A stretch of DNA of 64,000 nucleotides from Mesostigma viride (taxonomy: Eukaryota; Streptophyta; Mesostigmatophyceae; Mesostigmatales; Mesostigmataceae). Below are positions 1 to 64,000 of this stretch, in pieces. The number at the start of each line of letters is the position of its first letter. The stretch's first letter is position 1. The position numbers and the translations under genes are program-made. The notes beneath the pieces were generated by a model that worked only from the letters and a program-made list of their open reading frames with translations, ran no database searches and had not been told where the DNA came from. The stretch spans positions 2,496,868 through 2,560,867 of the forward strand of contig RPFO01000050.1 of NCBI GenBank assembly GCA_009746045.1, in the 5' to 3' direction.

Positions 1-2338
<2,338 letters not shown>

Positions 2339-2533
2339 AGCCATGGGAACTAGGACTGTCAACAGTCATAAAAAAAATAAAAAAATCAGTCATGACCATG
2401 GGGGGGGGGAGGGGGGGGAGGGGGGAAGGCATCGATAAACCACATCGCTTTGAGTTCGCTTTCTTAAAGTTAAGGTTCATGTTCCTCTCATTTGATCAGG
2501 CCCTCGCCGATGGAACATCAAGCGAGCACTCAC

Positions 2534-5500
2534 CGTGGCCACCGCCATCGGGTGTGACAGCTCGGCACCGATCAGCCCGATGAGCATCTGGGGCCCTGCT
2601 CAGACAGGGGGACCATCCAGGCACAGTGACCAAATCCGATTCAATACAAGCCATCCATTTGGCCATGGACCCACGTGCCAATGTCCACGCAACAGGCACA
2701 CAAGAGCACGCACAACCATACCCAAAATTAATAGGCATATTTGATATTAGCTGGTGCTTGGGAGATTGCGGGAGAGCCACACACACATTTGGTGGCTGAC
2801 CCACGTGCAGTTCAGGATTGTGGGGGTTCAGAAACCAACACAAGCTGAACAGTTGCATCCACACCCATTCCAGATGAGGCAAGATTCCCACAGAGGCATG
2901 AAAACTGCCACACAGCTGGGAGGCCATTGCGTTCCTTCTACATGGTCAGGCATATGCCTGACGCCCGGCTGCATCTCTTGCCGCGCGTCTCGCAGCCGCA
3001 AGTAGCCAACGATTAGCCGCGCTTGATATTAGAAATATCAAGCGAATATAGTATCATAGCAAATATCCCCCCTACCTTACCTGCTACCTGCTACCTGCTA
3101 CCTGCTACCTGCTACCTGCTACCTGCTACCTGCTACCTGCTACCTGCTACCTTTCGTGCTCACCCTTCCATCGAGGACTACGCACCTACCATACTAAGCA
3201 ACTACCATACACGAAGATTCCCCCTATCGTACATAAACAACACCCCTACCGTTGATGAATAGCCGCCGGCCTAAACATCCCCCCTACTCTGGATGAATCG
3301 CCGCCCACAACCCCCCTACCGTTGATGAACAGCCGCCGGCCTAAACATCCCCCCTACTCTGGATGAATCGCCGCCCACAACCCCCCTACCGTTGATGAAT
3401 AGCCGCCGGCCTAAACATCCCCCCTACTCTGGATGAATAGCCGCCTACTCTGGATGAATAGCCTACTCTGGATGAATCGCCGCCCCGCCATCCTACCGTA
3501 GATGAAGAATCCGACGGCAGCGACGCTAGCGCCGATGGCGAATGCGTTGCCTGCAGGCGCCAGCACAAATGCGAGGATGGACGCCAGCAGTCCGATCTGG
3601 TACCCGATAACGACACGAATACGGTGGCCCTCCATCTTGTCCGAGAGGACGCCCGAGAAGAAGCCGCCTGGTGGGGGAAAGAAGGGGGGGGGGGGGCGAG
3701 GCAGCGAGAGAATAATTCATGAGGTTGGAATGAAAGAGGGTCGGATTGGGAGGGGGGTGGATTGATAGTGGGTCAGAGGGAAGCGGACTGCATTGTCTGA
3801 GGCTAGCTGAACACCTGCTTAGGGTTTAGCCCCTTGCTTATCCGCACAGGTACTTTGAAACTTGTCGAAGGAAAGGGGGGAAGGGAACGGTTCAATGAAA
3901 TTCTTCTATCTAAAACTAGTCGAGCTACCATGGTCCGGATTCTCCCGATTTCTGGCCTGCGCTGGTTGTCTCCTTGATGCTAGTCGATACAAGGGCAAAA
4001 TATATCTAAAAGGTGGACGTGGTGGGGAGCAGGTGAACATGGTCATGGGATGCAGGTTGTGCTACGATGCGTGATGGGTGTGGGATGCAGGTTGTGCTAC
4101 GATGCGTGATGGGTGTGGGATGCAGGTTGTGCTACGATGCGTGATGGGTGTGGGATGCAGGTTGTGCTACGATGCGTGATGGGTGTGGGATGCAGGTTGT
4201 GCTACGATGCGTGATGGGTGTGGGATGCAGGTTGTGCTACGATGCGTGATGGGTGTGGGATGCAGGTTGTGCTACGATGCGTGATGGGTGTGGGATGCAG
4301 GTTGTGCTACGATGCGTGATGGGTGTGGGATGCAGGTTGTGCTACGATGCGTGATGGGTGTGGGATGCAGGTTGTGCTACGATGCGTGATGGGTGTGGGA
4401 TGCAGGTTGTGCTACGATGCGTGATGGGTATGGGATGCAGGTTGTGCTACGATGCGTGATGGGTATGGGATGCAGGTTGTGCTACAATGCGTGATGGGTA
4501 TGGGATGCAGGTTGTGCTACGATGCGTGATGGGTGTGGGATGCAGGTTGTGCTACAATGCGTGATGGGTGTGGGATGCAGGTTGTGCTACGATGCGTGAT
4601 GGGTGTGGGATGCAGGTTGTGCTACGATGCGTGATGGGTGTGGGATGCAGGTTGTGCTACAATGCGTGATGGGTGTGGGATGCAGGTTGTGCTACGATGC
4701 GTGATGGGTGTGGGATGCAGGTTGTGCTACGATGCGTGATGGTTGTGGGATGCAGGTTGTGCTACGATGCGTGATGGGTGTGGGATGCAGGTTGTGCTAC
4801 GATGCGTGATGGGTGTGGGATGCAGGTTGTGCTACGATGCGTGATGGGTGTGGCATGCAGGTTGTGCTACGATGCGTGATGGGTGTGGGATGCAGGTTGT
4901 GCTACGATGCGTGATGGGTGTGGGATGCAGGTTGTGCTACGATGCGTGATGGGTGTGGGATGCAGGTTGTGCTACGATGCGTGATGGGTGTGGGATGCAG
5001 GTTGTGCTACGATGCGTGATGGGTGTGGGATGCAGGTTGTGCTACGATGCGTGATGGGTGTGGGATGCAGGTTGTGCTACGATGCGTGATGGGTGTGGCA
5101 TGCAGGTTGTGCTACGATGCGTGATGGGTATGGGATGCAGGTTGTGCTACGATGCGTGATGGGTATGGGATGCAGGTTGTGCTACAATGCGTGATGGGTA
5201 TGGGATGCAGGTTGTGCTACGATGCGTGATGGGTGTGGGATGCAGGTTGTGCTACAATGCGTGATGGGTGTGGGATGCAGGTTGTGCTACGATGCGTGAT
5301 GGGTGTGGGATGCAGGTTGTGCTACGATGCGTGATGGGTGTGGGATGCAGGTTGTGCTACAATGCGTGATGGGTGTGGGATGCAGGTTGTGCTACGATGC
5401 GTGATGGGTGTGGGATGCAGGTTGTGCTACGATGCGTGATGGTTGTGGGATGCAGGTTGTGCTACGATGCGTGATGGGTGTGGGATGCAGGTTGTGCTAC

Positions 5501-8500
5501 GATGCGTGATGGGTGTGGGATGCAGGTTGTGCTACGATGCGTGATGGGTGTGGCATGCAGGTTGTGCTACGATGCGTGATGGGTGTGGGATGCAGGTTGT
5601 GCTACGATGCGTGATGGGTGTGGGATGCAGGTTGTGCTACAATGCGTGATGGGTGTGGGATGCAGGTTGTGCTACGATGCGTGATGGGTGTGGGATGCAG
5701 GTTGTGCTACGATGCGTGATGGGTGTGGGATGCAGGTTGTGCTACGATGCGTGATGGGTATGGGATGCAGGGTCCCAGGTGCGTCTACTGCTTCGCAAGG
5801 CAACCCTAATTGTCCGCTCTTCTAAGCACGCACTTGCTCTCGCCCCCCCGCTGTAGAAGTGTGTGCACTTGTGCGTACTTTTCCAGGTACCCCTTTCTCC
5901 CTATTCCCCGCTCATCTTCTAGGTGTGCGCACTTGTCCAGGTACCCCTTTCTCCCTATTCCCCGCTCATCTTCTAGGTGTGCGCACTTGTCCAGGTACCC
6001 CTTTCTCCCTATTCCCCGATCATCTTCTAGGTGTGCGCACTTGTCCAGGTACCCCTTTCTCCCTATTCCCCGCTCATCTTCTAGGTGTGCGCACTTGTTC
6101 CCACCCACCCCGCTTTTCCCCGGCGCGCACGCACCTGCCAGGCCTCCAAGCTCCAGCCCGCTGACGAGCGCTGCGGCAGCGGCCGCGTTGGGGAAGCCCT
6201 TCTGCTGCATGACGTAGAAGTGGCTCCAGCTCACCATGCCCTGGCGCACAACGTAAACAAAGAAATACTGGCCACGGCAACCGGGGGGAGGGGCGGGCGG
6301 GGGGGGGGGGGGGGGGGGGGGGCAAGGCAAGGCAGGAGTGGGCAGGCCACAGGAGAGCATGCAAGGCAGGACAATCAACATGGCAGGACAATCAACAAGG
6401 CAGGGCAGGGGAGGGCCGCCGCAACTCCCGGGGGAGCAAACGCGAGGCGAGGTGAGGCCAAGGAAGGCAGGTCAAGTTGTTGCAGCGCGAGGCGATGCCA
6501 GAAGCAGGGCACGGGATAGGGGAGGGTCAGGGCAATGCCTTGCGACGCATGGAGCGGCACACGACATTAGGTCGGGGCATGTGACTTGTGAGCAGGACCG
6601 CCGCTACCAGACCGCGTCCAGCCGCTACCAAACGCAACATGGATACAACGCGATGAATTGAATCGAGGTAATCAGCAAAAAACTGGTCTCGATACTTAGC
6701 ACTCACCTAATTGGACACGCCAGCACGGCAAGAGACAAAAGAAGACCCACAAAATAACACCAGTAATGAACACAATAATACTAGCAACAAGACTTGATGA
6801 TGATTGAACGACGAGCCCACGCACTGATGTGGGCAGCTCCCGGTCACTCTACTGCCTCCTAGTCACTACAGAGCGAGCTAGAAAATTGCTTTAGAAGCAG
6901 GATTCTTGCTTCATACAGCAAGCTAGCCCACCCACCGAGATGGCGAGCGCCCAGATGGCCTTGTTCTTGAGCACGTATTTCACCATGACCTCTGTCATGG
7001 ACAGCTCCTGCCCGGCTGCGTTCTTGGCCTTGGCCTTGCCATCAGAGAGGGCGGGGAGGCCCACGTCCTCGGGCTTGTTGCGGATGAGGAGAAGCGCGAT
7101 CACGCCCATCACGATGCCGATCAGGCCAGGGATACGCATGCCCCAGCGCCAGCCGTAGAGGGAGGTCACCGTGCCCGCCTAGAGTCATCCGGATGGATTT
7201 TGTTTGTGGTGGTGGGATGGGGGGAGGCGTGGGGATGTTGTGTTGATAGGACCACATCCGCGGGAAGGGGGGGGGGGGGGGGGGGGGAGAAAGCGAGAAA
7301 GCATGGGATTGGAGGGAAATGGTAGTCAGAGAACAATTTGTTGCTTTTGATAGAGCAGCATGGGGGAAACGGGAAGCATGGCTTCGACAGGAAAGTTGAC
7401 AGTTACTAGGGAAGTGAGTGGTTGGATAGGGACGCAGTAATTGGTTGTGGGAAGAATTCAAATGGTGGCACATATCCGATAAATAGGAACCGATGCGTGG
7501 GATAGAGACTAATTGAAAATGAAAGAATGAATGGATTGGCTAGGGAAACATGGCTGACTGGCATCAGAGGCATAGCAAGGCCATCGATGATTTCAAAGAC
7601 TAGGACAGCTCGCATGATTTCAAAGAGCAGGACAATGCGCATGCTTCCATACAACAAGACTAAAATTTGGTACAAGACCAAAATGCACAAGCAAAGAGAG
7701 GGATAGGACCAAAATGCACATGCAAGGAGCAGGCCCCACGCACCAGAAGCGGGATCGTGAACCCTCCGACGTTGTTGGCCGTCACCCAGCCCGCCCACCA
7801 GGTGCCGCGCACATTGGACGGATACCACTGGGTGAGCAGCTTGGCGCACGCGGGGGCGCCAAAGCCCTGGAAGAAGCCTGCAGGGGGACGTGGGGGAGAC
7901 GCGCGCAAGGGTGCATAAACATAAGTAAAAAAAAATGCTATACGATTTAGTAAATGCTATACGATATAGCAAACTACTGTAGCATCTACAAAAACATGGT
8001 CACTGTAGAACCGGCATGAACCTGGTCATACCCATGTTACATCGCACGTCACGGCAATGGGAACCCATCCAGGCTTCGCTAAGGCATACTGCCTTTCCGG
8101 CCAGCAGCTGACAACGAACCTGCAGCGTAGACCAGCAAAACCAGTGAACGAGGTCCGGCGTGTATCTATACCTGGAATGCATGTGAGTGACAACCCATGA
8201 ACCAAATGCCCATGCGCACCGCCGGCGGCCCAGACGTAGACTATACCCACCAAACACTACGACCACCTTACATCGCCTGTGTGCCTGTGCGCGAGGAGGC
8301 CAGACAGCCACGCATGCGTGCTATGCCCACGTGTACCCACGCAGCCAGCCGAGTGACAATCACCCAGCCATGCATTCGCGAAAATTACAGTCACCCACTG
8401 CGTCAAAGTACAGTAATTTACAGTTACACATACCGTTGGCGGACCAGACAAGGGAGGGAACACCGCCACACCCAGCGTGTGCCCTAGTGACAAGTCATGA

Positions 8501-11353
8501 TGCATGTGTCATAACAATCATAATCGATGCATACCGTTGGCGGCCCAGACGAGGGAGAGCACACCCAGCGTGCTGAACTGGCCGAACAGCACGTTCAGGG
8601 CGCCGGAGATGATCAGGCCGATGCCAAAGATGGCGCGCGCGCCAACCGCGTCGGTCAGCACGCCGCTGGCAAACTTGGAGAAGCCTGCGGGGGGGCGATC
8701 CATACATACATATATATTAATTACAAGCACATAGACTACGTCACGTGGGTACCAATAAACACATGCTGAACAGGCACTGTCAGGTATACAGTTTGCGCGC
8801 CGAGGTGTGCGTCCGCTGGCAAACTTGGAGAGGCCTGCGCTGAGGCATAAATTACGGGCTGTATGTAGATCACGGATCGGACGACGTTTCACGTCCAGAC
8901 AAGTCCAGTGATACATGGGAAGCTAAATACATAGATCTGATACCTCGTAGTGATACTGATACATGGGAAGCTAAACACATAGATCTGATACCTCGTAGTG
9001 ATACTGACACATGGGAAGCTAAACACATAGATCTGATACCTCGTAGTGATACTGACACATGGGAAGCTAAACACATAGATCTGATACCTCGTAGTGAAAC
9101 TGATACATGGGAAGCTAAACACATAGATCGGATACCTCCTAGTGATACTGATACATGGGAAGCTAAACACATAGATCGGATACCTCCTAGTGATACTGAT
9201 ACATGGGAAGCTAAATACATAGATCGGATACCTCCTAGTGATATGAGAGAAGGTATGCGGATCAAGCGTGGTCATGCTGGCACCAGGCAACCTTGGAGAA
9301 GCCGGTGCGATGTCCATACACCTGCCTATTAGTATGCGAATACCGGGACTTGACTGCGAAATAGTATGGTTAGTGGTAAAAGTCGGGGAGGGTTTGCGGC
9401 CGCCGCTCGTGAGAAGACCGCGCTTGGGATGCCAACAGTTCTATTCACCTGCGTCAGCGAGTCAAAGTACTGTGTCCTAGTGACCGACAGGAGGCGCCCC
9501 CAGGACGTGATGACTCTTCTTGGGTAAGGTGCCTTGTGGAGTATAATAATGTACTAGTGACCGACAGGAGGTGCCCCGAGGACGTGATGACTCTTCTCGG
9601 GTAAGGTGCCTTGTGGAGTATAACAGTGCACGCAACCAATGGCGAGGGATGGGGACACGAGACGGTCGATCACTCAATCACTTGCATGGGCATCACTGAT
9701 CAATACCACATCAAAAAGCCCTAGTATGTGGCACTGCATTCGTCTTGAGCGACGCGACAGACGCGAATAAGATCACAGCCGGCTCGAGCTACCATGGTCC
9801 GGATTCTCCAGATTTCTGACCTGCGCTGGTTGTCTAATGGATGTCTTATCTATGTAAAATAAAGATATATGTATAGTAGTAATCTTTACATACTACATAA
9901 AAGCTGCGGCCCCCCTACCAGCATCGCGGGCGGGACTCACCATACATGATGGGGAACACGGAGGTGACGCGGCCAATGTCCTGCATCGACAGGTTAAGGC
10001 TCTCCTGAGACACGTGGACAGGGTGGCAGGCAAGACATATTCACAGGTCACATATGTTGTACAGGTTATAAACTCACGGGTGGGGAGGCGTACAGAAGAG
10101 AGGGGAGTAGGAGAAAGTAGGGCCCGTGTGATCAAAATTGTAGGGCATCTGTGTTGTTTTTCAACGTGTGAGTTTGTGAATGGCATGCCCACGCATGACC
10201 AAGCACCAATGCAAGGTTGATCACAGAAACAAGGTTTGGCTGATCAAAGTCAACTGGACGGGAGGATGTATTAGCAGGAGGGTGTATTTGAATGGACACG
10301 AGGATGGGCAGCAAGGGGGATGCGTGGACGGGAGTGATGTGGTAGATGGGACCCACAGGAAGTTTAAGAACACTGTTGGGCAGTTTGGATCAAGAGCGTG
10401 GGTGCAGGAAGGACCTTTCAATTTTAAAGCTTTGAAACATGAAGACCAAAACAGCACGACGGCTTCCCTCCCCTGCTGCACGCATTTATACATCGACAGT
10501 ACTTCAATCAAGTGGAGCAGAGACAATACTTCAAACAAGTGGAACAGAGATAGCCAAAGTTAAACACTGCTTCTTGGACAGCGGACGGGTGCAGGGGATG
10601 AATCACCGGAGACCGGCCTATCAATGAATGCCCGAAGTGGGCAGCACCCATGAGGTCTGCCCGTGCCAGGGAGCAGCATAGGGATACAGACCGTGCTTCA
10701 CACTTGGACACTTTCATGCAGTCAAGTCGGTGAGAAAATAGACTCCGAGTTCGGAGTCGGAGTTGAGTTGGAAAGAGGCATGCGGAGATTGAATAAGAGG
10801 TATACCTCCAGCGATATCTGATCGGTATACCTCCAGCGATATCTGATCGGTATACCTCCAGCGCTATCTGATCGGTATACCTCCAGCGATATCTGATCGG
10901 TATACCTCCAGCGATCGGAATGGTGCAGCCATAGGGGGGGGGGACGTCCCAGCAAAATTGCCCACTCCAACTTAGGTCCAACGTGGCTCTGTCAGACGTG
11001 AAGTGAGCTCCAAAATCGCCCCGGCGCCAGAATTATCAAAAAGGTGTGCGCGCAAGTTGGCTTTCTGAGGTTGGCGTGAGGAAAATAGAACCGGAGTGCG
11101 CTCGGCAAACACACCCGGCGCCTGGTTTTAAGGAAAGGAGCGCGCTCACCGTGAGACTAGGGATACATAGATATTGGTCCGGCGGTTGGTCTTACAACCC
11201 GGAGTGAGGTACTTGTGAAACTAGTAATGCACATATACGTACTACGGTAATTATACGGTGCATAATTTACAGTACGCGTGGCGAAACTGGGAGTGATCTA
11301 GGTGACCTCAGATACAAGTCCTGACTATGCCAACTCTCTCTGCTGCCCCTGTG

Positions 11354-11402
<49 letters not shown>

Positions 11403-11403
11403 G

Positions 11404-11451
<48 letters not shown>

Positions 11452-12381
11452 ACTGTGCCGACTACCTCCCAAGCGTATAGTGCCACGTGTCACACGTCTA
11501 ACGTGCACTCCTTTTCGCCCCGGAAGACGCATTTTGGAAAAGGTGTACGCTCAGCCATTTTTCACTTTGGCTGGTGACGGACATCGCTGGACGGCACAAA
11601 AAGGTGTGCGCTCAAGTAGCTAAATAGGGGGGTAAGCCCCCCCCTGTAGCCATTGGGAGTACTGTTCGACGGCGCTGGCCGGAATTCCCAGTCAAGTTTG
11701 TGACTCTATACAACTCAAACCAAGGTACGGAGGGTAGGCAACAGGAAAAATCCGACTCGACACACGGTTAGTAACAAGAACCTCGACGATGGGTAGTACC
11801 AGAAACCACCCAGACGGCGGCCGTTAACCTCTGGAACCGAGCCTCACCTTAAGGACGGGTGCCGTGAACGTGAAGCTTCCGCGAGTGAAGTAGTACACCA
11901 CTGCATTACACGGGGGGAGCGCAGCAGTGCGAGAAAACCCGTTAGGATGCCGGACGATGCGAGAAATTGCAAACGGGAATTCGGATATGAGGTTTACAAA
12001 ATCTCGTCCAAAACTTTCATGCTTACCATAGCCGACCCACATGACGGCGAAGATGTAAACCTGCCAGTACTTTGTTTTCTTCTCCACCTCCGTCGAAGGA
12101 ATTGCTGGGGTCTTGGACGGATCGGGTGTCGCCGCTGCAGAATTGGCTTCGGCACGCACATTGAGCGGCCGCCTGTTCAGAACGAACGTGTTGCACAGCG
12201 GACGCTGTGGGGAGATGCTGCGACCCATCAAGCTGCTGCGCCCTAGGCCAACCACCTTCTGCGGGGCTGCGGCAGCGCGGTGAGCGCGGTTTGCACTCGG
12301 AGCTGCATTCACGCGCACTGGGCCTGACAAGACGCTGCTGCCCACGACCGATGGCAGCGACAAAAGGCACCGAGAAGTCAT
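2534..12381 (-). CDS. OPA-family MFS transporter (GlpT/UhpC type), plastid-targeted, 3' end missing
   Basis: Predicted organophosphate:phosphate antiporter of the major facilitator superfamily, probably in the plastid envelope. Exons (descending): 12381-12027, 11900-11848, 10004-9941, 8684-8535, 7877-7744, 7178-6936, 6267-6135, 3667-3497, 2595-2534. Phases agree at all eight junctions and give about 455 residues. Residues 1-75 are Ser/Arg/Ala-rich like a transit peptide (possible cleavage near NVRAEA). Then come the first membrane helix (YWQVYIFAVMWVGY), an MFS loop (SGVLTDAVGAR), QGFGAPACAKLLTQW, RGTWW, WRWGM, YFFVYVVRQG, SGLELGG, SGVLSDK and GPQMLIG, all in family order. The last 65-90 residues are expected and were not found between 1 and 2533, so the gene continues past the satellite or is truncated. 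ATG 12381 is the first in-frame ATG before the presequence. Substrate (hexose phosphate or glycerol 3-phosphate) cannot be told from sequence. Confidence 0.88.
3073..3162. repeat. CTACCTG heptamer array
   Basis: About 12-13 tandem copies of the 7-bp unit CTACCTG, in the last visible intron of the transporter gene. Confidence 0.95.
3237..3480. repeat. Tandem array derived from a splice junction
   Basis: Alternating blocks carry CCTACCGTTGATGAA and CCTACTCTGGATGAA with GCCGCC spacers. They resemble the plus-strand text of the genuine exon end at 3491-3506 (CCTACCGTAGATGAAG), so the array looks like multiplied copies of the 3' edge of the transporter exon 3497-3667, including its donor site. 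Confidence 0.75.
3920..3978 (+). repeat. Dispersed ~55-bp repeat, copy 1
   Basis: Core reads CTCGAGCTACCATGGTCCGG-like sequence, then an ATTCTCC..GATTTCTGGCC block and GCGCTGGTTGTCTC. The same block recurs at about 9783, 14464, 15568 (reverse), 23879 (reverse), 45018 and 58768. Its nature is not recognised. Confidence 0.8.
4043..5770. repeat. 35-bp minisatellite, ~49 copies, with 700-bp higher-order period
   Basis: The 35-bp unit contains GATGCAGGTTGTGCTACG and fills the intron between transporter exons 6267-6135 and 3667-3497. Marker variants recur 700 bp apart (20 units): GGTTGTGGG near 4741 and 5441, GGCATGCAG near 4852 and 5552, and a GTATGGG/CAATGC cluster near 4430 and 5130. This implies block duplication of 20 units. 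On the gene's sense strand the array is C-rich. Confidence 0.95.
5870..6100. repeat. 54-bp tandem repeat, ~4 copies
   Basis: The unit contains GTGTGCGCACTTGTCCAGG followed by a pyrimidine-rich stretch and ATCTTCTAG. It sits just downstream (sense) of the donor of transporter exon 6267-6135 and part of it resembles that donor region (CCTGGCAGGTGCGTGCGC on the sense strand). The open frames across it are by-products of a unit divisible by three. Confidence 0.85.
8900..9245. repeat. 48-bp tandem repeat, ~7 copies
   Basis: The unit contains ATACATGGGAAGCTAAA and ACATAGATC. It lies in the transporter intron between exons 10004-9941 and 8684-8535. Copies in the 3' half carry CGGATACCTCCTAG in place of CTGATACCTCGTAG, so two sub-families are present. 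Confidence 0.92.
9474..9632. repeat. ~77-bp direct duplication
   Basis: Two adjacent copies containing CTAGTGACCGACAGGAGG and GTGCCTTGTGGAGTATAA with few differences, within a transporter intron. Confidence 0.9.
10798..10915. repeat. 25-bp tandem repeat, ~5 copies
   Basis: The unit contains GGTATACCTCCAGCGATATC. It lies in the transporter intron between exons 11900-11848 and 10004-9941. Confidence 0.93.
11350..11452. repeat. TGCC tetramer array
   Basis: About 25 TGCC units with one GTGCC interruption near 11401, within the second transporter intron. Confidence 0.95.
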
Positions 12382-13298
12382 GTTTCTGCCTAAACACCAA
12401 AATGGGTGGGATGCCGACACAAGATATCTCTCGGCCCAATGCCGTTCGCGCGTGTATCGCTAACGACCAGGTTGTATCGCTATCGCACAAAAGCGACCCT
12501 TGCCCCCGCTGTTCCCTCCCGTTTGCGCATGCCTGTGCGACGTCCGACGGTTTGAGTCATGGTCATGATGAGTCATCCCCCACTTTCGTACCGGATCGAC
12601 AGCTTTCCCGCGCGAGGGGCGGAAGTGCTTTAAATTTCATGTTCCAAGTTGCCACTGGCGGCGGGAACCAAAGAATACAAGATACTCGGGTTCTCGGCAC
12701 GGAAATGTTTTTCGTGCTTGCCGAACAGGCCACGCGCCATAATTCCCATATCTTACCGTGATGATACCGTACCGTGCCATACTTCAGCAGAACGCTCCGG
12801 AATGCACCGTAGATCTTACGATTGATAGTCGTTGTAGAGGAGAAGCAAGAGATGCCACGTAGGACTCATCGACATTGCAAATGATGGGGTTTTGGGGGGC
12901 TCGCGTCAAGTTGCGTCGCGTCGCGTCGCGTCGCAACTCGCAACTCGCAAGCCATGGCAATCATCATGGCACAGTCAATTTACGTTGTACTAAATAAAAA
13001 ACTTACGAAGGTGAGTCGAAGATGAAACGTCCCCAGGGCATGACAATTACTTCCTGTTAACAAATACGCGGATGCTATCGCAGAGTTCTGCCATATCGGG
13101 ATTTCGTCAAACTCCTCACGCCCAAATGCTGAAGTTTCGCGCGCATTTCTGGTACTGATCAACTTTGAAAGAGGGGCGGAGAGGTCACGCCGAGCTTATC
13201 AGTCGGACCCAATTTGTTTTTTAAAACACTTGTTCTCTGCCTTGGTAGCGATCAAGGGCAAGTTGTACATCCGAATTTCCCGCCTTTGAAAGTGAAAA
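12382..13298. promoter_or_regulatory. Divergent intergenic region, transporter / SVIP-like gene
   Basis: Roughly 0.9 kb separates the minus-strand transporter ATG (12381) from the plus-strand SVIP-like ATG (13299), so both promoters should lie here. A short run of GTCGC units is visible at 12905-12932. No TATA box or other defined element can be asserted. Confidence 0.45.
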
Positions 13299-13778
13299 AT
13301 GGGCTGTTGTCCGACGAAGGAGGTAAATGATGAACGGGACGGAGCTGGCAGCGAGTGTGACGTGGTTGCCTTAAGATACTTCATGAGAGCAAAATGAGGA
13401 TGCGTAGACCGGATTGGTTGCACTTGTTTCCGACTCTCTAGCACTTTGTATACTCTTCCTTTCACGGGGTTAGCGAGGGAGGGGGCCAACCGCGTGTGTT
13501 TCTCCTTTTACGTTGGCTGAGACTGCTGCTTCCGTTTGTGCATTGAATTTCCTGACGGGCAGGCAAAGCACCGCCAGCAATTGCAAGATGAAGAAGACTC
13601 GCGTGAAATAAGAGAGAAAGCTCTTGCCGCTGCGGAGGCCAGACAGAAAGAGAATGAGAATCGAGGGATCAAGAACCCGAAGGTTGCCCAGAAACTGAAG
13701 GAGGAGGCAAACGCCAGGCCTGGGCCTTCGCAGAGCCGAGAAGATAATATAGCTGCTGCTTGGCGATCCGGGTCATGA
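13299..13778 (+). CDS. SVIP-like small protein, predicted N-myristoylated
   Basis: Two exons, 13299-13322 and 13563-13778, joined in phase 0 across a GTAAAT...GGGCAG intron, give 79 residues. Exon 1 encodes MGCCPTKE: Gly2 suits N-myristoylation and Cys3/Cys4 suit palmitoylation. Exon 2 encodes a charged helix with AAAEARQKENENRGIKNP, matching the core of small VCP/p97-interacting protein (SVIP), an ER-membrane inhibitor of ERAD in animals that is also short and myristoylated. The Ala/Arg-rich part corresponds to the VCP-interacting segment. The tail (about residues 58-79) is Ser/Arg/Ala-rich and lacks family signal. The start rests on the MGCC context and exon phase. Other small coiled proteins could look similar, so the family call is moderate. 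Confidence 0.72.
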
Positions 13779-14130
13779 TGACGTGGAGGACCCTGGTGAA
13801 CTTAAAATATGTGCCATTGGATTCACATCCATGCCACGCCCCGATGCTCACCTCGTAAACCTAATGTTCAGTAATTAATTGAGGAGATGGAGACACATGA
13901 ACTAAATCTGTTAGTTGGGCCGCATGGATTATTCGCAAATATAGTCTTGCTGTGGACTGTGACCCATGTGGTATTCTGGGGGCTTCCAAGGGCAACGACT
14001 TCTCGTGCAACCATCTGCTTGGATAAGGACCCTTGAGCAACGCTCTCTGCAACTACAAGCTATGGCGGGCGCATTTGACGTCCTATTCCTCAAGCTAGCA
14101 TGCCTTTTTTTGTTGGCTCTCCGAAGTCTC
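13779..14130. other. 3' flank of SVIP-like gene
   Basis: No gene recognised. It holds AT-richer sequence and several short open frames without family signal, before the reverse-transcriptase relic at 14133. Confidence 0.4.
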
Positions 14131-14132
14131 CT

Positions 14133-14432
14133 TCATTGCTGGTAGGTACATATGGGTACTTTTTGTATCAATAAGAAAACCAGTGCAGACCAGACGTCTG
14201 AATACAGCTCAGGCCGTTCAATGAGGGTCGTGTCATCCGCATAAATCAAGTCGGCCAAGCGATACCCAGAGGCACCGCCGCCCTCGCTGCGGTGGTTGTG
14301 GATGTCCAAGCCAGGTTCGAACCCCTTTTCCTGGACGCATGGCGGTCTGCACTGGTTCCCTACTTCCTGTACTGTGCATGCAGCTGATTGAAGGAGTTCA
14401 AATAAATGCACACGCTCGAGATAACGGCCCAT
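14133..14432 (-). pseudogene. Reverse transcriptase fragment with YADD motif
   Basis: The minus-strand frame contains LADLIYADDTTLIERPE. The YADD box with following hydrophobics is the catalytic core of non-LTR reverse transcriptases. About 100 residues remain and the flanks do not extend the domain, so it is a relic of a LINE-type element. It is distinct from the neighbouring ORF1 copies, and its link to them is unknown. Confidence 0.7.
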
Positions 14433-14538
14433 ACTCGAGCTACCAATTAATTAATTAATTAATTAGACTCGAGCTACCAAGGCCTGGATTCTCCAGATTT
14501 TCGGTTTGAACTGGTTGAATTGAATTGAATTGAATTGT

Positions 14539-14907
14539 AACATAACTCCGTTGGGAGTATATGTAGCACATAGCCCGTGAGAGGGGGCATATGGCCTATC
14601 ATACATCCTAAGCTACTTCCTGCAAGGGTGGGGATGTAAAGGACCCCTGCTCTAGGTGCACCAGGGCACCTGCACCCTCATGGTCTATCACGCTATGCCC
14701 GGGTAAGGGGGGAGCATGCCTGTGAGGCATGCTCCCCCCTTACCCGGGCATAGCGTGATAGACCATGAGGGTGCGGGTGCCCTGGTGCACCTAGAGCAAG
14801 TGTTGTTTACATTCCCACCCTTGCAGGAAGTAGCTTAGAATGTATTATAGGCCCATATGCCCCTTCTCAGGGCTATGTGCTACATATACTCCCAACGGAG
14901 TTATGTT
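14539..14907. repeat. 369-bp near-perfect palindrome of LINE-tail sequence
   Basis: Two arms of about 185 bp face each other about a 5-nt centre (14721-14725, TGTGA). The outermost pair is ACATAACTCCGTTGGGAG against its complement CTCCCAACGGAGTTATGT, and the inner pair is GCATGCC/GGCATGC. Only a few mismatches are seen, for example around 14640 against 14806. TTAA-type tails flank it. Each arm matches the LINE 3' tail found singly at 15640-15830 and 46480-46660. Confidence 0.93.
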
Positions 14908-15500
14908 CCTAATTAATTAATTAATTAATGCCTGTGAGGGGGAAGATCATCATGGCTATACAAAACTAGAGTGTGGCATCTCAGCAGAGAGCAACTCTCT
15001 GCATGGGCACAGCATAACTACATAAAGCTAGGCATCATCTGGAGTGTGGCTCATCATAGGCACACATGTACATGATTAAGTAAAGCGCGTGGAGCTTAGC
15101 TGGGATAGTGCCTCTAGGAGGCGTACATGTACATGGCCACGGTCTATCTATTCTACACTACTACTGCTGTATTCCCCTAAGCTGGGGCGTCTGGAGTCGC
15201 TGGGGTCGCGGGGGTCGCCTGCATGCCAGGGCTTGTGGCCGACGTAGATGGCCGCCCCCTTCCACTACACCGGCTGGCCCGCCTTGGTCTGCCGGAGCTG
15301 GAGGTAGGTCGGCCATAGCTCCCGTCGCCGTTGCTGCTGCGCCAGGGTCAAGTCGTCATCAAGGGTGAAGAGAGTCTTCTCGAGCCGCTTGCGGCGTTTG
15401 AGAAAAGAAATCTTGTCCGCCGGGGTCTTAAAGGTGAGAAGGAGCGGGCGCGGCCCTGCCTTAAACTGGTTGTCCCGTTGCAATACTGCTAGAGAGCTTC
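14908..15500 (-). mobile_element. 5'-truncated LINE copy (ORF1 C-terminus and 3' tail)
   Basis: The frame 15483-15265 on the minus strand encodes the ORF1 C-terminal domain (LLLTFKTPADKISFLK, then FTLDDDLTLAQQQRRRELWP), the same family as 48254-46942. Downstream is a 3' UTR containing GAAGATCATCATGGCTATA-like sequence shared with 15830 and 46670, ending at TTAATTAATTAA near 14911. Confidence 0.75.
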
Positions 15501-15564
15501 GGTGGTCTCGTGCCCGCTAATTAATGTTTTCTAAATGTCCTGGACAATTGAAATGATATATATA

Positions 15565-15612
15565 TCAAGGAGACAACCAACGGAGGCCAGAAATCAAGAG
15601 AATACGCACCAT
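15565..15612 (-). repeat. Dispersed ~55-bp repeat, copy 4 (reverse)
   Basis: Reverse-complement copy of the block at 3920 and 45018, diverged (GAGACAACCAACGGAGGCC). Confidence 0.6.
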
Positions 15613-15617
15613 CGCAA

Positions 15618-16700
15618 TTAATTAATTAATTAATTAAAAATCAAATACTCCGTTGGGAGTCAATGTAGCACAGATCCCTGAGAAGGGGCATATGGCTTTT
15701 AATAGTCATAGGCTACTTCATGCAAGGGTGGGAATGTAAGCTACCCTTGCTCTAGGTGCACCAGGGCACCTGCACCCTCACGGTCTATCACGCTATGCCC
15801 ACCTAAGGGGGAGCATGCCATGTGGGGGAAGATCATCATGGCTATATACAAGGGCGAGGGCATGGCGTCTCAACAGAGAGTATCTCTCTGCATAGGCATA
15901 GCATGGCTAATTATTCTTAATGCACCATCGTAGCTCGATCGAGCCAGACGAGCCTGCCGTTATCTTTTGTGAGTATTAGGGTTGGGTTGGTTACCGGGGT
16001 TCAGTACACTACACGCAATCCTACCGGTGTAAGCTATCTACAAAAACAGTCCTACTCTATAACTATGGTGCCCGCGACCCTAGCCTGAGGGGTCTTGCCT
16101 AGCATGCTTCCCACGTGTGCAAACGCGCGGCTTCCCCACTGCTGGGGTGTCGTTGTCCTCTATGACCTGAGCCCACTTCTTGTCATCATCTTTTTCCAAA
16201 TCACGGAGAGGCCTAGGCCCCCCATGTCCTCTACGAGCTGCTCTTTGAAGGTGCGGGCTTTGCGGCGTCTAACCCGCTGCATGCATGGCTGCTGGCCCGT
16301 CCCACGTGTGAGGCGGGGGGTGCCTGCCCGGCTGCCGCAGGGCGCGCAGCCCTGCATGCAGAGGCCGGGCCACGTGAGGTGTCTACCTGGTTGGTGCGAT
16401 CTAAGCTTGCCCTATACTAGCTGCAGGCGCCGCTGCTTGATGGTGCTAGTGATAAGTGGCATGCCGACTGTACAAGGCCTCCTTGCGGACACGAGCAGCG
16501 TATCCTACACGGAAAATTGCCCGCAGCATGTTGGTGACCGCGCCGGCCGTCCAGCTTGCATGTTGGCAAGGTCGGCGGTGAGAGTCCACACGTCTCGGCC
16601 CCGTACGTAAGAACAGGCGATGGTCATCGAACCCGCTTAGGCGCCGGCACGATGAACATGCTAGCGATGTCGATACGCCCAGTCGACCCAGCATTCCCAG
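15618..16700 (-). mobile_element. LINE fragment: reverse-transcriptase C-terminus and 3' tail
   Basis: The minus-strand frames contain AVTNMLRAIFRVGYAARVR and FKEQLVEDMGGLGLSVIWKK, found again in 18740-19140 on the plus strand and characteristic of sequence downstream of the RT catalytic core. At least one frame change separates them. The 3' end carries the CTCCGTTGGGAG hairpin and TTAA tail near 15618-15660. It is 5'-truncated and non-functional. Confidence 0.72.
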
Positions 16701-17704
16701 ACCTATGGCAGAGGCCAGACTGGGTGTCAGTCAACCTAGAATCCCCCGGGGGTGACAAGCGAGCGAACCTGCTCAAGAATGCAGCAGCGTGGCTGGAGGT
16801 CATCAAGTACCTGGCCGGGCATGAGATCCCCGTGGTGCTCGATGGTGTGGAGATCATGATCAAGTTCCGGGTCTTCATCCTCGGCGACATGGCATGGCAG
16901 TGGGCGATGCGAGGTACGGTATTTCTCGTTTCAAATGCCCCAACCCCCCACGCCCACCACCACCCCGCCCCCCTTAGCTTCCGGACCCGGGCAGCCTTCC
17001 ATAAGTTCCGTCGCTCTTGATGTGCCATGGTCGGTGTTTAGGTCTGTCCCTTTGCCTGCGTGACCTCGCTTGCCTTGCCATGGCTTTGCCCGCTCTTATT
17101 GCACGCTCGTGTGCGCGGCACATGCCACGTGCCCCCCCCCTGCCTGCGTCACCTCCCTTGCCTTGCCATGCTGTTGCCCGCTCTTATTGCACGCTCGTGT
17201 GCGCGGCGCGTGCCACGTGCCCCCCCCCTTGCCTGCGTGACCTCCCTTGCCTTGCCACGGAGTTGCCCGCATCGAGCGCAGGCTGGTGTTGCAATGGTTA
17301 TTATGAACAATTAAGTTTGGCATGCAATGGTGACTTGTTTTCTGTGGGCTGTGTGCTTCCTTCATTCAGGGTGCGGTGGCATGTCGGACCCCGACAAGCA
17401 CTTTTGCCATCTTTGTGATGCGCACGAGGACGACCGCTTCGTTCTTTTTCAGATGGCCCATCCCCTCCCAGGGGAGACGCTCCCGGAATTCGCCCGCCGC
17501 CATTTCATGGGGGTTCGCGAGGCGAGGGAAATCAACAAATGGTTTGCCGGGCAACCTCGTACTGGGCCAGCGTGGGAGTCGGAGCTGGAGCTCCGAAAGT
17601 ACACCACCGACACGACCGTGGGCCCAACGATCAATCTCGCGTTGTACCCTGATGACGAGACCTCCACTGACGCGCAGCCAAGCGAACCCGGTACGGAATT
17701 ATAG
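16653..17704 (+). CDS. Unrecognised two-exon gene, probably transposon-derived, 5' end unclear
   Basis: The frame running through SIRPVDPAFPDLWQRPDW and LGDMAWQWAMRG ends at a donor (exon end 16913). It joins in phase 1 to an exon at 17370-17704 reading CGGMSDPDKHFCHLCDAHED and stopping at TAG 17704. The intron 16914-17369 holds 2.5 copies of a ~115-bp tandem repeat. A Cys-X2-Cys pair after an acidic, aromatic segment recalls DDE-type transposases of the KDZ/plavaka kind, but the family was not recognised and no catalytic triad can be assigned. The 5' side abuts the LINE fragment 15618-16700 in opposite orientation, so the gene is likely truncated. The start given is the ATG at 16653. Confidence 0.45.
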
Positions 17705-17792
17705 TAACCGGGAGGACCAGGACCTTAAATTAATAGGTCCTGTTGCTCTAGCTAGCTTGCCCAATTAAGGGCTTGCGCCATGCACAGGGCCC

Positions 17793-17835
17793 TGTGTGAG
17801 ACAACTATGCCTGGACGCATGGCGATACATCATCG
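17793..17835. repeat. Dispersed short repeat
   Basis: GAGACAACTATGCCTGGACG followed by CATGGCGAT recurs at 48597-48632 with small changes. It is unassigned. Confidence 0.6.
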
Positions 17836-18594
17836 CTTCAAGGCTGCTCTGGGGAGCATCCTAAATAAAAGATAGTCATGTGCGGACAAAAAATGGCTGA
17901 CGGCGGTATGGCTGACGGCGGAGTTCAGATCTTTTGCGTCTGAGCCCCGAATTCGGTCAGACCACTTGCATTTGATGCGCCTTTTTGAGACGCACCCACC
18001 AGTATAATCAGTTACGGCTGAAACGCAGTATTGACAACATTACGCACGTGACAAGCAGCTATGACGAAGTCCTCCAAAAGCCAAGCGAGGTTTGGAAAAG
18101 GAGCTTGCCGGCTCTTAGCCCAACCCACTCGCCATCGTCCTGCCCCGGCCTTCTGGGCCGGCTGGCCAACCCACCGCCAGCAAACCCATCGCCCAGCTAG
18201 CACCGGCCTCGCCGGACCTCAAGCCAACCCTGCCATGAACACAAATGGCGACAGTACCTACCAGATTACGACCGCTTTTCTTTCAGCAAATGGATGCAAC
18301 TGACCAAAGCAGAATTCGCCGAAATAGTGCGTTTCTTAGCACAGGAACGCACGCCCCATGGGCCCTATATGCGCCCATATCTCCGCCGGCAACCTGGAGA
18401 GGATCCTCACCCTGCCAGAATACGACCACAGACTCGCTATCATGTGCAGCTTCTTCCTGGCAGCTACCGCTCTGGCGATTGGGCTCACTCAGCCACCGCC
18501 CACCCTCTAATTCTCCTAGACGGCTCTCGAGTCCTGTATCGGGACCGCGTCGATCAAGCTGCTCGGCAGCCCCCTCCCCATCTGCGAGGCTGAT

Positions 18595-19694
18595 GTGGAC
18601 CACCGCATCTCCCTCGCCTGGCACGCTTTACGCCAATACCGGGCCATGTGGCGCAAGCCCCTGGGCAAGATAGAGAAACAGGACCTGTTTACGGTCCTTG
18701 TCCTTCCTGTTCTAACGTATGGGCCGGGCCGAGACGTGGACCCTCATCGCCGACCTGGCTCGCAAGCTGGACCGCGCGGTCACCAACATGGTGCGACCCA
18801 TTTTCAGAGTAGGCATAGTATGCTGCTCATGTTCGCAATGAGGACCCGGCTGTACCTCGGCATGCCATATATCACCAGCACCATTAAGCAGCGGCGCCTG
18901 CAGCTAGTAGGGCTCTTACCACGTAGCTCGCACCAACCAGGTAGACACCTCACGAGGCCCCCCCGCGGGACTGCGACCAGCTCAGCCTGGCCGGCACCTC
19001 CTGACGTGGGCTGGGCCCCGTGATGCTAGACGCCGCAAGGCCCGCACCTTCAACTGAAAGAACAGCTAGTAGAAGACATGGGGGGCCTAGGCCTCTCCGT
19101 CACGTGATTTGGAAAAAGATGATGGACAAGGCCAAGTGGGCCCATGCAGGTCATAGAGGACACCGCCCCCCCCCCCCGTGGGGAAGTGTCAAGTGCCCAC
19201 GTGTGCAAACATCACGGGAAGCACGCCAGACATGCAGGTCCCCTAGGGTAGCGAGCTTAGACTATAGTTGGCTTTTAGACGTGGTGGCGTAGATATATGT
19301 TGAGGGGGGTGGCCGGCATCTGCTTATTGACGTTTCGGTGGCGCGGCCCTTGGCTCTTAGCCACGTGGCTGGGGCCTCCCTCACGGCAGGTTACACGGCG
19401 GACCGGGCGGAGCGGGCCAAGCTCCTGGCCTACGGCGACGTCGGGCACCATCGTGTGGTGCCCTTTGTCCTGGAGGAGTTTGGGGCCATGGGGCCCCTGA
19501 CCTCCGCCTTCTTCAAGGAGTGTTGCCGGCTCCGGGAGGACCGGCTGGACCTGGAGGGCCAGCGGGCCCCATGGTCGGCGCGGACCTGGACGTCATATTG
19601 GCGTCAGCGCTTGTCGGTGGCGCTGACTCGGGCCATGGCGGACATCATGCTCCGCCGTACGCGGGCTGATTTTGCGGTGCAGCAGGGCTATTAG
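18595..19694 (+). pseudogene. LINE ORF2 C-terminal region, frameshifted
   Basis: Remains of a retroelement polyprotein. 18595-18720 carries the post-catalytic RT segment, 18721-18910 the following helix region in another frame, and 19338-19694 a block with YTADRAERAKLLAYG and PFVLEEFGAMGP. The A-E-x-x-K spacing followed by Tyr fits the C-terminal nuclease-like region seen in some LINE proteins, but this is inference. Frame changes and stops preclude function. Confidence 0.65.
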
Positions 19695-19869
19695 GTTCCT
19701 CCCGTTAGGCGTTTCCATTGGTCTTATCGTAGTATAGAGCTTTGACATGGCTCTGTATATAGGTTTATAGCTGGGCGTTTGCTTTGGTTTGAGTGATTTC
19801 ACTCTGCTGTAAGTAATTATATTTTTAAGATATATGTTGTAGATAGATTAGTTCGGTAGGACTGTTTGC

Positions 19870-19996
19870 ACCCATCCATCCATCCATCCATCCATCCATC
19901 CATCCATCCATCCATCCATCCATCCATCCATCCATCCATCCATCCATCCATCCATCCATCCATCCATCCATCCATCCATCCATCCATCCATCCATA
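19870..19996. repeat. CATC tetramer array (LINE 3' UTR)
   Basis: About 31 CATC units directly follow GTTTGCACCC at the 3' end of LINE copy 1. The same junction occurs in reverse at 46395-46440 with only a few units. Confidence 0.95.
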
Positions 19997-20020
19997 TACC
20001 CCACACCCACGCATGCACGC

Positions 20021-21995
20021 AAATGGCTGACGGCGGTATGGCTGACGGCGGAGTTCAGATCTTTTGCGTCTGAGCCCCAAATTCGGTCAGACCACTTGCA
20101 TTCGATGCGCCTTTCTAAGACGCACTTGCCAGTATAAACGGTTACGGCTGCCACGCAGTATAGACAAAGTTACGCACGTGACCAGCTATGACGACTACCA
20201 AAGCAAAACGAGGGCTGGAAAAGGAGCTGGCACAGCTTCCCAGCGCCCAGCCCAACCCTCTCGCCCTCGCCATTGTTCCGCCGCCAGGCTTACCCGCCAA
20301 CCAGCCGTCTGGGCCTGCCAACCCACCGCCAGCAGCCCCATCTCCCAGCGCCTCGCCTGAGCCCAAGAAACCCTGCCACGCTCGCAAATGGCGCCAGTTC
20401 CTCCCCGGCGACCGAGGATTCTCCCTCACCGGGTGGCAAGAATTGTCGCCGCAGGAATGCATTGAGGTTCTCCAGTTCCTCGAACAGGAGCGGAAGCTCT
20501 TCGCCCGTGAAGGGGGCTATTGACTACGATGGAGACATGTCCTGGCTCTATGCTATGAACGAAGCACAACAACGCCTGGCTATCTTGACCAGCCATTTCC
20601 AGCTCCGCCTCATCGACATCACCCGCACGCTCCGCACCCCAGCCCCCGCACAGCCGGCAGCCCCCTCGGCTTCCTCCCTCCGCAAGGATGACATCCGCGC
20701 AGTGCTGGAGGAGCACGTGACCTGGCCGCTGGCCGAGCAGCTGACATCGCTGAACACCACGCTCAACACGGTCGAGGCCCGGGTCTCCAACGTGGAAACC
20801 AAGGTCGTCCACAAGCTCCAGCCCCAGTTCACGACGCTGCACACCGCGGCACAAGCTTCGGAAACGCATGCGGCACTTGTCTCTCGCCTTAACCAGGTGG
20901 AGGGCAAGTGTGGCGTGCTCCTGAAGAAGCTTGAGGCCATCACCGCCCACACCGAGGCCCTGGCCACACAGGTCCCCAAGATAGCGGAGCAGACGGCCAC
21001 CATTGCATCCCAGCCACCCCGGCAGGATGCTGGCGACCTCCCGCCGCTCTCCTACGCGGACCTGCTGCGGTCAGCGACCGCCTCCACCACCGACGCCATC
21101 GCCACAAAGCTCCAGGAGCTGGAGGACCACCGCCAGGCCCAGCAACGGGAGGTCACCGATCGCGCTCGCCGCGAGTGCCGAGTGGTGCTACGTCGCTTCC
21201 CCCAGAAGCCAGGTGAGACGTCAACCTCTCTTGCTGACGAGCTCAAGAACCAGCTTCTTACCCTCATGGGCCTGGTAGGTGAGGTAGAACTGCGTGGGTG
21301 CCACCGCCTTCCCCACTCACGGGACAAGGCGGCTCCCCCACCAGTCCTACTCACCTTCTCCTCCCCTGAGGATAAGCAGCGGTTCCTCTCTCGTCGCAAG
21401 CGGTTGCACGACCTCACCTGGACGCTGGATGACGACCTCACCCCCGCTCAGCAACAGCAGCGACGCGACCTGTGGCCGGAATACCTCCGCCATAAGCAGG
21501 ACCCCCAGAAGCCCAAGGTGTACTGGAGGGGCGGGGACCTGATGATCAACCACAAGATGTGGACGCCCCCAGCGGGCTAGAATAGCAATAGCCCTAGCTT
21601 GTAACCATTGGCGTCACTGCCGCTAAGGCAGCCATGCCTAGAATGTTGCCTAGCTGTGCCAACACACCTAGTCACGTGCCGCCAACGCACGGTACACAAC
21701 CAGCCATAGCCTAGTCCTAGTACAGCCATGCTACGCCCTGGCTATGTTCAGATTACTTGCCCACGCTCCTTGCTATGATATGCTCACATGGGTCTTATTG
21801 CACCCACAGTTTGCCGGATCGTTAGCCTGTCCTTTTAGCTAGCCGCGCCCGATTGCAGCTGTGGCATGCCTTTGGCATGAAGGAGACTGGGGGTCTCTGC
21901 CCTTTCTCCTGTAGTGCACACACAGGGATTAAAAGCACTTCGGTGCTCCGTGACTCCCCAACGGGAGCACGAGTTTAATTAATTAATTAATTAAT
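20021..21995 (+). mobile_element. ORF1-only LINE derivative, copy 2
   Basis: The element has the 5' UTR shared with copy 1, a nearly intact ORF1 (20188-21580), a 3' UTR of about 380 bp, a terminal hairpin (CTCCCCAACGGGAG near 21955) and a TTAA tail at 21975-21995. No reverse transcriptase is present, so it would depend on another element, as HAL1 depends on L1 in mammals. It begins directly after the CATC array of copy 1. Confidence 0.78.
20188..21580 (+). pseudogene. LINE ORF1-type RNA-binding protein (one frame change)
   Basis: The N-terminus from ATG 20188 (MTTTKAKRGLEKELAQ) is Pro/Ala-rich and reads in frame to TGA near 20523. The rest, from about 20510, continues one frame over to 21580. 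Order: low-complexity N-terminus, a coiled coil (about 20690-21010, with leucine heptads and RVSNVETKV), then a basic domain with RRECRVVLRRFPQ, PVLLTFSSPEDKQRFLSRRK, LDDDLTPAQQQQRRDLWPEY and VYWRGGDLMINH. That layout matches L1-like ORF1 chaperones. Parallel copies at 48254-46942 and 15483-15265 keep the LDDDLT..RRxLWPxYL block. The shift differs in sign between copies, so it is decay rather than a programmed event. Confidence 0.75.
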
Positions 21996-22760
21996 CCATC
22001 CATCCATCCATCCATCCATCCATCCATCCATCCATCCATCCATCCATCCATCCATCCATCCATCCATCCATCCATCCATCCATCCATCCATCCATCCATC
22101 CATCCATCCATCCATCCATCCATCCATCCATCCATCCATCCATCCATCCATCCATCCATCCATCCATCCATCCATCCATCCATCCATCCATCCATCCATC
22201 CATCCATCCATCCATCCATCCATCCATCCATCCATCCATCCATCCATCCATCCATCCATCCATCCATCCATCCATCCATCCATCCATCCATCCATCCATC
22301 CATCCATCCATCCATCCATCCATCCATCCATCCATCCATCCATCCATCCATCCATCCATCCATCCATCCATCCATCCATCCATCCATCCATCCATCCATC
22401 CATCCATCCATCCATCCATCCATCCATCCATCCATCCATCCATCCATCCATCCATCCATCCATCCATCCATCCATCCATCCATCCATCCATCCATCCATC
22501 CATCCATCCATCCATCCATCCATCCATCCATCCATCCATCCATCCATCCATCCATCCATCCATCCATCCATCCATCCATCCATCCATCCATCCATCCATC
22601 CATCCATCCATCCATCCATCCATCCATCCATCCATCCATCCATCCATCCATCCATCCATCCATCCATCCATCCATCCATCCATCCATCCATCCATCCATC
22701 CATCCATCGGACTGCTCCGTGACTCCCCAACGGGAGCACGAGTCTAAATAATTAATTATT
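21996..22760 (+). repeat. ~710-bp CCAT array with LINE 3' hairpin
   Basis: About 178 uninterrupted tetramers (21996-22706) are followed by a second copy of the hairpin CTCCCCAACGGGAG and a TAATTAATTA tail (22707-22760). It is best read as a second LINE 3' end, truncated to its ATCC tract, hairpin and tail, inserted after the tail of copy 2, with the tract expanded. Long Met-Asp-Gly-Trp frames across it are spurious. Confidence 0.9.
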
Positions 22761-23165
22761 GAATTGCTGGTAGCTTCTAGGCTTTCTTACTCTCTGTGTT
22801 CCGCGGAATCTCAGCTTTGGGCAGCTAGCGTTTTCACGTTTGTTGCTTTCTGACGACGAATAAGTGCGTGAACATGCACTGAAGTCATGCCATTATGGCT
22901 GATATTAGGTGAGACAACTATATATTTAGTGATATTGACATGGAATTAGTTGTCTCACTTTACAGAAAGCAGTCATGTGTTGTGAAAAATTGGACAGATT
23001 TTATTTTTGTTTTTTTGCACTTCAAATTTCGCATCTTCAATACAACATCGCTAGGTTACTGTGATCATTGATTGGTACCCCCTTGGATGGGAAAATCACA
23101 CGAAATATTAGACCTCCATAAGTAAGCTGTCATCAAGTCAAAGTGACAGCCAAGTGCGATAGCAC
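22761..23165. other. Intergenic, with short inverted repeat
   Basis: No gene seen. At 22909-22960 GTGAGACAACTA and TAGTTGTCTCAC form a ~50-bp hairpin, possibly a tiny foldback element. Confidence 0.5.
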
Positions 23166-23170
23166 ACTTG

Positions 23171-23414
23171 TATATTCTGATCAGACACTCCGCAAAGGTG
23201 AAAACCTTTGCGTTCAGTGCCGGGCCGCGGAAAACGCGGAAAACGCGATCTGCAAATGAATCCGACCGGAATCGAACTGGGGACCTCTCGCACCAATTTT
23301 GCTGACTATAGGACGGACGTCTCCGGTTACCATGGCATCGCCAACTTACACCTACAGTCATCCGCAAAAGTTCTCCTGTCCGGGGAGTGATGCAAGCCTT
23401 TCGGATTTGGTATA
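23171..23414 (-). mobile_element. tRNA-derived SINE-like repeat, copy 1
   Basis: On the minus strand it carries TAGTCAGC (A-box-like) and, about 30 nt on, CCCAGTTCGATTCCGG (B-box-like), then a unique region with GATCGCGTTTTCCGCG, ending AGTGTCTGATCAGAATA. Related copies are at 26729, 27990, 57650 and 58034. Confidence 0.65.
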
Positions 23415-24228
23415 CACTTGTATATAATGCTATGCCGGTTTTCTTGATGACACCCCCTGACAGGCAATCCAGCCTATGAGTGAGCCTTCAAGGATCGCAT
23501 CCGCCAGCTGTCATGCGGTCGCAAAAGGCTGCAAGTTTGTCGCAATAACAAACAAAGAATGAAATAGAAGTACATGGAAAAAGGGTCAAAACACTGCAAA
23601 ATACAACTCATAACAGTTGCTTGAACACTGAAGTTCTAAGTCTCAGCAATCGGACCAATACGCCACCCCCCTGCAAACTGGGCACAGAAAACGGATGGTG
23701 TATCGGTTGACAACGCTTCCCCTGATACACCGATACACCATTAACAGACTTGGTGCCATCTCCATATGCCAGGTGCAGCGCTGGGCCACATAGACAAACA
23801 AATTTCATTTGTTTACATTGAGAGGTCTCAGAGCACTCTCAAGACGAAGCTGTCAAGCTCATACTATGTGGGATATGCATGAGACAACCAGCGCAGGCCA
23901 GAAATCTGGAGAATCCGGAAAATCTGGGATATGGAGGTGCTTTTTACCATTACATCAATCAGGTGCCAGTTACGTGCCAGTTACCGCTCCAAATGGGAGG
24001 CCCCAAATTTCAAGGTCTGTCAGGCAGCATCTTTCCCACAGGTAGGAGCGGGGCCCGGCATAGCCAGGGTTCACCCACGAACCCCGGCATAAGCCAGCCC
24101 GCGTAATTGCATTCGATATATATTTAATGGTTATCTCCGGGGAGGCAGCTCCCATCGTAAGGTGACGGGGAGCGAGCGCGTCAGGCAACAGCCCATGGTG
24201 TCATGCAAGGGGAATCCAAAGACATACC
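23415..24228. other. Intergenic region
   Basis: No gene recognised. It contains a reverse copy of the dispersed ~55-bp repeat at 23879-23930. Short open frames at 23608-23808 and 23809-24045 show no family signal. Confidence 0.4.
23879..23930 (-). repeat. Dispersed ~55-bp repeat, copy 5 (reverse)
   Basis: GAGACAACCAGCGCAGGCC followed by AGAAATCTGGAGAATCCGG, the complement of the copies at 9783 and 45018. Confidence 0.8.
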
Positions 24229-24684
24229 TTACTGAACGGTGTCAGGCTTTGGTGTAACACCGCGAGTCGGCAGGCCGATCTTCGAGGCAACGACGTTAAC
24301 ACGGTCAATCATGTTCGGGCAGCTCCTCATGTACGTGAACAGCGTGTCCAAGGGGCAGCCACCGACGGCGAGGGCGTTGCACTCGGCCAGAGTCTGCAAG
24401 TTGGTCATGCCCTCCGCTCCCTCCATCACGGCGAGCAGCTCGTCAAAGCAATCGCAGCATGGCCGGTCAACCCCGCAGCTAGGATCGGGGCACAGGGTTC
24501 CGCTGGCATGATCGCTGAGGTAAGTAGGAAAAGCGCACTCGGGCTTCTCTCCCAAGATGGCCACCAAATCAAACCGGAGATCGTAGTCCGCGTTTTCGCA
24601 CTTTGAGGCGCTAGGAGCCGCCGTTGCCAGCAAGAATGAGCTGACGCCGAGAAGGCAGACCAAAAGCCACGCACGAGCGGCCAT
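24229..24684 (-). CDS. Secreted Cys-rich protein of unknown function
   Basis: A single-exon frame of 151 residues starts at ATG 24684 and stops at TAA. The first 23 or so residues form a clear signal peptide (MAARAWLLVCLLGVSSFLLA, then TAAPSAS), so the product should enter the secretory pathway. The mature part has about ten cysteines, including CPDPSC, PCCDCFDE, ECNALAVGGCP and SCPN. The spacing suggests several disulphides in a helical bundle of extracellular type, but no family was recognised. A good donor-like AAGGTATGT follows the stop within 3 nt, so a 3' UTR intron or a different last exon is possible. No neighbouring gene gives context. Confidence 0.6.
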   Translation of the reverse strand: MAARAWLLVCLLGVSSFLLATAAPSASKCENADYDLRFDLVAILGEKPECAFPTYLSDHASGTLCPDPSCGVDRPCCDCFDELLAVMEGAEGMTNLQTLAECNALAVGGCPLDTLFTYMRSCPNMIDRVNVVASKIGLPTRGVTPKPDTVQ

Positions 24685-25989
24685 CCTACGAGCTAGACAA
24701 AAAGGAAGCCTAGAAGTTCTGGTGAGTGCTCGATCAGAGCTCGTCGTTCCGTTTCTTTGTAAGTTCCGTTTCTTTACGTAGATTGTGTTTTTTGCCTTCT
24801 GCGTGTTGAAGCCTCAAGGCAACCATGCATGCAACACGTCAATGCGGCAAGGCTCTGGAGCATACCGTGCACCTCCCTGAGCATAGAGCAAGCCTGGACG
24901 GAGCATGGGAGCACATGTGATCCCGGCGCGTGTCGTGAATCGTGATCCATCATCCATGTCACCTGCACCAAGAAGGGATGCGTTACAAGATCATACAATG
25001 TCGAAACGTGTACTAGTTATCAGTGTGAACACGCCCTGTGCCAGTTGCCCGTCCCACCAGCAGTATCCAGAACTGAACTGAACGAAAAGCCCCCTCCCTG
25101 AACAGGCTCGAGCTGGCATGGCATCTGGGGGCGCTGCAGGTGCTGGTGGTTCTTCAAAATTCAGCAATTTTTGCCCACCGGCACCACGTGGCGGCTCGCT
25201 GCAGATGCGGCTAGGCGTGTGTGGAGCTGGCAATTTTCGTAGGCCCAAGTAATATTCAGCCAACTGCTGTATGTAATTCATTACGAGCAGTTATTTGTTG
25301 GAATCTTGGATGCTTCTCCCCCATTTTACATATCTGTTTCATTAATATTTGGTTTCATTTTTTGTCAACAAAAATACTAAAAAGATGCCCACCGGCTTAC
25401 CCGAAAAGAAAAATGGGATGGTCGAGCCCATATTTCCCGGCCGGCTTCCCACTAGCCAGCAGCCCAGCACCCGGCCGAGTGTTGCAACCCTGAGTGTGGC
25501 ACTCATCGTAAACTGTTTCCGTGGCAAGTTTCATCAAGTCCTGATGCATGGAGTACATCGCACACGACCAGATGGCATTTCACCGTTCTTACGCAAGGGA
25601 GCTCCATAGTTAACCATGCATTTCCGCATTGAATTCACGGAAAGGAGTCAGTGAATCACAACTCTTTAACATCTCTCATAAACCTGACGCCAGCGAGCTA
25701 CGGTACGTCCATTCGTTTCCTATTACGGTTCGGAGACAACTACGGGATAATAATGCTTTCATGTGGTTAATCCACGGCCCACAGATGGGTAGCTGCCTGC
25801 TGAGGTGAGCTTATTGATTGCCGCCATGGCGGCGGCCATAACCGTAGGTGGAGCCCGTACCAACCGCCATGCTGAAAACCGCCTGTGAAGCGCCCAATGT
25901 GGAGAACTCCGCGTGACTTGGTGAGCTGGATGCATTATCCCAGGTTCCACTTCGCAATTTGCGGTCACTGTGGCTTTTCCTTGAGCGGG
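24685..25989. other. Intergenic region
   Basis: About 1.3 kb without a supportable gene. The first part should hold the promoter of the secreted-protein gene. The short frames present have no recognisable family. Confidence 0.4.
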
Positions 25990-26728
25990 TCTCTATTAAT
26001 TAATTAATTAATTAGGAACATAACTCCGTTGGGAGCGGGTCTCTATAGCGGGTCGTGGCAAACTTACTTGCTTATGCGGCCAACCAGGTAGACACCTTCT
26101 CCTATGGCAGGGTCCCCTTGTCCCGTTGCAACCCACTGGCAAACTTGTGCGTGCCCTGCACTGACGCGGCGCGACCCGGACCTATGTGACACATGCAATA
26201 TTTGCTTGAGGATGCAGGGCTTCTGTGGGGACCGATCTGTACTCCGCGCGCGCATGGTAGACAGGGAGAAATGGGCTGCCGCCTGCGAGACGCACCTTCC
26301 TGAGGGGCATGCTCCTGTTTTCTCCCCACGGGCCCCGCGGCCGGCCCATTGCTAGAATGCAGCTAGGCTAAAAGTCTGCAGGTGGAGGTCACTGCCCCCG
26401 AGGATAGCCGCTACACTACCGCCTCGTCTGCCATTACAGTAGAGGACAGTACGACGGGTAGGGGGGCAGAGGCTAGCTCCCCCTTCCCCCATGCCACAAG
26501 GTGCTCGATCGGACCCGTCCAACTAATCCAGCCGGGGCATCCCCTGTGGGTGCAATGTGTCCCGTATGCGCGTGAGCATTGAATTGCTATGAAGATAGAC
26601 ATGAGCTAACAGGCTCAGTGCCGATCTAGAGGCGAGGCACATCTAGCAAGGCTGGCGGGCCCATTTGTGCAACACAACTCCGTTGGGAGAGGCTCTTATG
26701 TGACAGACAGCCCTGAGAGGGGGCATAT
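25990..26728 (-). mobile_element. LINE tail debris
   Basis: A TTAA tail and the hairpin ACTCCGTTGGGAG occur at 25995-26035 and again at 26673-26690, marking 3' ends of minus-oriented LINE copies. Between them CCAACCAGGTAGACACC matches the RT-downstream region at 18940. A block at 26350-26440 is shared, inverted, with 46180-46265. Confidence 0.65.
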
Positions 26729-26865
26729 ATTCTGATCAGACACTCCGCAAAGGTGAAAACCTTTGCGTTCAGTGCCAGGCCGCGGAAAACGCGGAAAACG
26801 CGATCTGCAAATGAATCCGACCGGAATCGAACTGGGGACCTCTCGCATCAATTTTGCTGACTATA
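26729..26865 (-). mobile_element. SINE nested in LINE tail, with 8-bp target duplication
   Basis: A 137-bp copy of the tRNA-derived repeat. It starts (minus sense) at TATAGTCAGC, carries the B-box-like GTTCGATTCCGG, and ends CTGATCAGAAT. GGGCATAT is present on both sides (26721-26728 and 26866-26873), and the interrupted sequence is the LINE tail found intact near 14580. This defines the SINE ends. Confidence 0.8.
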
Positions 26866-26873
26866 GGGCATAT

Positions 26874-27654
26874 AGTTTGTAACACATTCTGAGCTACAAC
26901 CTGCATCACCATCATCGTGGGGTGAGGAGTGTTGCAACTCAGGGAAAAAAAGCGCACTTGTAAACGTCTTCTGGACATGACTCCCCAACGTAAAAAATGT
27001 TACGTTCCTCTGTTCGGTGCAAACAAAAGTCACTTAAATTGAAATTTTAATGGGAGAAATGCGTATACACGTTGCTGACATAATTGATACAAATGACCAA
27101 AATTGTTGGAACAAAGTAACGCACAGTGAAATCCAACGGCATGCCATGGCACACAGGCTCACATGCCTGCTACAACCAAGTGAAATAATCTTTGTCGGGG
27201 CCAAGTTGGATCCTGGCATGATGCACTAGGTACACGCATCCTCGCACCCCCGCGGCACCTGTCTCTACAGAATGAGCTAGATCCGTATCCACAGATCAAT
27301 GCGACAACATATACATATGGACAAACCTGCCCATTGATATGGCCGAGTTACCTGTTGTGCCACCAACACAGGCGCATTCTCCTGACAAGCGGACCCAGGC
27401 CCGCGGTCACTCTCGCGAGAATGCACTCAGGGCACACACGGCCCCTCTTAAACATCACCACTCTTCTGACCTCCGACTTCAGCATGACCGAGATGAGATC
27501 GTCTGTCTACATCGCAAGATCCCTATTCACATAGGATCAGAGGATCCACCGACGATGCTCTATGGCTCCCCGACCGGACCGTGTGCCTCATTGTCGGGGC
27601 TGCGTGGCCAATTCATGAATGGATTGATGAGCAATCACAAGATCCCTAAAGCCC
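26874..27654. other. 3' flank of ferrochelatase
   Basis: Remainder of the LINE tail to about 26935, then roughly 700 bp with no recognised gene that should include the ferrochelatase 3' UTR. Confidence 0.4.
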
Positions 27655-30600
27655 TTACAAGATGCCCCACGAGTGCAGCATCCCCTTCCCCGTAACCATC
27701 TCCACCGCCACCCACATGAGCGCGGCAAACATGGCCAGCCGGCCGTTCCAGGTCTCCGCGCTCTTGGTCCAGCCCCACTCCCACAGGTTGACCGGCGAGG
27801 GGATACTCTGCCGCCCCTTGTCAAACTGCTCCAGCAGTGATGCCACGCTCGTCATTGCGGGGACCAGCATGTTGCTCGACTCCATCTCCACCTGGACCTG
27901 GAAGCAGGCACACAAGCATAGTGATGATCATGTGACGTAGTTAGTTTGTAGATTAGGGAAACAAACATAACTTCAAACACGTGATGCTGTAATTGCATCA
28001 CTCCCCGGAAAGGAGAACTTTTGCGGTTGGACTATAGGTGTCAGCTGGCGATGCCTTAGGATCAGGAGACGTCCCTCCTATAGTCAGCAAAAGTGGGTGC
28101 AAGAGGTCCCCAGTTCGATTCCGGCCTGGATTCATTTGCAGATCGCGTTTTCCGCGGACCGGCACTGAACGCAAATGGTTTTCACCTTTGCGGCGTGCCA
28201 AATCAGAATAACTTCAAACGCGTGATGCTGTAAGTTTGCTGACTGCAGGTATGCACAAAGTAACAGACTTGAACGAAAATGGCAGTCTCCACCCGGGCTG
28301 GAAAGAAAAAGAAAAACAACCGAAATCCATCAATTTATAAACTGTAAACCTTGTTACTTGTCTCAACCGGGACAAGAGAAAAAGTTAAAATAATATTTTA
28401 AAATATTTATGTATCCTGATGTATACATTTGTGAATCTAAACATAGGTTGTGAGCCGTAAAACCCCTAAATACTCACCCTTCACCAACCCTTTCACACCC
28501 CCACCACACCACCATACCACATCATGGCGGGGGTCACCACAGGCATCGTGCAGATAACACCCGTGGCACCAACGACAGCGATCGTCATATTTACCATCGG
28601 CACTCGCCTCGGGGTCAACGTGATCAAGTTCCCATATTATGTACTCTTCACATGCGGAACCCGACAACCACCCCCCTGTCAAGCATATCTGACCCCGATG
28701 TTATGTACTCACCATGACATGGCCTCAACAAAGAACAGCGCGCCAATGGGATAAGCGTTATACTATAACACTTGGTGCAGTACTTATTTAACCGCTCACC
28801 ACGGGGTCGGGCGTGGACATGGCCCCCACAAAGGGCAGCGCGCCGATGACCGCGTCCGCCAGGTCATCGATGAACTTGCCGTTGGTGTTGAGCGCGGGGA
28901 CACGGCGCCAGTTGACCACCCCACTCTCTAATGCCAGCTCGCGGTACTCCATGTCGATCTCCTCCAGCGTCTCAATGTGCTCGCTCACAAAGCTGTGGGG
29001 TGGGCAACGTTTAGGAAAAGTTAGGCGGCGGCGGCGGCGGCGGCGGTGGTGGTGGTGGTGGTGGTGGTGGTGGTGGTGGTGGTGGTGGTGGTGGTGGTGG
29101 TGGTGGTGGTGGTGGTGGTGGTGGTGGTGGTGGTGGTGGTGGTGGTGGTGGTGGTGGTGGTGGTGGTGGTGGTGGTGGCGGCGGTGGCGGTGGTGGTGGT
29201 GGAGGCATGTGCACGAGACAGCAACGTTACACAATGTGGGCAGAAACGTCTCAACGTGCTTGCTCGCAAAGCTGGAATTACAGTGGAGGGGGGAGGGAGG
29301 GAAAGGGGCGAGGGTGTGGGTGTGTGGGGCGAAGAGCGCACATGCCTGATCAAGGAACATTCACGCAGAGTGGACAAAGCGATTATAGTCCCGGGGGGGC
29401 GGGGGGGGGGCATTCTTGCAAAATTGATTGTTGGGAAGCACCTGCCCGACTGCCTCGCCCTCCCACCCACCCACCCACCCACCCACCCACCCACCCACCC
29501 ACCCACCCACCCACCCACCCACCCACCCACCCACCCACCCACCCACCCACCCACCCACCCACCCACCCACCCACCCACCCACCCACCCACCCACCCACCC
29601 ACCCACCCACCCACCCACCCACCCTCCCTCCCTCCCTCCCTCCCTCCCTCCCTCCCTCCCTCCCTCCCTCCCTCCCTCCCTCCCTCCCTCCCTCCCTCCC
29701 TCCCTCCCTCCCTCCCTCCCTCCCTCCCTCCCTCCCTCCCTCTCTCTCTTTCCCCCGTTGCGTTACACCCGTTGGGTAGCACAGAACGTGCACGCTTGTT
29801 CGCGCCTACCTGATGGGCACCGCCAGCAGGTCCTTGCACCCGTTGGCCCCTAGCTCCACAATCGTCTCGTCCGTGTACGGTCGCAGCCACTCGACGGGGC
29901 CCACGCGCGACTGGGGGGGCGGGGCGGGCCATTTGAGCAAGGAGCGTGATTAGGGGGGTGGTGGTGGGGGGGGGCGGAGGAGTGATTTGAGCAGGCAGAA
30001 GCAAAATTTGGAAGACGGAGGGAGGCGGGTCAGATGGAGCAGCAACGAAATTGCAAGGGGTAGAGCTGAGCAACCACATTCAGAGGATAAAACACGGGCT
30101 AAGCACGGGTTAATGCAAGGGTAAGTGCACGGGTTGAAGCACGGGTTAAGGTGGAGGATCGGTAAATAGCCCAACTTAAGGCGTGAATGATCTGGTACCC
30201 GGTTGTAGTATCTAAGCAAATCCGTTCGAAGCTCGCACTAGCGCACTAGCGCAAACTAAATATCTCACAAATGGGTAGCAGGAACACGAGTGCGACATCC
30301 AAACAGAAGACTCATGCGCTTGCTAGCTCCTTGGCTTGCTCTGGGACAAGACAGCCCAGTTTAGCCACAAAAGGGGTGCAGTCATTCACACCTTCAGTTG
30401 GGTTCGAGGTTTTGGAGGGGTCAACCCAACTTAAGGCGTGAACCCAACTAAAGGCGTCAATGACTCTACTACACTCTACTAATTTGAACTAAAGATATTA
30501 AAACATACATTCTGAACTATTTCGAACTTAGAACGCCGACCCAACTATCCTATTCGACCCAACTTAAGGCATGAACACAAATTAAGCCGACCCAACCTAA

Positions 30601-33600
30601 GGCGTGAATGACTGTACCCCAAAAGATACTTTTAAAAATCGTAAGCATGAATGGGTTTCGTTGCTCTAAATTGCATCGTGTTCCAAACCCCACGTCTTTT
30701 GGATGTTACTAGCTAAAGCTCTGTTTTTTTGGTTGAAATATTCACCACTTTTATGGGTTTTGCAACTTTCCCACCCTGGCATATGCACAAAATTTTGTTT
30801 GGAGGGCTGTTCTTCTGCATCCGAGTAACATCGTTCATTTGGAGTTGCATATGCATGTAGCCCTTTTTTTGAGGTTGCTAGCTCAAGCTCTTGATCTTAG
30901 GGCCAGAAATACCCCCCAAAGCAGATTTAGTACCATAAAAAATAGCAAATCTTCTCTGTTTGACCTGGTTTTGGGTAGGAAACATCTCTGTGAACGACCC
31001 AACAAGCATGTACAAGAATATCTGAAAAAAAAAGTTAGCCACCTATAATGGCAATTTTTGGACTGTCCACTAGTTGCTACCTACAAACCAAATTACTGCT
31101 CGAGCTTTGTGTCCTACACGCGCTTCTAGATTCTTACATGAGACCTTTCGAATGAGCTATCACACCCTTTGAACAGATGTCGCTGGGTATCATGGGTCGG
31201 AAAACCACCTGCCAGGTGAGGTATTCTTCGATCCTCGTGATCCTCCACCTTAATACTTTTGGCACCAATGCATACCAGCTAGGTTCCGGTAACAGCATTA
31301 AGCAACCCGATCCTCCACGTTAATGCACGGGTTGAAGCACAGGTTAATGCACGGGTGGAAGCACGGGTGGAAGCACAGCTTAATGCACGGGTGGAAGCAC
31401 AGGTTAATGCACGGGTGGAAGCACGGGTTGAAGCACAACTTAATGCACGGGTGGAAGCACAGGTTAATGCACGGGTGGAAGCATGGGTTGAAGCACAGCT
31501 TAATGCACGGGTGGAAGCACGGGTGGAAGCACAGCTTAATGCACGGGTGGAAGCACATGTTAATGCACGGGTGGAAGCACAGATTGAAGCACGGGTTGAA
31601 GCACAGCTTAATGCACGGGTGGAAGCACGGGTGGAAGCACAGGTTGAAGCACGGGTTGAAGCACAGCTTAATGCACGGGTGGAAGCACATGTTAATGCAC
31701 GGGTGGAAGCACGGGTGGAAGCACAGGTTGAAGCACGGGTTGAAGCACGGCTTAATGCACGGGTGGAAGCACGGGTGGAAGCACATGTTAATGCACGGGT
31801 GGAAGCACGGGTGGAAGCACATGTTAATGCACGGGTGGAAGCACGGGTGGAAGCACAGGTTGAAGCACGGGTTGAAGCACAGCTTAATGCACGTGTGGAA
31901 GCACCGGTTGAAGCACAGCTTAATGCACGGGTTGAAGCACAGGTTAATGCACGGGTGGAAGCACAGGTTAATGCACGGGTGGAAGCACGGGTGGTAGCAC
32001 ATGTTAATGCACGGGTGGAAGCACAGGTTGAAGCACAGGTTAATGCACGGGTGGAAGCACGGGTTGAAGCACAGCTTAATGCAAGGGTTAAAGCACGAGC
32101 TGAAGCACAGCGTAATGCACGGGTAAAAGCACGGGTTGAAGTACAGCTTAATGGACGGGTGGAAGCACGGGTTGAAGCACATGTTAATGCACGGGTGGAA
32201 GCACAGGTTGATGCACGCGTGGAAGCACGGGTTGAAGCACAGCTTAATGCATGGGTTAAAGCACGAGCTGAAGCACAGCTTAATGCACGGGTAAAAGCAC
32301 AGGTTGAAGTACAGCTTAATGGACGGGTGGAAGCACGGGTTGAAGCACATGTTAATGCACGGGTCCAAGCACAGGTTAATGCACGGGTGGAAGCACGGGT
32401 TGAAGCACAGCTTAATGCATGGGTTAAAGCACGAGCTGAAGCACAGCATAATGCACGGGTAAAAGCACGGGTTGAAGTACATGTGAAGCACATGATGAGC
32501 CGGTGCTACACAGGAACCGCAGGTCATTCCTTCCTTGATCAATTGGCTCATTCATTAATTGAAGGCCTACGGCTTCGCACGGTACCCCCCTAGGGGGGTG
32601 GCATAATAGGGGTTTGGCTTGCAATAATGTTGGCATGCACAATAGGTCATGGGGAGGTAATGGGAACGATCTGGGACCCACCTGTTTCTATCAAGTATAC
32701 TGCAGCGCACACGATACCTATATCTATGTTCATATGTATATATCTTAGCACACATTTAGTACACCTCGAGCACGCCCGCAAGCATACAGCCTACCTGGCA
32801 GGCGAGCGTGGGCGCGTATGGGAACCCACCCTACAGCTATATTACACTCTAGCGCTTTAAAGCGCGCCCGCATACACAGCATCAATTAAGCAACACAATT
32901 AATTTACACGTGACTGCGTCACGTGAGCATAAGTCCTCACTGGGATGGAGATGGAATGGGATGGGTGGATCTAGCTGTCTAGTTACCAGGGATTCGATTG
33001 AGGTTTTTGCGCTAAGCGCCATGTGGCATATAGAACTACGGAAACTAGCTTAGGCTCGGCCAATTTGTGGCTTTAAGCCAATAATAATTGGGCTAGGCAT
33101 GGCCACGTGTGGCCACTGGCGGGCGGGCAAGTCAGCTAACTTCCCTGGTCACACAATGCTCCCTTCTAAACATGTCACCTGCCACTGGCGGGCGCCCTTC
33201 CGAGTTGCTGGACACGTACTCTACTCTCGTTACTGGCCAGTCGGCTAGTGAGCGTCAGGCAACCAACGCACGCGAGTCGACAGCCACGGGGCACTGGGCC
33301 ATTGTTGACTGGTGGAAGCTACTCGTAGTACTACTAGGGAGACTTGAGGCGGAGAGCCGGCTGGAGCTCAGATTGTCACAGCCAAGTGTGGCGTCACTAG
33401 GTAGTAGCTTTGGATTCAACACGGCCATGATGTGGTGACCAGCAATTGCCAAGTAGCACAGCACCGCCACTTCGTGGCATCTCGGGAACTGTAACTTGGG
33501 GGTGACATCGCCACAATTTGCTAAAACAGGCGCTACACCGCCACATTTGGCCAGCAAACGCCACTAATCAAAACACCGCTAGTTACTAGTTCTACACAGC

Positions 33601-36600
33601 ATAAGGTACCTGGTAGGCGAGCGTGGACACGTTCTGGAACCCTCTCTGCCGCAGCTTGGCCTGGATGAGCGCGACGCAGTCCTCCATCTCGGCCTTGTAA
33701 GGGTCGCCCGCATCGCGCACGTACGAGACAGGCACGCCATGTGCGCTGTAGAAGATGCGTACCTGCAGGACAGGGGCGCGCAGGGGACCAATCGGTTTGA
33801 CATGTATAGGCAATTAGAATCCATGCCTGGTTGATGTGAGCTGACATGCCATGCCACTCGAGCTGTTAAAGATGCGCAACTGCGTGTGAGGAGAGGGGGA
33901 CAACAAGATGAAGTATGCCGTACCAAACATAGGGTATAAAGTAAACAACATGAAATTTATGGTAAATAATATGCAGTATGACCACAAGATGAAGTGTGTA
34001 ACCCACGCTATAGGGCTGACGTCAAGCTGACATGTGGCGCGCCTGATCTGGAAGATGCACACATGCGAGTCTGTGGCGAAATTTCGTGAGATGGTCGAGT
34101 GAAAAATGCCAGCCCGATGTGCTGTAAAAGATGCACACCTGCACACGACGAGAAGGCAACATGTGGGCACCATCCCACGACGAGGACTAGGCACACTAAT
34201 ATACATTGTAGACGACACCAATGTCAGCCGGGCGTGTGAAAACGTGTGCACCGATGCACACCTGCACGAGAGAGGCACTAGAGGCAGCAGGATTACATCT
34301 ACATCTATACACCCACATTATTGGCAGGCTCTTTGATCTCCTCCTCCTCATCTACGACCTGATTGATCCCACCATACCCACATCAGCAGAGCCCCCACCC
34401 ACCCACCATCTTCTCGGGCTGCTCAAACTTCTTGATCTCCTCCCCTTCACATACAACCCCCCCACACAACTCAACCTCCACAAAAGCAACCCCTGTCTCT
34501 ACTATTCCAGCCCACCTTCTCAGGCTGCTCAAACTTCTTGATCTCCTCCTCGATCAGGTCCGCGTTGGCCTCGACGTAGCCCTTGCGCTGGTACCAGCTG
34601 GGAATGACCGTGTGCTCCATCTTGGCCAGGTAGTCGTCGTCACGGAACAGGTGCTCCAGCAGCCGCAGCGACGAGCCCGATGTGGAGATGGAGAACTGTG
34701 GGTAGAGTGGGAGGACGACCAGCTTGGACACCTTGTCCGCCTTGATCTGGTGAGGGACGGGGGAAGGCGGGGGCATAGGTGGAAACTCGAGTATACAGGG
34801 TTGTATCAGCCAGCACGACCAGCTTCGACACCTTGTCTGCCTTGGTCTGATGGGGGGAGGTGGGGGGGGTGGGGTTGGATACGGAAGGGAGCTAGACAGA
34901 CGAGGGGAAATTCCTACGAGAACAAATCGCTACAAAAACAAATCGGCCCAACTCTGGATGCCCAGCGTGGGTACATGGTACCCCAAGGTTTGAAATGGGC
35001 AGAGCGAAAAAAAGCTCCATTGCCTTCCCCGCCGACAGGTTCCACTGGCAACCACAAACCTACATCATGATCACAAAGTGACAAGTCAAGGTGAGTGACA
35101 TGTCACGACCGACTACAAGCATTTGGACATCACCCCAACAGCTCACCTGCTCAATGACCTCCTCTATGAAAGAGCTTCAACAACGGACAAAGGTAAACGG
35201 TCGAATTTTGAGAAAACACAGGCATACAGGCTGCACAGGCGCCGCACCTGCTCGATCGCCTCATTACACAGGCTCCCGCACCCAGACCATGACATCAAGG
35301 TTGCAACTCATCATCGTAAAGGGCACAGTGTGCAGGCATCGCACCAGCTCGATGACCTTCCCCGCCAACAGGTTCCGATAGCCAACCACGGTACTAAAAG
35401 TGACATGTCAAAAATGACGTACCACGACCAACTACAACTAACCACTTGGACACCGCGTGGACAGCTCACCTGCTCGATCGCCTCCTCGGTGAACGGGTTC
35501 CAGTAGCGCATGCCCACGTAGACCTTGGCCTGCAGGCCGCGCGCACGCAGCGAGGCCTGCAGCGCCTCTGCCTGCTCCTGCGTGATGCGGCGCAGGGGGG
35601 AGCCGCCGCCGATGGCCTCGTAGCCTTCCCTCGACTTGGGCGCACGCAGGGTGGAGATGATCTGGGCGAGTGGGCGCTGGAGGAAGCGGAGGGCGGCCGG
35701 CAGCCGGATGATATCCTGCCAACGGGGGGGGAGGGTGCGAAGAATAAACAGAGTGTTAGAGATATGGAGAGATAGAGAGAAATATTACAAATAATTGGAT
35801 AAATGGTTTTAGTAAGTTTTTTTTAATTATTGTATAATGGACTCAGAAGGGGGAAAGAGATACAGATTGAGGGGGGAAAGAGATAAAGAAAGAGGTGGCG
35901 GGGGGAGCCCGGGGGGCAGTTGGAGTGGGGTGAAGGTCAGTAAAAAAAAAAAAGTTGCACAAGGCATTTGGTGGGAATTAGAAGGGGTGAGGCGATCCGG
36001 GATGAGGGTGGATGAGGGGTAAGGCAAACGGCAGGGGACTAAAAAGGGTACCCAAGGGGTGGGGTGGGATGGGCGCGAGGAAGGGGAAGGGGAAGAGGGG
36101 GTGGGGGGGTGGGGGGCAGACGAAAGAAGAGACACAGAGGAACCAAAGTGGGTGGATGGGTGGGCCAAAAGGGGAAAAGGTCCATTGATGTATCATCCAC
36201 TGACAATAAAAGGGGGACAACATGAAGACGAGTCCACTGACCCACCCAACCACCTGGACTTGGTGTGGACATGGCCCCATTCATTTGCAGAAAGACAACA
36301 GGGATGCGCGCTAGCCCATTACATGCTCACGTCATGCTTACATGCTCACATGCCCCGCTTGCCCGTCCGCCTGCCCGCCGAAGCGGCATCCCACCCACCA
36401 ACATAATAATGACCTAACAGGAAAATGCCTAGCTTTCCTGGACTTCGTGGTGGGAGCAAAAGTACCCTCAATAAACTATGTCGTGAACTCAGCAAATGGC
36501 GGTCTCAAATGATGTAAAAAAGAAGAGGAAAAAAGGCGAGCTAACTTGATGGAAATGAAATACAAAGAGCAGAGAGAAATAAAAAATAAAAAATAAATTA

Positions 36601-37035
36601 GTCTATAGAGGCCAATCTGCATGCACGCACCGGGTCCGCAAACAGGTTATATAGGAAGGGCTTTACGTCCTCCAATTTGTCAGGGCCGCCCAGGTTGAGC
36701 AGGAGGACACCGACCATGTCCTTCCCCTCGGTCTCCCTCCCTTCGGACGGGGAGGGCGGACGCTTTTCCAGCGGCGCGAGGGCCGCCTTCGCGGCGTCCT
36801 CGGAACCGCTGGCGTCCCCCTGATACCGGAACACCGTGCTCTCTCCACGATTCCCTTTCCTGCCGTCAAGGCCAGTGCCGCCGAGGAACCCCGGCTCGCT
36901 ATTGAGTGATGCAGGTGACCGGGCCGCGTTTCTAGATTTCGGTCTAGCAACCAGGGAAACCCGGCAGGCATGGGCGGACTCTAGCCGATGCCGAGAGACG
37001 GCTGAGTCGGAAGGAATGACAGCGAACACCCACAT
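27655..37035 (-). CDS. FECH: Ferrochelatase, plastid type with C-terminal LHC-like helix
   Basis: Inserts Fe2+ into protoporphyrin IX, the last step of haem synthesis. Exons: 37035-36631, 35715-35470, 34746-34516, 33762-33610, 29910-29810, 28992-28800, 27897-27655. All phases agree and give about 523 residues. Residues 1-105 are Ser/Arg/Ala-rich and probably include a transit peptide. Then come [78 protein letters not shown] (active-site His), [15 protein letters not shown] and [13 protein letters not shown] (catalytic Glu). The last exon encodes [19 protein letters not shown], a chlorophyll-binding-type ENGR motif in a membrane helix, typical of cyanobacterial and plastid ferrochelatases. 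The gene is divergent from the kinase at 38398. An upstream start exon near 37228 was considered but does not fit in phase. Confidence 0.95.
27990..28210 (+). mobile_element. tRNA-derived SINE-like repeat in last ferrochelatase intron
   Basis: Plus-oriented copy with TATAGTCAGC near 28079 and CCAGTTCGATTCCGGCC near 28110, ending near GTGCCAAATCAGAATA. It extends 5' of the tRNA-like head by about 80 bp (GGAAAGGAGAACTTTTGCGG), as do copies 23171 and 57650. Confidence 0.65.
28703..28753 (-). repeat. Echo of ferrochelatase exon 6 donor edge
   Basis: ACTCACCATGACATGGCC, then ACAAAGAACAGCGCGCCAAT, mirrors the genuine junction at 28792-28850 (CTCACCACGGGG.., then ACAAAGGGCAGCGCGCCGAT). The copy lies 90 bp inside the intron and keeps the donor dinucleotide. 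Confidence 0.75.
29028..29205. repeat. GGT/GGC trimer array before exon 6
   Basis: GCG units (29028-29046), then about 44 GGT units, then mixed units. On the sense (minus) strand it is ACC/GCC and lies just upstream of the acceptor of ferrochelatase exon 6 (28992), where it may act as a pyrimidine-rich tract. Confidence 0.95.
29458..29755. repeat. ACCC then TCCC tetramer arrays after exon 5
   Basis: About 41 ACCC units (29458-29622) are followed by about 31 TCCC units and a CT run. On the sense strand this reads GGGA then GGGT just after the donor of exon 5 (29810). It is partly complementary to the ACC array at the other end of the same intron. Confidence 0.95.
30379..30614. mobile_element. 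Tc1/mariner-like MITE, copy 2
   Basis: A 236-bp element with ~26-bp terminal inverted repeats (CAGTCATTCACACCTTCAG at the left, CTAAGGCGTGAATGACTG at the right) lies in ferrochelatase intron 4. Internal copies of AACCCAACTTAAGGCGTGAA match the better preserved copy at 58140-58370. The left flank is TG and the right TA, so the TA duplication is degraded. Confidence 0.75.
31320..32495. repeat. 12-bp minisatellite, ~97 units
   Basis: Twelve-bp units such as GCACGGGTGGAA, GCACAGCTTAAT and GCACGGGTTGAA mix along 1.17 kb inside ferrochelatase intron 4. The unit is a multiple of three and lacks stops, so long frames exist on both strands. The array is intronic and should not be annotated as protein. 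Short precursors of the same units lie at 30090-30160. Confidence 0.95.
32780..32845 (-). repeat. Echo of ferrochelatase exon 4 donor edge
   Basis: CTACCTGGCAGGCGAGCGTG and GGGAACCCACCCTACAGCT parallel 33606-33655 (GTACCTGGTAGGCGAGCGTG..GGAACCCTCTCTGCCGCAGCT). The copy is some 800 bp from its source, inside the same intron. Confidence 0.75.
33840..34270 (-). repeat. Four echoes of ferrochelatase exon 4 acceptor edge
   Basis: The genuine junction at 33738-33770 reads GCTGTAGAAGATGCGTACCTGC. Related text occurs at 33860-33885 (GCTGTTAAAGATGCGCAACTGC), 34045-34070 (TCTGGAAGATGCACACATGC), 34118-34145 (GTGCTGTAAAAGATGCACAC, then CTGC) and 34245-34268 (ACCGATGCACACCTGCAC). Two of the four copies (34118 and 34245) keep the acceptor complement CTGC in place. 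Confidence 0.72.
34326..34445 (-). repeat. Two echoes of ferrochelatase exon 3 donor edge
   Basis: 34400-34440 reads CACCATCTTCTCGGGCTGCT, then CAAACTTCTTGATCTCCTCC, almost identical to the genuine 34512-34550. A weaker copy at 34330-34372 keeps TTTGATCTCCTCCTCCTC and CCTGATTGATCC. Confidence 0.85.
34808..34865 (-). repeat. Echo of ferrochelatase exon 3 acceptor edge
   Basis: ACGACCAGCTTCGACACCTT, then GTCTGCCTTGGTCTGATGGG, parallels the genuine exon start region at 34714-34755 (ACGACCAGCTTGGACACCTT, then GTCCGCCTTGATCTGGTGAG). Confidence 0.88.
35015..35395 (-). repeat. Four echoes of ferrochelatase exon 2 donor edge
   Basis: The genuine junction at 35461-35510 reads ACAGCTCACCTGCTCGATCG, then CCTCCTCGGTGAACGGGTTC. 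Copies are at 35138 (ACAGCTCACCTGCTCAATGA), 35246 (GCACCTGCTCGATCGCCTC), 35340 (GCACCAGCTCGATGACCTTC) and 35020 (TTGCCTTCCCCGCCGACAGG). The copies at 35138 and genuine 35461 sit in a longer ~320-bp duplication sharing GTGACATGTCA and ACGACCRACTAC. Confidence 0.85.
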
Positions 37036-38397
37036 GCCAACGGAAAAGACGAATCAGGTATGGCGCCAAGTAAGAAAATATAATCGAAATGCACGAAAAG
37101 GTATCCAACAGAAAATTTCCAACAAATGAGGACAGCTAATTCCGGGCAACGACGGGGTCACGGCACCAGCGGCTGGAGGGCAACGTACCGCGCGCTGGAT
37201 GAACCCGTAAACCGGTAGCGCTTCCATTCCCCTCAGCGGCACCACGAATTAGCAAGTCTGCAGCGTCTGCGCACAGTGCCAGGCACGTGCCTACCATTTT
37301 CAACCGGAGCGCGGAACTAGAAACTCGTGGTCGCGAACAAAAGCCCCTGACTCAGGGCCCAAGGTAACGCAGTTCAATTTACTTAGCCATTCTCGCTCAA
37401 GCTGGCCTTCCTCAAGGCTCCATGGCGATAACAACAATCCCCAAGTGTACCACGAGCGCCTCGCTCTGTCTCTCTTCCTGGCTGTGGCTGTCGTCAATGT
37501 TCCACCACCCGCGAAGTACATTACTGACCACGTCGATATGGCCCTCGGCAGGCCTGCAGGCGCGACCGACGTTGCAGGTCTCGAAAGGGGGGTCCATGGC
37601 TCCATGCCCCTATTCCGGCTATCTAATTCGCCCGCGACTGCCAACTATCTACGTGCCACCGCTCTGTGGGCTCGTACCGGCCTATGTTAAGGCCCTGGGG
37701 GCTGGGGCCCGCCGTGGTAGCGTGTGAAGAGGCGCGGCAACTCCAGCAGGATTGAGAAACTGGCAATTCAGTGTAGCGGTGGCTGCAGCAGGCTGCAGCC
37801 TGCAGGCGGGCACGTGCATGCCCGTCAGAGTCCGTCCCTAGTCAGGAAAATCTGGACGGACCGTGGTTGGATACTTGGATTCGGCGAGAAAGCTACAGGT
37901 TTATGCTGTCAACCGACCTGAGCTATGGCCGTAACGAATATTAATTCGTCAATAATTTTTGCTTGCAAACATCTAACAACATGTTGTGATCATCATTATC
38001 ACATATATCAAGCCGTGGAAACATCGCCTAGAAAATCAGTTTTCTTCCTACATTTTACGAGGAAGGTGGTGGCATTATGTTCGACTAGCTACAGGGGGGT
38101 CCTATCCAGTCCACATGGACCACCTCGACCGCAACTGAGAGGGCCAACCCTACTTAACCTGTTAAAGCTATGATAGCTCGTTGTGACATGCGAGACGCAA
38201 ATATGGCAGTTTGTATATTATAGCGTGCGATTTTTCACGCGACTTGAAATTTCGTTGAATTTGAATCGCTGCACAGCCTTGCTTCAGGGTTATGCTGATC
38301 AACTGGCTCAGTTGTTGATGGTGCTAAACCTTGATCAGTGTTGCATTTTCCAGTAGTGCAGCAGTGGCATATTCCTGATTTGTCTTAAACCGATAGC
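37036..38397. promoter_or_regulatory. Divergent intergenic region, ferrochelatase / BUD32
   Basis: About 1.36 kb between the two ATGs should contain both promoters. A protein-like frame of about 100 codons (37385-37690, plus; contains YHERLALSLFLAVAVVNV) has no recognised family and no splice context. No core promoter motif can be asserted. Confidence 0.45.
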
Positions 38398-40417
38398 ATG
38401 GAGGCGAGCGAAGAGGCCACCAGACCTGCCGGCGTTGCTTCTGGCGTGATGATCAGCCAAGGGGCGGAGGCGGTGCGTGTCACAACGCTTGTCACTCGAG
38501 ATGTCTAGGCTTCGCGAGGGCAACCCCAGCAGGCCATCCATCTTCTCCCATACCCACGCATTGGACCCATGCACCGTACCCGAACCCATGCGCTGTAATA
38601 ACATCATCTCATATCTTACCAGTGTCATCCATCATTCCCACACCATGCATCATGCCCATGCATCATGCCCCATACCACATGGCACGCCCATGCATCCCCC
38701 CCCACAGCGCATCTACAAGTGCAAGTTCCTCCAGCGCGACGCCATCGTCAAGGAGCGGTTCAAGAAGAGCTACCGCCACCCGGTGCTGGACGCCAAGCTG
38801 ACGCTGCGCCGCATGAATGGGGTGAGCGCAGGCGCAGGAGATACATTTTATGTAAGCCGGACAAAATGTGCAACTCAATACATGCCCCCAGTCAATTGGA
38901 ATGAACACTACTGTCTGTATTATATTATAGTTTATAATATACACTATATGTATAATATACACTATGTTTATAATAAACACTACTGTCTGTATTATAGTAT
39001 GGTATGTACAACTGAGGAGCACCCACTCACTACTGCCGTGTAGTATGTAACTCTCACGTTATATACATGTAACACTCTCGTTACCGGAGCTTGGCGTGCC
39101 CACCTTGTTGCACAGGTGGAACGGGGAGGCAGCATCAGCCATGGGGGGGGGGGGGGGGCGTTCATCCATGCTCCATCATTTGTGTGTGCGCCTCTCCAGC
39201 TAGGGAAGAGGGTACGGTGTGTTCATCGCGTCTGCATACGTACACCTAGGGAAATCTATGTCACACCTGTACGGTATTGCATGGCAGCTTTCTCGTGCTG
39301 CCTCTTATGCCACCTCCCGTCTCGCGAATGCACCCTTGCTCTGCACCATTCCTACTCACGCTCGCCCTGCACCGTCCATCCTATGCGTCATGCCCCCCTT
39401 TTGACACCGCCCATGTTGTACTGCATGTGTGGTACTAAACACTATCCCACTAAACACTCTGCTACCATCCACTATGCTACTACACCTCATGCTAGATAGC
39501 ATACTAGTATGCTATTATACACTATGTATTCTACTAGTATGCTATTATACACTATGTATTCTACTAGTATGCTATTGTACACTATGTATTATACTAATAT
39601 GCTATTATACACTATGTATTCTACTAGTATGCTATTATACACTATGTATTCTACTAGTATGCTATTATACACTATGTATTCTACTAGTATGCTATTAAAC
39701 ACTATGTATTCTACTAGCATGCTATTATACACTATGTATTCTACTAGTATGCTATTATACACTATGTATTCTACTAAGCATCATGCCGCCCTTGCCATAA
39801 CCCCACCATTCATCACGCACGCCTTTCTTACCCCACCCGGTTCTGCCACCCGATCTCCATACCGCCCCCCTCCCATGCGACCGTTGTTGGAGACCATGAC
39901 TACTACCATCACTCACGCTGTTGGGTTCGGCGGGTTAATCGGATCAACCCAAGTCTTAAGGCGTGAATGACTGTACGCGTCATGCCGCCCTTATCATGCC
40001 ATTCTCCTCATGCCACTGCGGTGCGTCATGCCGCCTTAGTGAACCCACCCTTTTTTTAACCCACCATGCCCACCCTTGTCATGCTGGCGCATGCAGGAGG
40101 CCCGTTGCCTGGCCCGCGCGGCCAAGCTCGGCGTGGCGGTCCCCGCGGTTTACCACCTGGACTATGAGCGGCACGCAATTGTGATGGAGCACGTGGAGGG
40201 GGTCTCGGTGAAGCAGCACCTGCTGCAGCATGCGGCCGATGAAGCCGGTGGGTTGGATGGGTGGGAAGGTACGTGGGTGGGGGGGGATATTCCGAGGAAC
40301 ACAGGGGGGGGGGGAGGGGGGGAGGGGGGGGGGGAGGGGGGGAGGGGGGGGGGAGGGGGGGAGGGGGGGAGGGGAGGGGGGGAGGGAGGGGGGGAGGGGG
40401 GGAGGGGGGGAGGGGGG

Positions 40418-40448
<31 letters not shown>

Positions 40449-43400
40449 ATTATACCTCGTGAGTTGCGTCGCAATGGTGTTGCAGTGCGCCGCTGCTGAA
40501 ACAGGTGGGTTGTATGGGGAGCATGTTCCTAGGAAGGCGGGGGGGGAGGGGGTACTAGGCTTCGCGAGGGTGTCAGACCCCTCGTCTGATGGTGACCGTT
40601 ACAGTGGCCATGATAGTGACCATGGCCATAATGCTAGGCTTCACGAGGGCCACCCCTTCAAGATTTACAGGGGTTGCTCTGCTTAGTTTCAGGGAGCTGG
40701 GATTATTCCTCGTTGGATGTGTCGCGATAGTTGTGCAGCACGCGGCGGACGAGGCAGGTGGGTGGATAGGGCGATGCGTGGGCCAGTTGCTAGACTTGTC
40801 GCGATGGTAGTGGAACGGTGTCTACCTGGCATCTTTGACTTGTCGTGACGTGGGTGGAGCAAATGAGACCGGTGTAATTGGCGCGTGTGGATGGACTACT
40901 GTGATCTAGGTGTTTCGCGGTACTGCTGCAGGTGAGACAGGTCGAGGAAAGGGGTGTGAGGCAGGTCGAGGATGTGAGGCAGGTTGAGGGTGTGAGGCAG
41001 GTAGAAGGTGTAAGGCAGGTCGAGGATGCAAGGCAGGTCGAGGATGTGAGGCAGGTCGAGGAAAGGGGTGTGAGGCAGGGGGTAGGGTGCCTAGCGGAGC
41101 GGACAACCCTCCCCGTGGCAGGGGGTGGGGTCGTATCCCTCCTGTGTAAAGAGACAGGTTCGGGTGGGGTGGTCTCCCTCCTGTGTAAAGAGACAGGTTC
41201 GGGAAGGGTCGTATCCCTCCTGTGTAAAGAGACAGGTTCGGGTGGGGTGGTCTCCCTCCTGTGTAAAGAGACAGGTTCGGGAAGGGTCGTATCCCTCCTG
41301 TGTAAAGAGACAGGTTCGGGTGGGGTGGTCTCCCTCCTGTGTAAAGAGACAGGTTCGGGCGAATGAGGGTAAACGTAACCTTTCAGCGACACAGGGGGGT
41401 TGGCGGGGGGGTGCGTAGTCGTGTCGCTGGTAACGGCCGCAGGCGGATGCCTAGCGGATGAGACAGCGTGGGTGCGGTGGGGTGGGGAGGGGTGGGTGGG
41501 GTGGGGTGGGGTGGGGTGGGGTGGGGTGGGTGGGGTGGGGTGGGGTGGGTGGGTGGGTGGGTGGGGTGGGGTGGGGTGGGGTGGGGTGGGGTGGGGTGGG
41601 TGGGGTGGGGTGGGGTGGGTGGGGTGGTGGGGTGGGGTGGGGTGGGTGGGGTGGGGTGGGGTGGGGTGGGTGGGGGGCGGCGGGCGGGGCGGGGCGGGCG
41701 GGGCGGGGCGGGGCGGGGCGGGCGGGGCGGGGCGGGGCGGGGCGGGCGGGGCGGGCGGGGCGGGGCGGGGCGGGGCGGGCGGGGCGGGGCGGGGCGGGGG
41801 GCGGCGGGGCGGGGCGGGGCGGGCGGGGCGGGGCGGGCGGGGCGGGCGGGGCGGGGCGGGCGGGGCGGGGCGGGGCGGGGCGGGCGGGGCGGGGCGGGGC
41901 GGGGCGGGGCGGGGCGGGGCGGGGCGGGGCGGGATCGAGTTGCACAACAAGACCACGAGGAAGCGAGGGTTTTATCGCGGCGGATGGTGTCTTCTTTTCC
42001 ACACTAGTAAAATGTTGATGACACTTTGTTCCTGAGGTTGTCTTTTCTGTGTTCATGCAAACCATGACGTCGTGTACCACAGCCCAGCACCAGCTGGCGA
42101 TAAAGATCGGCGTGGCGGTTGCCAGATTGCAGGATGGGGGCATCGTGCACGGTGACCTTACGACGTCCAACATGATCCTCAGGGCCCCCGGCAACGACCT
42201 GGTAGGCTAGGTCGCTCGCCCCATGCAATATCCCCTGGGAAGCTTCACCATGTAGTTGGACCTTCAAAGCTGGTTGTGGTAGCTATCGCAGGGTGGTAGG
42301 ATGTTCTGGATGGTCGGGCTGCACATGTGTTGGCTATTGGTTCGAAAGTTGGATGGATTCCAAACGTGTAGGGCTGGCCCGCACGGCAGCGCTCGCCCAG
42401 CACACCACGCGCGCCTGCCTTGCTTTCCTAATTATGGTTATTACTGTCTTCCTTTGCCATCGGGTTATTGCTGCCTTCCTTTGTAACAGGATTATCACTG
42501 GCCTCCTTTGCAATGGGATCGTTACTGTCTTCCTTTGCCATAGGATTACGACTGACTTCCTTTGTGCTGGTAGGAAAAAAAAAAGTGATGATGATGCTGG
42601 ACTTGCAACACATCCGAGAGGATCCCCATATAGAGAGAAGACGAAAGCCCCCCCCCCCCCCCCGCACACACACACGCTACAAGAAAATAAAATAAAAAGG
42701 ATGGAAACCCCCGATTCCCTGCAGTACAATTCCTGCGCACGCTGCTTACTATCTTCTCTTGCTGGTTGGGTCGATGCTGCTGCCATCAAGAGACCATCGA
42801 GAAGGGACGAAGCACACCAGGCGCATGCCCTTGTTGTGGATGTCGTTGTTAGCACACTAAGGCCACGCGTCGTTGTTGAGTGGCCGTGGAATCGGCGCGG
42901 CCTTCCGCTGCATTGGTGACAACTTTGTCGAGGCCAGGCCACGTGGTATAAACATGAATCCTACGCAAACGTAACTGCCCTGGGGCTCTCGCAACGTAGG
43001 CGCGAGGCCTAGGAATTAATGAATGGATGGAACCAGGCGGAGGCGTGTGAAGGGATGTAACAAGGCGGAGCCCTGCCACAACCCACGCCCTCATGGTGCC
43101 GCGACACATGGAACCCACCATAACCTACTCCGCAGGTCCTCATCGACTTTGGACTGGCCCAGAACTCGACACTTCCTGAAGACAAGGCGGTGGACCTCTA
43201 CGTGCTCGACCGTGCACTCAGCAGCCTTCACACGGATTGCCCCAACATGGTGCGTGTGATCGCCAGCACACGCCATCACAGGACTACGGGCCCCAACATG
43301 GTGTGTGTGTGTGTGTGTGTGTGTGTGATGACCACAATGGTTTATGGCCCCCGGTGGTTCGTGCAAGCACGACATCCATACGATTTACCACCCCAGCTTC

Positions 43401-43719
43401 ATGCACGTAGTCCCCAACACGGGTGTGTATGCGCGCAATCGCTGCAAGATATTGCTCCAGGATAGTGTGCCTGCCTGCCCATGGGTGGGTCGATGCTTTT
43501 CAGGGTGGGTCAGTTCCGCACACGGGTGGGGATTGTGTTTTGACGACATGTACTTTAGGTGGGATCGTCATCCCACCACTCACCTACTATAAAGATGTTG
43601 TTATTCGGCTCTTATTCATAGTAGAGTTGTTATTGTACCTGTGCTTGTAAAGTATCTGGTTTTCATAACACATCGCTCTTTTTTCTTAACATAGAGCTCT
43701 CTCTCTCTCTCTCTTTCTT

Positions 43720-43810
<91 letters not shown>

Positions 43811-43935
43811 ACCCTGATGGCCCCGAACAGTTCCAGTGGGTTCTGGACGCCTACAAGAAACACTCCAAGAACTGGTGTCCCGTCACCAACAAGTTTGCCG
43901 AAGGTGAGTGGCCGGCTGGGGTGGAAGCTGGGCAT

Positions 43936-43967
<32 letters not shown>

Positions 43968-45427
43968 CAAGCAGGCAGACGGGTGGACGGGTGGACGGGT
44001 GGACGGGTGGACGGGTGGACCGGTGGACGGGTGGACGGGTGGACGGGTGGACGGGTGGACGGGTGGACGGGTGGACGGGTGGACGGGTGGACGGGTGGAC
44101 GGGTGGAAGGGTGGACGGGTGGACGGGTGGACGGGTGGACGGGTGGACGGGTGGGTGGGTGGGTGGGTGGGTGGGTGGGTGGGTGGGTGGGTGGGTGGGT
44201 GGGTGGGTGGGTGGGTGGGTGGGTGGGTGGGTGGGTGGGTGGGTGGGTGGGTGGGTGGGTGGGTGGGTGGGTGGGTGGGTGGGTGGGTGGTGGGTGGGTG
44301 GGTGGGTGGGTGGGTGGGTGGGTGGGTGGGTGGGTGGGTGGGTGGGTGGGTGGGTGGGTGGGTGGGTGGGTGGGTGGGTGGGTGGGTTGGTAAACAGGCA
44401 GGTGGGTGAGTATACAAAATAGCTGCAATCTACTGGGAGTAGGTTGGCAGAAGGCAGATGTGTTCTTCTGGGTAGAACGTTACGTGGAGGGGAAGGAGCA
44501 CGGGTGGCTAATCCCCTGTGAGTGTCACCATATGTCTGGGCATGCTGGTTGTCAAGAGTGTCTGTTTTTGAGGAGGGATCTGTCCTTGTACTTCCAAAAA
44601 CTAAGTGAGGGTGGTGCACGTAGGCCATGGTCAGCTGCGCCGTGGTCAGGGGCGCGAGGTTAATTCGTCATGTGTGGTAGGGGTGGATAAACAGATAGGG
44701 GCCGGTAGGGGCGGGTAGGGGTGGAGTTACACCCCTGGGCATCATTGGTGCTTCTCTCATGTGTGCATGCGCATGGTGCCAGGGGTTTGGACCTAATGTA
44801 TGTGAGATTTCCACGTATAGATATTTTATGACACGATATTTTATGACAGTGATGGCATGATGTGCCCCAACCTCCGTCATTTCCTTGAAGGGGGCATGTG
44901 GTATTTTGAAGAATTGCCCAGCAGTGGTATTCTAAAGTTGACGGCCTGGTGTAACGGGCGACAGGGCTGGGAAGGACACATCCAAATTGTCGCCTAACGC
45001 GGATCAGTCAGCGGCCAGCTCGAGCTACTATGGTTCGGATTCTCCAGATTTCTGGCCTGCGCTGGTTGTCTCATTGATGTAGCCTGCGCTGGTTGCTTCC
45101 TTGTTATCCTCACATAGGGCGGTTGATATCCTCACTCGTCCTATCTATCGTTGATATGATATCATTTATTGATACCCTATCTCTTTTTGTCTCTCTATTT
45201 GCCGTCCTATCTACTATCATTTATAGATACCCTCTCTCTTTTTGTCTCTCTATTTGTCATCCTATCGTTGATATGATATCATTTATTGATACCCTCTCTC
45301 TTTTTGTCTCTCTCTTGGTCTCTCTATTTGTCGTGTGATTGATTGTGGTTGTCTGCCTCTTGTCGAACATGTGCGCTTCGGACACACAGTTCGCATGCGC
45401 GGGCGCAAACGGCTCATGGTTGGATGA
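38398..45427 (+). CDS. BUD32: BUD32/TP53RK (PRPK) atypical protein kinase of the KEOPS complex
   Basis: Small ATPase/kinase partner of Kae1 in the KEOPS complex that makes t6A37 on ANN-decoding tRNAs. Exons: 38398-38472, 38708-38821, 40097-40247, 42083-42201, 43136-43249, 43831-43903, 45390-45427. Phases agree throughout and give 227 residues, the usual size of the family. Visible motifs in order: MISQGAEA (N-lobe start), AIVKERFKKSYRHPVLDAKL (ATP-anchoring Lys and family signature), EARCLARAAKLGV, AIVMEHVEG (hinge), GGIVHGDLTTSNMIL (catalytic Asp-Asn), VLIDFGLAQ (DFG), DKAVDLYVLDRAL, and the basic tail RMRGRKRLMVG. The last exon is only 38 nt and was found by phase and the conserved tail. 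Introns 3, 5 and 6 hold G-rich or CT satellites. Confidence 0.94.
39496..39780. repeat. 30-bp AT-rich minisatellite, ~9 copies
   Basis: The unit contains TATGCTATTATACACTATG and TTCTACTAG. It lies in BUD32 intron 2. The related frames reading Leu-Val-Cys-Tyr repeats are spurious. Confidence 0.95.
40296..40448. repeat. G-rich tract after BUD32 exon 3 donor
   Basis: About 150 bp of G runs broken by single A, ending in more than 20 consecutive G. It is sense-strand G-rich and begins about 50 bp after the exon 3 donor. It should be quadruplex-prone. Confidence 0.93.
40470..40830 (+). repeat. Echoes of BUD32 exon 3 donor edge
   Basis: The genuine junction at 40220-40255 reads CTGCTGCAGCATGCGGCCGA, then TGAAGCCGGTGGGTTGG. 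Copies occur at 40480-40510 (TTGCAGTGCGCCGCTGCTGA, AACAGGTGGGTTG) and 40732-40765 (TGTGCAGCACGCGGCGGACG, AGGCAGGTGGGTGG). Both keep a usable GGTGGGT donor, and both follow a shared CCTCGT..TGTCGC-type leader. Confidence 0.75.
41125..41360. repeat. ~38-bp tandem repeat in alternating dimers
   Basis: Six units containing CCTCCTGTGTAAAGAGACAG alternate between two forms, GGTGGGGTGGTCT and GGAAGGGTCGTAT, so the effective repeat is a dimer of about 76 bp. BUD32 intron 3. Confidence 0.93.
41468..41935. repeat. GGGGT then GGGGC pentamer-type array
   Basis: About 200 bp built of GGGGT/GGGT units changes at about 41672 to about 260 bp of GGGGC/GGGC units. It is sense-strand G-rich in BUD32 intron 3 and strongly quadruplex-prone. 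The switch of one base per unit echoes the GGACGA/TGACGA change at the window start. Confidence 0.95.
43285..43440 (+). repeat. Echoes of BUD32 exon 5 donor edge
   Basis: Genuine: GCCCCAACATGGTGCGTGTG at 43239-43258. Copies: GCCCCAACATGGTGTGTGTG at 43291, running into a GT microsatellite, and GTCCCCAACACGGGTGTGTA at 43409. Confidence 0.72.
43695..43808. repeat. CT array directly before BUD32 exon 6
   Basis: About 55 CT dinucleotides end 22 bp before the acceptor CCGAACAG at 43830. On the sense strand it is an expanded polypyrimidine tract. Confidence 0.95.
43937..44400. repeat. GGCA, GGGTGGAC and GGGT arrays after BUD32 exon 6
   Basis: GGCA units, then about 21 GGGTGGAC octamers, then about 60 GGGT tetramers begin about 30 bp after the exon 6 donor. 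All are G-rich on the sense strand. Confidence 0.95.
45018..45100 (+). repeat. Dispersed ~55-bp repeat, copy 6, with partial duplicate
   Basis: Full copy at 45018-45075 with a second GCCTGCGCTGGTTG at 45083. It lies in the last BUD32 intron. Confidence 0.8.
45121..45332. repeat. ~65-bp tandem repeat, ~3 copies
   Basis: The unit contains ATCATTTATTGATACCCTCT and TTTTTGTCTCTCTATTTG. It is pyrimidine-rich and precedes the short last BUD32 exon (45390). Confidence 0.9.
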
Positions 45428-46329
45428 CGGGGAGTGTGTTATTGGCGGGCCTCTTGGTTATGAAATCGAGCCGGCGTCGTACTCGCGGGCCACATTCTTC
45501 TCTCTGCCCGCCGCCACAGTTAATCCTGGCGCATACTGAGTATTGAACGAAGGCCTTGGCATTGGATGCTGGCCAGTCAGCGACAGGCATGGCACGGATT
45601 GGACTGCCCGACGGAAGCGTGCTGCAGGGGGCATGGATTGGGTGTAGTGAGGAGCTGAGGAGCCCACAAAAAATTGCAAGTGACTCGTGTCACTTGGGCA
45701 TAATGAGTAGGGTTCTCCATGACTAGCGTTGGATGGATGGTCATGGAGTGTAGAACAGTCTATGTAGAGCCAAATTGCGGGATACCTTTTTAAGCTCAGT
45801 AGCAGGGTCGCAGGCCCTATGGCCCGAGCCGCTATGTTTACTGCATGTTTTGTCATGTGCACGCATCTTCCCCATGCACAGACTCGGGGCGTTGTCTGGC
45901 TAACATAACCTTCTGAGCAGCCCATGCCTTCCTAATCAGACTTGGCGAAGTTGATCGAAAGATGAGGAAAAGTGTAGTAGTATGGTTGTGTTAGACCTTG
46001 TGACTGCTTCTCGGGGTAACAGTAATGATACTGGCCACCCCCAACACACAATGAGAAAGCTAGGAGGGGAGGGCCGGCGCCCAAGCTTGGTCACTGCCAG
46101 TCCTGAGGGCTAGATCTCGATGCATCTGGCTCTCTTAGCTGTAACCAGAAGGCTGGCCAGCACAAGTGCACTCATCCTCTAGACTGTAATGGCAGACGAG
46201 GCGGTAGTGTAGCGGCTATCCTCAGGGGCAATTACCTCCACCTGCGGACTTCTACCCTGCATTCTAGCGGTATATCCCACAGGGCATGCGGGATCGTTAA
46301 TTTAGTCGCGGGTTCTATTGTGCTCTTCC
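45428..46329. other. 3' flank of BUD32
   Basis: No further gene supported. A 155-codon minus frame (45925-45458) has no family signal. A block at 46180-46265 is shared, inverted, with 26350-26440 and contains GTAGTGTAGCGGCTATCC, similar to a tRNA A-box region. Confidence 0.4.
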
Positions 46330-48345
46330 TAGCTGTGGCATTAATTAATTAATTAATTAGACTCGTGCTCCCGTTGGGGAGTCACGGAGCATTAACCCCG
46401 ATGGATGGATGGATGGGTGCAAACATTCCTACCGGTCTAATCTATCTACATTGGCTACATTGAATTGAATTGAATTGAATTGGAACATAACTCCGTTGGG
46501 AGTATATGTAGCACATAGCCCAGAGAAGGGGCATATGGCCTATCATACATTCTAAGCTACTTCCTGCAAGGGTGGGAATGTAAACAACACTTGCTCTAGG
46601 TGCACTAGGGCACCTGCACCACCCAGAGTTTCAGGCAGCACCCAGCGAAGGGGAGCCTGTCATAGGTGGGGAAGATCATCATGGCTATACAAGAGCTAGG
46701 ACATGGCTTCTCTACAGAGAGCATCTCTCTGCATGGCATAGCATGGCGAAATTCTTAATGCAACATCCATGGGGGTCCCTTTATAGGCAGGGCTTGGCTA
46801 AATTCTGTAGACAACATCCATGGGGGCCGTTATGGGCGCACATGCGCGTGGGCCACATGCTAGGCTAAGCCTGACTAATCTACACTACTGGTATGAATTC
46901 CCTAGTCTGGGGTGGCAGGAGGGGGCTGCCAGGGCTTGTGGTCAACGTGGATGACCGCCCCCCTCCAGTATACCGGCTTCCCCCCTGCGCTGTGCCGGAC
47001 TCTGAAGGTAGGTCGGCCATAGCTCGCGTCGCCGCTGTTGCTGGGCCAGGGTCAAGTCGTCGTCCAGCGTGAAGCGAGTCCTTGAGAGCTTCTTGCGGCC
47101 TTTAAGGAACGACAGCTTGTCCGCCATGTACTTAAAGGTGAGGAGCACGGGTGCCGGGCCAGCCTTCCCCCGCGCGCGGGGGAGGCGGACAGCCGACATG
47201 TCCAGCTCACCAGTGAGTAGCATGGGGGCAAGAATGTCGCGCTTAAATGCCTCAAGAAGGCTCGTGGAGGTCTCACCTGCCGGCTGGTCGAAGTGCTTGA
47301 CGATGACATTGTGGCTGCGCCGGGCGATGTCGGTGTCCTCGTGAAGGTCGAGGGCTTGTTGCTTGAGTTGTGCCGAGATGGTGGAGGTGGTGGAGGTGGT
47401 GTGCTGCTTAAGCAAGTCCGCCCAGGTGGAGGGAGCATCGCCGGCCGGGCCAGCAGGCGTCGGCTGGGCGGCGATGTCCTTCACCGCTTGGGCGGTGAGG
47501 CCGGCGGTGTCATGCAAGCTCTCAAGGGCGTTGGCGGTGGCTTGAAGGCGTTGGTCGAGGTCGAGGAGCTGGGCTTTGATGTCGGCAGTGGAGGCGGAAA
47601 TGGCCGTGGAGGTGGAGGCGGCGGCGGTGGAAATGTGAGGAAGTTCAGCAGTCAGCGTGCCGCCGATTGCTGCTATGTCGGCAGCAAGGGGGGTCACGTG
47701 CTGCTGAAAGGCTTCCGTGAGGATGGAGCGGAGGGTGGGGACGGAAAGGGGTGGAGCCCAGATCTCGCCGTCAGAGCGCTGGAGAAGGGAGTTGAGGATG
47801 GCGTGCTGGAGATGGGGGCGGACGCAGCCGGACAGCCCGTAGATGTTGTCCCAGCGGCGGCCGTCTGGGCAGAGGAGGCGATTGATGGAGTGGAAATGGA
47901 GGCACAGGTCGTAAAGCGAAGCGTACAATCCCCGAAGAAGATGCAGCGCATAGCATCGGTCGGAGAAATGGTGGCCCAGTCGTAATCTGCGACCTTGAAA
48001 GGCCGGGGCCGAAAGCTCGGTTCTGGGCGTGAAGACCCTCCTGTGTCGTCGGCTGGGCGGGTGCGCTTGGGGTCAGGCGATGCAGATGGCGAGGCGTTAA
48101 GCCCGGGGGGTTGCTGGACGACCACCAGTGCACGACTAGTGTCATCGCCGCCTGCCGGACCTGAAGGCGAAGCTGCAGCCTGAGCTGCAGACGTATTTTC
48201 ATTGCCGAGCGCAGCCGCCAGGCTGCGTTGCGTCGAGGCGCGTTTGTTCGCCATATATTGCGTTTTAGATTCGGAAAATTATATCAGCATGTGCGTCTTA
48301 GAAAGACGAAGCGATAGTGATATTCACGGCTAAATTCGGTGCTCA
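46330..48345 (-). mobile_element. ORF1-only LINE copy, minus strand, with two stacked 3' ends
   Basis: From high to low coordinates: a 5' UTR with AAGACGCACATGCTGATATA-like sequence related to 20115, ORF1 (48254-46942), a 3' UTR ending in the CTCCCAACGGAG hairpin and an AATTC tail (46460-46500), and then a second 3' end consisting of GTTTGCACCC, four ATCC, the CTCCCCAACGGGAG hairpin and a TTAA tail (46440-46338). No reverse transcriptase is present. Confidence 0.75.
46942..48254 (-). pseudogene. LINE ORF1-type RNA-binding protein, minus strand, one frameshift
   Basis: The N-terminal frame starts at ATG 48254 (MANKRASTQRSLAAALG) and is collinear with a second frame from about 47930 (LYASLYDLCLHFHSINRLL) to the stop at 46942. 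One base appears lost near 47930. The layout is a Pro/Ser-rich N-terminus, a coiled coil (about 47690-47480, Ala/Leu-rich heptads), then ARRSHNVIVKHFDQPAGETS, PAPVLLTFKYMADKLSFLK and TLDDDLTLAQQQRRRELWP. It is the same domain order as 20188-21580, with roughly similar length, but its C-terminus ends differently (GGHPR). Confidence 0.75.
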
Positions 48346-48683
48346 AACGTGAAAGTTATGAGCTCCGACAGCCATGGCTACCTCGTGGCTACATACTACA
48401 TCTATCTAACAGCATTAGCTGTGGCATGCTAGGGAAGGGGGGGGGGGGGGGGGTTGTGGGTGACCCCTGGGTATATGCGGCCCCTACAAACCCCTCAGGC
48501 TCCGGGTTATCATTTAATTTAATTTGTAATCGGATCTCCCGACCAACGGAGGCATGTTATAATTTAGCTTATTTCAATTTAACGTACCATATGAAGTGAG
48601 ACAACGTACTATGCCTGGGCGCATGGCGATCCAACGCCGTGGAAGGACTAGGGTATTTGTCTGAGAGGAAAGACACGAATTAA
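48346..48683. other. Flank between LINE and piggyBac-like element
   Basis: Contains a run of about 19 G at 48438-48456 and the short dispersed block at 48597-48632 shared with 17793. No gene seen. Confidence 0.45.
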
Positions 48684-49630
48684 CCCGTGTTTTTTTACAA
48701 CGCGATACATCGCGTTGTAGGGTTAGAACGCGATGTATCGCGTTGTAATCTGACACGTGGCAAACCTATTAAACATGCGATTTTTGGTCTGAAACTTTCA
48801 AGATAGGTCAGAAACATCTCATAGAATTCAAGAAGAAATCCTGGTATTTTTGGTATTTTTTTTGTGACAGCTGCAAACAAATATGTACCACTGAAATCAG
48901 GCATTTTCGCGGGACGAAGGTGAAGACGACGGCGATGGCGGCAGGTAGATCTCGCCAGTTTTCGCGCGAATTTCAGTGGCTGTTGGGTAGCACGACCATG
49001 ATGATGCGTTCAAAGGTTGATAATTAGGTTTCTACGAGTTTGTTGAGGTACTGGGGCAAAGGAAACGTAGTTTTTTCCAGTTTCTCACCCAACTTTCATG
49101 CGGAAACCCTGGAAACCGGCATACATATTATTACGTCAAGACTCGGGTCTGCTGCGGCACCATGCTTGGTATTTCCATGGTGTTTCGACTTCTTAACACA
49201 TGTTTATTCATTCCGAACGCCCGGACTCTCGGCTAAACCGAGATTTGTGCAGACTTTTATTGGGTAGCTCCGGGCATGATGGTGCCTGCAAATAGCGTAA
49301 GGCGTGATCGTGGCTATTGCTACGGTATGCTGTATTTTCCTGGAAATGGCCTCTGCCACCGGCTAAATAGTGCTTGCAGGCGTAAGTATATCGTGTTTCT
49401 ACCTAGTTTCTGCCAGTTTTCCACTTATTTCTACCGACCTCTGCCCAGCCTCTCTAAGACCGCCATCCTACTCGACGTTGCTTGCATGTCAGCCATAGCA
49501 GGTTGCAGTTGTGCAGTATTTAGGTGCTGTATACGTCGTCAAGCCGTGCATATATCGTGAGGATTGGATGTTGATGGTTTATACTGCGTTGATTGTGCAA
49601 GAAGATCAGCTGGGTGCCCATAATCATGGT

Positions 49631-51957
49631 ATAGGTGCTGAAGCTAAGGTCCATTGGAGTGCCTTCCTACCAGAGAAACAAGTTTATTACAATAAGTGTG
49701 TGCAGGCTTTAACAGTTGAGCCTAGCCACACCCTCAAAATCATTGTACAAGTCATTGTCAAGTTAGGCCAGTTCACCATGCTGGGGCCCAGCACATGCCC
49801 CCTTGGTCCAATCTTGTCCCCAACAGCAGCGAGGGTGGGTGGGTGGGAGCTGCAAAAAGGCCTCCCTACGTTCACCACACCACTCTAAGTACGGTGTGAA
49901 AATGGAAAACAAAGCACATGTCTCAAGGCGCCGCGCCCCCCTCAATCAAGGGCGGGCACGGTTGCCAGTAGGCACTAGTACCGGCGCACCGCCGGTCCCT
50001 TTCTCTCTCTAGTCCTAAGTAACAACAAGCACCTAACATGGTGTAGGTGACGTACGGTAGAGCTACGCTACAGGCGGCAGATCGGCCCCCTTTGAGCCCG
50101 CCGCAACATAACTATAAAATGAGCAGATAGCTCAGAAAATAGGTGCTGAAGCTAAGGTCCATTGGAGTGCCTTCCTACCAGAGAAACAAGTTTATTACAA
50201 TAAGTGTGTGCAGGCTTTAACAGTTGAGCCTAGCCACACCCTCAAAATCATTGTACAAGTCATTGTCAAGTTAGGCCAGTTCACCATGCTGGGGCCCAGC
50301 ACATGCCCCCTTGGTCCAATCTTGTCCCACATCACCATCTCTGGCCACCCAGGCCGTTTCCAGCCCTGGTGGTAGGAACGCAACCACTTGGAATGCTGGG
50401 CTCTTGTTGGCATGATGATGCCCCCCTTCCCGCCCCCGTGTGGCCGCTACGGTCTCCCGGCGGACGCAGGGCGGAGCCACATGCGTTCCCCTCCTTAGAG
50501 GGGCGCATCCCAGTGCTGCCGCTTTAGGACTTATGCCACCTGGGAACGTCTCCAGCTCACCCAACCACCATCACCAGCCCACCGGCAAAGCCGCTGGGAT
50601 TTCCCGAGGGTAGAGCCACTGCCACTGGCTCCATTACCCCCCATCGTGGTGATAATGATGGCTGCGGACCTCCTAGCGCCAAGGCTCACCATCGCCATGG
50701 TGTCACGAGCCTTGGCGCAGCCGCAGCCGAGTGGAGCTTTATTATGGTATATAATGCATTTTCTTAAAACAAAGCCGGACCGCACTGCCGGGTTCCACAC
50801 GCACCCCCCCTCGTGGGGGCGCGTGAAAACGGCAAAGGCAAAGCGGAGCCCGCCGCCTTTGGGCGGGCGTAGCGGAGCCTTAGACGTTTTCACGCGCCCC
50901 CCGCGAGGGGAAAATTTTTTTCCAGGCTTGCCAAGCGCTGTAGAGTTTCTTAACCAGATTTTTTGTAAGTGCGCATGAATACCCACGGTTTTCCGCAGCT
51001 TCCCACCTCTCCCTTATCGCCAAGGGCAGAAGGGGCCTGCTCGCCGGAGCGCCGAGAGGGTACAGAGTGCCTGCCGACCTCCCCATGCCGACAGGACCCC
51101 CCCCGACCCACGGCAGCCGCTGCCTTTGCTGAAAAACTGGGCAATTATGAAGAGCGCGCTCCTCCCACCAAGATTCGCTCCAGCCCCGCATCCTCCCCGA
51201 AACTCCCGTCTGGCCACAGGCCGAAAGATCGGGTCCGCTGTCAGGCTCCTGGTAGTTATGGGCTACCCTGGCACCCCGCGCTAGCCATTTCCACGTTTAA
51301 GGCAGATTCGCCTCCACCTGTGATTCTTTCCACCGTAGCCGCTGGCCCTGGCCTGTATGGCTCCTTCCCTGACGTTGTCCGACTAAAAAACGCAGCTTCC
51401 CCAGTGTCAGGAAGCTGCTTGCCGCACCCAGGGGTAGAGGGGAATCGTCAGTGGGCCCAGCGCCGGAAATCACACCCTTTTACTCAAATCGTAGAGCCCC
51501 CCACCCAACAACCATTACCGTGGCCTGTAACGGTAGGTGGCGATCATAAAGACTTTTATTCCAGGCCTCTCCACGCCCGGAGAGGCCGATAGCATCGTCT
51601 TACATTCAGCGCAGCCGCCATAGCGGCCAGCCGACCTTGCCAGCAAATGCTGGGATCAAGTTGCGAAGCTGCAAAAAGGCCTCCCTACGTTCACCACACC
51701 ACTCTAAGTACGGTGTGAAAATGGAAAACAAAGCACATGTCTCAAGGCGCCGCGCCCCCCTCAATCAAGGGCGGGCACGGTTGCCAGTAGGCACTAGTAC
51801 CGGCGCACCGCCGGTCCCTTTCTCTCTCTAGTCCTAAGTAACAACAAGCACCTAACATGGTGTAGGTGACGTACGGTAGAGCTACGCTACAGGCGGCAGA
51901 TCGGCCCCCTTTGAGCCCGCCGCAACATAACTATAAAATGAGCAGATAGCTCAGAAA
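49631..51957. repeat. Recent nested duplication A-B-A-[1.34 kb]-B inside the piggyBac-like element
   Basis: Block A (190 bp) at 49631-49820 recurs at 50139-50328, and block B (291 bp) at 49848-50138 recurs at 51667-51957. By eye the copies are identical. Copy 1 joins A to B through about 27 bp with GGGTGGGTGGGTGG, while copy 2 has 1338 bp of GC-rich sequence between A and B. It is best read as tandem duplication of an A-to-B unit of about 1.8 kb with internal deletion of one copy. ATAATCATG is found at both outer edges (49620 and 51960). Confidence 0.88.
50329..51666. other. GC-rich cargo segment of unknown origin
   Basis: Differs in texture from the flanks. It contains an imperfect inverted repeat at 50800-50915 (GGCGCGTGAAAACG against CGTTTTCACGCGCC) with AGCGGAGCCCGCCGCC..GGGCGGGCGTAGCGGAGCC between. 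Such arm sequences recall repeats of green-algal organelle genomes. Frames (for example 50969-51592, plus) show no recognised protein. Confidence 0.5.
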
Positions 51958-52827
51958 GTATAATCATGTGTTGTTAGCATCTTGCCACCATTTGCTAGCA
52001 TGCATTCCAGCGTCATCTTTGCCTGCATGTAAGCTCATGGATCACTCAACCTATCCAAGCCTTGCATTACACGTGCCTCTTTCTTTCAGTATTGCACGCG
52101 TTATGGAATGAAAACCCAGCACCTCCATTCCCACGAGGCATGTGCTCAACACGTTGTGAGAGTGGATGATGCTTTGGCTATGGCTGCCTGATTCAGTCAT
52201 ATTAGGTCATCCAGTCATGATGTTTGATGCATGCATGTTTGATGCTGTATAACTTATACAACGCCTATGTTCAACGTTTTGACCCTCCAAGCTCACTATG
52301 GCCCCGTTTATGGGGCTCGGGTCGTTGCGTAATGTTGTCAAGGGCTCTCATGTTTCCCACTGCGTTGTACTGCGTTGTAATTGTGATGCTAATGAAAAAT
52401 AGCTCCAGTGGCCCAATGGGCCTGAGTTTTGTTTCACAGAGCCTGCATATGTTGCCCATAGCTCGTGCAAGAAGCCAGATTTTTTTCATGAACCATTTGT
52501 GAATAAGCACATGCATACTTGTGACCTAGGGTCAAGAAATCGCGGTCATGGTCAGACCCCCCTGTATTCAAACCAGTGTATCTCTCTAATGAATAAGCAT
52601 TTTGTAGGTCTGAGTAGCTCAAAAAATCCTTTGATTTATGGGCTTTCAGGAAAGTATATACATGACCATGAAAAAAAAATTTCCTTAGGTGCTATACGCG
52701 TTCTAAAAAAAGCTTACAACGCGATATATCGCGTTCTAATTAAAAAAACACGGGTTAAAGCCGCGTGGCTATCTCTAGGAAGACCTGCACGGAGGGAGAC
52801 AGAGGGTAACAAGAAAGGTTGATAGGG

Positions 52828-52830
<3 letters not shown>

Positions 52831-52881
<51 letters not shown>

Positions 52882-52901
52882 TACACACACACACACACAC
52901 C
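52831..52901. repeat. CA microsatellite
   Basis: Roughly 35 CA units with one GTGTA interruption near 52879, just outside the right end of the piggyBac-like element. Confidence 0.95.
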
Positions 52902-54344
52902 GCAACGTACACCATTACAACAGTAAAAAAACAACCAAAACAAGAGAAGGAAAAGAGGGAACGCATATACACAATCACGAAGAGGCTAAAAGAAAATGTA
53001 CCATGTAGTCACTAAAGGAGTAATACTACAAGTTTCCTAGCCAAATCAATGGTTGAATCATGTGCAACAAATGTGCATGTGAGAAACAGTGAGGCAAGAG
53101 CGTAGTAAGTGCGTGAACAAGTGAACATGGACTGAACGCGTGCCACGGAGTACCCGATGGGGTACATTTCTACGCGGATACTGCACCCGCCAAGGCAAAA
53201 ACGCATTGCGACCATTATTTTTAATAGTACATTTCATTGGATAAATTCTTTTGCTGCATGTCTTGCTAAAGGATAGGACAGTATTTAAGTAACTGTCTTG
53301 GTTCGCTATTGCTCTTTTGCACACATGCCAACTTCATGTGGTTGAGCCAACCAACATACAAAGCAACTCCCATTCAAGAACACACACTTGCGGTGTGCGA
53401 GAGCTTTCACATTCGTAGATAATGTCTCCAGAGGCACTCCATGCATGCATGGAGGTATCTTTTTTAAGATCATTGCAAGCATGCAAATAAAAGCGGCGCT
53501 AGGCAAGCTGACACAGAGATGTCTACCATCCACACACACAAGTCCCGGCTTTACGTCTGACAACAATGCTCTTTTGGAACTGGAGAAGCCTCTTTGGTAA
53601 AACCAAATCGTGTCCGTGGATTGCCAACCATGCCCGATGACCGCAGCTTGGGTGTGGTACTTTAACCCACAACACCAGGTGTGTAGCACAAGTGTTTGCG
53701 CCAGATCTTCTTACCCCCACAGTTCTTCTTCGGAAAAGGTATGCGCACGCACTAGGCATGCAGCAAATGGGCAGGATGACAAACCCCTCTGCCCTGCCAG
53801 TTATGAAAGATTTTAGCCTGCTATGGGTGTACAGGAGAGTGACCCGAGACAAGAAAGCAATAGCCTGCTATGGGTGTACGGGAGAGTGACCCGTGACAAG
53901 GAAGCAAGCTGCGATGGCAACAGCTTTACGGTGAGGCATGTGATGCCCACTACTAGGACAACCACATAGGTACATACAGGCCAGTCGAAATGGCCATTTC
54001 GAGGGCCCCACTGGAGGATTTCCGGGGAGGGCAGCCATGTGCAGGCTTACGTTGATGTGAAGGGGGATTTCCAATCCGCCGCTGAGGGTAATACACCCCT
54101 GAAATAATTACAAATCGCCCTTCCCACCGAGCTCACGACTCCATACAGCAGCTGGTCCCCGCACACCCCCATCCGATACATCAACCAGGGACCGCTGGCC
54201 ACCCATGGCAGTGAGACAACCTGCTGGGCACCCACATGCCTGTTCGATTCAGCATGCCGGTGTCAGATGGTATGCCGTGTCGTAGTCAAACAACAAATAG
54301 TAAACTAAATATACTGCCAACTGGCATCAGATGGCATATATATG
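52902..54344. other. Intergenic region downstream of the CURT1-like gene
   Basis: No gene recognised. At 53815-53908 two ~50-bp direct copies contain AGCCTGCTATGGGTGTAC and GGAGAGTGACCCG. Short frames lack family signal. Confidence 0.4.
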
Positions 54345-54585
54345 CTTGACTCCGCATCAGATGGTATCCGGGTATATCAGATGGTATCCGGGTATATCAG
54401 ATGGTATCCGGGTATATCAGATGGTATCCGGGTATATCAGATGGTATCCGGGTATATCAGATGGTATCCGGGTATATCAGATGGTATCCGGGTATATCAG
54501 ATGGTATCCGGGTATATCAGATGGTATCCGGGTATATCAGATGGTATCCGGGTATATCAGATGGTGTACGGATATATGAGATGGT
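54345..54585. repeat. 20-bp tandem repeat, ~11 copies
   Basis: The unit ATCAGATGGTATCCGGGTAT is repeated almost perfectly, and the last copies are diverged. It lies 3' of the CURT1-like gene and is followed by two ~63-bp direct copies at 54595-54715. Confidence 0.95.
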
Positions 54586-54741
54586 GTAGAAAGGCGGGAA
54601 GGCAATGACATGAAAAGGCGGCCATGCCCTATGTCTCCCATCAGGATAGTCAAATAGAAGGCAATGGCATGAAAAGGCGGCCATGCCCTATGCCTCCCAT
54701 CAGGATAGTCAAATATACAAAGGCCAGGCGGCCAAGGCCAT

Positions 54742-57700
54742 TTATGAGGACGTCGAGGCTCCAGAGCTGGACTCGCCGGCGCCGACTTCTTGCTCCTGCG
54801 GCGCTGGGACGCCCTGGCCCTCGCCCTGCACACGGGGGAAGTTACCGCCAGCGAGCCACAAACGTTGTGCATGGATTAGACAGCAAGCATAATAACATTA
54901 GTTTGCGAGCGTCTGGATGATGGGAAACAGCCAACCCCCGCATGGTTCTGCATGGCTTATTCCAACTCTGTTGGCTGACAGGGAGAGAATCCGGGAGAGA
55001 TCAGTATTGTCGTCTCCTGCTTGCAATGCAAACGGCTGGGGCCCATACTTCACGGCTCATGGTTGTAGGTAGCCTCTATTCAAGCGCACAGCACATGAGC
55101 GCGACAACTAGGATGCGGAGTCCAGGCTCAAGGGCTACCTTTAGGCTCGAGGGCTGTCGGAGTGACACAGGCTGCCGGCATGACAAGAACCCCCACTGAA
55201 AGTACGCTCCTGGCGTACGCAAGCACGGCCACCGTCACAGAAAACCCAGTCTGCGAACGCAACCAGGGCATCAGGCATGATAGTCGATGGCATTGCCAAC
55301 ACAACCAGGGCTACCAGCATGACAGTCATTGTGTTGCCAACGCAACAAGGACTTGCAAGGATAGTAACAAATCGTAGAGAAAGTGGCGGCTCACCTCCAC
55401 GCCGAGCGTGTTGACGCGCGACGACGATTGCAGGTATTGCCGCACATAGTCGGACGCCCAATCCTCGGGGACACCGTACTCTGCGCGTGGGCGACCGACG
55501 GGTGCATGGGCATGCACAAGCATAGGCATGGCTCTTCCAACGTCAGCCCCACATGCACGCCATGCACGCCATGCACGCCATGCACGCCATGGACACAGGT
55601 GGTGTGGCCCCGACACCAGGCGCGCGGTGGCACAAGACGGCCGGGTGCAGGCGTCACCATGCCAGGAGTTCAACACGGATAAAAATAGACAACATACATG
55701 CATGGCATGTGCCCGATCGGCTAGGTGCTGGTACCAAGCTTGCGGCATCCATAGCAGGCAAACACCACCGCGTGCTCTTGCATGCATCACAGGCACACAA
55801 GAGTGACCGTGGGGCTGCCATGCACGGACGGCGAGCTTGCCAAGCACGGCAGCATCAACAAGAACACAGGGTAATTGTTGGGCAACCACGCACGAATGCA
55901 TGACCTTTGCACCCGGGGAGAGGCACAAGGACAGCCAAGGGTGCAAGAACAGGCAAGTGGTGATGCATGGCCAGGAACACGCATCGCCCACACACAAGAG
56001 CGCACACGCGCACAAGGGCGACCACCCACCGGCAGCCAGATGCAGCTATTCGCACAACAGCTGCATACAAGCAGCGCGAGGCATGCATGCATTGCAGGGT
56101 GTACCCACCAGCAGCGAGGTGCTGCACGAGCCGCTGCGCGTCCTCCCTCTGCTGCGCGTACGGCGTGGTCGGGTCAATGAACGCATCGCGCACCTCGCGC
56201 ACCTTCTCCCGCACAAACGCCTCCATCGTGTCGGTCAGGCCAGACGGGTTCTCCCGCATCTGGTGGATGAGCTGTTGGGTGGGAGCGAGGCACAGCAGTG
56301 ACGTTCCACAACCGTGGAAGTCGCTTTCTACACGGGTTAGCGTCTTCTCGAGGGTGAGCTGTTCAGGGTGAAAGGCAGAAGAAGGGTTCAGGGGGGTGGT
56401 TCAGGGGGGTGCCTTGTGAAGCGGTAGTAGAGTGGCTCACAGCAGCGGAGTGATGGCGGTGCGCGGGTCAGCATTCGGCGGATCAGCACGGGTTGTTTGA
56501 CGATCCACCGCGATAGGATGTACCAACGAGTGGGATGAACGAGACATGGAACTTTGACAAGTTCATGGGGGGGGAAGGGGGGGGGGGGCATGGGCGCGCA
56601 TCTGGTGGACGTGCTGTGTTGGTCCCCCTGCCGCGATGATCCACAGCAGGGGGGTGAAGCAATGCCACGCATCAGCTTGGGGGTATTGGGAGGGCAGGGG
56701 AGTGTGGGGACGTACGCCATTGGATAGAACAGCTGCTCACAGTGTGGGGTTTACGGCGGGCAGAAGCAAGGGGGAAGGGGGGAGGGGAAGCAGAGTGTCC
56801 GCACCAATTTAGAACATCTTCCACCTACAATCTGCCGCTTTGGGGGCACCCACGCGGACTCACTAGCACAAGGCTGCCAGCATTGTGTACATTGCTAGTT
56901 TTAGTAGAGTACAACTAGCAGTGCGTGTCTTTATTCCACCCACGTTCTGCAGCTGCGTGAGCTTGTTGACCGCGCTGTCCCTCTCCTCCGCCAGCTGCGC
57001 CGCCATGGTGGCCATCGAGACGTCGCTGTTGCGCGCCGCCCACATCTCCTCCAGACGGCGCTGGAGCTCCGCCATCTGGGGAGGGGGTGGGGTGGGGGCA
57101 GGGATGGGGGGAGGCAAATATGGGTTAGTGGTGAAGGGGTGAAGCAGGTGTGAGACAAAGGGGGGCGGAGAGAAAATACAAGCGTTGCAGCCCCGCCATC
57201 TGGGGGGGGGGGGGGGGGGGGGCGGAGGATACCAGTGCAGGTAATGGGGGGGGGGGGGGGGGGGGGGGAGAGCGCATGGAAACGCTGCCATCACGGGGGA
57301 GAAACAAGAGGGGGAGAAAGGGGGAAACAAGGGGGTCAAGACGGGGGCGAGAAGCAGGGGGGGCGGTGTTAGAAGGGGGTGAAGACGGGGGCGAGAAGCA
57401 GGGGGGCCGGTGTTGAGGGGTGAAGCCAACGCGAGACGTCAGGGGAAGGGAGCGCTGGAGCTCCGCCATGCGGCGACAAGGGGGTTGGGGGCAGGAGTGG
57501 GAGCAAATGTGAGACAGGTGAGGGAGGGTGCGGGGGAGGAGGCGAGCGCGGATCAGGGAGCAGCATGGAGAGGAGAACAGCTGCTACTAGTCTACATATT
57601 ATAGTGCGTTGATGTAGTATGATATAAGATATGATATAGTATGATATATTCTGATTTGGCACGCCGCAAATAGTGAAAACCATTTGCGCTCAGTGCCGGT

Positions 57701-60700
57701 CCGCGGAAAACGCGATCTGCAAATGAATCCAGGCCGGAATCGAACTGGGGACCTCTCGCACCCACTCTTTGCTGACTACAGGACGGACGTCTCCTGATCC
57801 TAAGGCATCGCCAGCTGACACCTACAGTCCAACCGCAAAAGTTCTCCTTTCCGGGGAGTGATGCAAGCCAGTCGGATTTGTACTAGATAAATCATTCGAG
57901 ATCTGTGTGTGTAGGAGTACTACACACGTGTCCACTCGAGACTTGTTCAGTCTCGAAATGTGAAACGGGCTGAACACGGCTGGAACCTTCTTAGAAGGGG
58001 GCGTAGCCGGTACTATCGAGATCAGCCAAGCGTATATTCTGATTTGGAACGCCGCAAATAGTGAAAACCATTTGCGCTCAGTGCCGGTCCGCGGAAAACA
58101 TAGTATGATATAGTCTACATATTATAGTGTGTTGATGTACAGTCATTCACGCCTTAAGTTGGGTTCAAGGTTTTACTCGGGTCAACCCAACTTAAGGCGT
58201 GAACCCAACTTAAGGCGTGAATGGCTCCACTAAAGTGTACTAATTTGAACTAAAGATACTAATCCTTCTACTCTAACCTACTTTGAACTTAGAATGCCGA
58301 AATACTATTCGACCCAACTTAAGGCGTGACACACAACTTAAGCCAACCCAACTTAAGGTGTGAATGACTGTACTATGATATAAGCCCATGCGCATGACAC
58401 CAAAGTACTTATATAGTATGATAATCGATGTGTGCAAGACCGGTGGCAAGGGTGCGCATGCGATGGATGGGCGTGTGTGATATTCGATGTGTGCAAGACC
58501 GGTGGCAAGGCAGCGCTTGCGATGGATGGGCGTGTGTGATAATCGATGTGTGCAAGACCGGTGGCAAGGGAGCGCATGCGATGGATGGGCGTGTGTGATA
58601 TTCGATGTGTGCAAGACCGATGGCAAGGGAGCGCATGCAAGGGATGGGCGTGGAGTGTAGGTGATGGAGCAGGACGGGGCGGAAAGACAGGATAGAGGTT
58701 GGCATGCAGGGTGTATTGAATGGGGCACCCCCGTTTCAACATCCCACTCTAGATGCGCATAGATGCCATGGTCTCGATTTCTGGCCTGCGCTGGTTGTCT
58801 CCTTGATAATCCACGCATCTAGAGTAGTCAAAACTACTGGTCTCCCCACCCACCCACCTGCCGTTTCACCACCTCCAGGCATGGCCATGAAACGCCTAGT
58901 TCCCATTCACCAGGCTGCCCTTTAACAAACATCGCTACATCCTTGCGCTAACAAGGCTACATTTTTGCGTTCACACTACTATTATTAGCTCCATACTCGT
59001 AACTAAACACCGCCACACACAGAAAAACTAGCCTAAAAGGCTAGTAGTAGAAGTATGCCACCAACCTCGAGGCGCGAGCCGTCGCGCTCGGCCACCAGCT
59101 GCATGGCGACCGTCTCCAGCGCCTCGTTCTGGTTCTTGAGCTCCGTCACCTCGGACGCCAGCATGGCCTCGATGTTGGCCATGCTTGCGTTCATGCTCGC
59201 CACCGCCGTGCGCAGCGCCGCCACCTGGGGTTGGCACACGGGAACAAAGACAAGGTTGGGGTTGGCGCACGTGAAAAAGACAAGGTCATGAAAGGGAGGG
59301 AGGGGAAGGGGAGGGAAGGAAAAGGGATGGAAAGGGAGGCATAATAACAGTGCCGCCACAAGGGGTGGGCGCCAACGAAAACCAGCTAAGGGAAGGAATG
59401 TTGGAAAAAGGGATGGGACGGGAGGGTATGACGAGGGAAGGTTCCGGAAGGGAAACATAGATAAGTAAATTTATATTAGTTACCTATGTAGGGGGGGAAG
59501 GGGAAGGAAAGGGGGAAGAGGCAGTGCATATGCAAGCACATGGGGAAGGGGAAGGAAAGGGGGGGAAGGGGAAGGAAAGGGGGGGAAGGGGAAGGAAAGG
59601 GGGGGAAGGGGGGGAAGGGGGGGAAGGGGAAGGGATGCCCGAGGGGTGGCAAGTAGTTGCAAACAAAAGGAAATGACAGTGTGCCTTGCCCACAACAACC
59701 AATAACGTGCTTTGCCAACCGCTTGACCCACCCTGAGAAACGAGTCCTCGCGGTTGCGCGCCCGCACAACACACGCATGTCCCACAACAAGCGATCACCG
59801 TGACCCACAGCTTTTGGTCCATCCACTTACCTCCCCCCACCTCGAGAAATGCACCGCCACAAACGTATCCGCACCCACCCTACCCAACCACACGCCACGC
59901 CACGCCCACACCTTCACCCACCTCGAGGAACGCGTCGTCACGTTCGCGCGCGAGTTGCTCCGCCACCATCTCCAGCGCCGCCTTCTGCTCCATCAGCTGC
60001 GCCATCTGAAGGGTGGCCTTCTCTGCCTCTGACACCTGGGTTGGGGGGAGGATGGGAGGGGACAAGCAGTAAGCGAAAATGGGGGCCAAGGGAAGGGGGG
60101 GGGGGGGGCGAAGGGAAGAGGGGGGGGGAAGACAAGCGAAGGGACAAAGGGGTGGGTGCGTTAAAGGCGAGCAGATGAAAGGTATTAACTGAAGCTATGT
60201 AAGCGATGCGAAGGAGTGGCTGGGTAATGTTTCATATTTGAAGAGAGACATTGCATGTAAAAAAAAAAAAATGTATACATTGGGTTTCTTGCAAGCAGGA
60301 TCCATTTGCCCTGCACCGCAGCGCCCTTGCCAACGAGTACATCATGCCCCCAGAGCGTAAAGAATGCCCCTTCCGCCCACCTGCCGCAGCACCCTTCCAG
60401 CAAGAAAAGCACAATCCAGCCACGGCACCCCGGCCGCAGCGCCATCTCAACGCGGGAAAGACACGCACATCGCAGCCCACCTGCCGCAGCACATCATCAG
60501 AGAGACACACTCCCACCACCACCCACCTGCCGCAGGGCCATGTCAACATGGAAAGTGACCAGTTTGACACACCCACCTGCCGCAGGGCCTGCGCGCGCTC
60601 CTCCTGCAGCGCCTTGACGGCAGCGCGCAGCCGCGCCACCTCGCCCGCCTCGTCAGGCGTGCGCGTGCGCATGTCCTCGAGCGAGGCCATGAGCGCGTTG

Positions 60701-63315
60701 AGCGCCTCGGTCACCTCCGCGATGGTCTCCTGCGGCTTGGTGAACAATTTGCTGCGGTGGCGGTGTTGTGGGGTGGTGTGTGGCGGTGGGGAGGAAGAGA
60801 AGGGGTTGCAAAGGGACGAATAAAGTAAAGAGCAAAGGAGGGGAGAAGTAAGTGGAGAAAACAGGGGAGAAGAAAGGGTAGAAAAAGGGGTAGAAAGAGG
60901 GGGGAAAGGGGGAGAAAAAGGAGGGGGGGAAAGGGGAGAAGGGTAGGAAAAAGGAGAGAAATAACAGGGGAGAAACGGGGAGCAGGGGGACAAGAAAAAA
61001 GGGATGATGCAGAACATGAGGGCAAGCACGGGGAGGGTCCATCCAATGACCGGCGGATTGCCTGTGACAGCGATGCGGGCAGGGGCAATCGACAACACAT
61101 GCGGGTCATCTGCGTCACAACTCAAATGTTGCTTCGGCTACCTCTTCCGCGCGCCACCAGCGCCACCGCGCCCCATAACCCCCCCGCCCCCGTGACCCTG
61201 ACCCAGCCCCCCCTCCCCAACACATATCCGCCCACTCACTGAGGCAGTACATTTAGCCTGGTAACTGGTGTGCAGCATTCAATTACTTCCACATGCAGGG
61301 GGGAGGGTCTCAGGTCCCAACAAGGCCCGCCCGCCCGCCATGCCTCACAGTGTCAGAGTCAACCCCCCCGCCACTTCTGCCCCCCCCCCCCCCCCCCCCC
61401 CCCCCTCCCTTTACATTCAATGGAATAGGTCGCATCGGTCACCCACCTGGCGAAGTACGCCGTGACGGCCATTCCGAGGAGCTGGCAGGATAACAACGCA
61501 CGAGGTTGTTGTTGATGATAAATGGCGGTTGTTCACAGCCATTGATGGGGGCGGGCAGGCGTGTGGGTTGGTGGGTGGGTGAAGCAGCAGTATGCGTTTC
61601 AGAAGGTGAGGATTGTTGTTGTCAGGGCGCATGTCAGGTCACGACCCGACAACGAAAAAAAAAATGCCAAAGTCAGGGGCAACATGGGATGGGAATGGGA
61701 AGTTCTCCTCGGCTCCCCCATGTCATTCTGGCCAGGCATGTTCGCAAATGCTTGCAGATCCCAGTGCCTCAGCCCATCGGTGCTTAGACAACATCTCAGC
61801 TCTCAGCCCAACAGAATTTTCATGTATCCATCCCTTTGCTCTGCGCCTGCGTTTCACGTGCACGCGCACGGATTGATGGACAGTAAATGATCCCTTGCCT
61901 CCCCAGGGGCTTATGCAGCAAAGTTGCACGAGTTTTCTCTCTGTTCTCCCATCCATTCACGCCATCATACAAAGGCACGCTGCATGGTGCCCTTGTAAGT
62001 TGTGTAGATAAAACGACATGTACCAGCGTAGTTATAAATGTGTGCATTCCACGAGGAAGCGAGGCCCTGCCCAGGGTCATTGGGTGGGTGCACATGGGTG
62101 GAATGACGCAGATTAGAGTTTATTCCGTATGTTGGTAACATCAAATCATCGAAAATTCTCATCTGCACAGAGGCATCTCAGCGGCAACTGGTTGCTGAAG
62201 AAAGGGGTGATACACAACCTGTTGATATGCCACCACAAATCCATGATAAGGATTGCGGAGTGGGGTGGGGTGGGAGTGGAGGAGAATTTGACGGTTTTTT
62301 AAAACCTAAACCAGTAGCTATCCCACAAGCCAATGTGTGTCAAGACATACACTCAAGGAAGGCAGATCCAGAGCAATTAGTATCAAAATGTTCCTTTCTA
62401 TCAACGCAACATGAGTACACACAAAAAGCACCTCATCAGCATTACCAAAAAAAGTTACACAAAACGACCAAGACATTCCGCCTTCAGCTTAAATGGCCGC
62501 CAAAATTACATAGAAAATGTAGGGATAAGGGCACAAACCCGGTGCTATCAAATCCAAGTAGAACTAGGTCGTGCTCCTCGAAATAGCCTCCATGTAACGG
62601 CCAGGACGCAGGCTAATTTTCCACCCGGACGGTGGGTATGCTAAAATCGGCGCCGGCAAAACAGGGGGCGTACGACGGGACAGTCGGCAATGCGAGCATC
62701 GCATCTTCCGCCCACCAGATCTCCCGCAAGAAATGCCAGGTGACGCAGCTTCATTGTCAAGTATAATGGCATGTAATGGGGGTCGATAAACGCCCCAAAG
62801 GTAAACAATCCGGATTTCCCGTCACATTTGCGGGACAAAGTCCTTCACCTGGCTAGAATTTTTCCTACGCTCTCAGCACTTACTTTGAACGCCATGGGAA
62901 CGATGGGCATGCCATTGATGCCCTCCATCACGCCGATGGTAGCCCGGGCGCTAACGAACGCTACAATGCTCCCGGTCCCGTAGGTAATAATCGTATTAAG
63001 CACATCCGTGTTGCTGTCATTGCTACCGGCGTCGAGCGCCTTTTCGATTTGCTCAAGGGCGGGCTTTGCCTTTGTTTTCTCACTGCGATCCTTGATCCTG
63101 CCGTCGCCATAACCGGGAATAGCCGCGGCATACACCCGCAGAGAACCGCCGCGCACAGGGCGCGAGGGTCGTTCCACAGGCCGGAGTGGTCTGTCTACCT
63201 CGGTGGACCTAACGAGACCACGGCAGCCATGGCTCTGCCTGGCAACGGAAAACTGAGACGCGCTGATGGCGCCGACAGCCATGCTAGGAAATTGGGTGGT
63301 TAGTGCCGTTGCCAT
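54742..63315 (-). CDS. CURT1/CAAD-like plastid membrane protein with long coiled coil
   Basis: Exons: 63315-62884, 61481-61447, 60751-60577, 60035-59922, 59224-59066, 57075-56944, 56271-56109, 55480-55395, 54825-54742. Phases agree and give 459 residues. Residues 1-65 resemble a transit peptide (possible end RVYAAA). Residues 108-170 match the CURT1/CAAD module, with YGTGSIVAFVSARATIGVME, a short MPIVPMAFK loop, then LLGMAVTAYFASKLFTKPQ: two membrane helices and an amphipathic entry to the following helix. CURT1 proteins bend thylakoid margins. Here, instead of ending within about 40 residues, four exons (60751-56944) encode roughly 190 residues of Ala/Glu/Leu-rich coiled coil (QMAQLMEQKAALEMVAEQLA). 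A conserved-looking region follows (EAFVREKVREVRDAFIDP, EDWASDYVRQYLQSSSRV), then a disordered tail (GESSSGASTSS). The family call rests on pattern similarity. Confidence 0.75.
57058..57480 (-). repeat. Echoes of CURT1-like exon 6 acceptor edge
   Basis: Genuine 57056-57082 reads GGCGCTGGAGCTCCGCCATC, then TGGGG. Copies occur at 57186 (CAGCCCCGCCATCTGGGG) and 57450 (GAGCGCTGGAGCTCCGCCAT, then GCGG). Long G runs (sense C runs) lie beside each copy. Confidence 0.8.
57650..57875 (-). mobile_element. tRNA-derived SINE-like repeat, copy 4
   Basis: Minus-oriented, long form, with GAATCGAACTGGGGACC (B-box complement) near 57738 and TTTGCGCTCAGTGCCGG near 57683. A partial copy of its 3' part lies at 58034-58100. 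Confidence 0.7.
58140..58370. mobile_element. Tc1/mariner-like MITE, copy 1
   Basis: A 231-bp element begins CAGTCATTCACGCCTTAAGT and ends CTTAAGGTGTGAATGACTG. It has ~26-bp terminal inverted repeats and a TA on both sides (58138-58139 and 58371-58372). CAGT-type termini with TA duplication fit the Tc1/mariner superfamily. No coding capacity. It lies in a CURT1-like intron. Terminal fragments occur at 30170-30190 and 39940-39974. Confidence 0.85.
58430..58650. repeat. ~60-bp tandem repeat, ~4 copies
   Basis: The unit contains TCGATGTGTGCAAGACCGGT and GATGGATGGGCGTGTGTGAT. Alternate copies differ at AATCGAT/ATTCGAT. It lies in a CURT1-like intron. Confidence 0.93.
58768..58805 (+). repeat. 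Dispersed ~55-bp repeat, copy 7 (partial)
   Basis: CCATGGTCTCGATTTCTGGC then CTGCGCTGGTTGTCTCCTTG, matching 3930-3978 with an internal gap. Confidence 0.7.
59490..59632. repeat. GGGGAAGG purine tract (sense pyrimidine tract)
   Basis: Tandem GGGGAAGGGGAAGGAAA-type units in the intron before CURT1-like exon 5. On the sense strand it is CCCTTCC-rich. Confidence 0.93.
59720..59850 (-). repeat. Echoes of CURT1-like exon 4 donor edge
   Basis: Genuine 59915-59960 reads CACCCACCTCGAGGAACGCG, then TCGTCACGTTCGCGCGCGAG. Copies: 59724 (GACCCACCCTGAGAAACGAG, then TCCTCGCGGTTGCGCGCCCG) and 59835 (CCCCCACCTCGAGAAATGCA). Confidence 0.8.
60370..60550 (-). repeat. Three echoes of CURT1-like exon 3 donor edge
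   Basis: The genuine junction reads CACCCACCTGCCGCAGGGCC at 60569-60588. Copies: CGCCCACCTGCCGCAGCACC (60375), AGCCCACCTGCCGCAGCACA (60476) and CACCCACCTGCCGCAGGGCC (60523). Each retains an intact donor (sense CAGGTGGG). Confidence 0.85.
60790..60990. repeat. Purine-rich G/A tract before CURT1-like exon 3
   Basis: About 200 bp almost wholly G and A on the plus strand, so sense-strand polypyrimidine, ending about 40 bp before the exon 3 acceptor (60752). Confidence 0.9.
61380..61403. repeat. C homopolymer, ~24 bp (sense G24)
   Basis: An uninterrupted C run on the plus strand, about 45 bp after the donor of the 35-nt CURT1-like exon 2. It is G-rich on the sense strand. Confidence 0.95.
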
Positions 63316-63371
63316 TTGGTTGTGAATTGACCGACACTGGTATTGGGTTCCCTTAGCTCAGGACCGGCGTA

Positions 63372-63838
63372 TTATTCGAAGTCGAGCAGGTTGACAACCC
63401 GTGCACGTTTGCGAGTGGACATCGCCAGCGGCGTCCTGCCTGCCCGTTGAAAGGGGGAATTCCCCGTTCGAAAAGGAGGGAAAATCCGCCAGCCAATGAA
63501 CTGCTGACGACAAGGATTCGTTGTACAGTTACGTTGACCCAAGTAGAACCGCTGGCGCTGATACGAGATGTCCGTAACATTCCGTGCACTAGGCCGCAAC
63601 CTCTGAGCTCTCAGGAGTGGCGGGTAAAATTGGCTGGAAAAGTATTTTCCTGTATGTAGACAAGGTTCCCACCAGCCTTTTCCCGCGCCTGGCATGTGGC
63701 ACCTCGGCAGTTTACGAGAGAGGCTTTCGAAGCTCTGCGGATAGCGCCGAGATTCGCTTGATGAGATATTTGTTGATACTTTCACTACCCCCTATCCAGG
63801 AGTGAGCAATGTACCCTCGATGAAGGCATCGCCGTCTT
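63372..63838 (-). CDS. 3' exons of a further minus-strand gene, possibly ankyrin-repeat
   Basis: The last exon 63439-63372 encodes GRTPLAMSTRKRARVVNLLD, then FE and TAA. GRTPL followed by a short helix and VVNLL is the ankyrin-repeat pattern. A preceding 24-nt exon (63838-63815, EDGDAFIE) joins in phase 1 with a GTACAT donor and CTGCAG acceptor. Such a tiny exon is only weakly supported. Earlier exons lie beyond the window. The stop is 56 bp from the CURT1-like ATG at 63315 on the same strand, so terminator of one and promoter of the other must overlap. Confidence 0.4.
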
Positions 63839-64000
63839 CTGCAGGTGAGTGAGCGAGAAAATTTTGCCCCGTCACGTTTGCACGGTTGCCCCAAAAGAGA
63901 TTCCAAGATCCACAGCGCTCTGCTGCTCTGCTGGGCATGCGCAGTTGCGCGCGGCAACACCGGCAAGCGTGCAGCAGCAGCTCTTGATATGATGCGACGG
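63839..64000. other. Window edge, probably intron of the preceding gene
   Basis: No exon could be supported in the last 160 bp. Confidence 0.3.

Follow-up and report, generated by a model that had tools for sequence, protein, structure and literature searches.

Diverged copies of coding-exon ends in the adjoining introns of the streptophyte alga Mesostigma viride

Introduction

Duplications that span a splice junction are in print as single cases. The human CBS allele c.844_845ins68 carries a duplication of 68 bp over the intron 7/exon 8 junction, the upstream exon copy of which is removed by splicing (PMC2630376), so that the junction duplication is harmless in that human case. In potato RdRp, a tandem duplication over an intron-exon boundary made a new intron (PMC4974935). 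Direct repeats of 4-30 bp have been tied to intron borders by Rogers and Bendich (2025), in each case pairing the 5' and 3' borders of a single intron (PMC11782384). Small tandem duplications, direct and tens of bp in size, are produced by Pol alpha-primase at breaks with 3' overhangs, as described for Cas9 breaks in mammalian cells (PMC8355091), and introners provide a bulk route of intron change (PMC9860276).

Mesostigma viride is a unicellular streptophyte alga with a genome of 441.8 Mb and a mean intron length of 1142 bp; the available part of its genome paper treats repeats in introns, and exon-edge copies are no topic there (PMC6947507). Here we report that about one fifth of the tested coding-exon ends of this alga have a decayed copy, referred to below as an echo, just inside the adjoining intron. 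The echoes share with the CBS ins68 type the direct orientation (23/125 edges versus 1/125 inverted) and a copied segment that reaches the junction (18/24), but CBS ins68 is one polymorphic allele of one gene, whereas in Mesostigma many junctions per gene set and many ages are involved. As in potato RdRp, duplication extends over the intron-exon boundary, yet the Mesostigma copies appear to lengthen existing introns and to leave decoys rather than make a new intron. The tie between direct repeats and intron borders is also that of Rogers and Bendich, although the echoes are mostly 20-75 bp long and match a single border to the interior of the intron it bounds. The products of Pol alpha-primase resemble the Mesostigma duplications in size and direction, and break fill-in by this enzyme would be one candidate source of them. 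Introners and echoes have in common that introns change in bulk; for the one spacer searched (1/24), no other genome copy was found. The first-pass annotation of this DNA, which knew of no description of such copies, stands as far as systematic one-sided copying of exon ends is concerned, for none is found in the titles and abstract openings of the open-licence literature searched. It does not extend to the single human and plant junction duplications (PMC2630376, PMC4974935) or to the border-to-border repeats, which are present in that literature.

Results

Genes of the analysed window

The window, which is the whole 64,000-nucleotide stretch analysed, belongs to the 440 Mb Mesostigma viride assembly of 2243 contigs. 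Four genes contribute 32 exons and 28 introns inside it, with GT-AG in 28/28 introns. The predicted ferrochelatase and transporter are 100% identical to EukProt jgi/Mesvir1/21671 and 21668, respectively, and their exon models were taken from these Mesvir1 proteins, while the BUD32 and CURT1/CAAD-like models were built by hand. The joined frames were open, as checked before a 1-3 base refinement of the transporter (OPA) and ferrochelatase edges. The transporter (OPA/hexose-phosphate-type) was assigned to the OPA family by hit names, KEOPS kinases are among the PDB matches of BUD32, and the CURT1/CAAD-like gene has a weak CAAD match under the Pfam cut-off. The ferrochelatase has a C-terminal LHC-like exon (27658-27897), which we take to code a plant-type LHC/CAB-like helix.

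Several repeats and element-like sequences lie in and around these genes. Positions 1-2334 hold a satellite of GACGAG, GACGAT and GAT units, with the last exons of the transporter beyond it; an exact peptide search of the next 10 kb past the satellite did not find these exons. One transporter intron contains a 35-bp unit repeated 49 times (4046-5771) and a 54-bp unit repeated four times (5870-6098). A repeat of ~240 bp with inverted ends (TTCACGCCTTAAGTTGGG) occurs in two introns (30376-30617 and 58137-58373), has more than 30 further genome copies at 87-90%, and seems MITE-like in our reading of its structure. Diverged open frames resembling retroelement remnants (16061-21570 and 46921-48072, with a DNA identity of 62-72% between them) flank the ferrochelatase and BUD32 genes; a Pfam scan of two such frames gave no convincing match.

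Exon edges are copied into the adjacent introns

The copies identified in the four genes are given below with their sources and the evidence for each.

8530..8565, minus strand: donor edge of transporter exon 4, source (blastn self match, p=0.003)
8429..8464, minus strand: intron 4 copy of this donor edge, 70 bp in, with GTATG retained (36 bp, 89% identity, score 28)
8663..8696, minus strand: acceptor edge of transporter exon 4, source (edge alignment and shuffle test)
8813..8846, minus strand: copy of this acceptor edge, AG retained (edge alignment)
3237..3518, minus strand: 70-bp repeat (TRF 3237-3445), homology crossing the transporter exon 8 donor at 3497 (exon part p=0.10)
35459..35502, minus strand: donor edge of ferrochelatase exon 2, source, junction 35470 (p=0.003)
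35013..35382, minus strand: three copies of this donor edge, with echo junctions at ~35345, 35248 and 35147 (alignment)
34712..34749, minus strand: acceptor edge of ferrochelatase exon 3, source (shuffle test)
34812..34849, minus strand: copy of this acceptor edge, with an 11-residue peptide like that of the exon (alignment)
34512..34549, minus strand: donor edge of ferrochelatase exon 3, source (shuffle test)
34406..34443, minus strand: copy of this donor edge, 33/34 exon bases identical, flanks unlike (alignment)
33843..34270, minus strand: decayed copies of the acceptor edge of ferrochelatase exon 4, which starts at 33762 (two scored, ~34101-34143 and 33843-33898; the rest seen by eye)
32781..32838, minus strand: copy of the ferrochelatase exon 4 donor edge (33610) (alignment and shuffle test)
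29247..29274, minus strand: copy of the ferrochelatase exon 6 acceptor edge (28992) (alignment and shuffle test)
28716..28748, minus strand: copy of the ferrochelatase exon 6 donor edge (28800) (alignment and shuffle test)
40478..40786, plus strand: two copies of the BUD32 exon 3 donor edge (40247) (alignment and shuffle test; a third alignment, in a G-rich repeat, is excluded from the count)
43290..43309, plus strand: copy of the BUD32 exon 5 donor edge (43249) (p=0.010)
60520..60536, minus strand: copy of the CURT1-like exon 3 donor edge (60577) (p=0.007; more short copies by eye)
59714..59860, minus strand: two copies of the CURT1-like exon 4 donor edge (59922) (alignment and shuffle test)
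57182..57501, minus strand: two copies of the CURT1-like exon 6 acceptor edge (57075) (alignment and shuffle test)

Exon edges of 40 bases were aligned to the adjacent intron and to 300 dinucleotide shuffles of it. At p<=0.01, 14/56 edges stand out against the shuffles (0.56 expected), spread over 12/28 introns, versus 0/56 inverted edges (4/56 at p<=0.05). The same orientation of the copies, proposed in the first pass, is thus borne out, as are 13 of the 14 edges named there, BUD32 exon 5 barely so. The remaining one, transporter exon 8, does not stand out in its exon part, although the homology of its 70-bp repeat crosses the junction. The ferrochelatase exon 6 donor passes in addition to the edges first listed. 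When the same test was repeated with 200 shuffles, 14/56 edges, 1/45 far edges, 3/82 mid-exon segments and 1/56 inverted edges reached p<=0.01. A second test compared 30-base exon tiles with at most 1200 bases of adjacent intron and 100 dinucleotide shuffles, and z>=4 was reached by 12/56 intron-touching, 1/56 far-edge and 3/150 mid-exon tiles (reverse-complemented: 1 adjacent, 0 far, 0 mid). Exon centres therefore do not match as often as exon edges, and the claim of edge copies is not refuted by them. For 15/56 edges the best score comes from the adjoining intron and not from any of the unrelated introns tried, and nearly all copies cross the junction when 40 intron bases are added to the alignments. 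Collectively, the presence of exon-edge copies in neighbouring introns is confirmed.

Matches within introns are also mostly direct. Intron tiles reach z>=4 against their own intron in 57/642 unmasked tiles and in 315/976 with repeats included, versus 9 and 21 inverted; the targets lie on both sides here, so these counts are not directly comparable with the edge test. By these counts, local duplication is general.

Echoes recur in chaperonin and kinesin genes

Eleven chaperonin loci outside the window were taken from Pfam PF00118 matches (L041-L055 without CCTk, a near-duplicate of CCTj that enters none of the counts). Of the 58 matches, 52 were used; the six dropped were one in a single-exon gene, one that stood isolated and four that contained internal stops. 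The chaperonin and kinesin models combine Pfam hits with splice-site scores trained on the 28 introns of the window; targets shorter than 120 bp were passed over, as were chaperonin acceptors scoring <3 and donors scoring <4.5.

At p<=0.01, 9/69 chaperonin edges pass, with 1/69 far edges, 7/172 mid tiles and 0/69 inverted edges; four of the seven mid tiles lie in one exon, CCTe 6005, and inverted mid tiles pass in 3/172. Two kinesin stretches give 3/6 and 1/4 edges versus 0/6 and 0/4 far edges (4/10 versus 0/10), with mid tiles passing in 1/14 in one stretch and in one of the 15 shown at p 0.01 in the other. For the window and chaperonins together, 23/125 edges pass (donors 15/67, acceptors 8/58) versus 2/114 far edges (Fisher 1e-5), 10/254 mid tiles (8e-6) and 1/125 inverted edges, and all sets pooled give 27/135 edges and 2/124 far edges. 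Coding ends without a splice site pass in 1/13, which does not differ from the 23/125 edges (Fisher 0.47); at n=13, this count is compatible with a general frozen-edge effect as well as with a splice-linked one.

Some of these repeats are young. The exon part of the repeat at the CCTe exon at 6005 is identical across 60 bp, CCTh carries 76-bp repeats at a young stage, and the kinesin exon 2 copy matches at 53/53 bases, 30 of them intronic. Two chaperonin gene copies (L053 and L054), either haplotypes or a recent segmental duplication, are 98% identical with an indel-to-substitution ratio of ~0.2 (21 indels, 5.6 kb), and a 43-bp tandem duplication, intronic and away from the junction, is present on one side only. 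The pair also differs by a 3.1-kb insertion flanked by an apparent short target duplication.

Patches, not tandem families, are in excess at exon ends

In a survey of 210 kb with short-period repeats masked, 422 direct versus 12 inverted self matches were counted within 2 kb (as hits, not independent events), and their density peaks at 40-120 bp separation. Matches at 30-300 bp separation were grouped into 112 families and classed by the ratio of homology to period as tandem (>=0.9; 55), patch (<0.6; 45) or between (12), and their placement was tested against 214 exon ends. Tandem families lie at exon ends in 12/55 cases, versus 13.6 by random placement, so that duplication itself is not aimed at junctions, which corrects the first-pass reading of duplication across splice junctions. 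Patch families do so in 19/45 cases, versus 4.7 at random and at most 11 in 2000 placements, a count that includes annotated ends and tblastn matches only. The two classes differ with a Fisher value of 0.03 (0.10 with the first annotation). Since tandem families are at chance and patches in excess, duplication is even along the sequence and the junction signal resides in the patches.

Among the patches first filed as lying elsewhere, 7/25 are near unannotated chaperonin exons, versus 11.5% of random placements. Reading of the translation and a CCT zeta comparison brought out further exon-end patches. Pfam supports two of the six open frames close to patches; CCT zeta exons near patches are supported by PDB comparison, and a CCTc exon weakly so (best E 0.19).

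Homology extends past the exon part in 5 of the 18 junction sides over a stricter echo threshold and is absent there in 13; alignment adds two kinesin echoes with such homology. When tandem duplication and decay were simulated at indel-to-substitution ratios of 0.2 to 8, 67-81% of the detectable echoes kept unit-wide homology. Through the same repeat pipeline, the simulated patch:tandem ratio comes to 0.44-0.55 for exon ends and 0.39-0.57 for introns. The observed ratio at exon ends is 19:12 = 1.58 (binomial 0.003), and away from exon ends it is 26:43 = 0.60, close to the simulation. A roughly threefold patch excess at exon ends over the duplication and decay model is therefore likely to be real, in an estimate that depends on the assumed unit sizes and constant ages.

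The geometry was described in 24 patch echoes, 14 of them drawn from the echo list and 10 being donor-end patches at newly read chaperonin exon ends. The copied segment ends exactly at the junction in 18/24, which is the geometry demanded of tandem duplications, although 10 of the 24 had been chosen as donor-end patches. The spacer measures 48-72 bp in 13/24 and <=260 bp in 21/24. A genome search with the ferrochelatase exon 3 spacer, one of the 24, found itself only, and such a lack of matches does not prove a sequence rare.

The copies drift at a roughly neutral rate

In the 24 patch echoes, mismatches amount to 81/602 (0.135) at codon positions 1+2 and 57/302 (0.189) at position 3, a ratio of 1.40 (bootstrap 0.93-2.16); an earlier echo set gave 0.132 and 0.209. 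By our reasoning, a ratio of ~1.7-2 would be expected if the copy drifts freely and its exon changes at most synonymous sites, and a much higher one if the copy is strongly conserved, so the ratio observed makes strong constraint on the copies unlikely. The retention of GT/AG by many copies, remarked on in the first pass, holds for 20/26 of the best junction-covering copies in window and chaperonin genes; this fraction of 0.77 versus 0.75 expected at 13.5% drift per base indicates that decoy sites are neither visibly kept nor purged. The copies thus appear to drift at about a neutral rate. Kept copies have a median donor score of 8.2, versus ~10.5 for real window donors, and the term decoy sites applies to them in sequence terms only.

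Discussion

We consider it probable that short local direct duplications arise along the whole genome, and that those spanning a junction survive and then drift neutrally. This reading starts from the observed copies, their direction, spacing, drift and recurrence, from which we infer how the copies are born, that those in exons are purged and that splicing uses the site next to the body of the exon. Breaks or pairs of nicks tens of bp apart may be filled in and joined, and small tandem duplications would result, in some cases perhaps with filler. Within an exon, such a duplication would alter the protein and be purged. A duplication spanning the junction would enlarge the intron only, the exon body keeping its own splice site, and would be tolerated because this original site is still available; the annotated proteins of two window genes do use the splice site beside the exon body. 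The copy would then drift neutrally while selection freezes the exon, so that exon ends could serve as a slow reference against which old duplications stay recognisable, and repeated rounds would lead to longer introns. Local tandem duplication with decay, as inferred in the first pass, agrees with the young repeats, the direct bias and the neutral drift; the patch excess and homology past the exon part in just 5/18 junction sides speak against it. That inference thus holds for part of the echoes. The roughly threefold excess of short exon-end patches and the 48-72 bp spacer cluster fall outside the duplication and decay model and are not accounted for by it.

A second, exon-end-bounded process, to which we give a minor share of belief, could copy 20-75 bp of exon end with a few intron bases, mostly 50-130 bp into the intron. 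It might be a form of break repair with filler (like a long target-site duplication) or a splicing- or transcription-linked junction event. It would explain why patches (19/45 versus 4.7 expected) and not tandem families (12/55 versus 13.6) gather at exon ends, the missing unit homology in 13/18 junction sides, the common spacing of the patch echoes and the placement of 7/25 elsewhere-filed patches near unannotated chaperonin exons. The ferrochelatase exon 3 spacer, matching only itself, points the same way for 1/24 spacers, with the reservation given above. Against it, the excess depends on simulations in which unit sizes were assumed and ages taken as steady, and the Fisher value for patch versus tandem is just 0.03, or 0.10 with the first annotation. 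We know of no exon-end-bounded copying process that gives direct copies only. It is doubtful that Mesostigma has a junction-linked process, perhaps transcription- or splicing-coupled and apart from tandem duplication, by which exon end and splice site are re-copied as a bounded patch ~100 bp into the intron; if it were true, exon ends would be both the source and the clock of intron growth.

That the echoes are functional, as decoy or regulatory splice sites or splicing enhancers held by selection, is improbable. Many of them have GT/AG with fair site scores and some code the same peptide as the exon, but the retention of 20/26 equals drift, and the codon-position ratio of 1.40 means that they diverge about as fast as the synonymous sites of the exon. 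Still less credible is a reading of the echoes as traces of intron birth, in which an AGGT exon segment is tandemly duplicated. Intron origin by tandem duplication is in print (PMC4974935), yet under this model the upstream exon end should reappear next to the acceptor, at the opposite end of the intron, whereas the copies adjoin their own junction with spacers of <=260 bp in 21/24 and introns of mostly >=500 bp. Chance, low complexity or assembly artefact we regard as very nearly negligible, for although the window introns are rich in simple repeats, the controls (shuffles, inverted edges, far edges, mid-exon segments and unrelated introns) stay close to expectation, and most copies are diverged, unlike assembly duplicates.

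The echoes have two consequences for Mesostigma. Its introns hold plausible splice sites beside decayed coding sequence, which is a warning for gene prediction. Intron lengthening is difficult to trace, since the sequence of introns decays until it can no longer be recognised; at these junctions one half of each duplication is kept by the conserved exon end, so that the births, ages and losses of lengthening events may become countable genome-wide.
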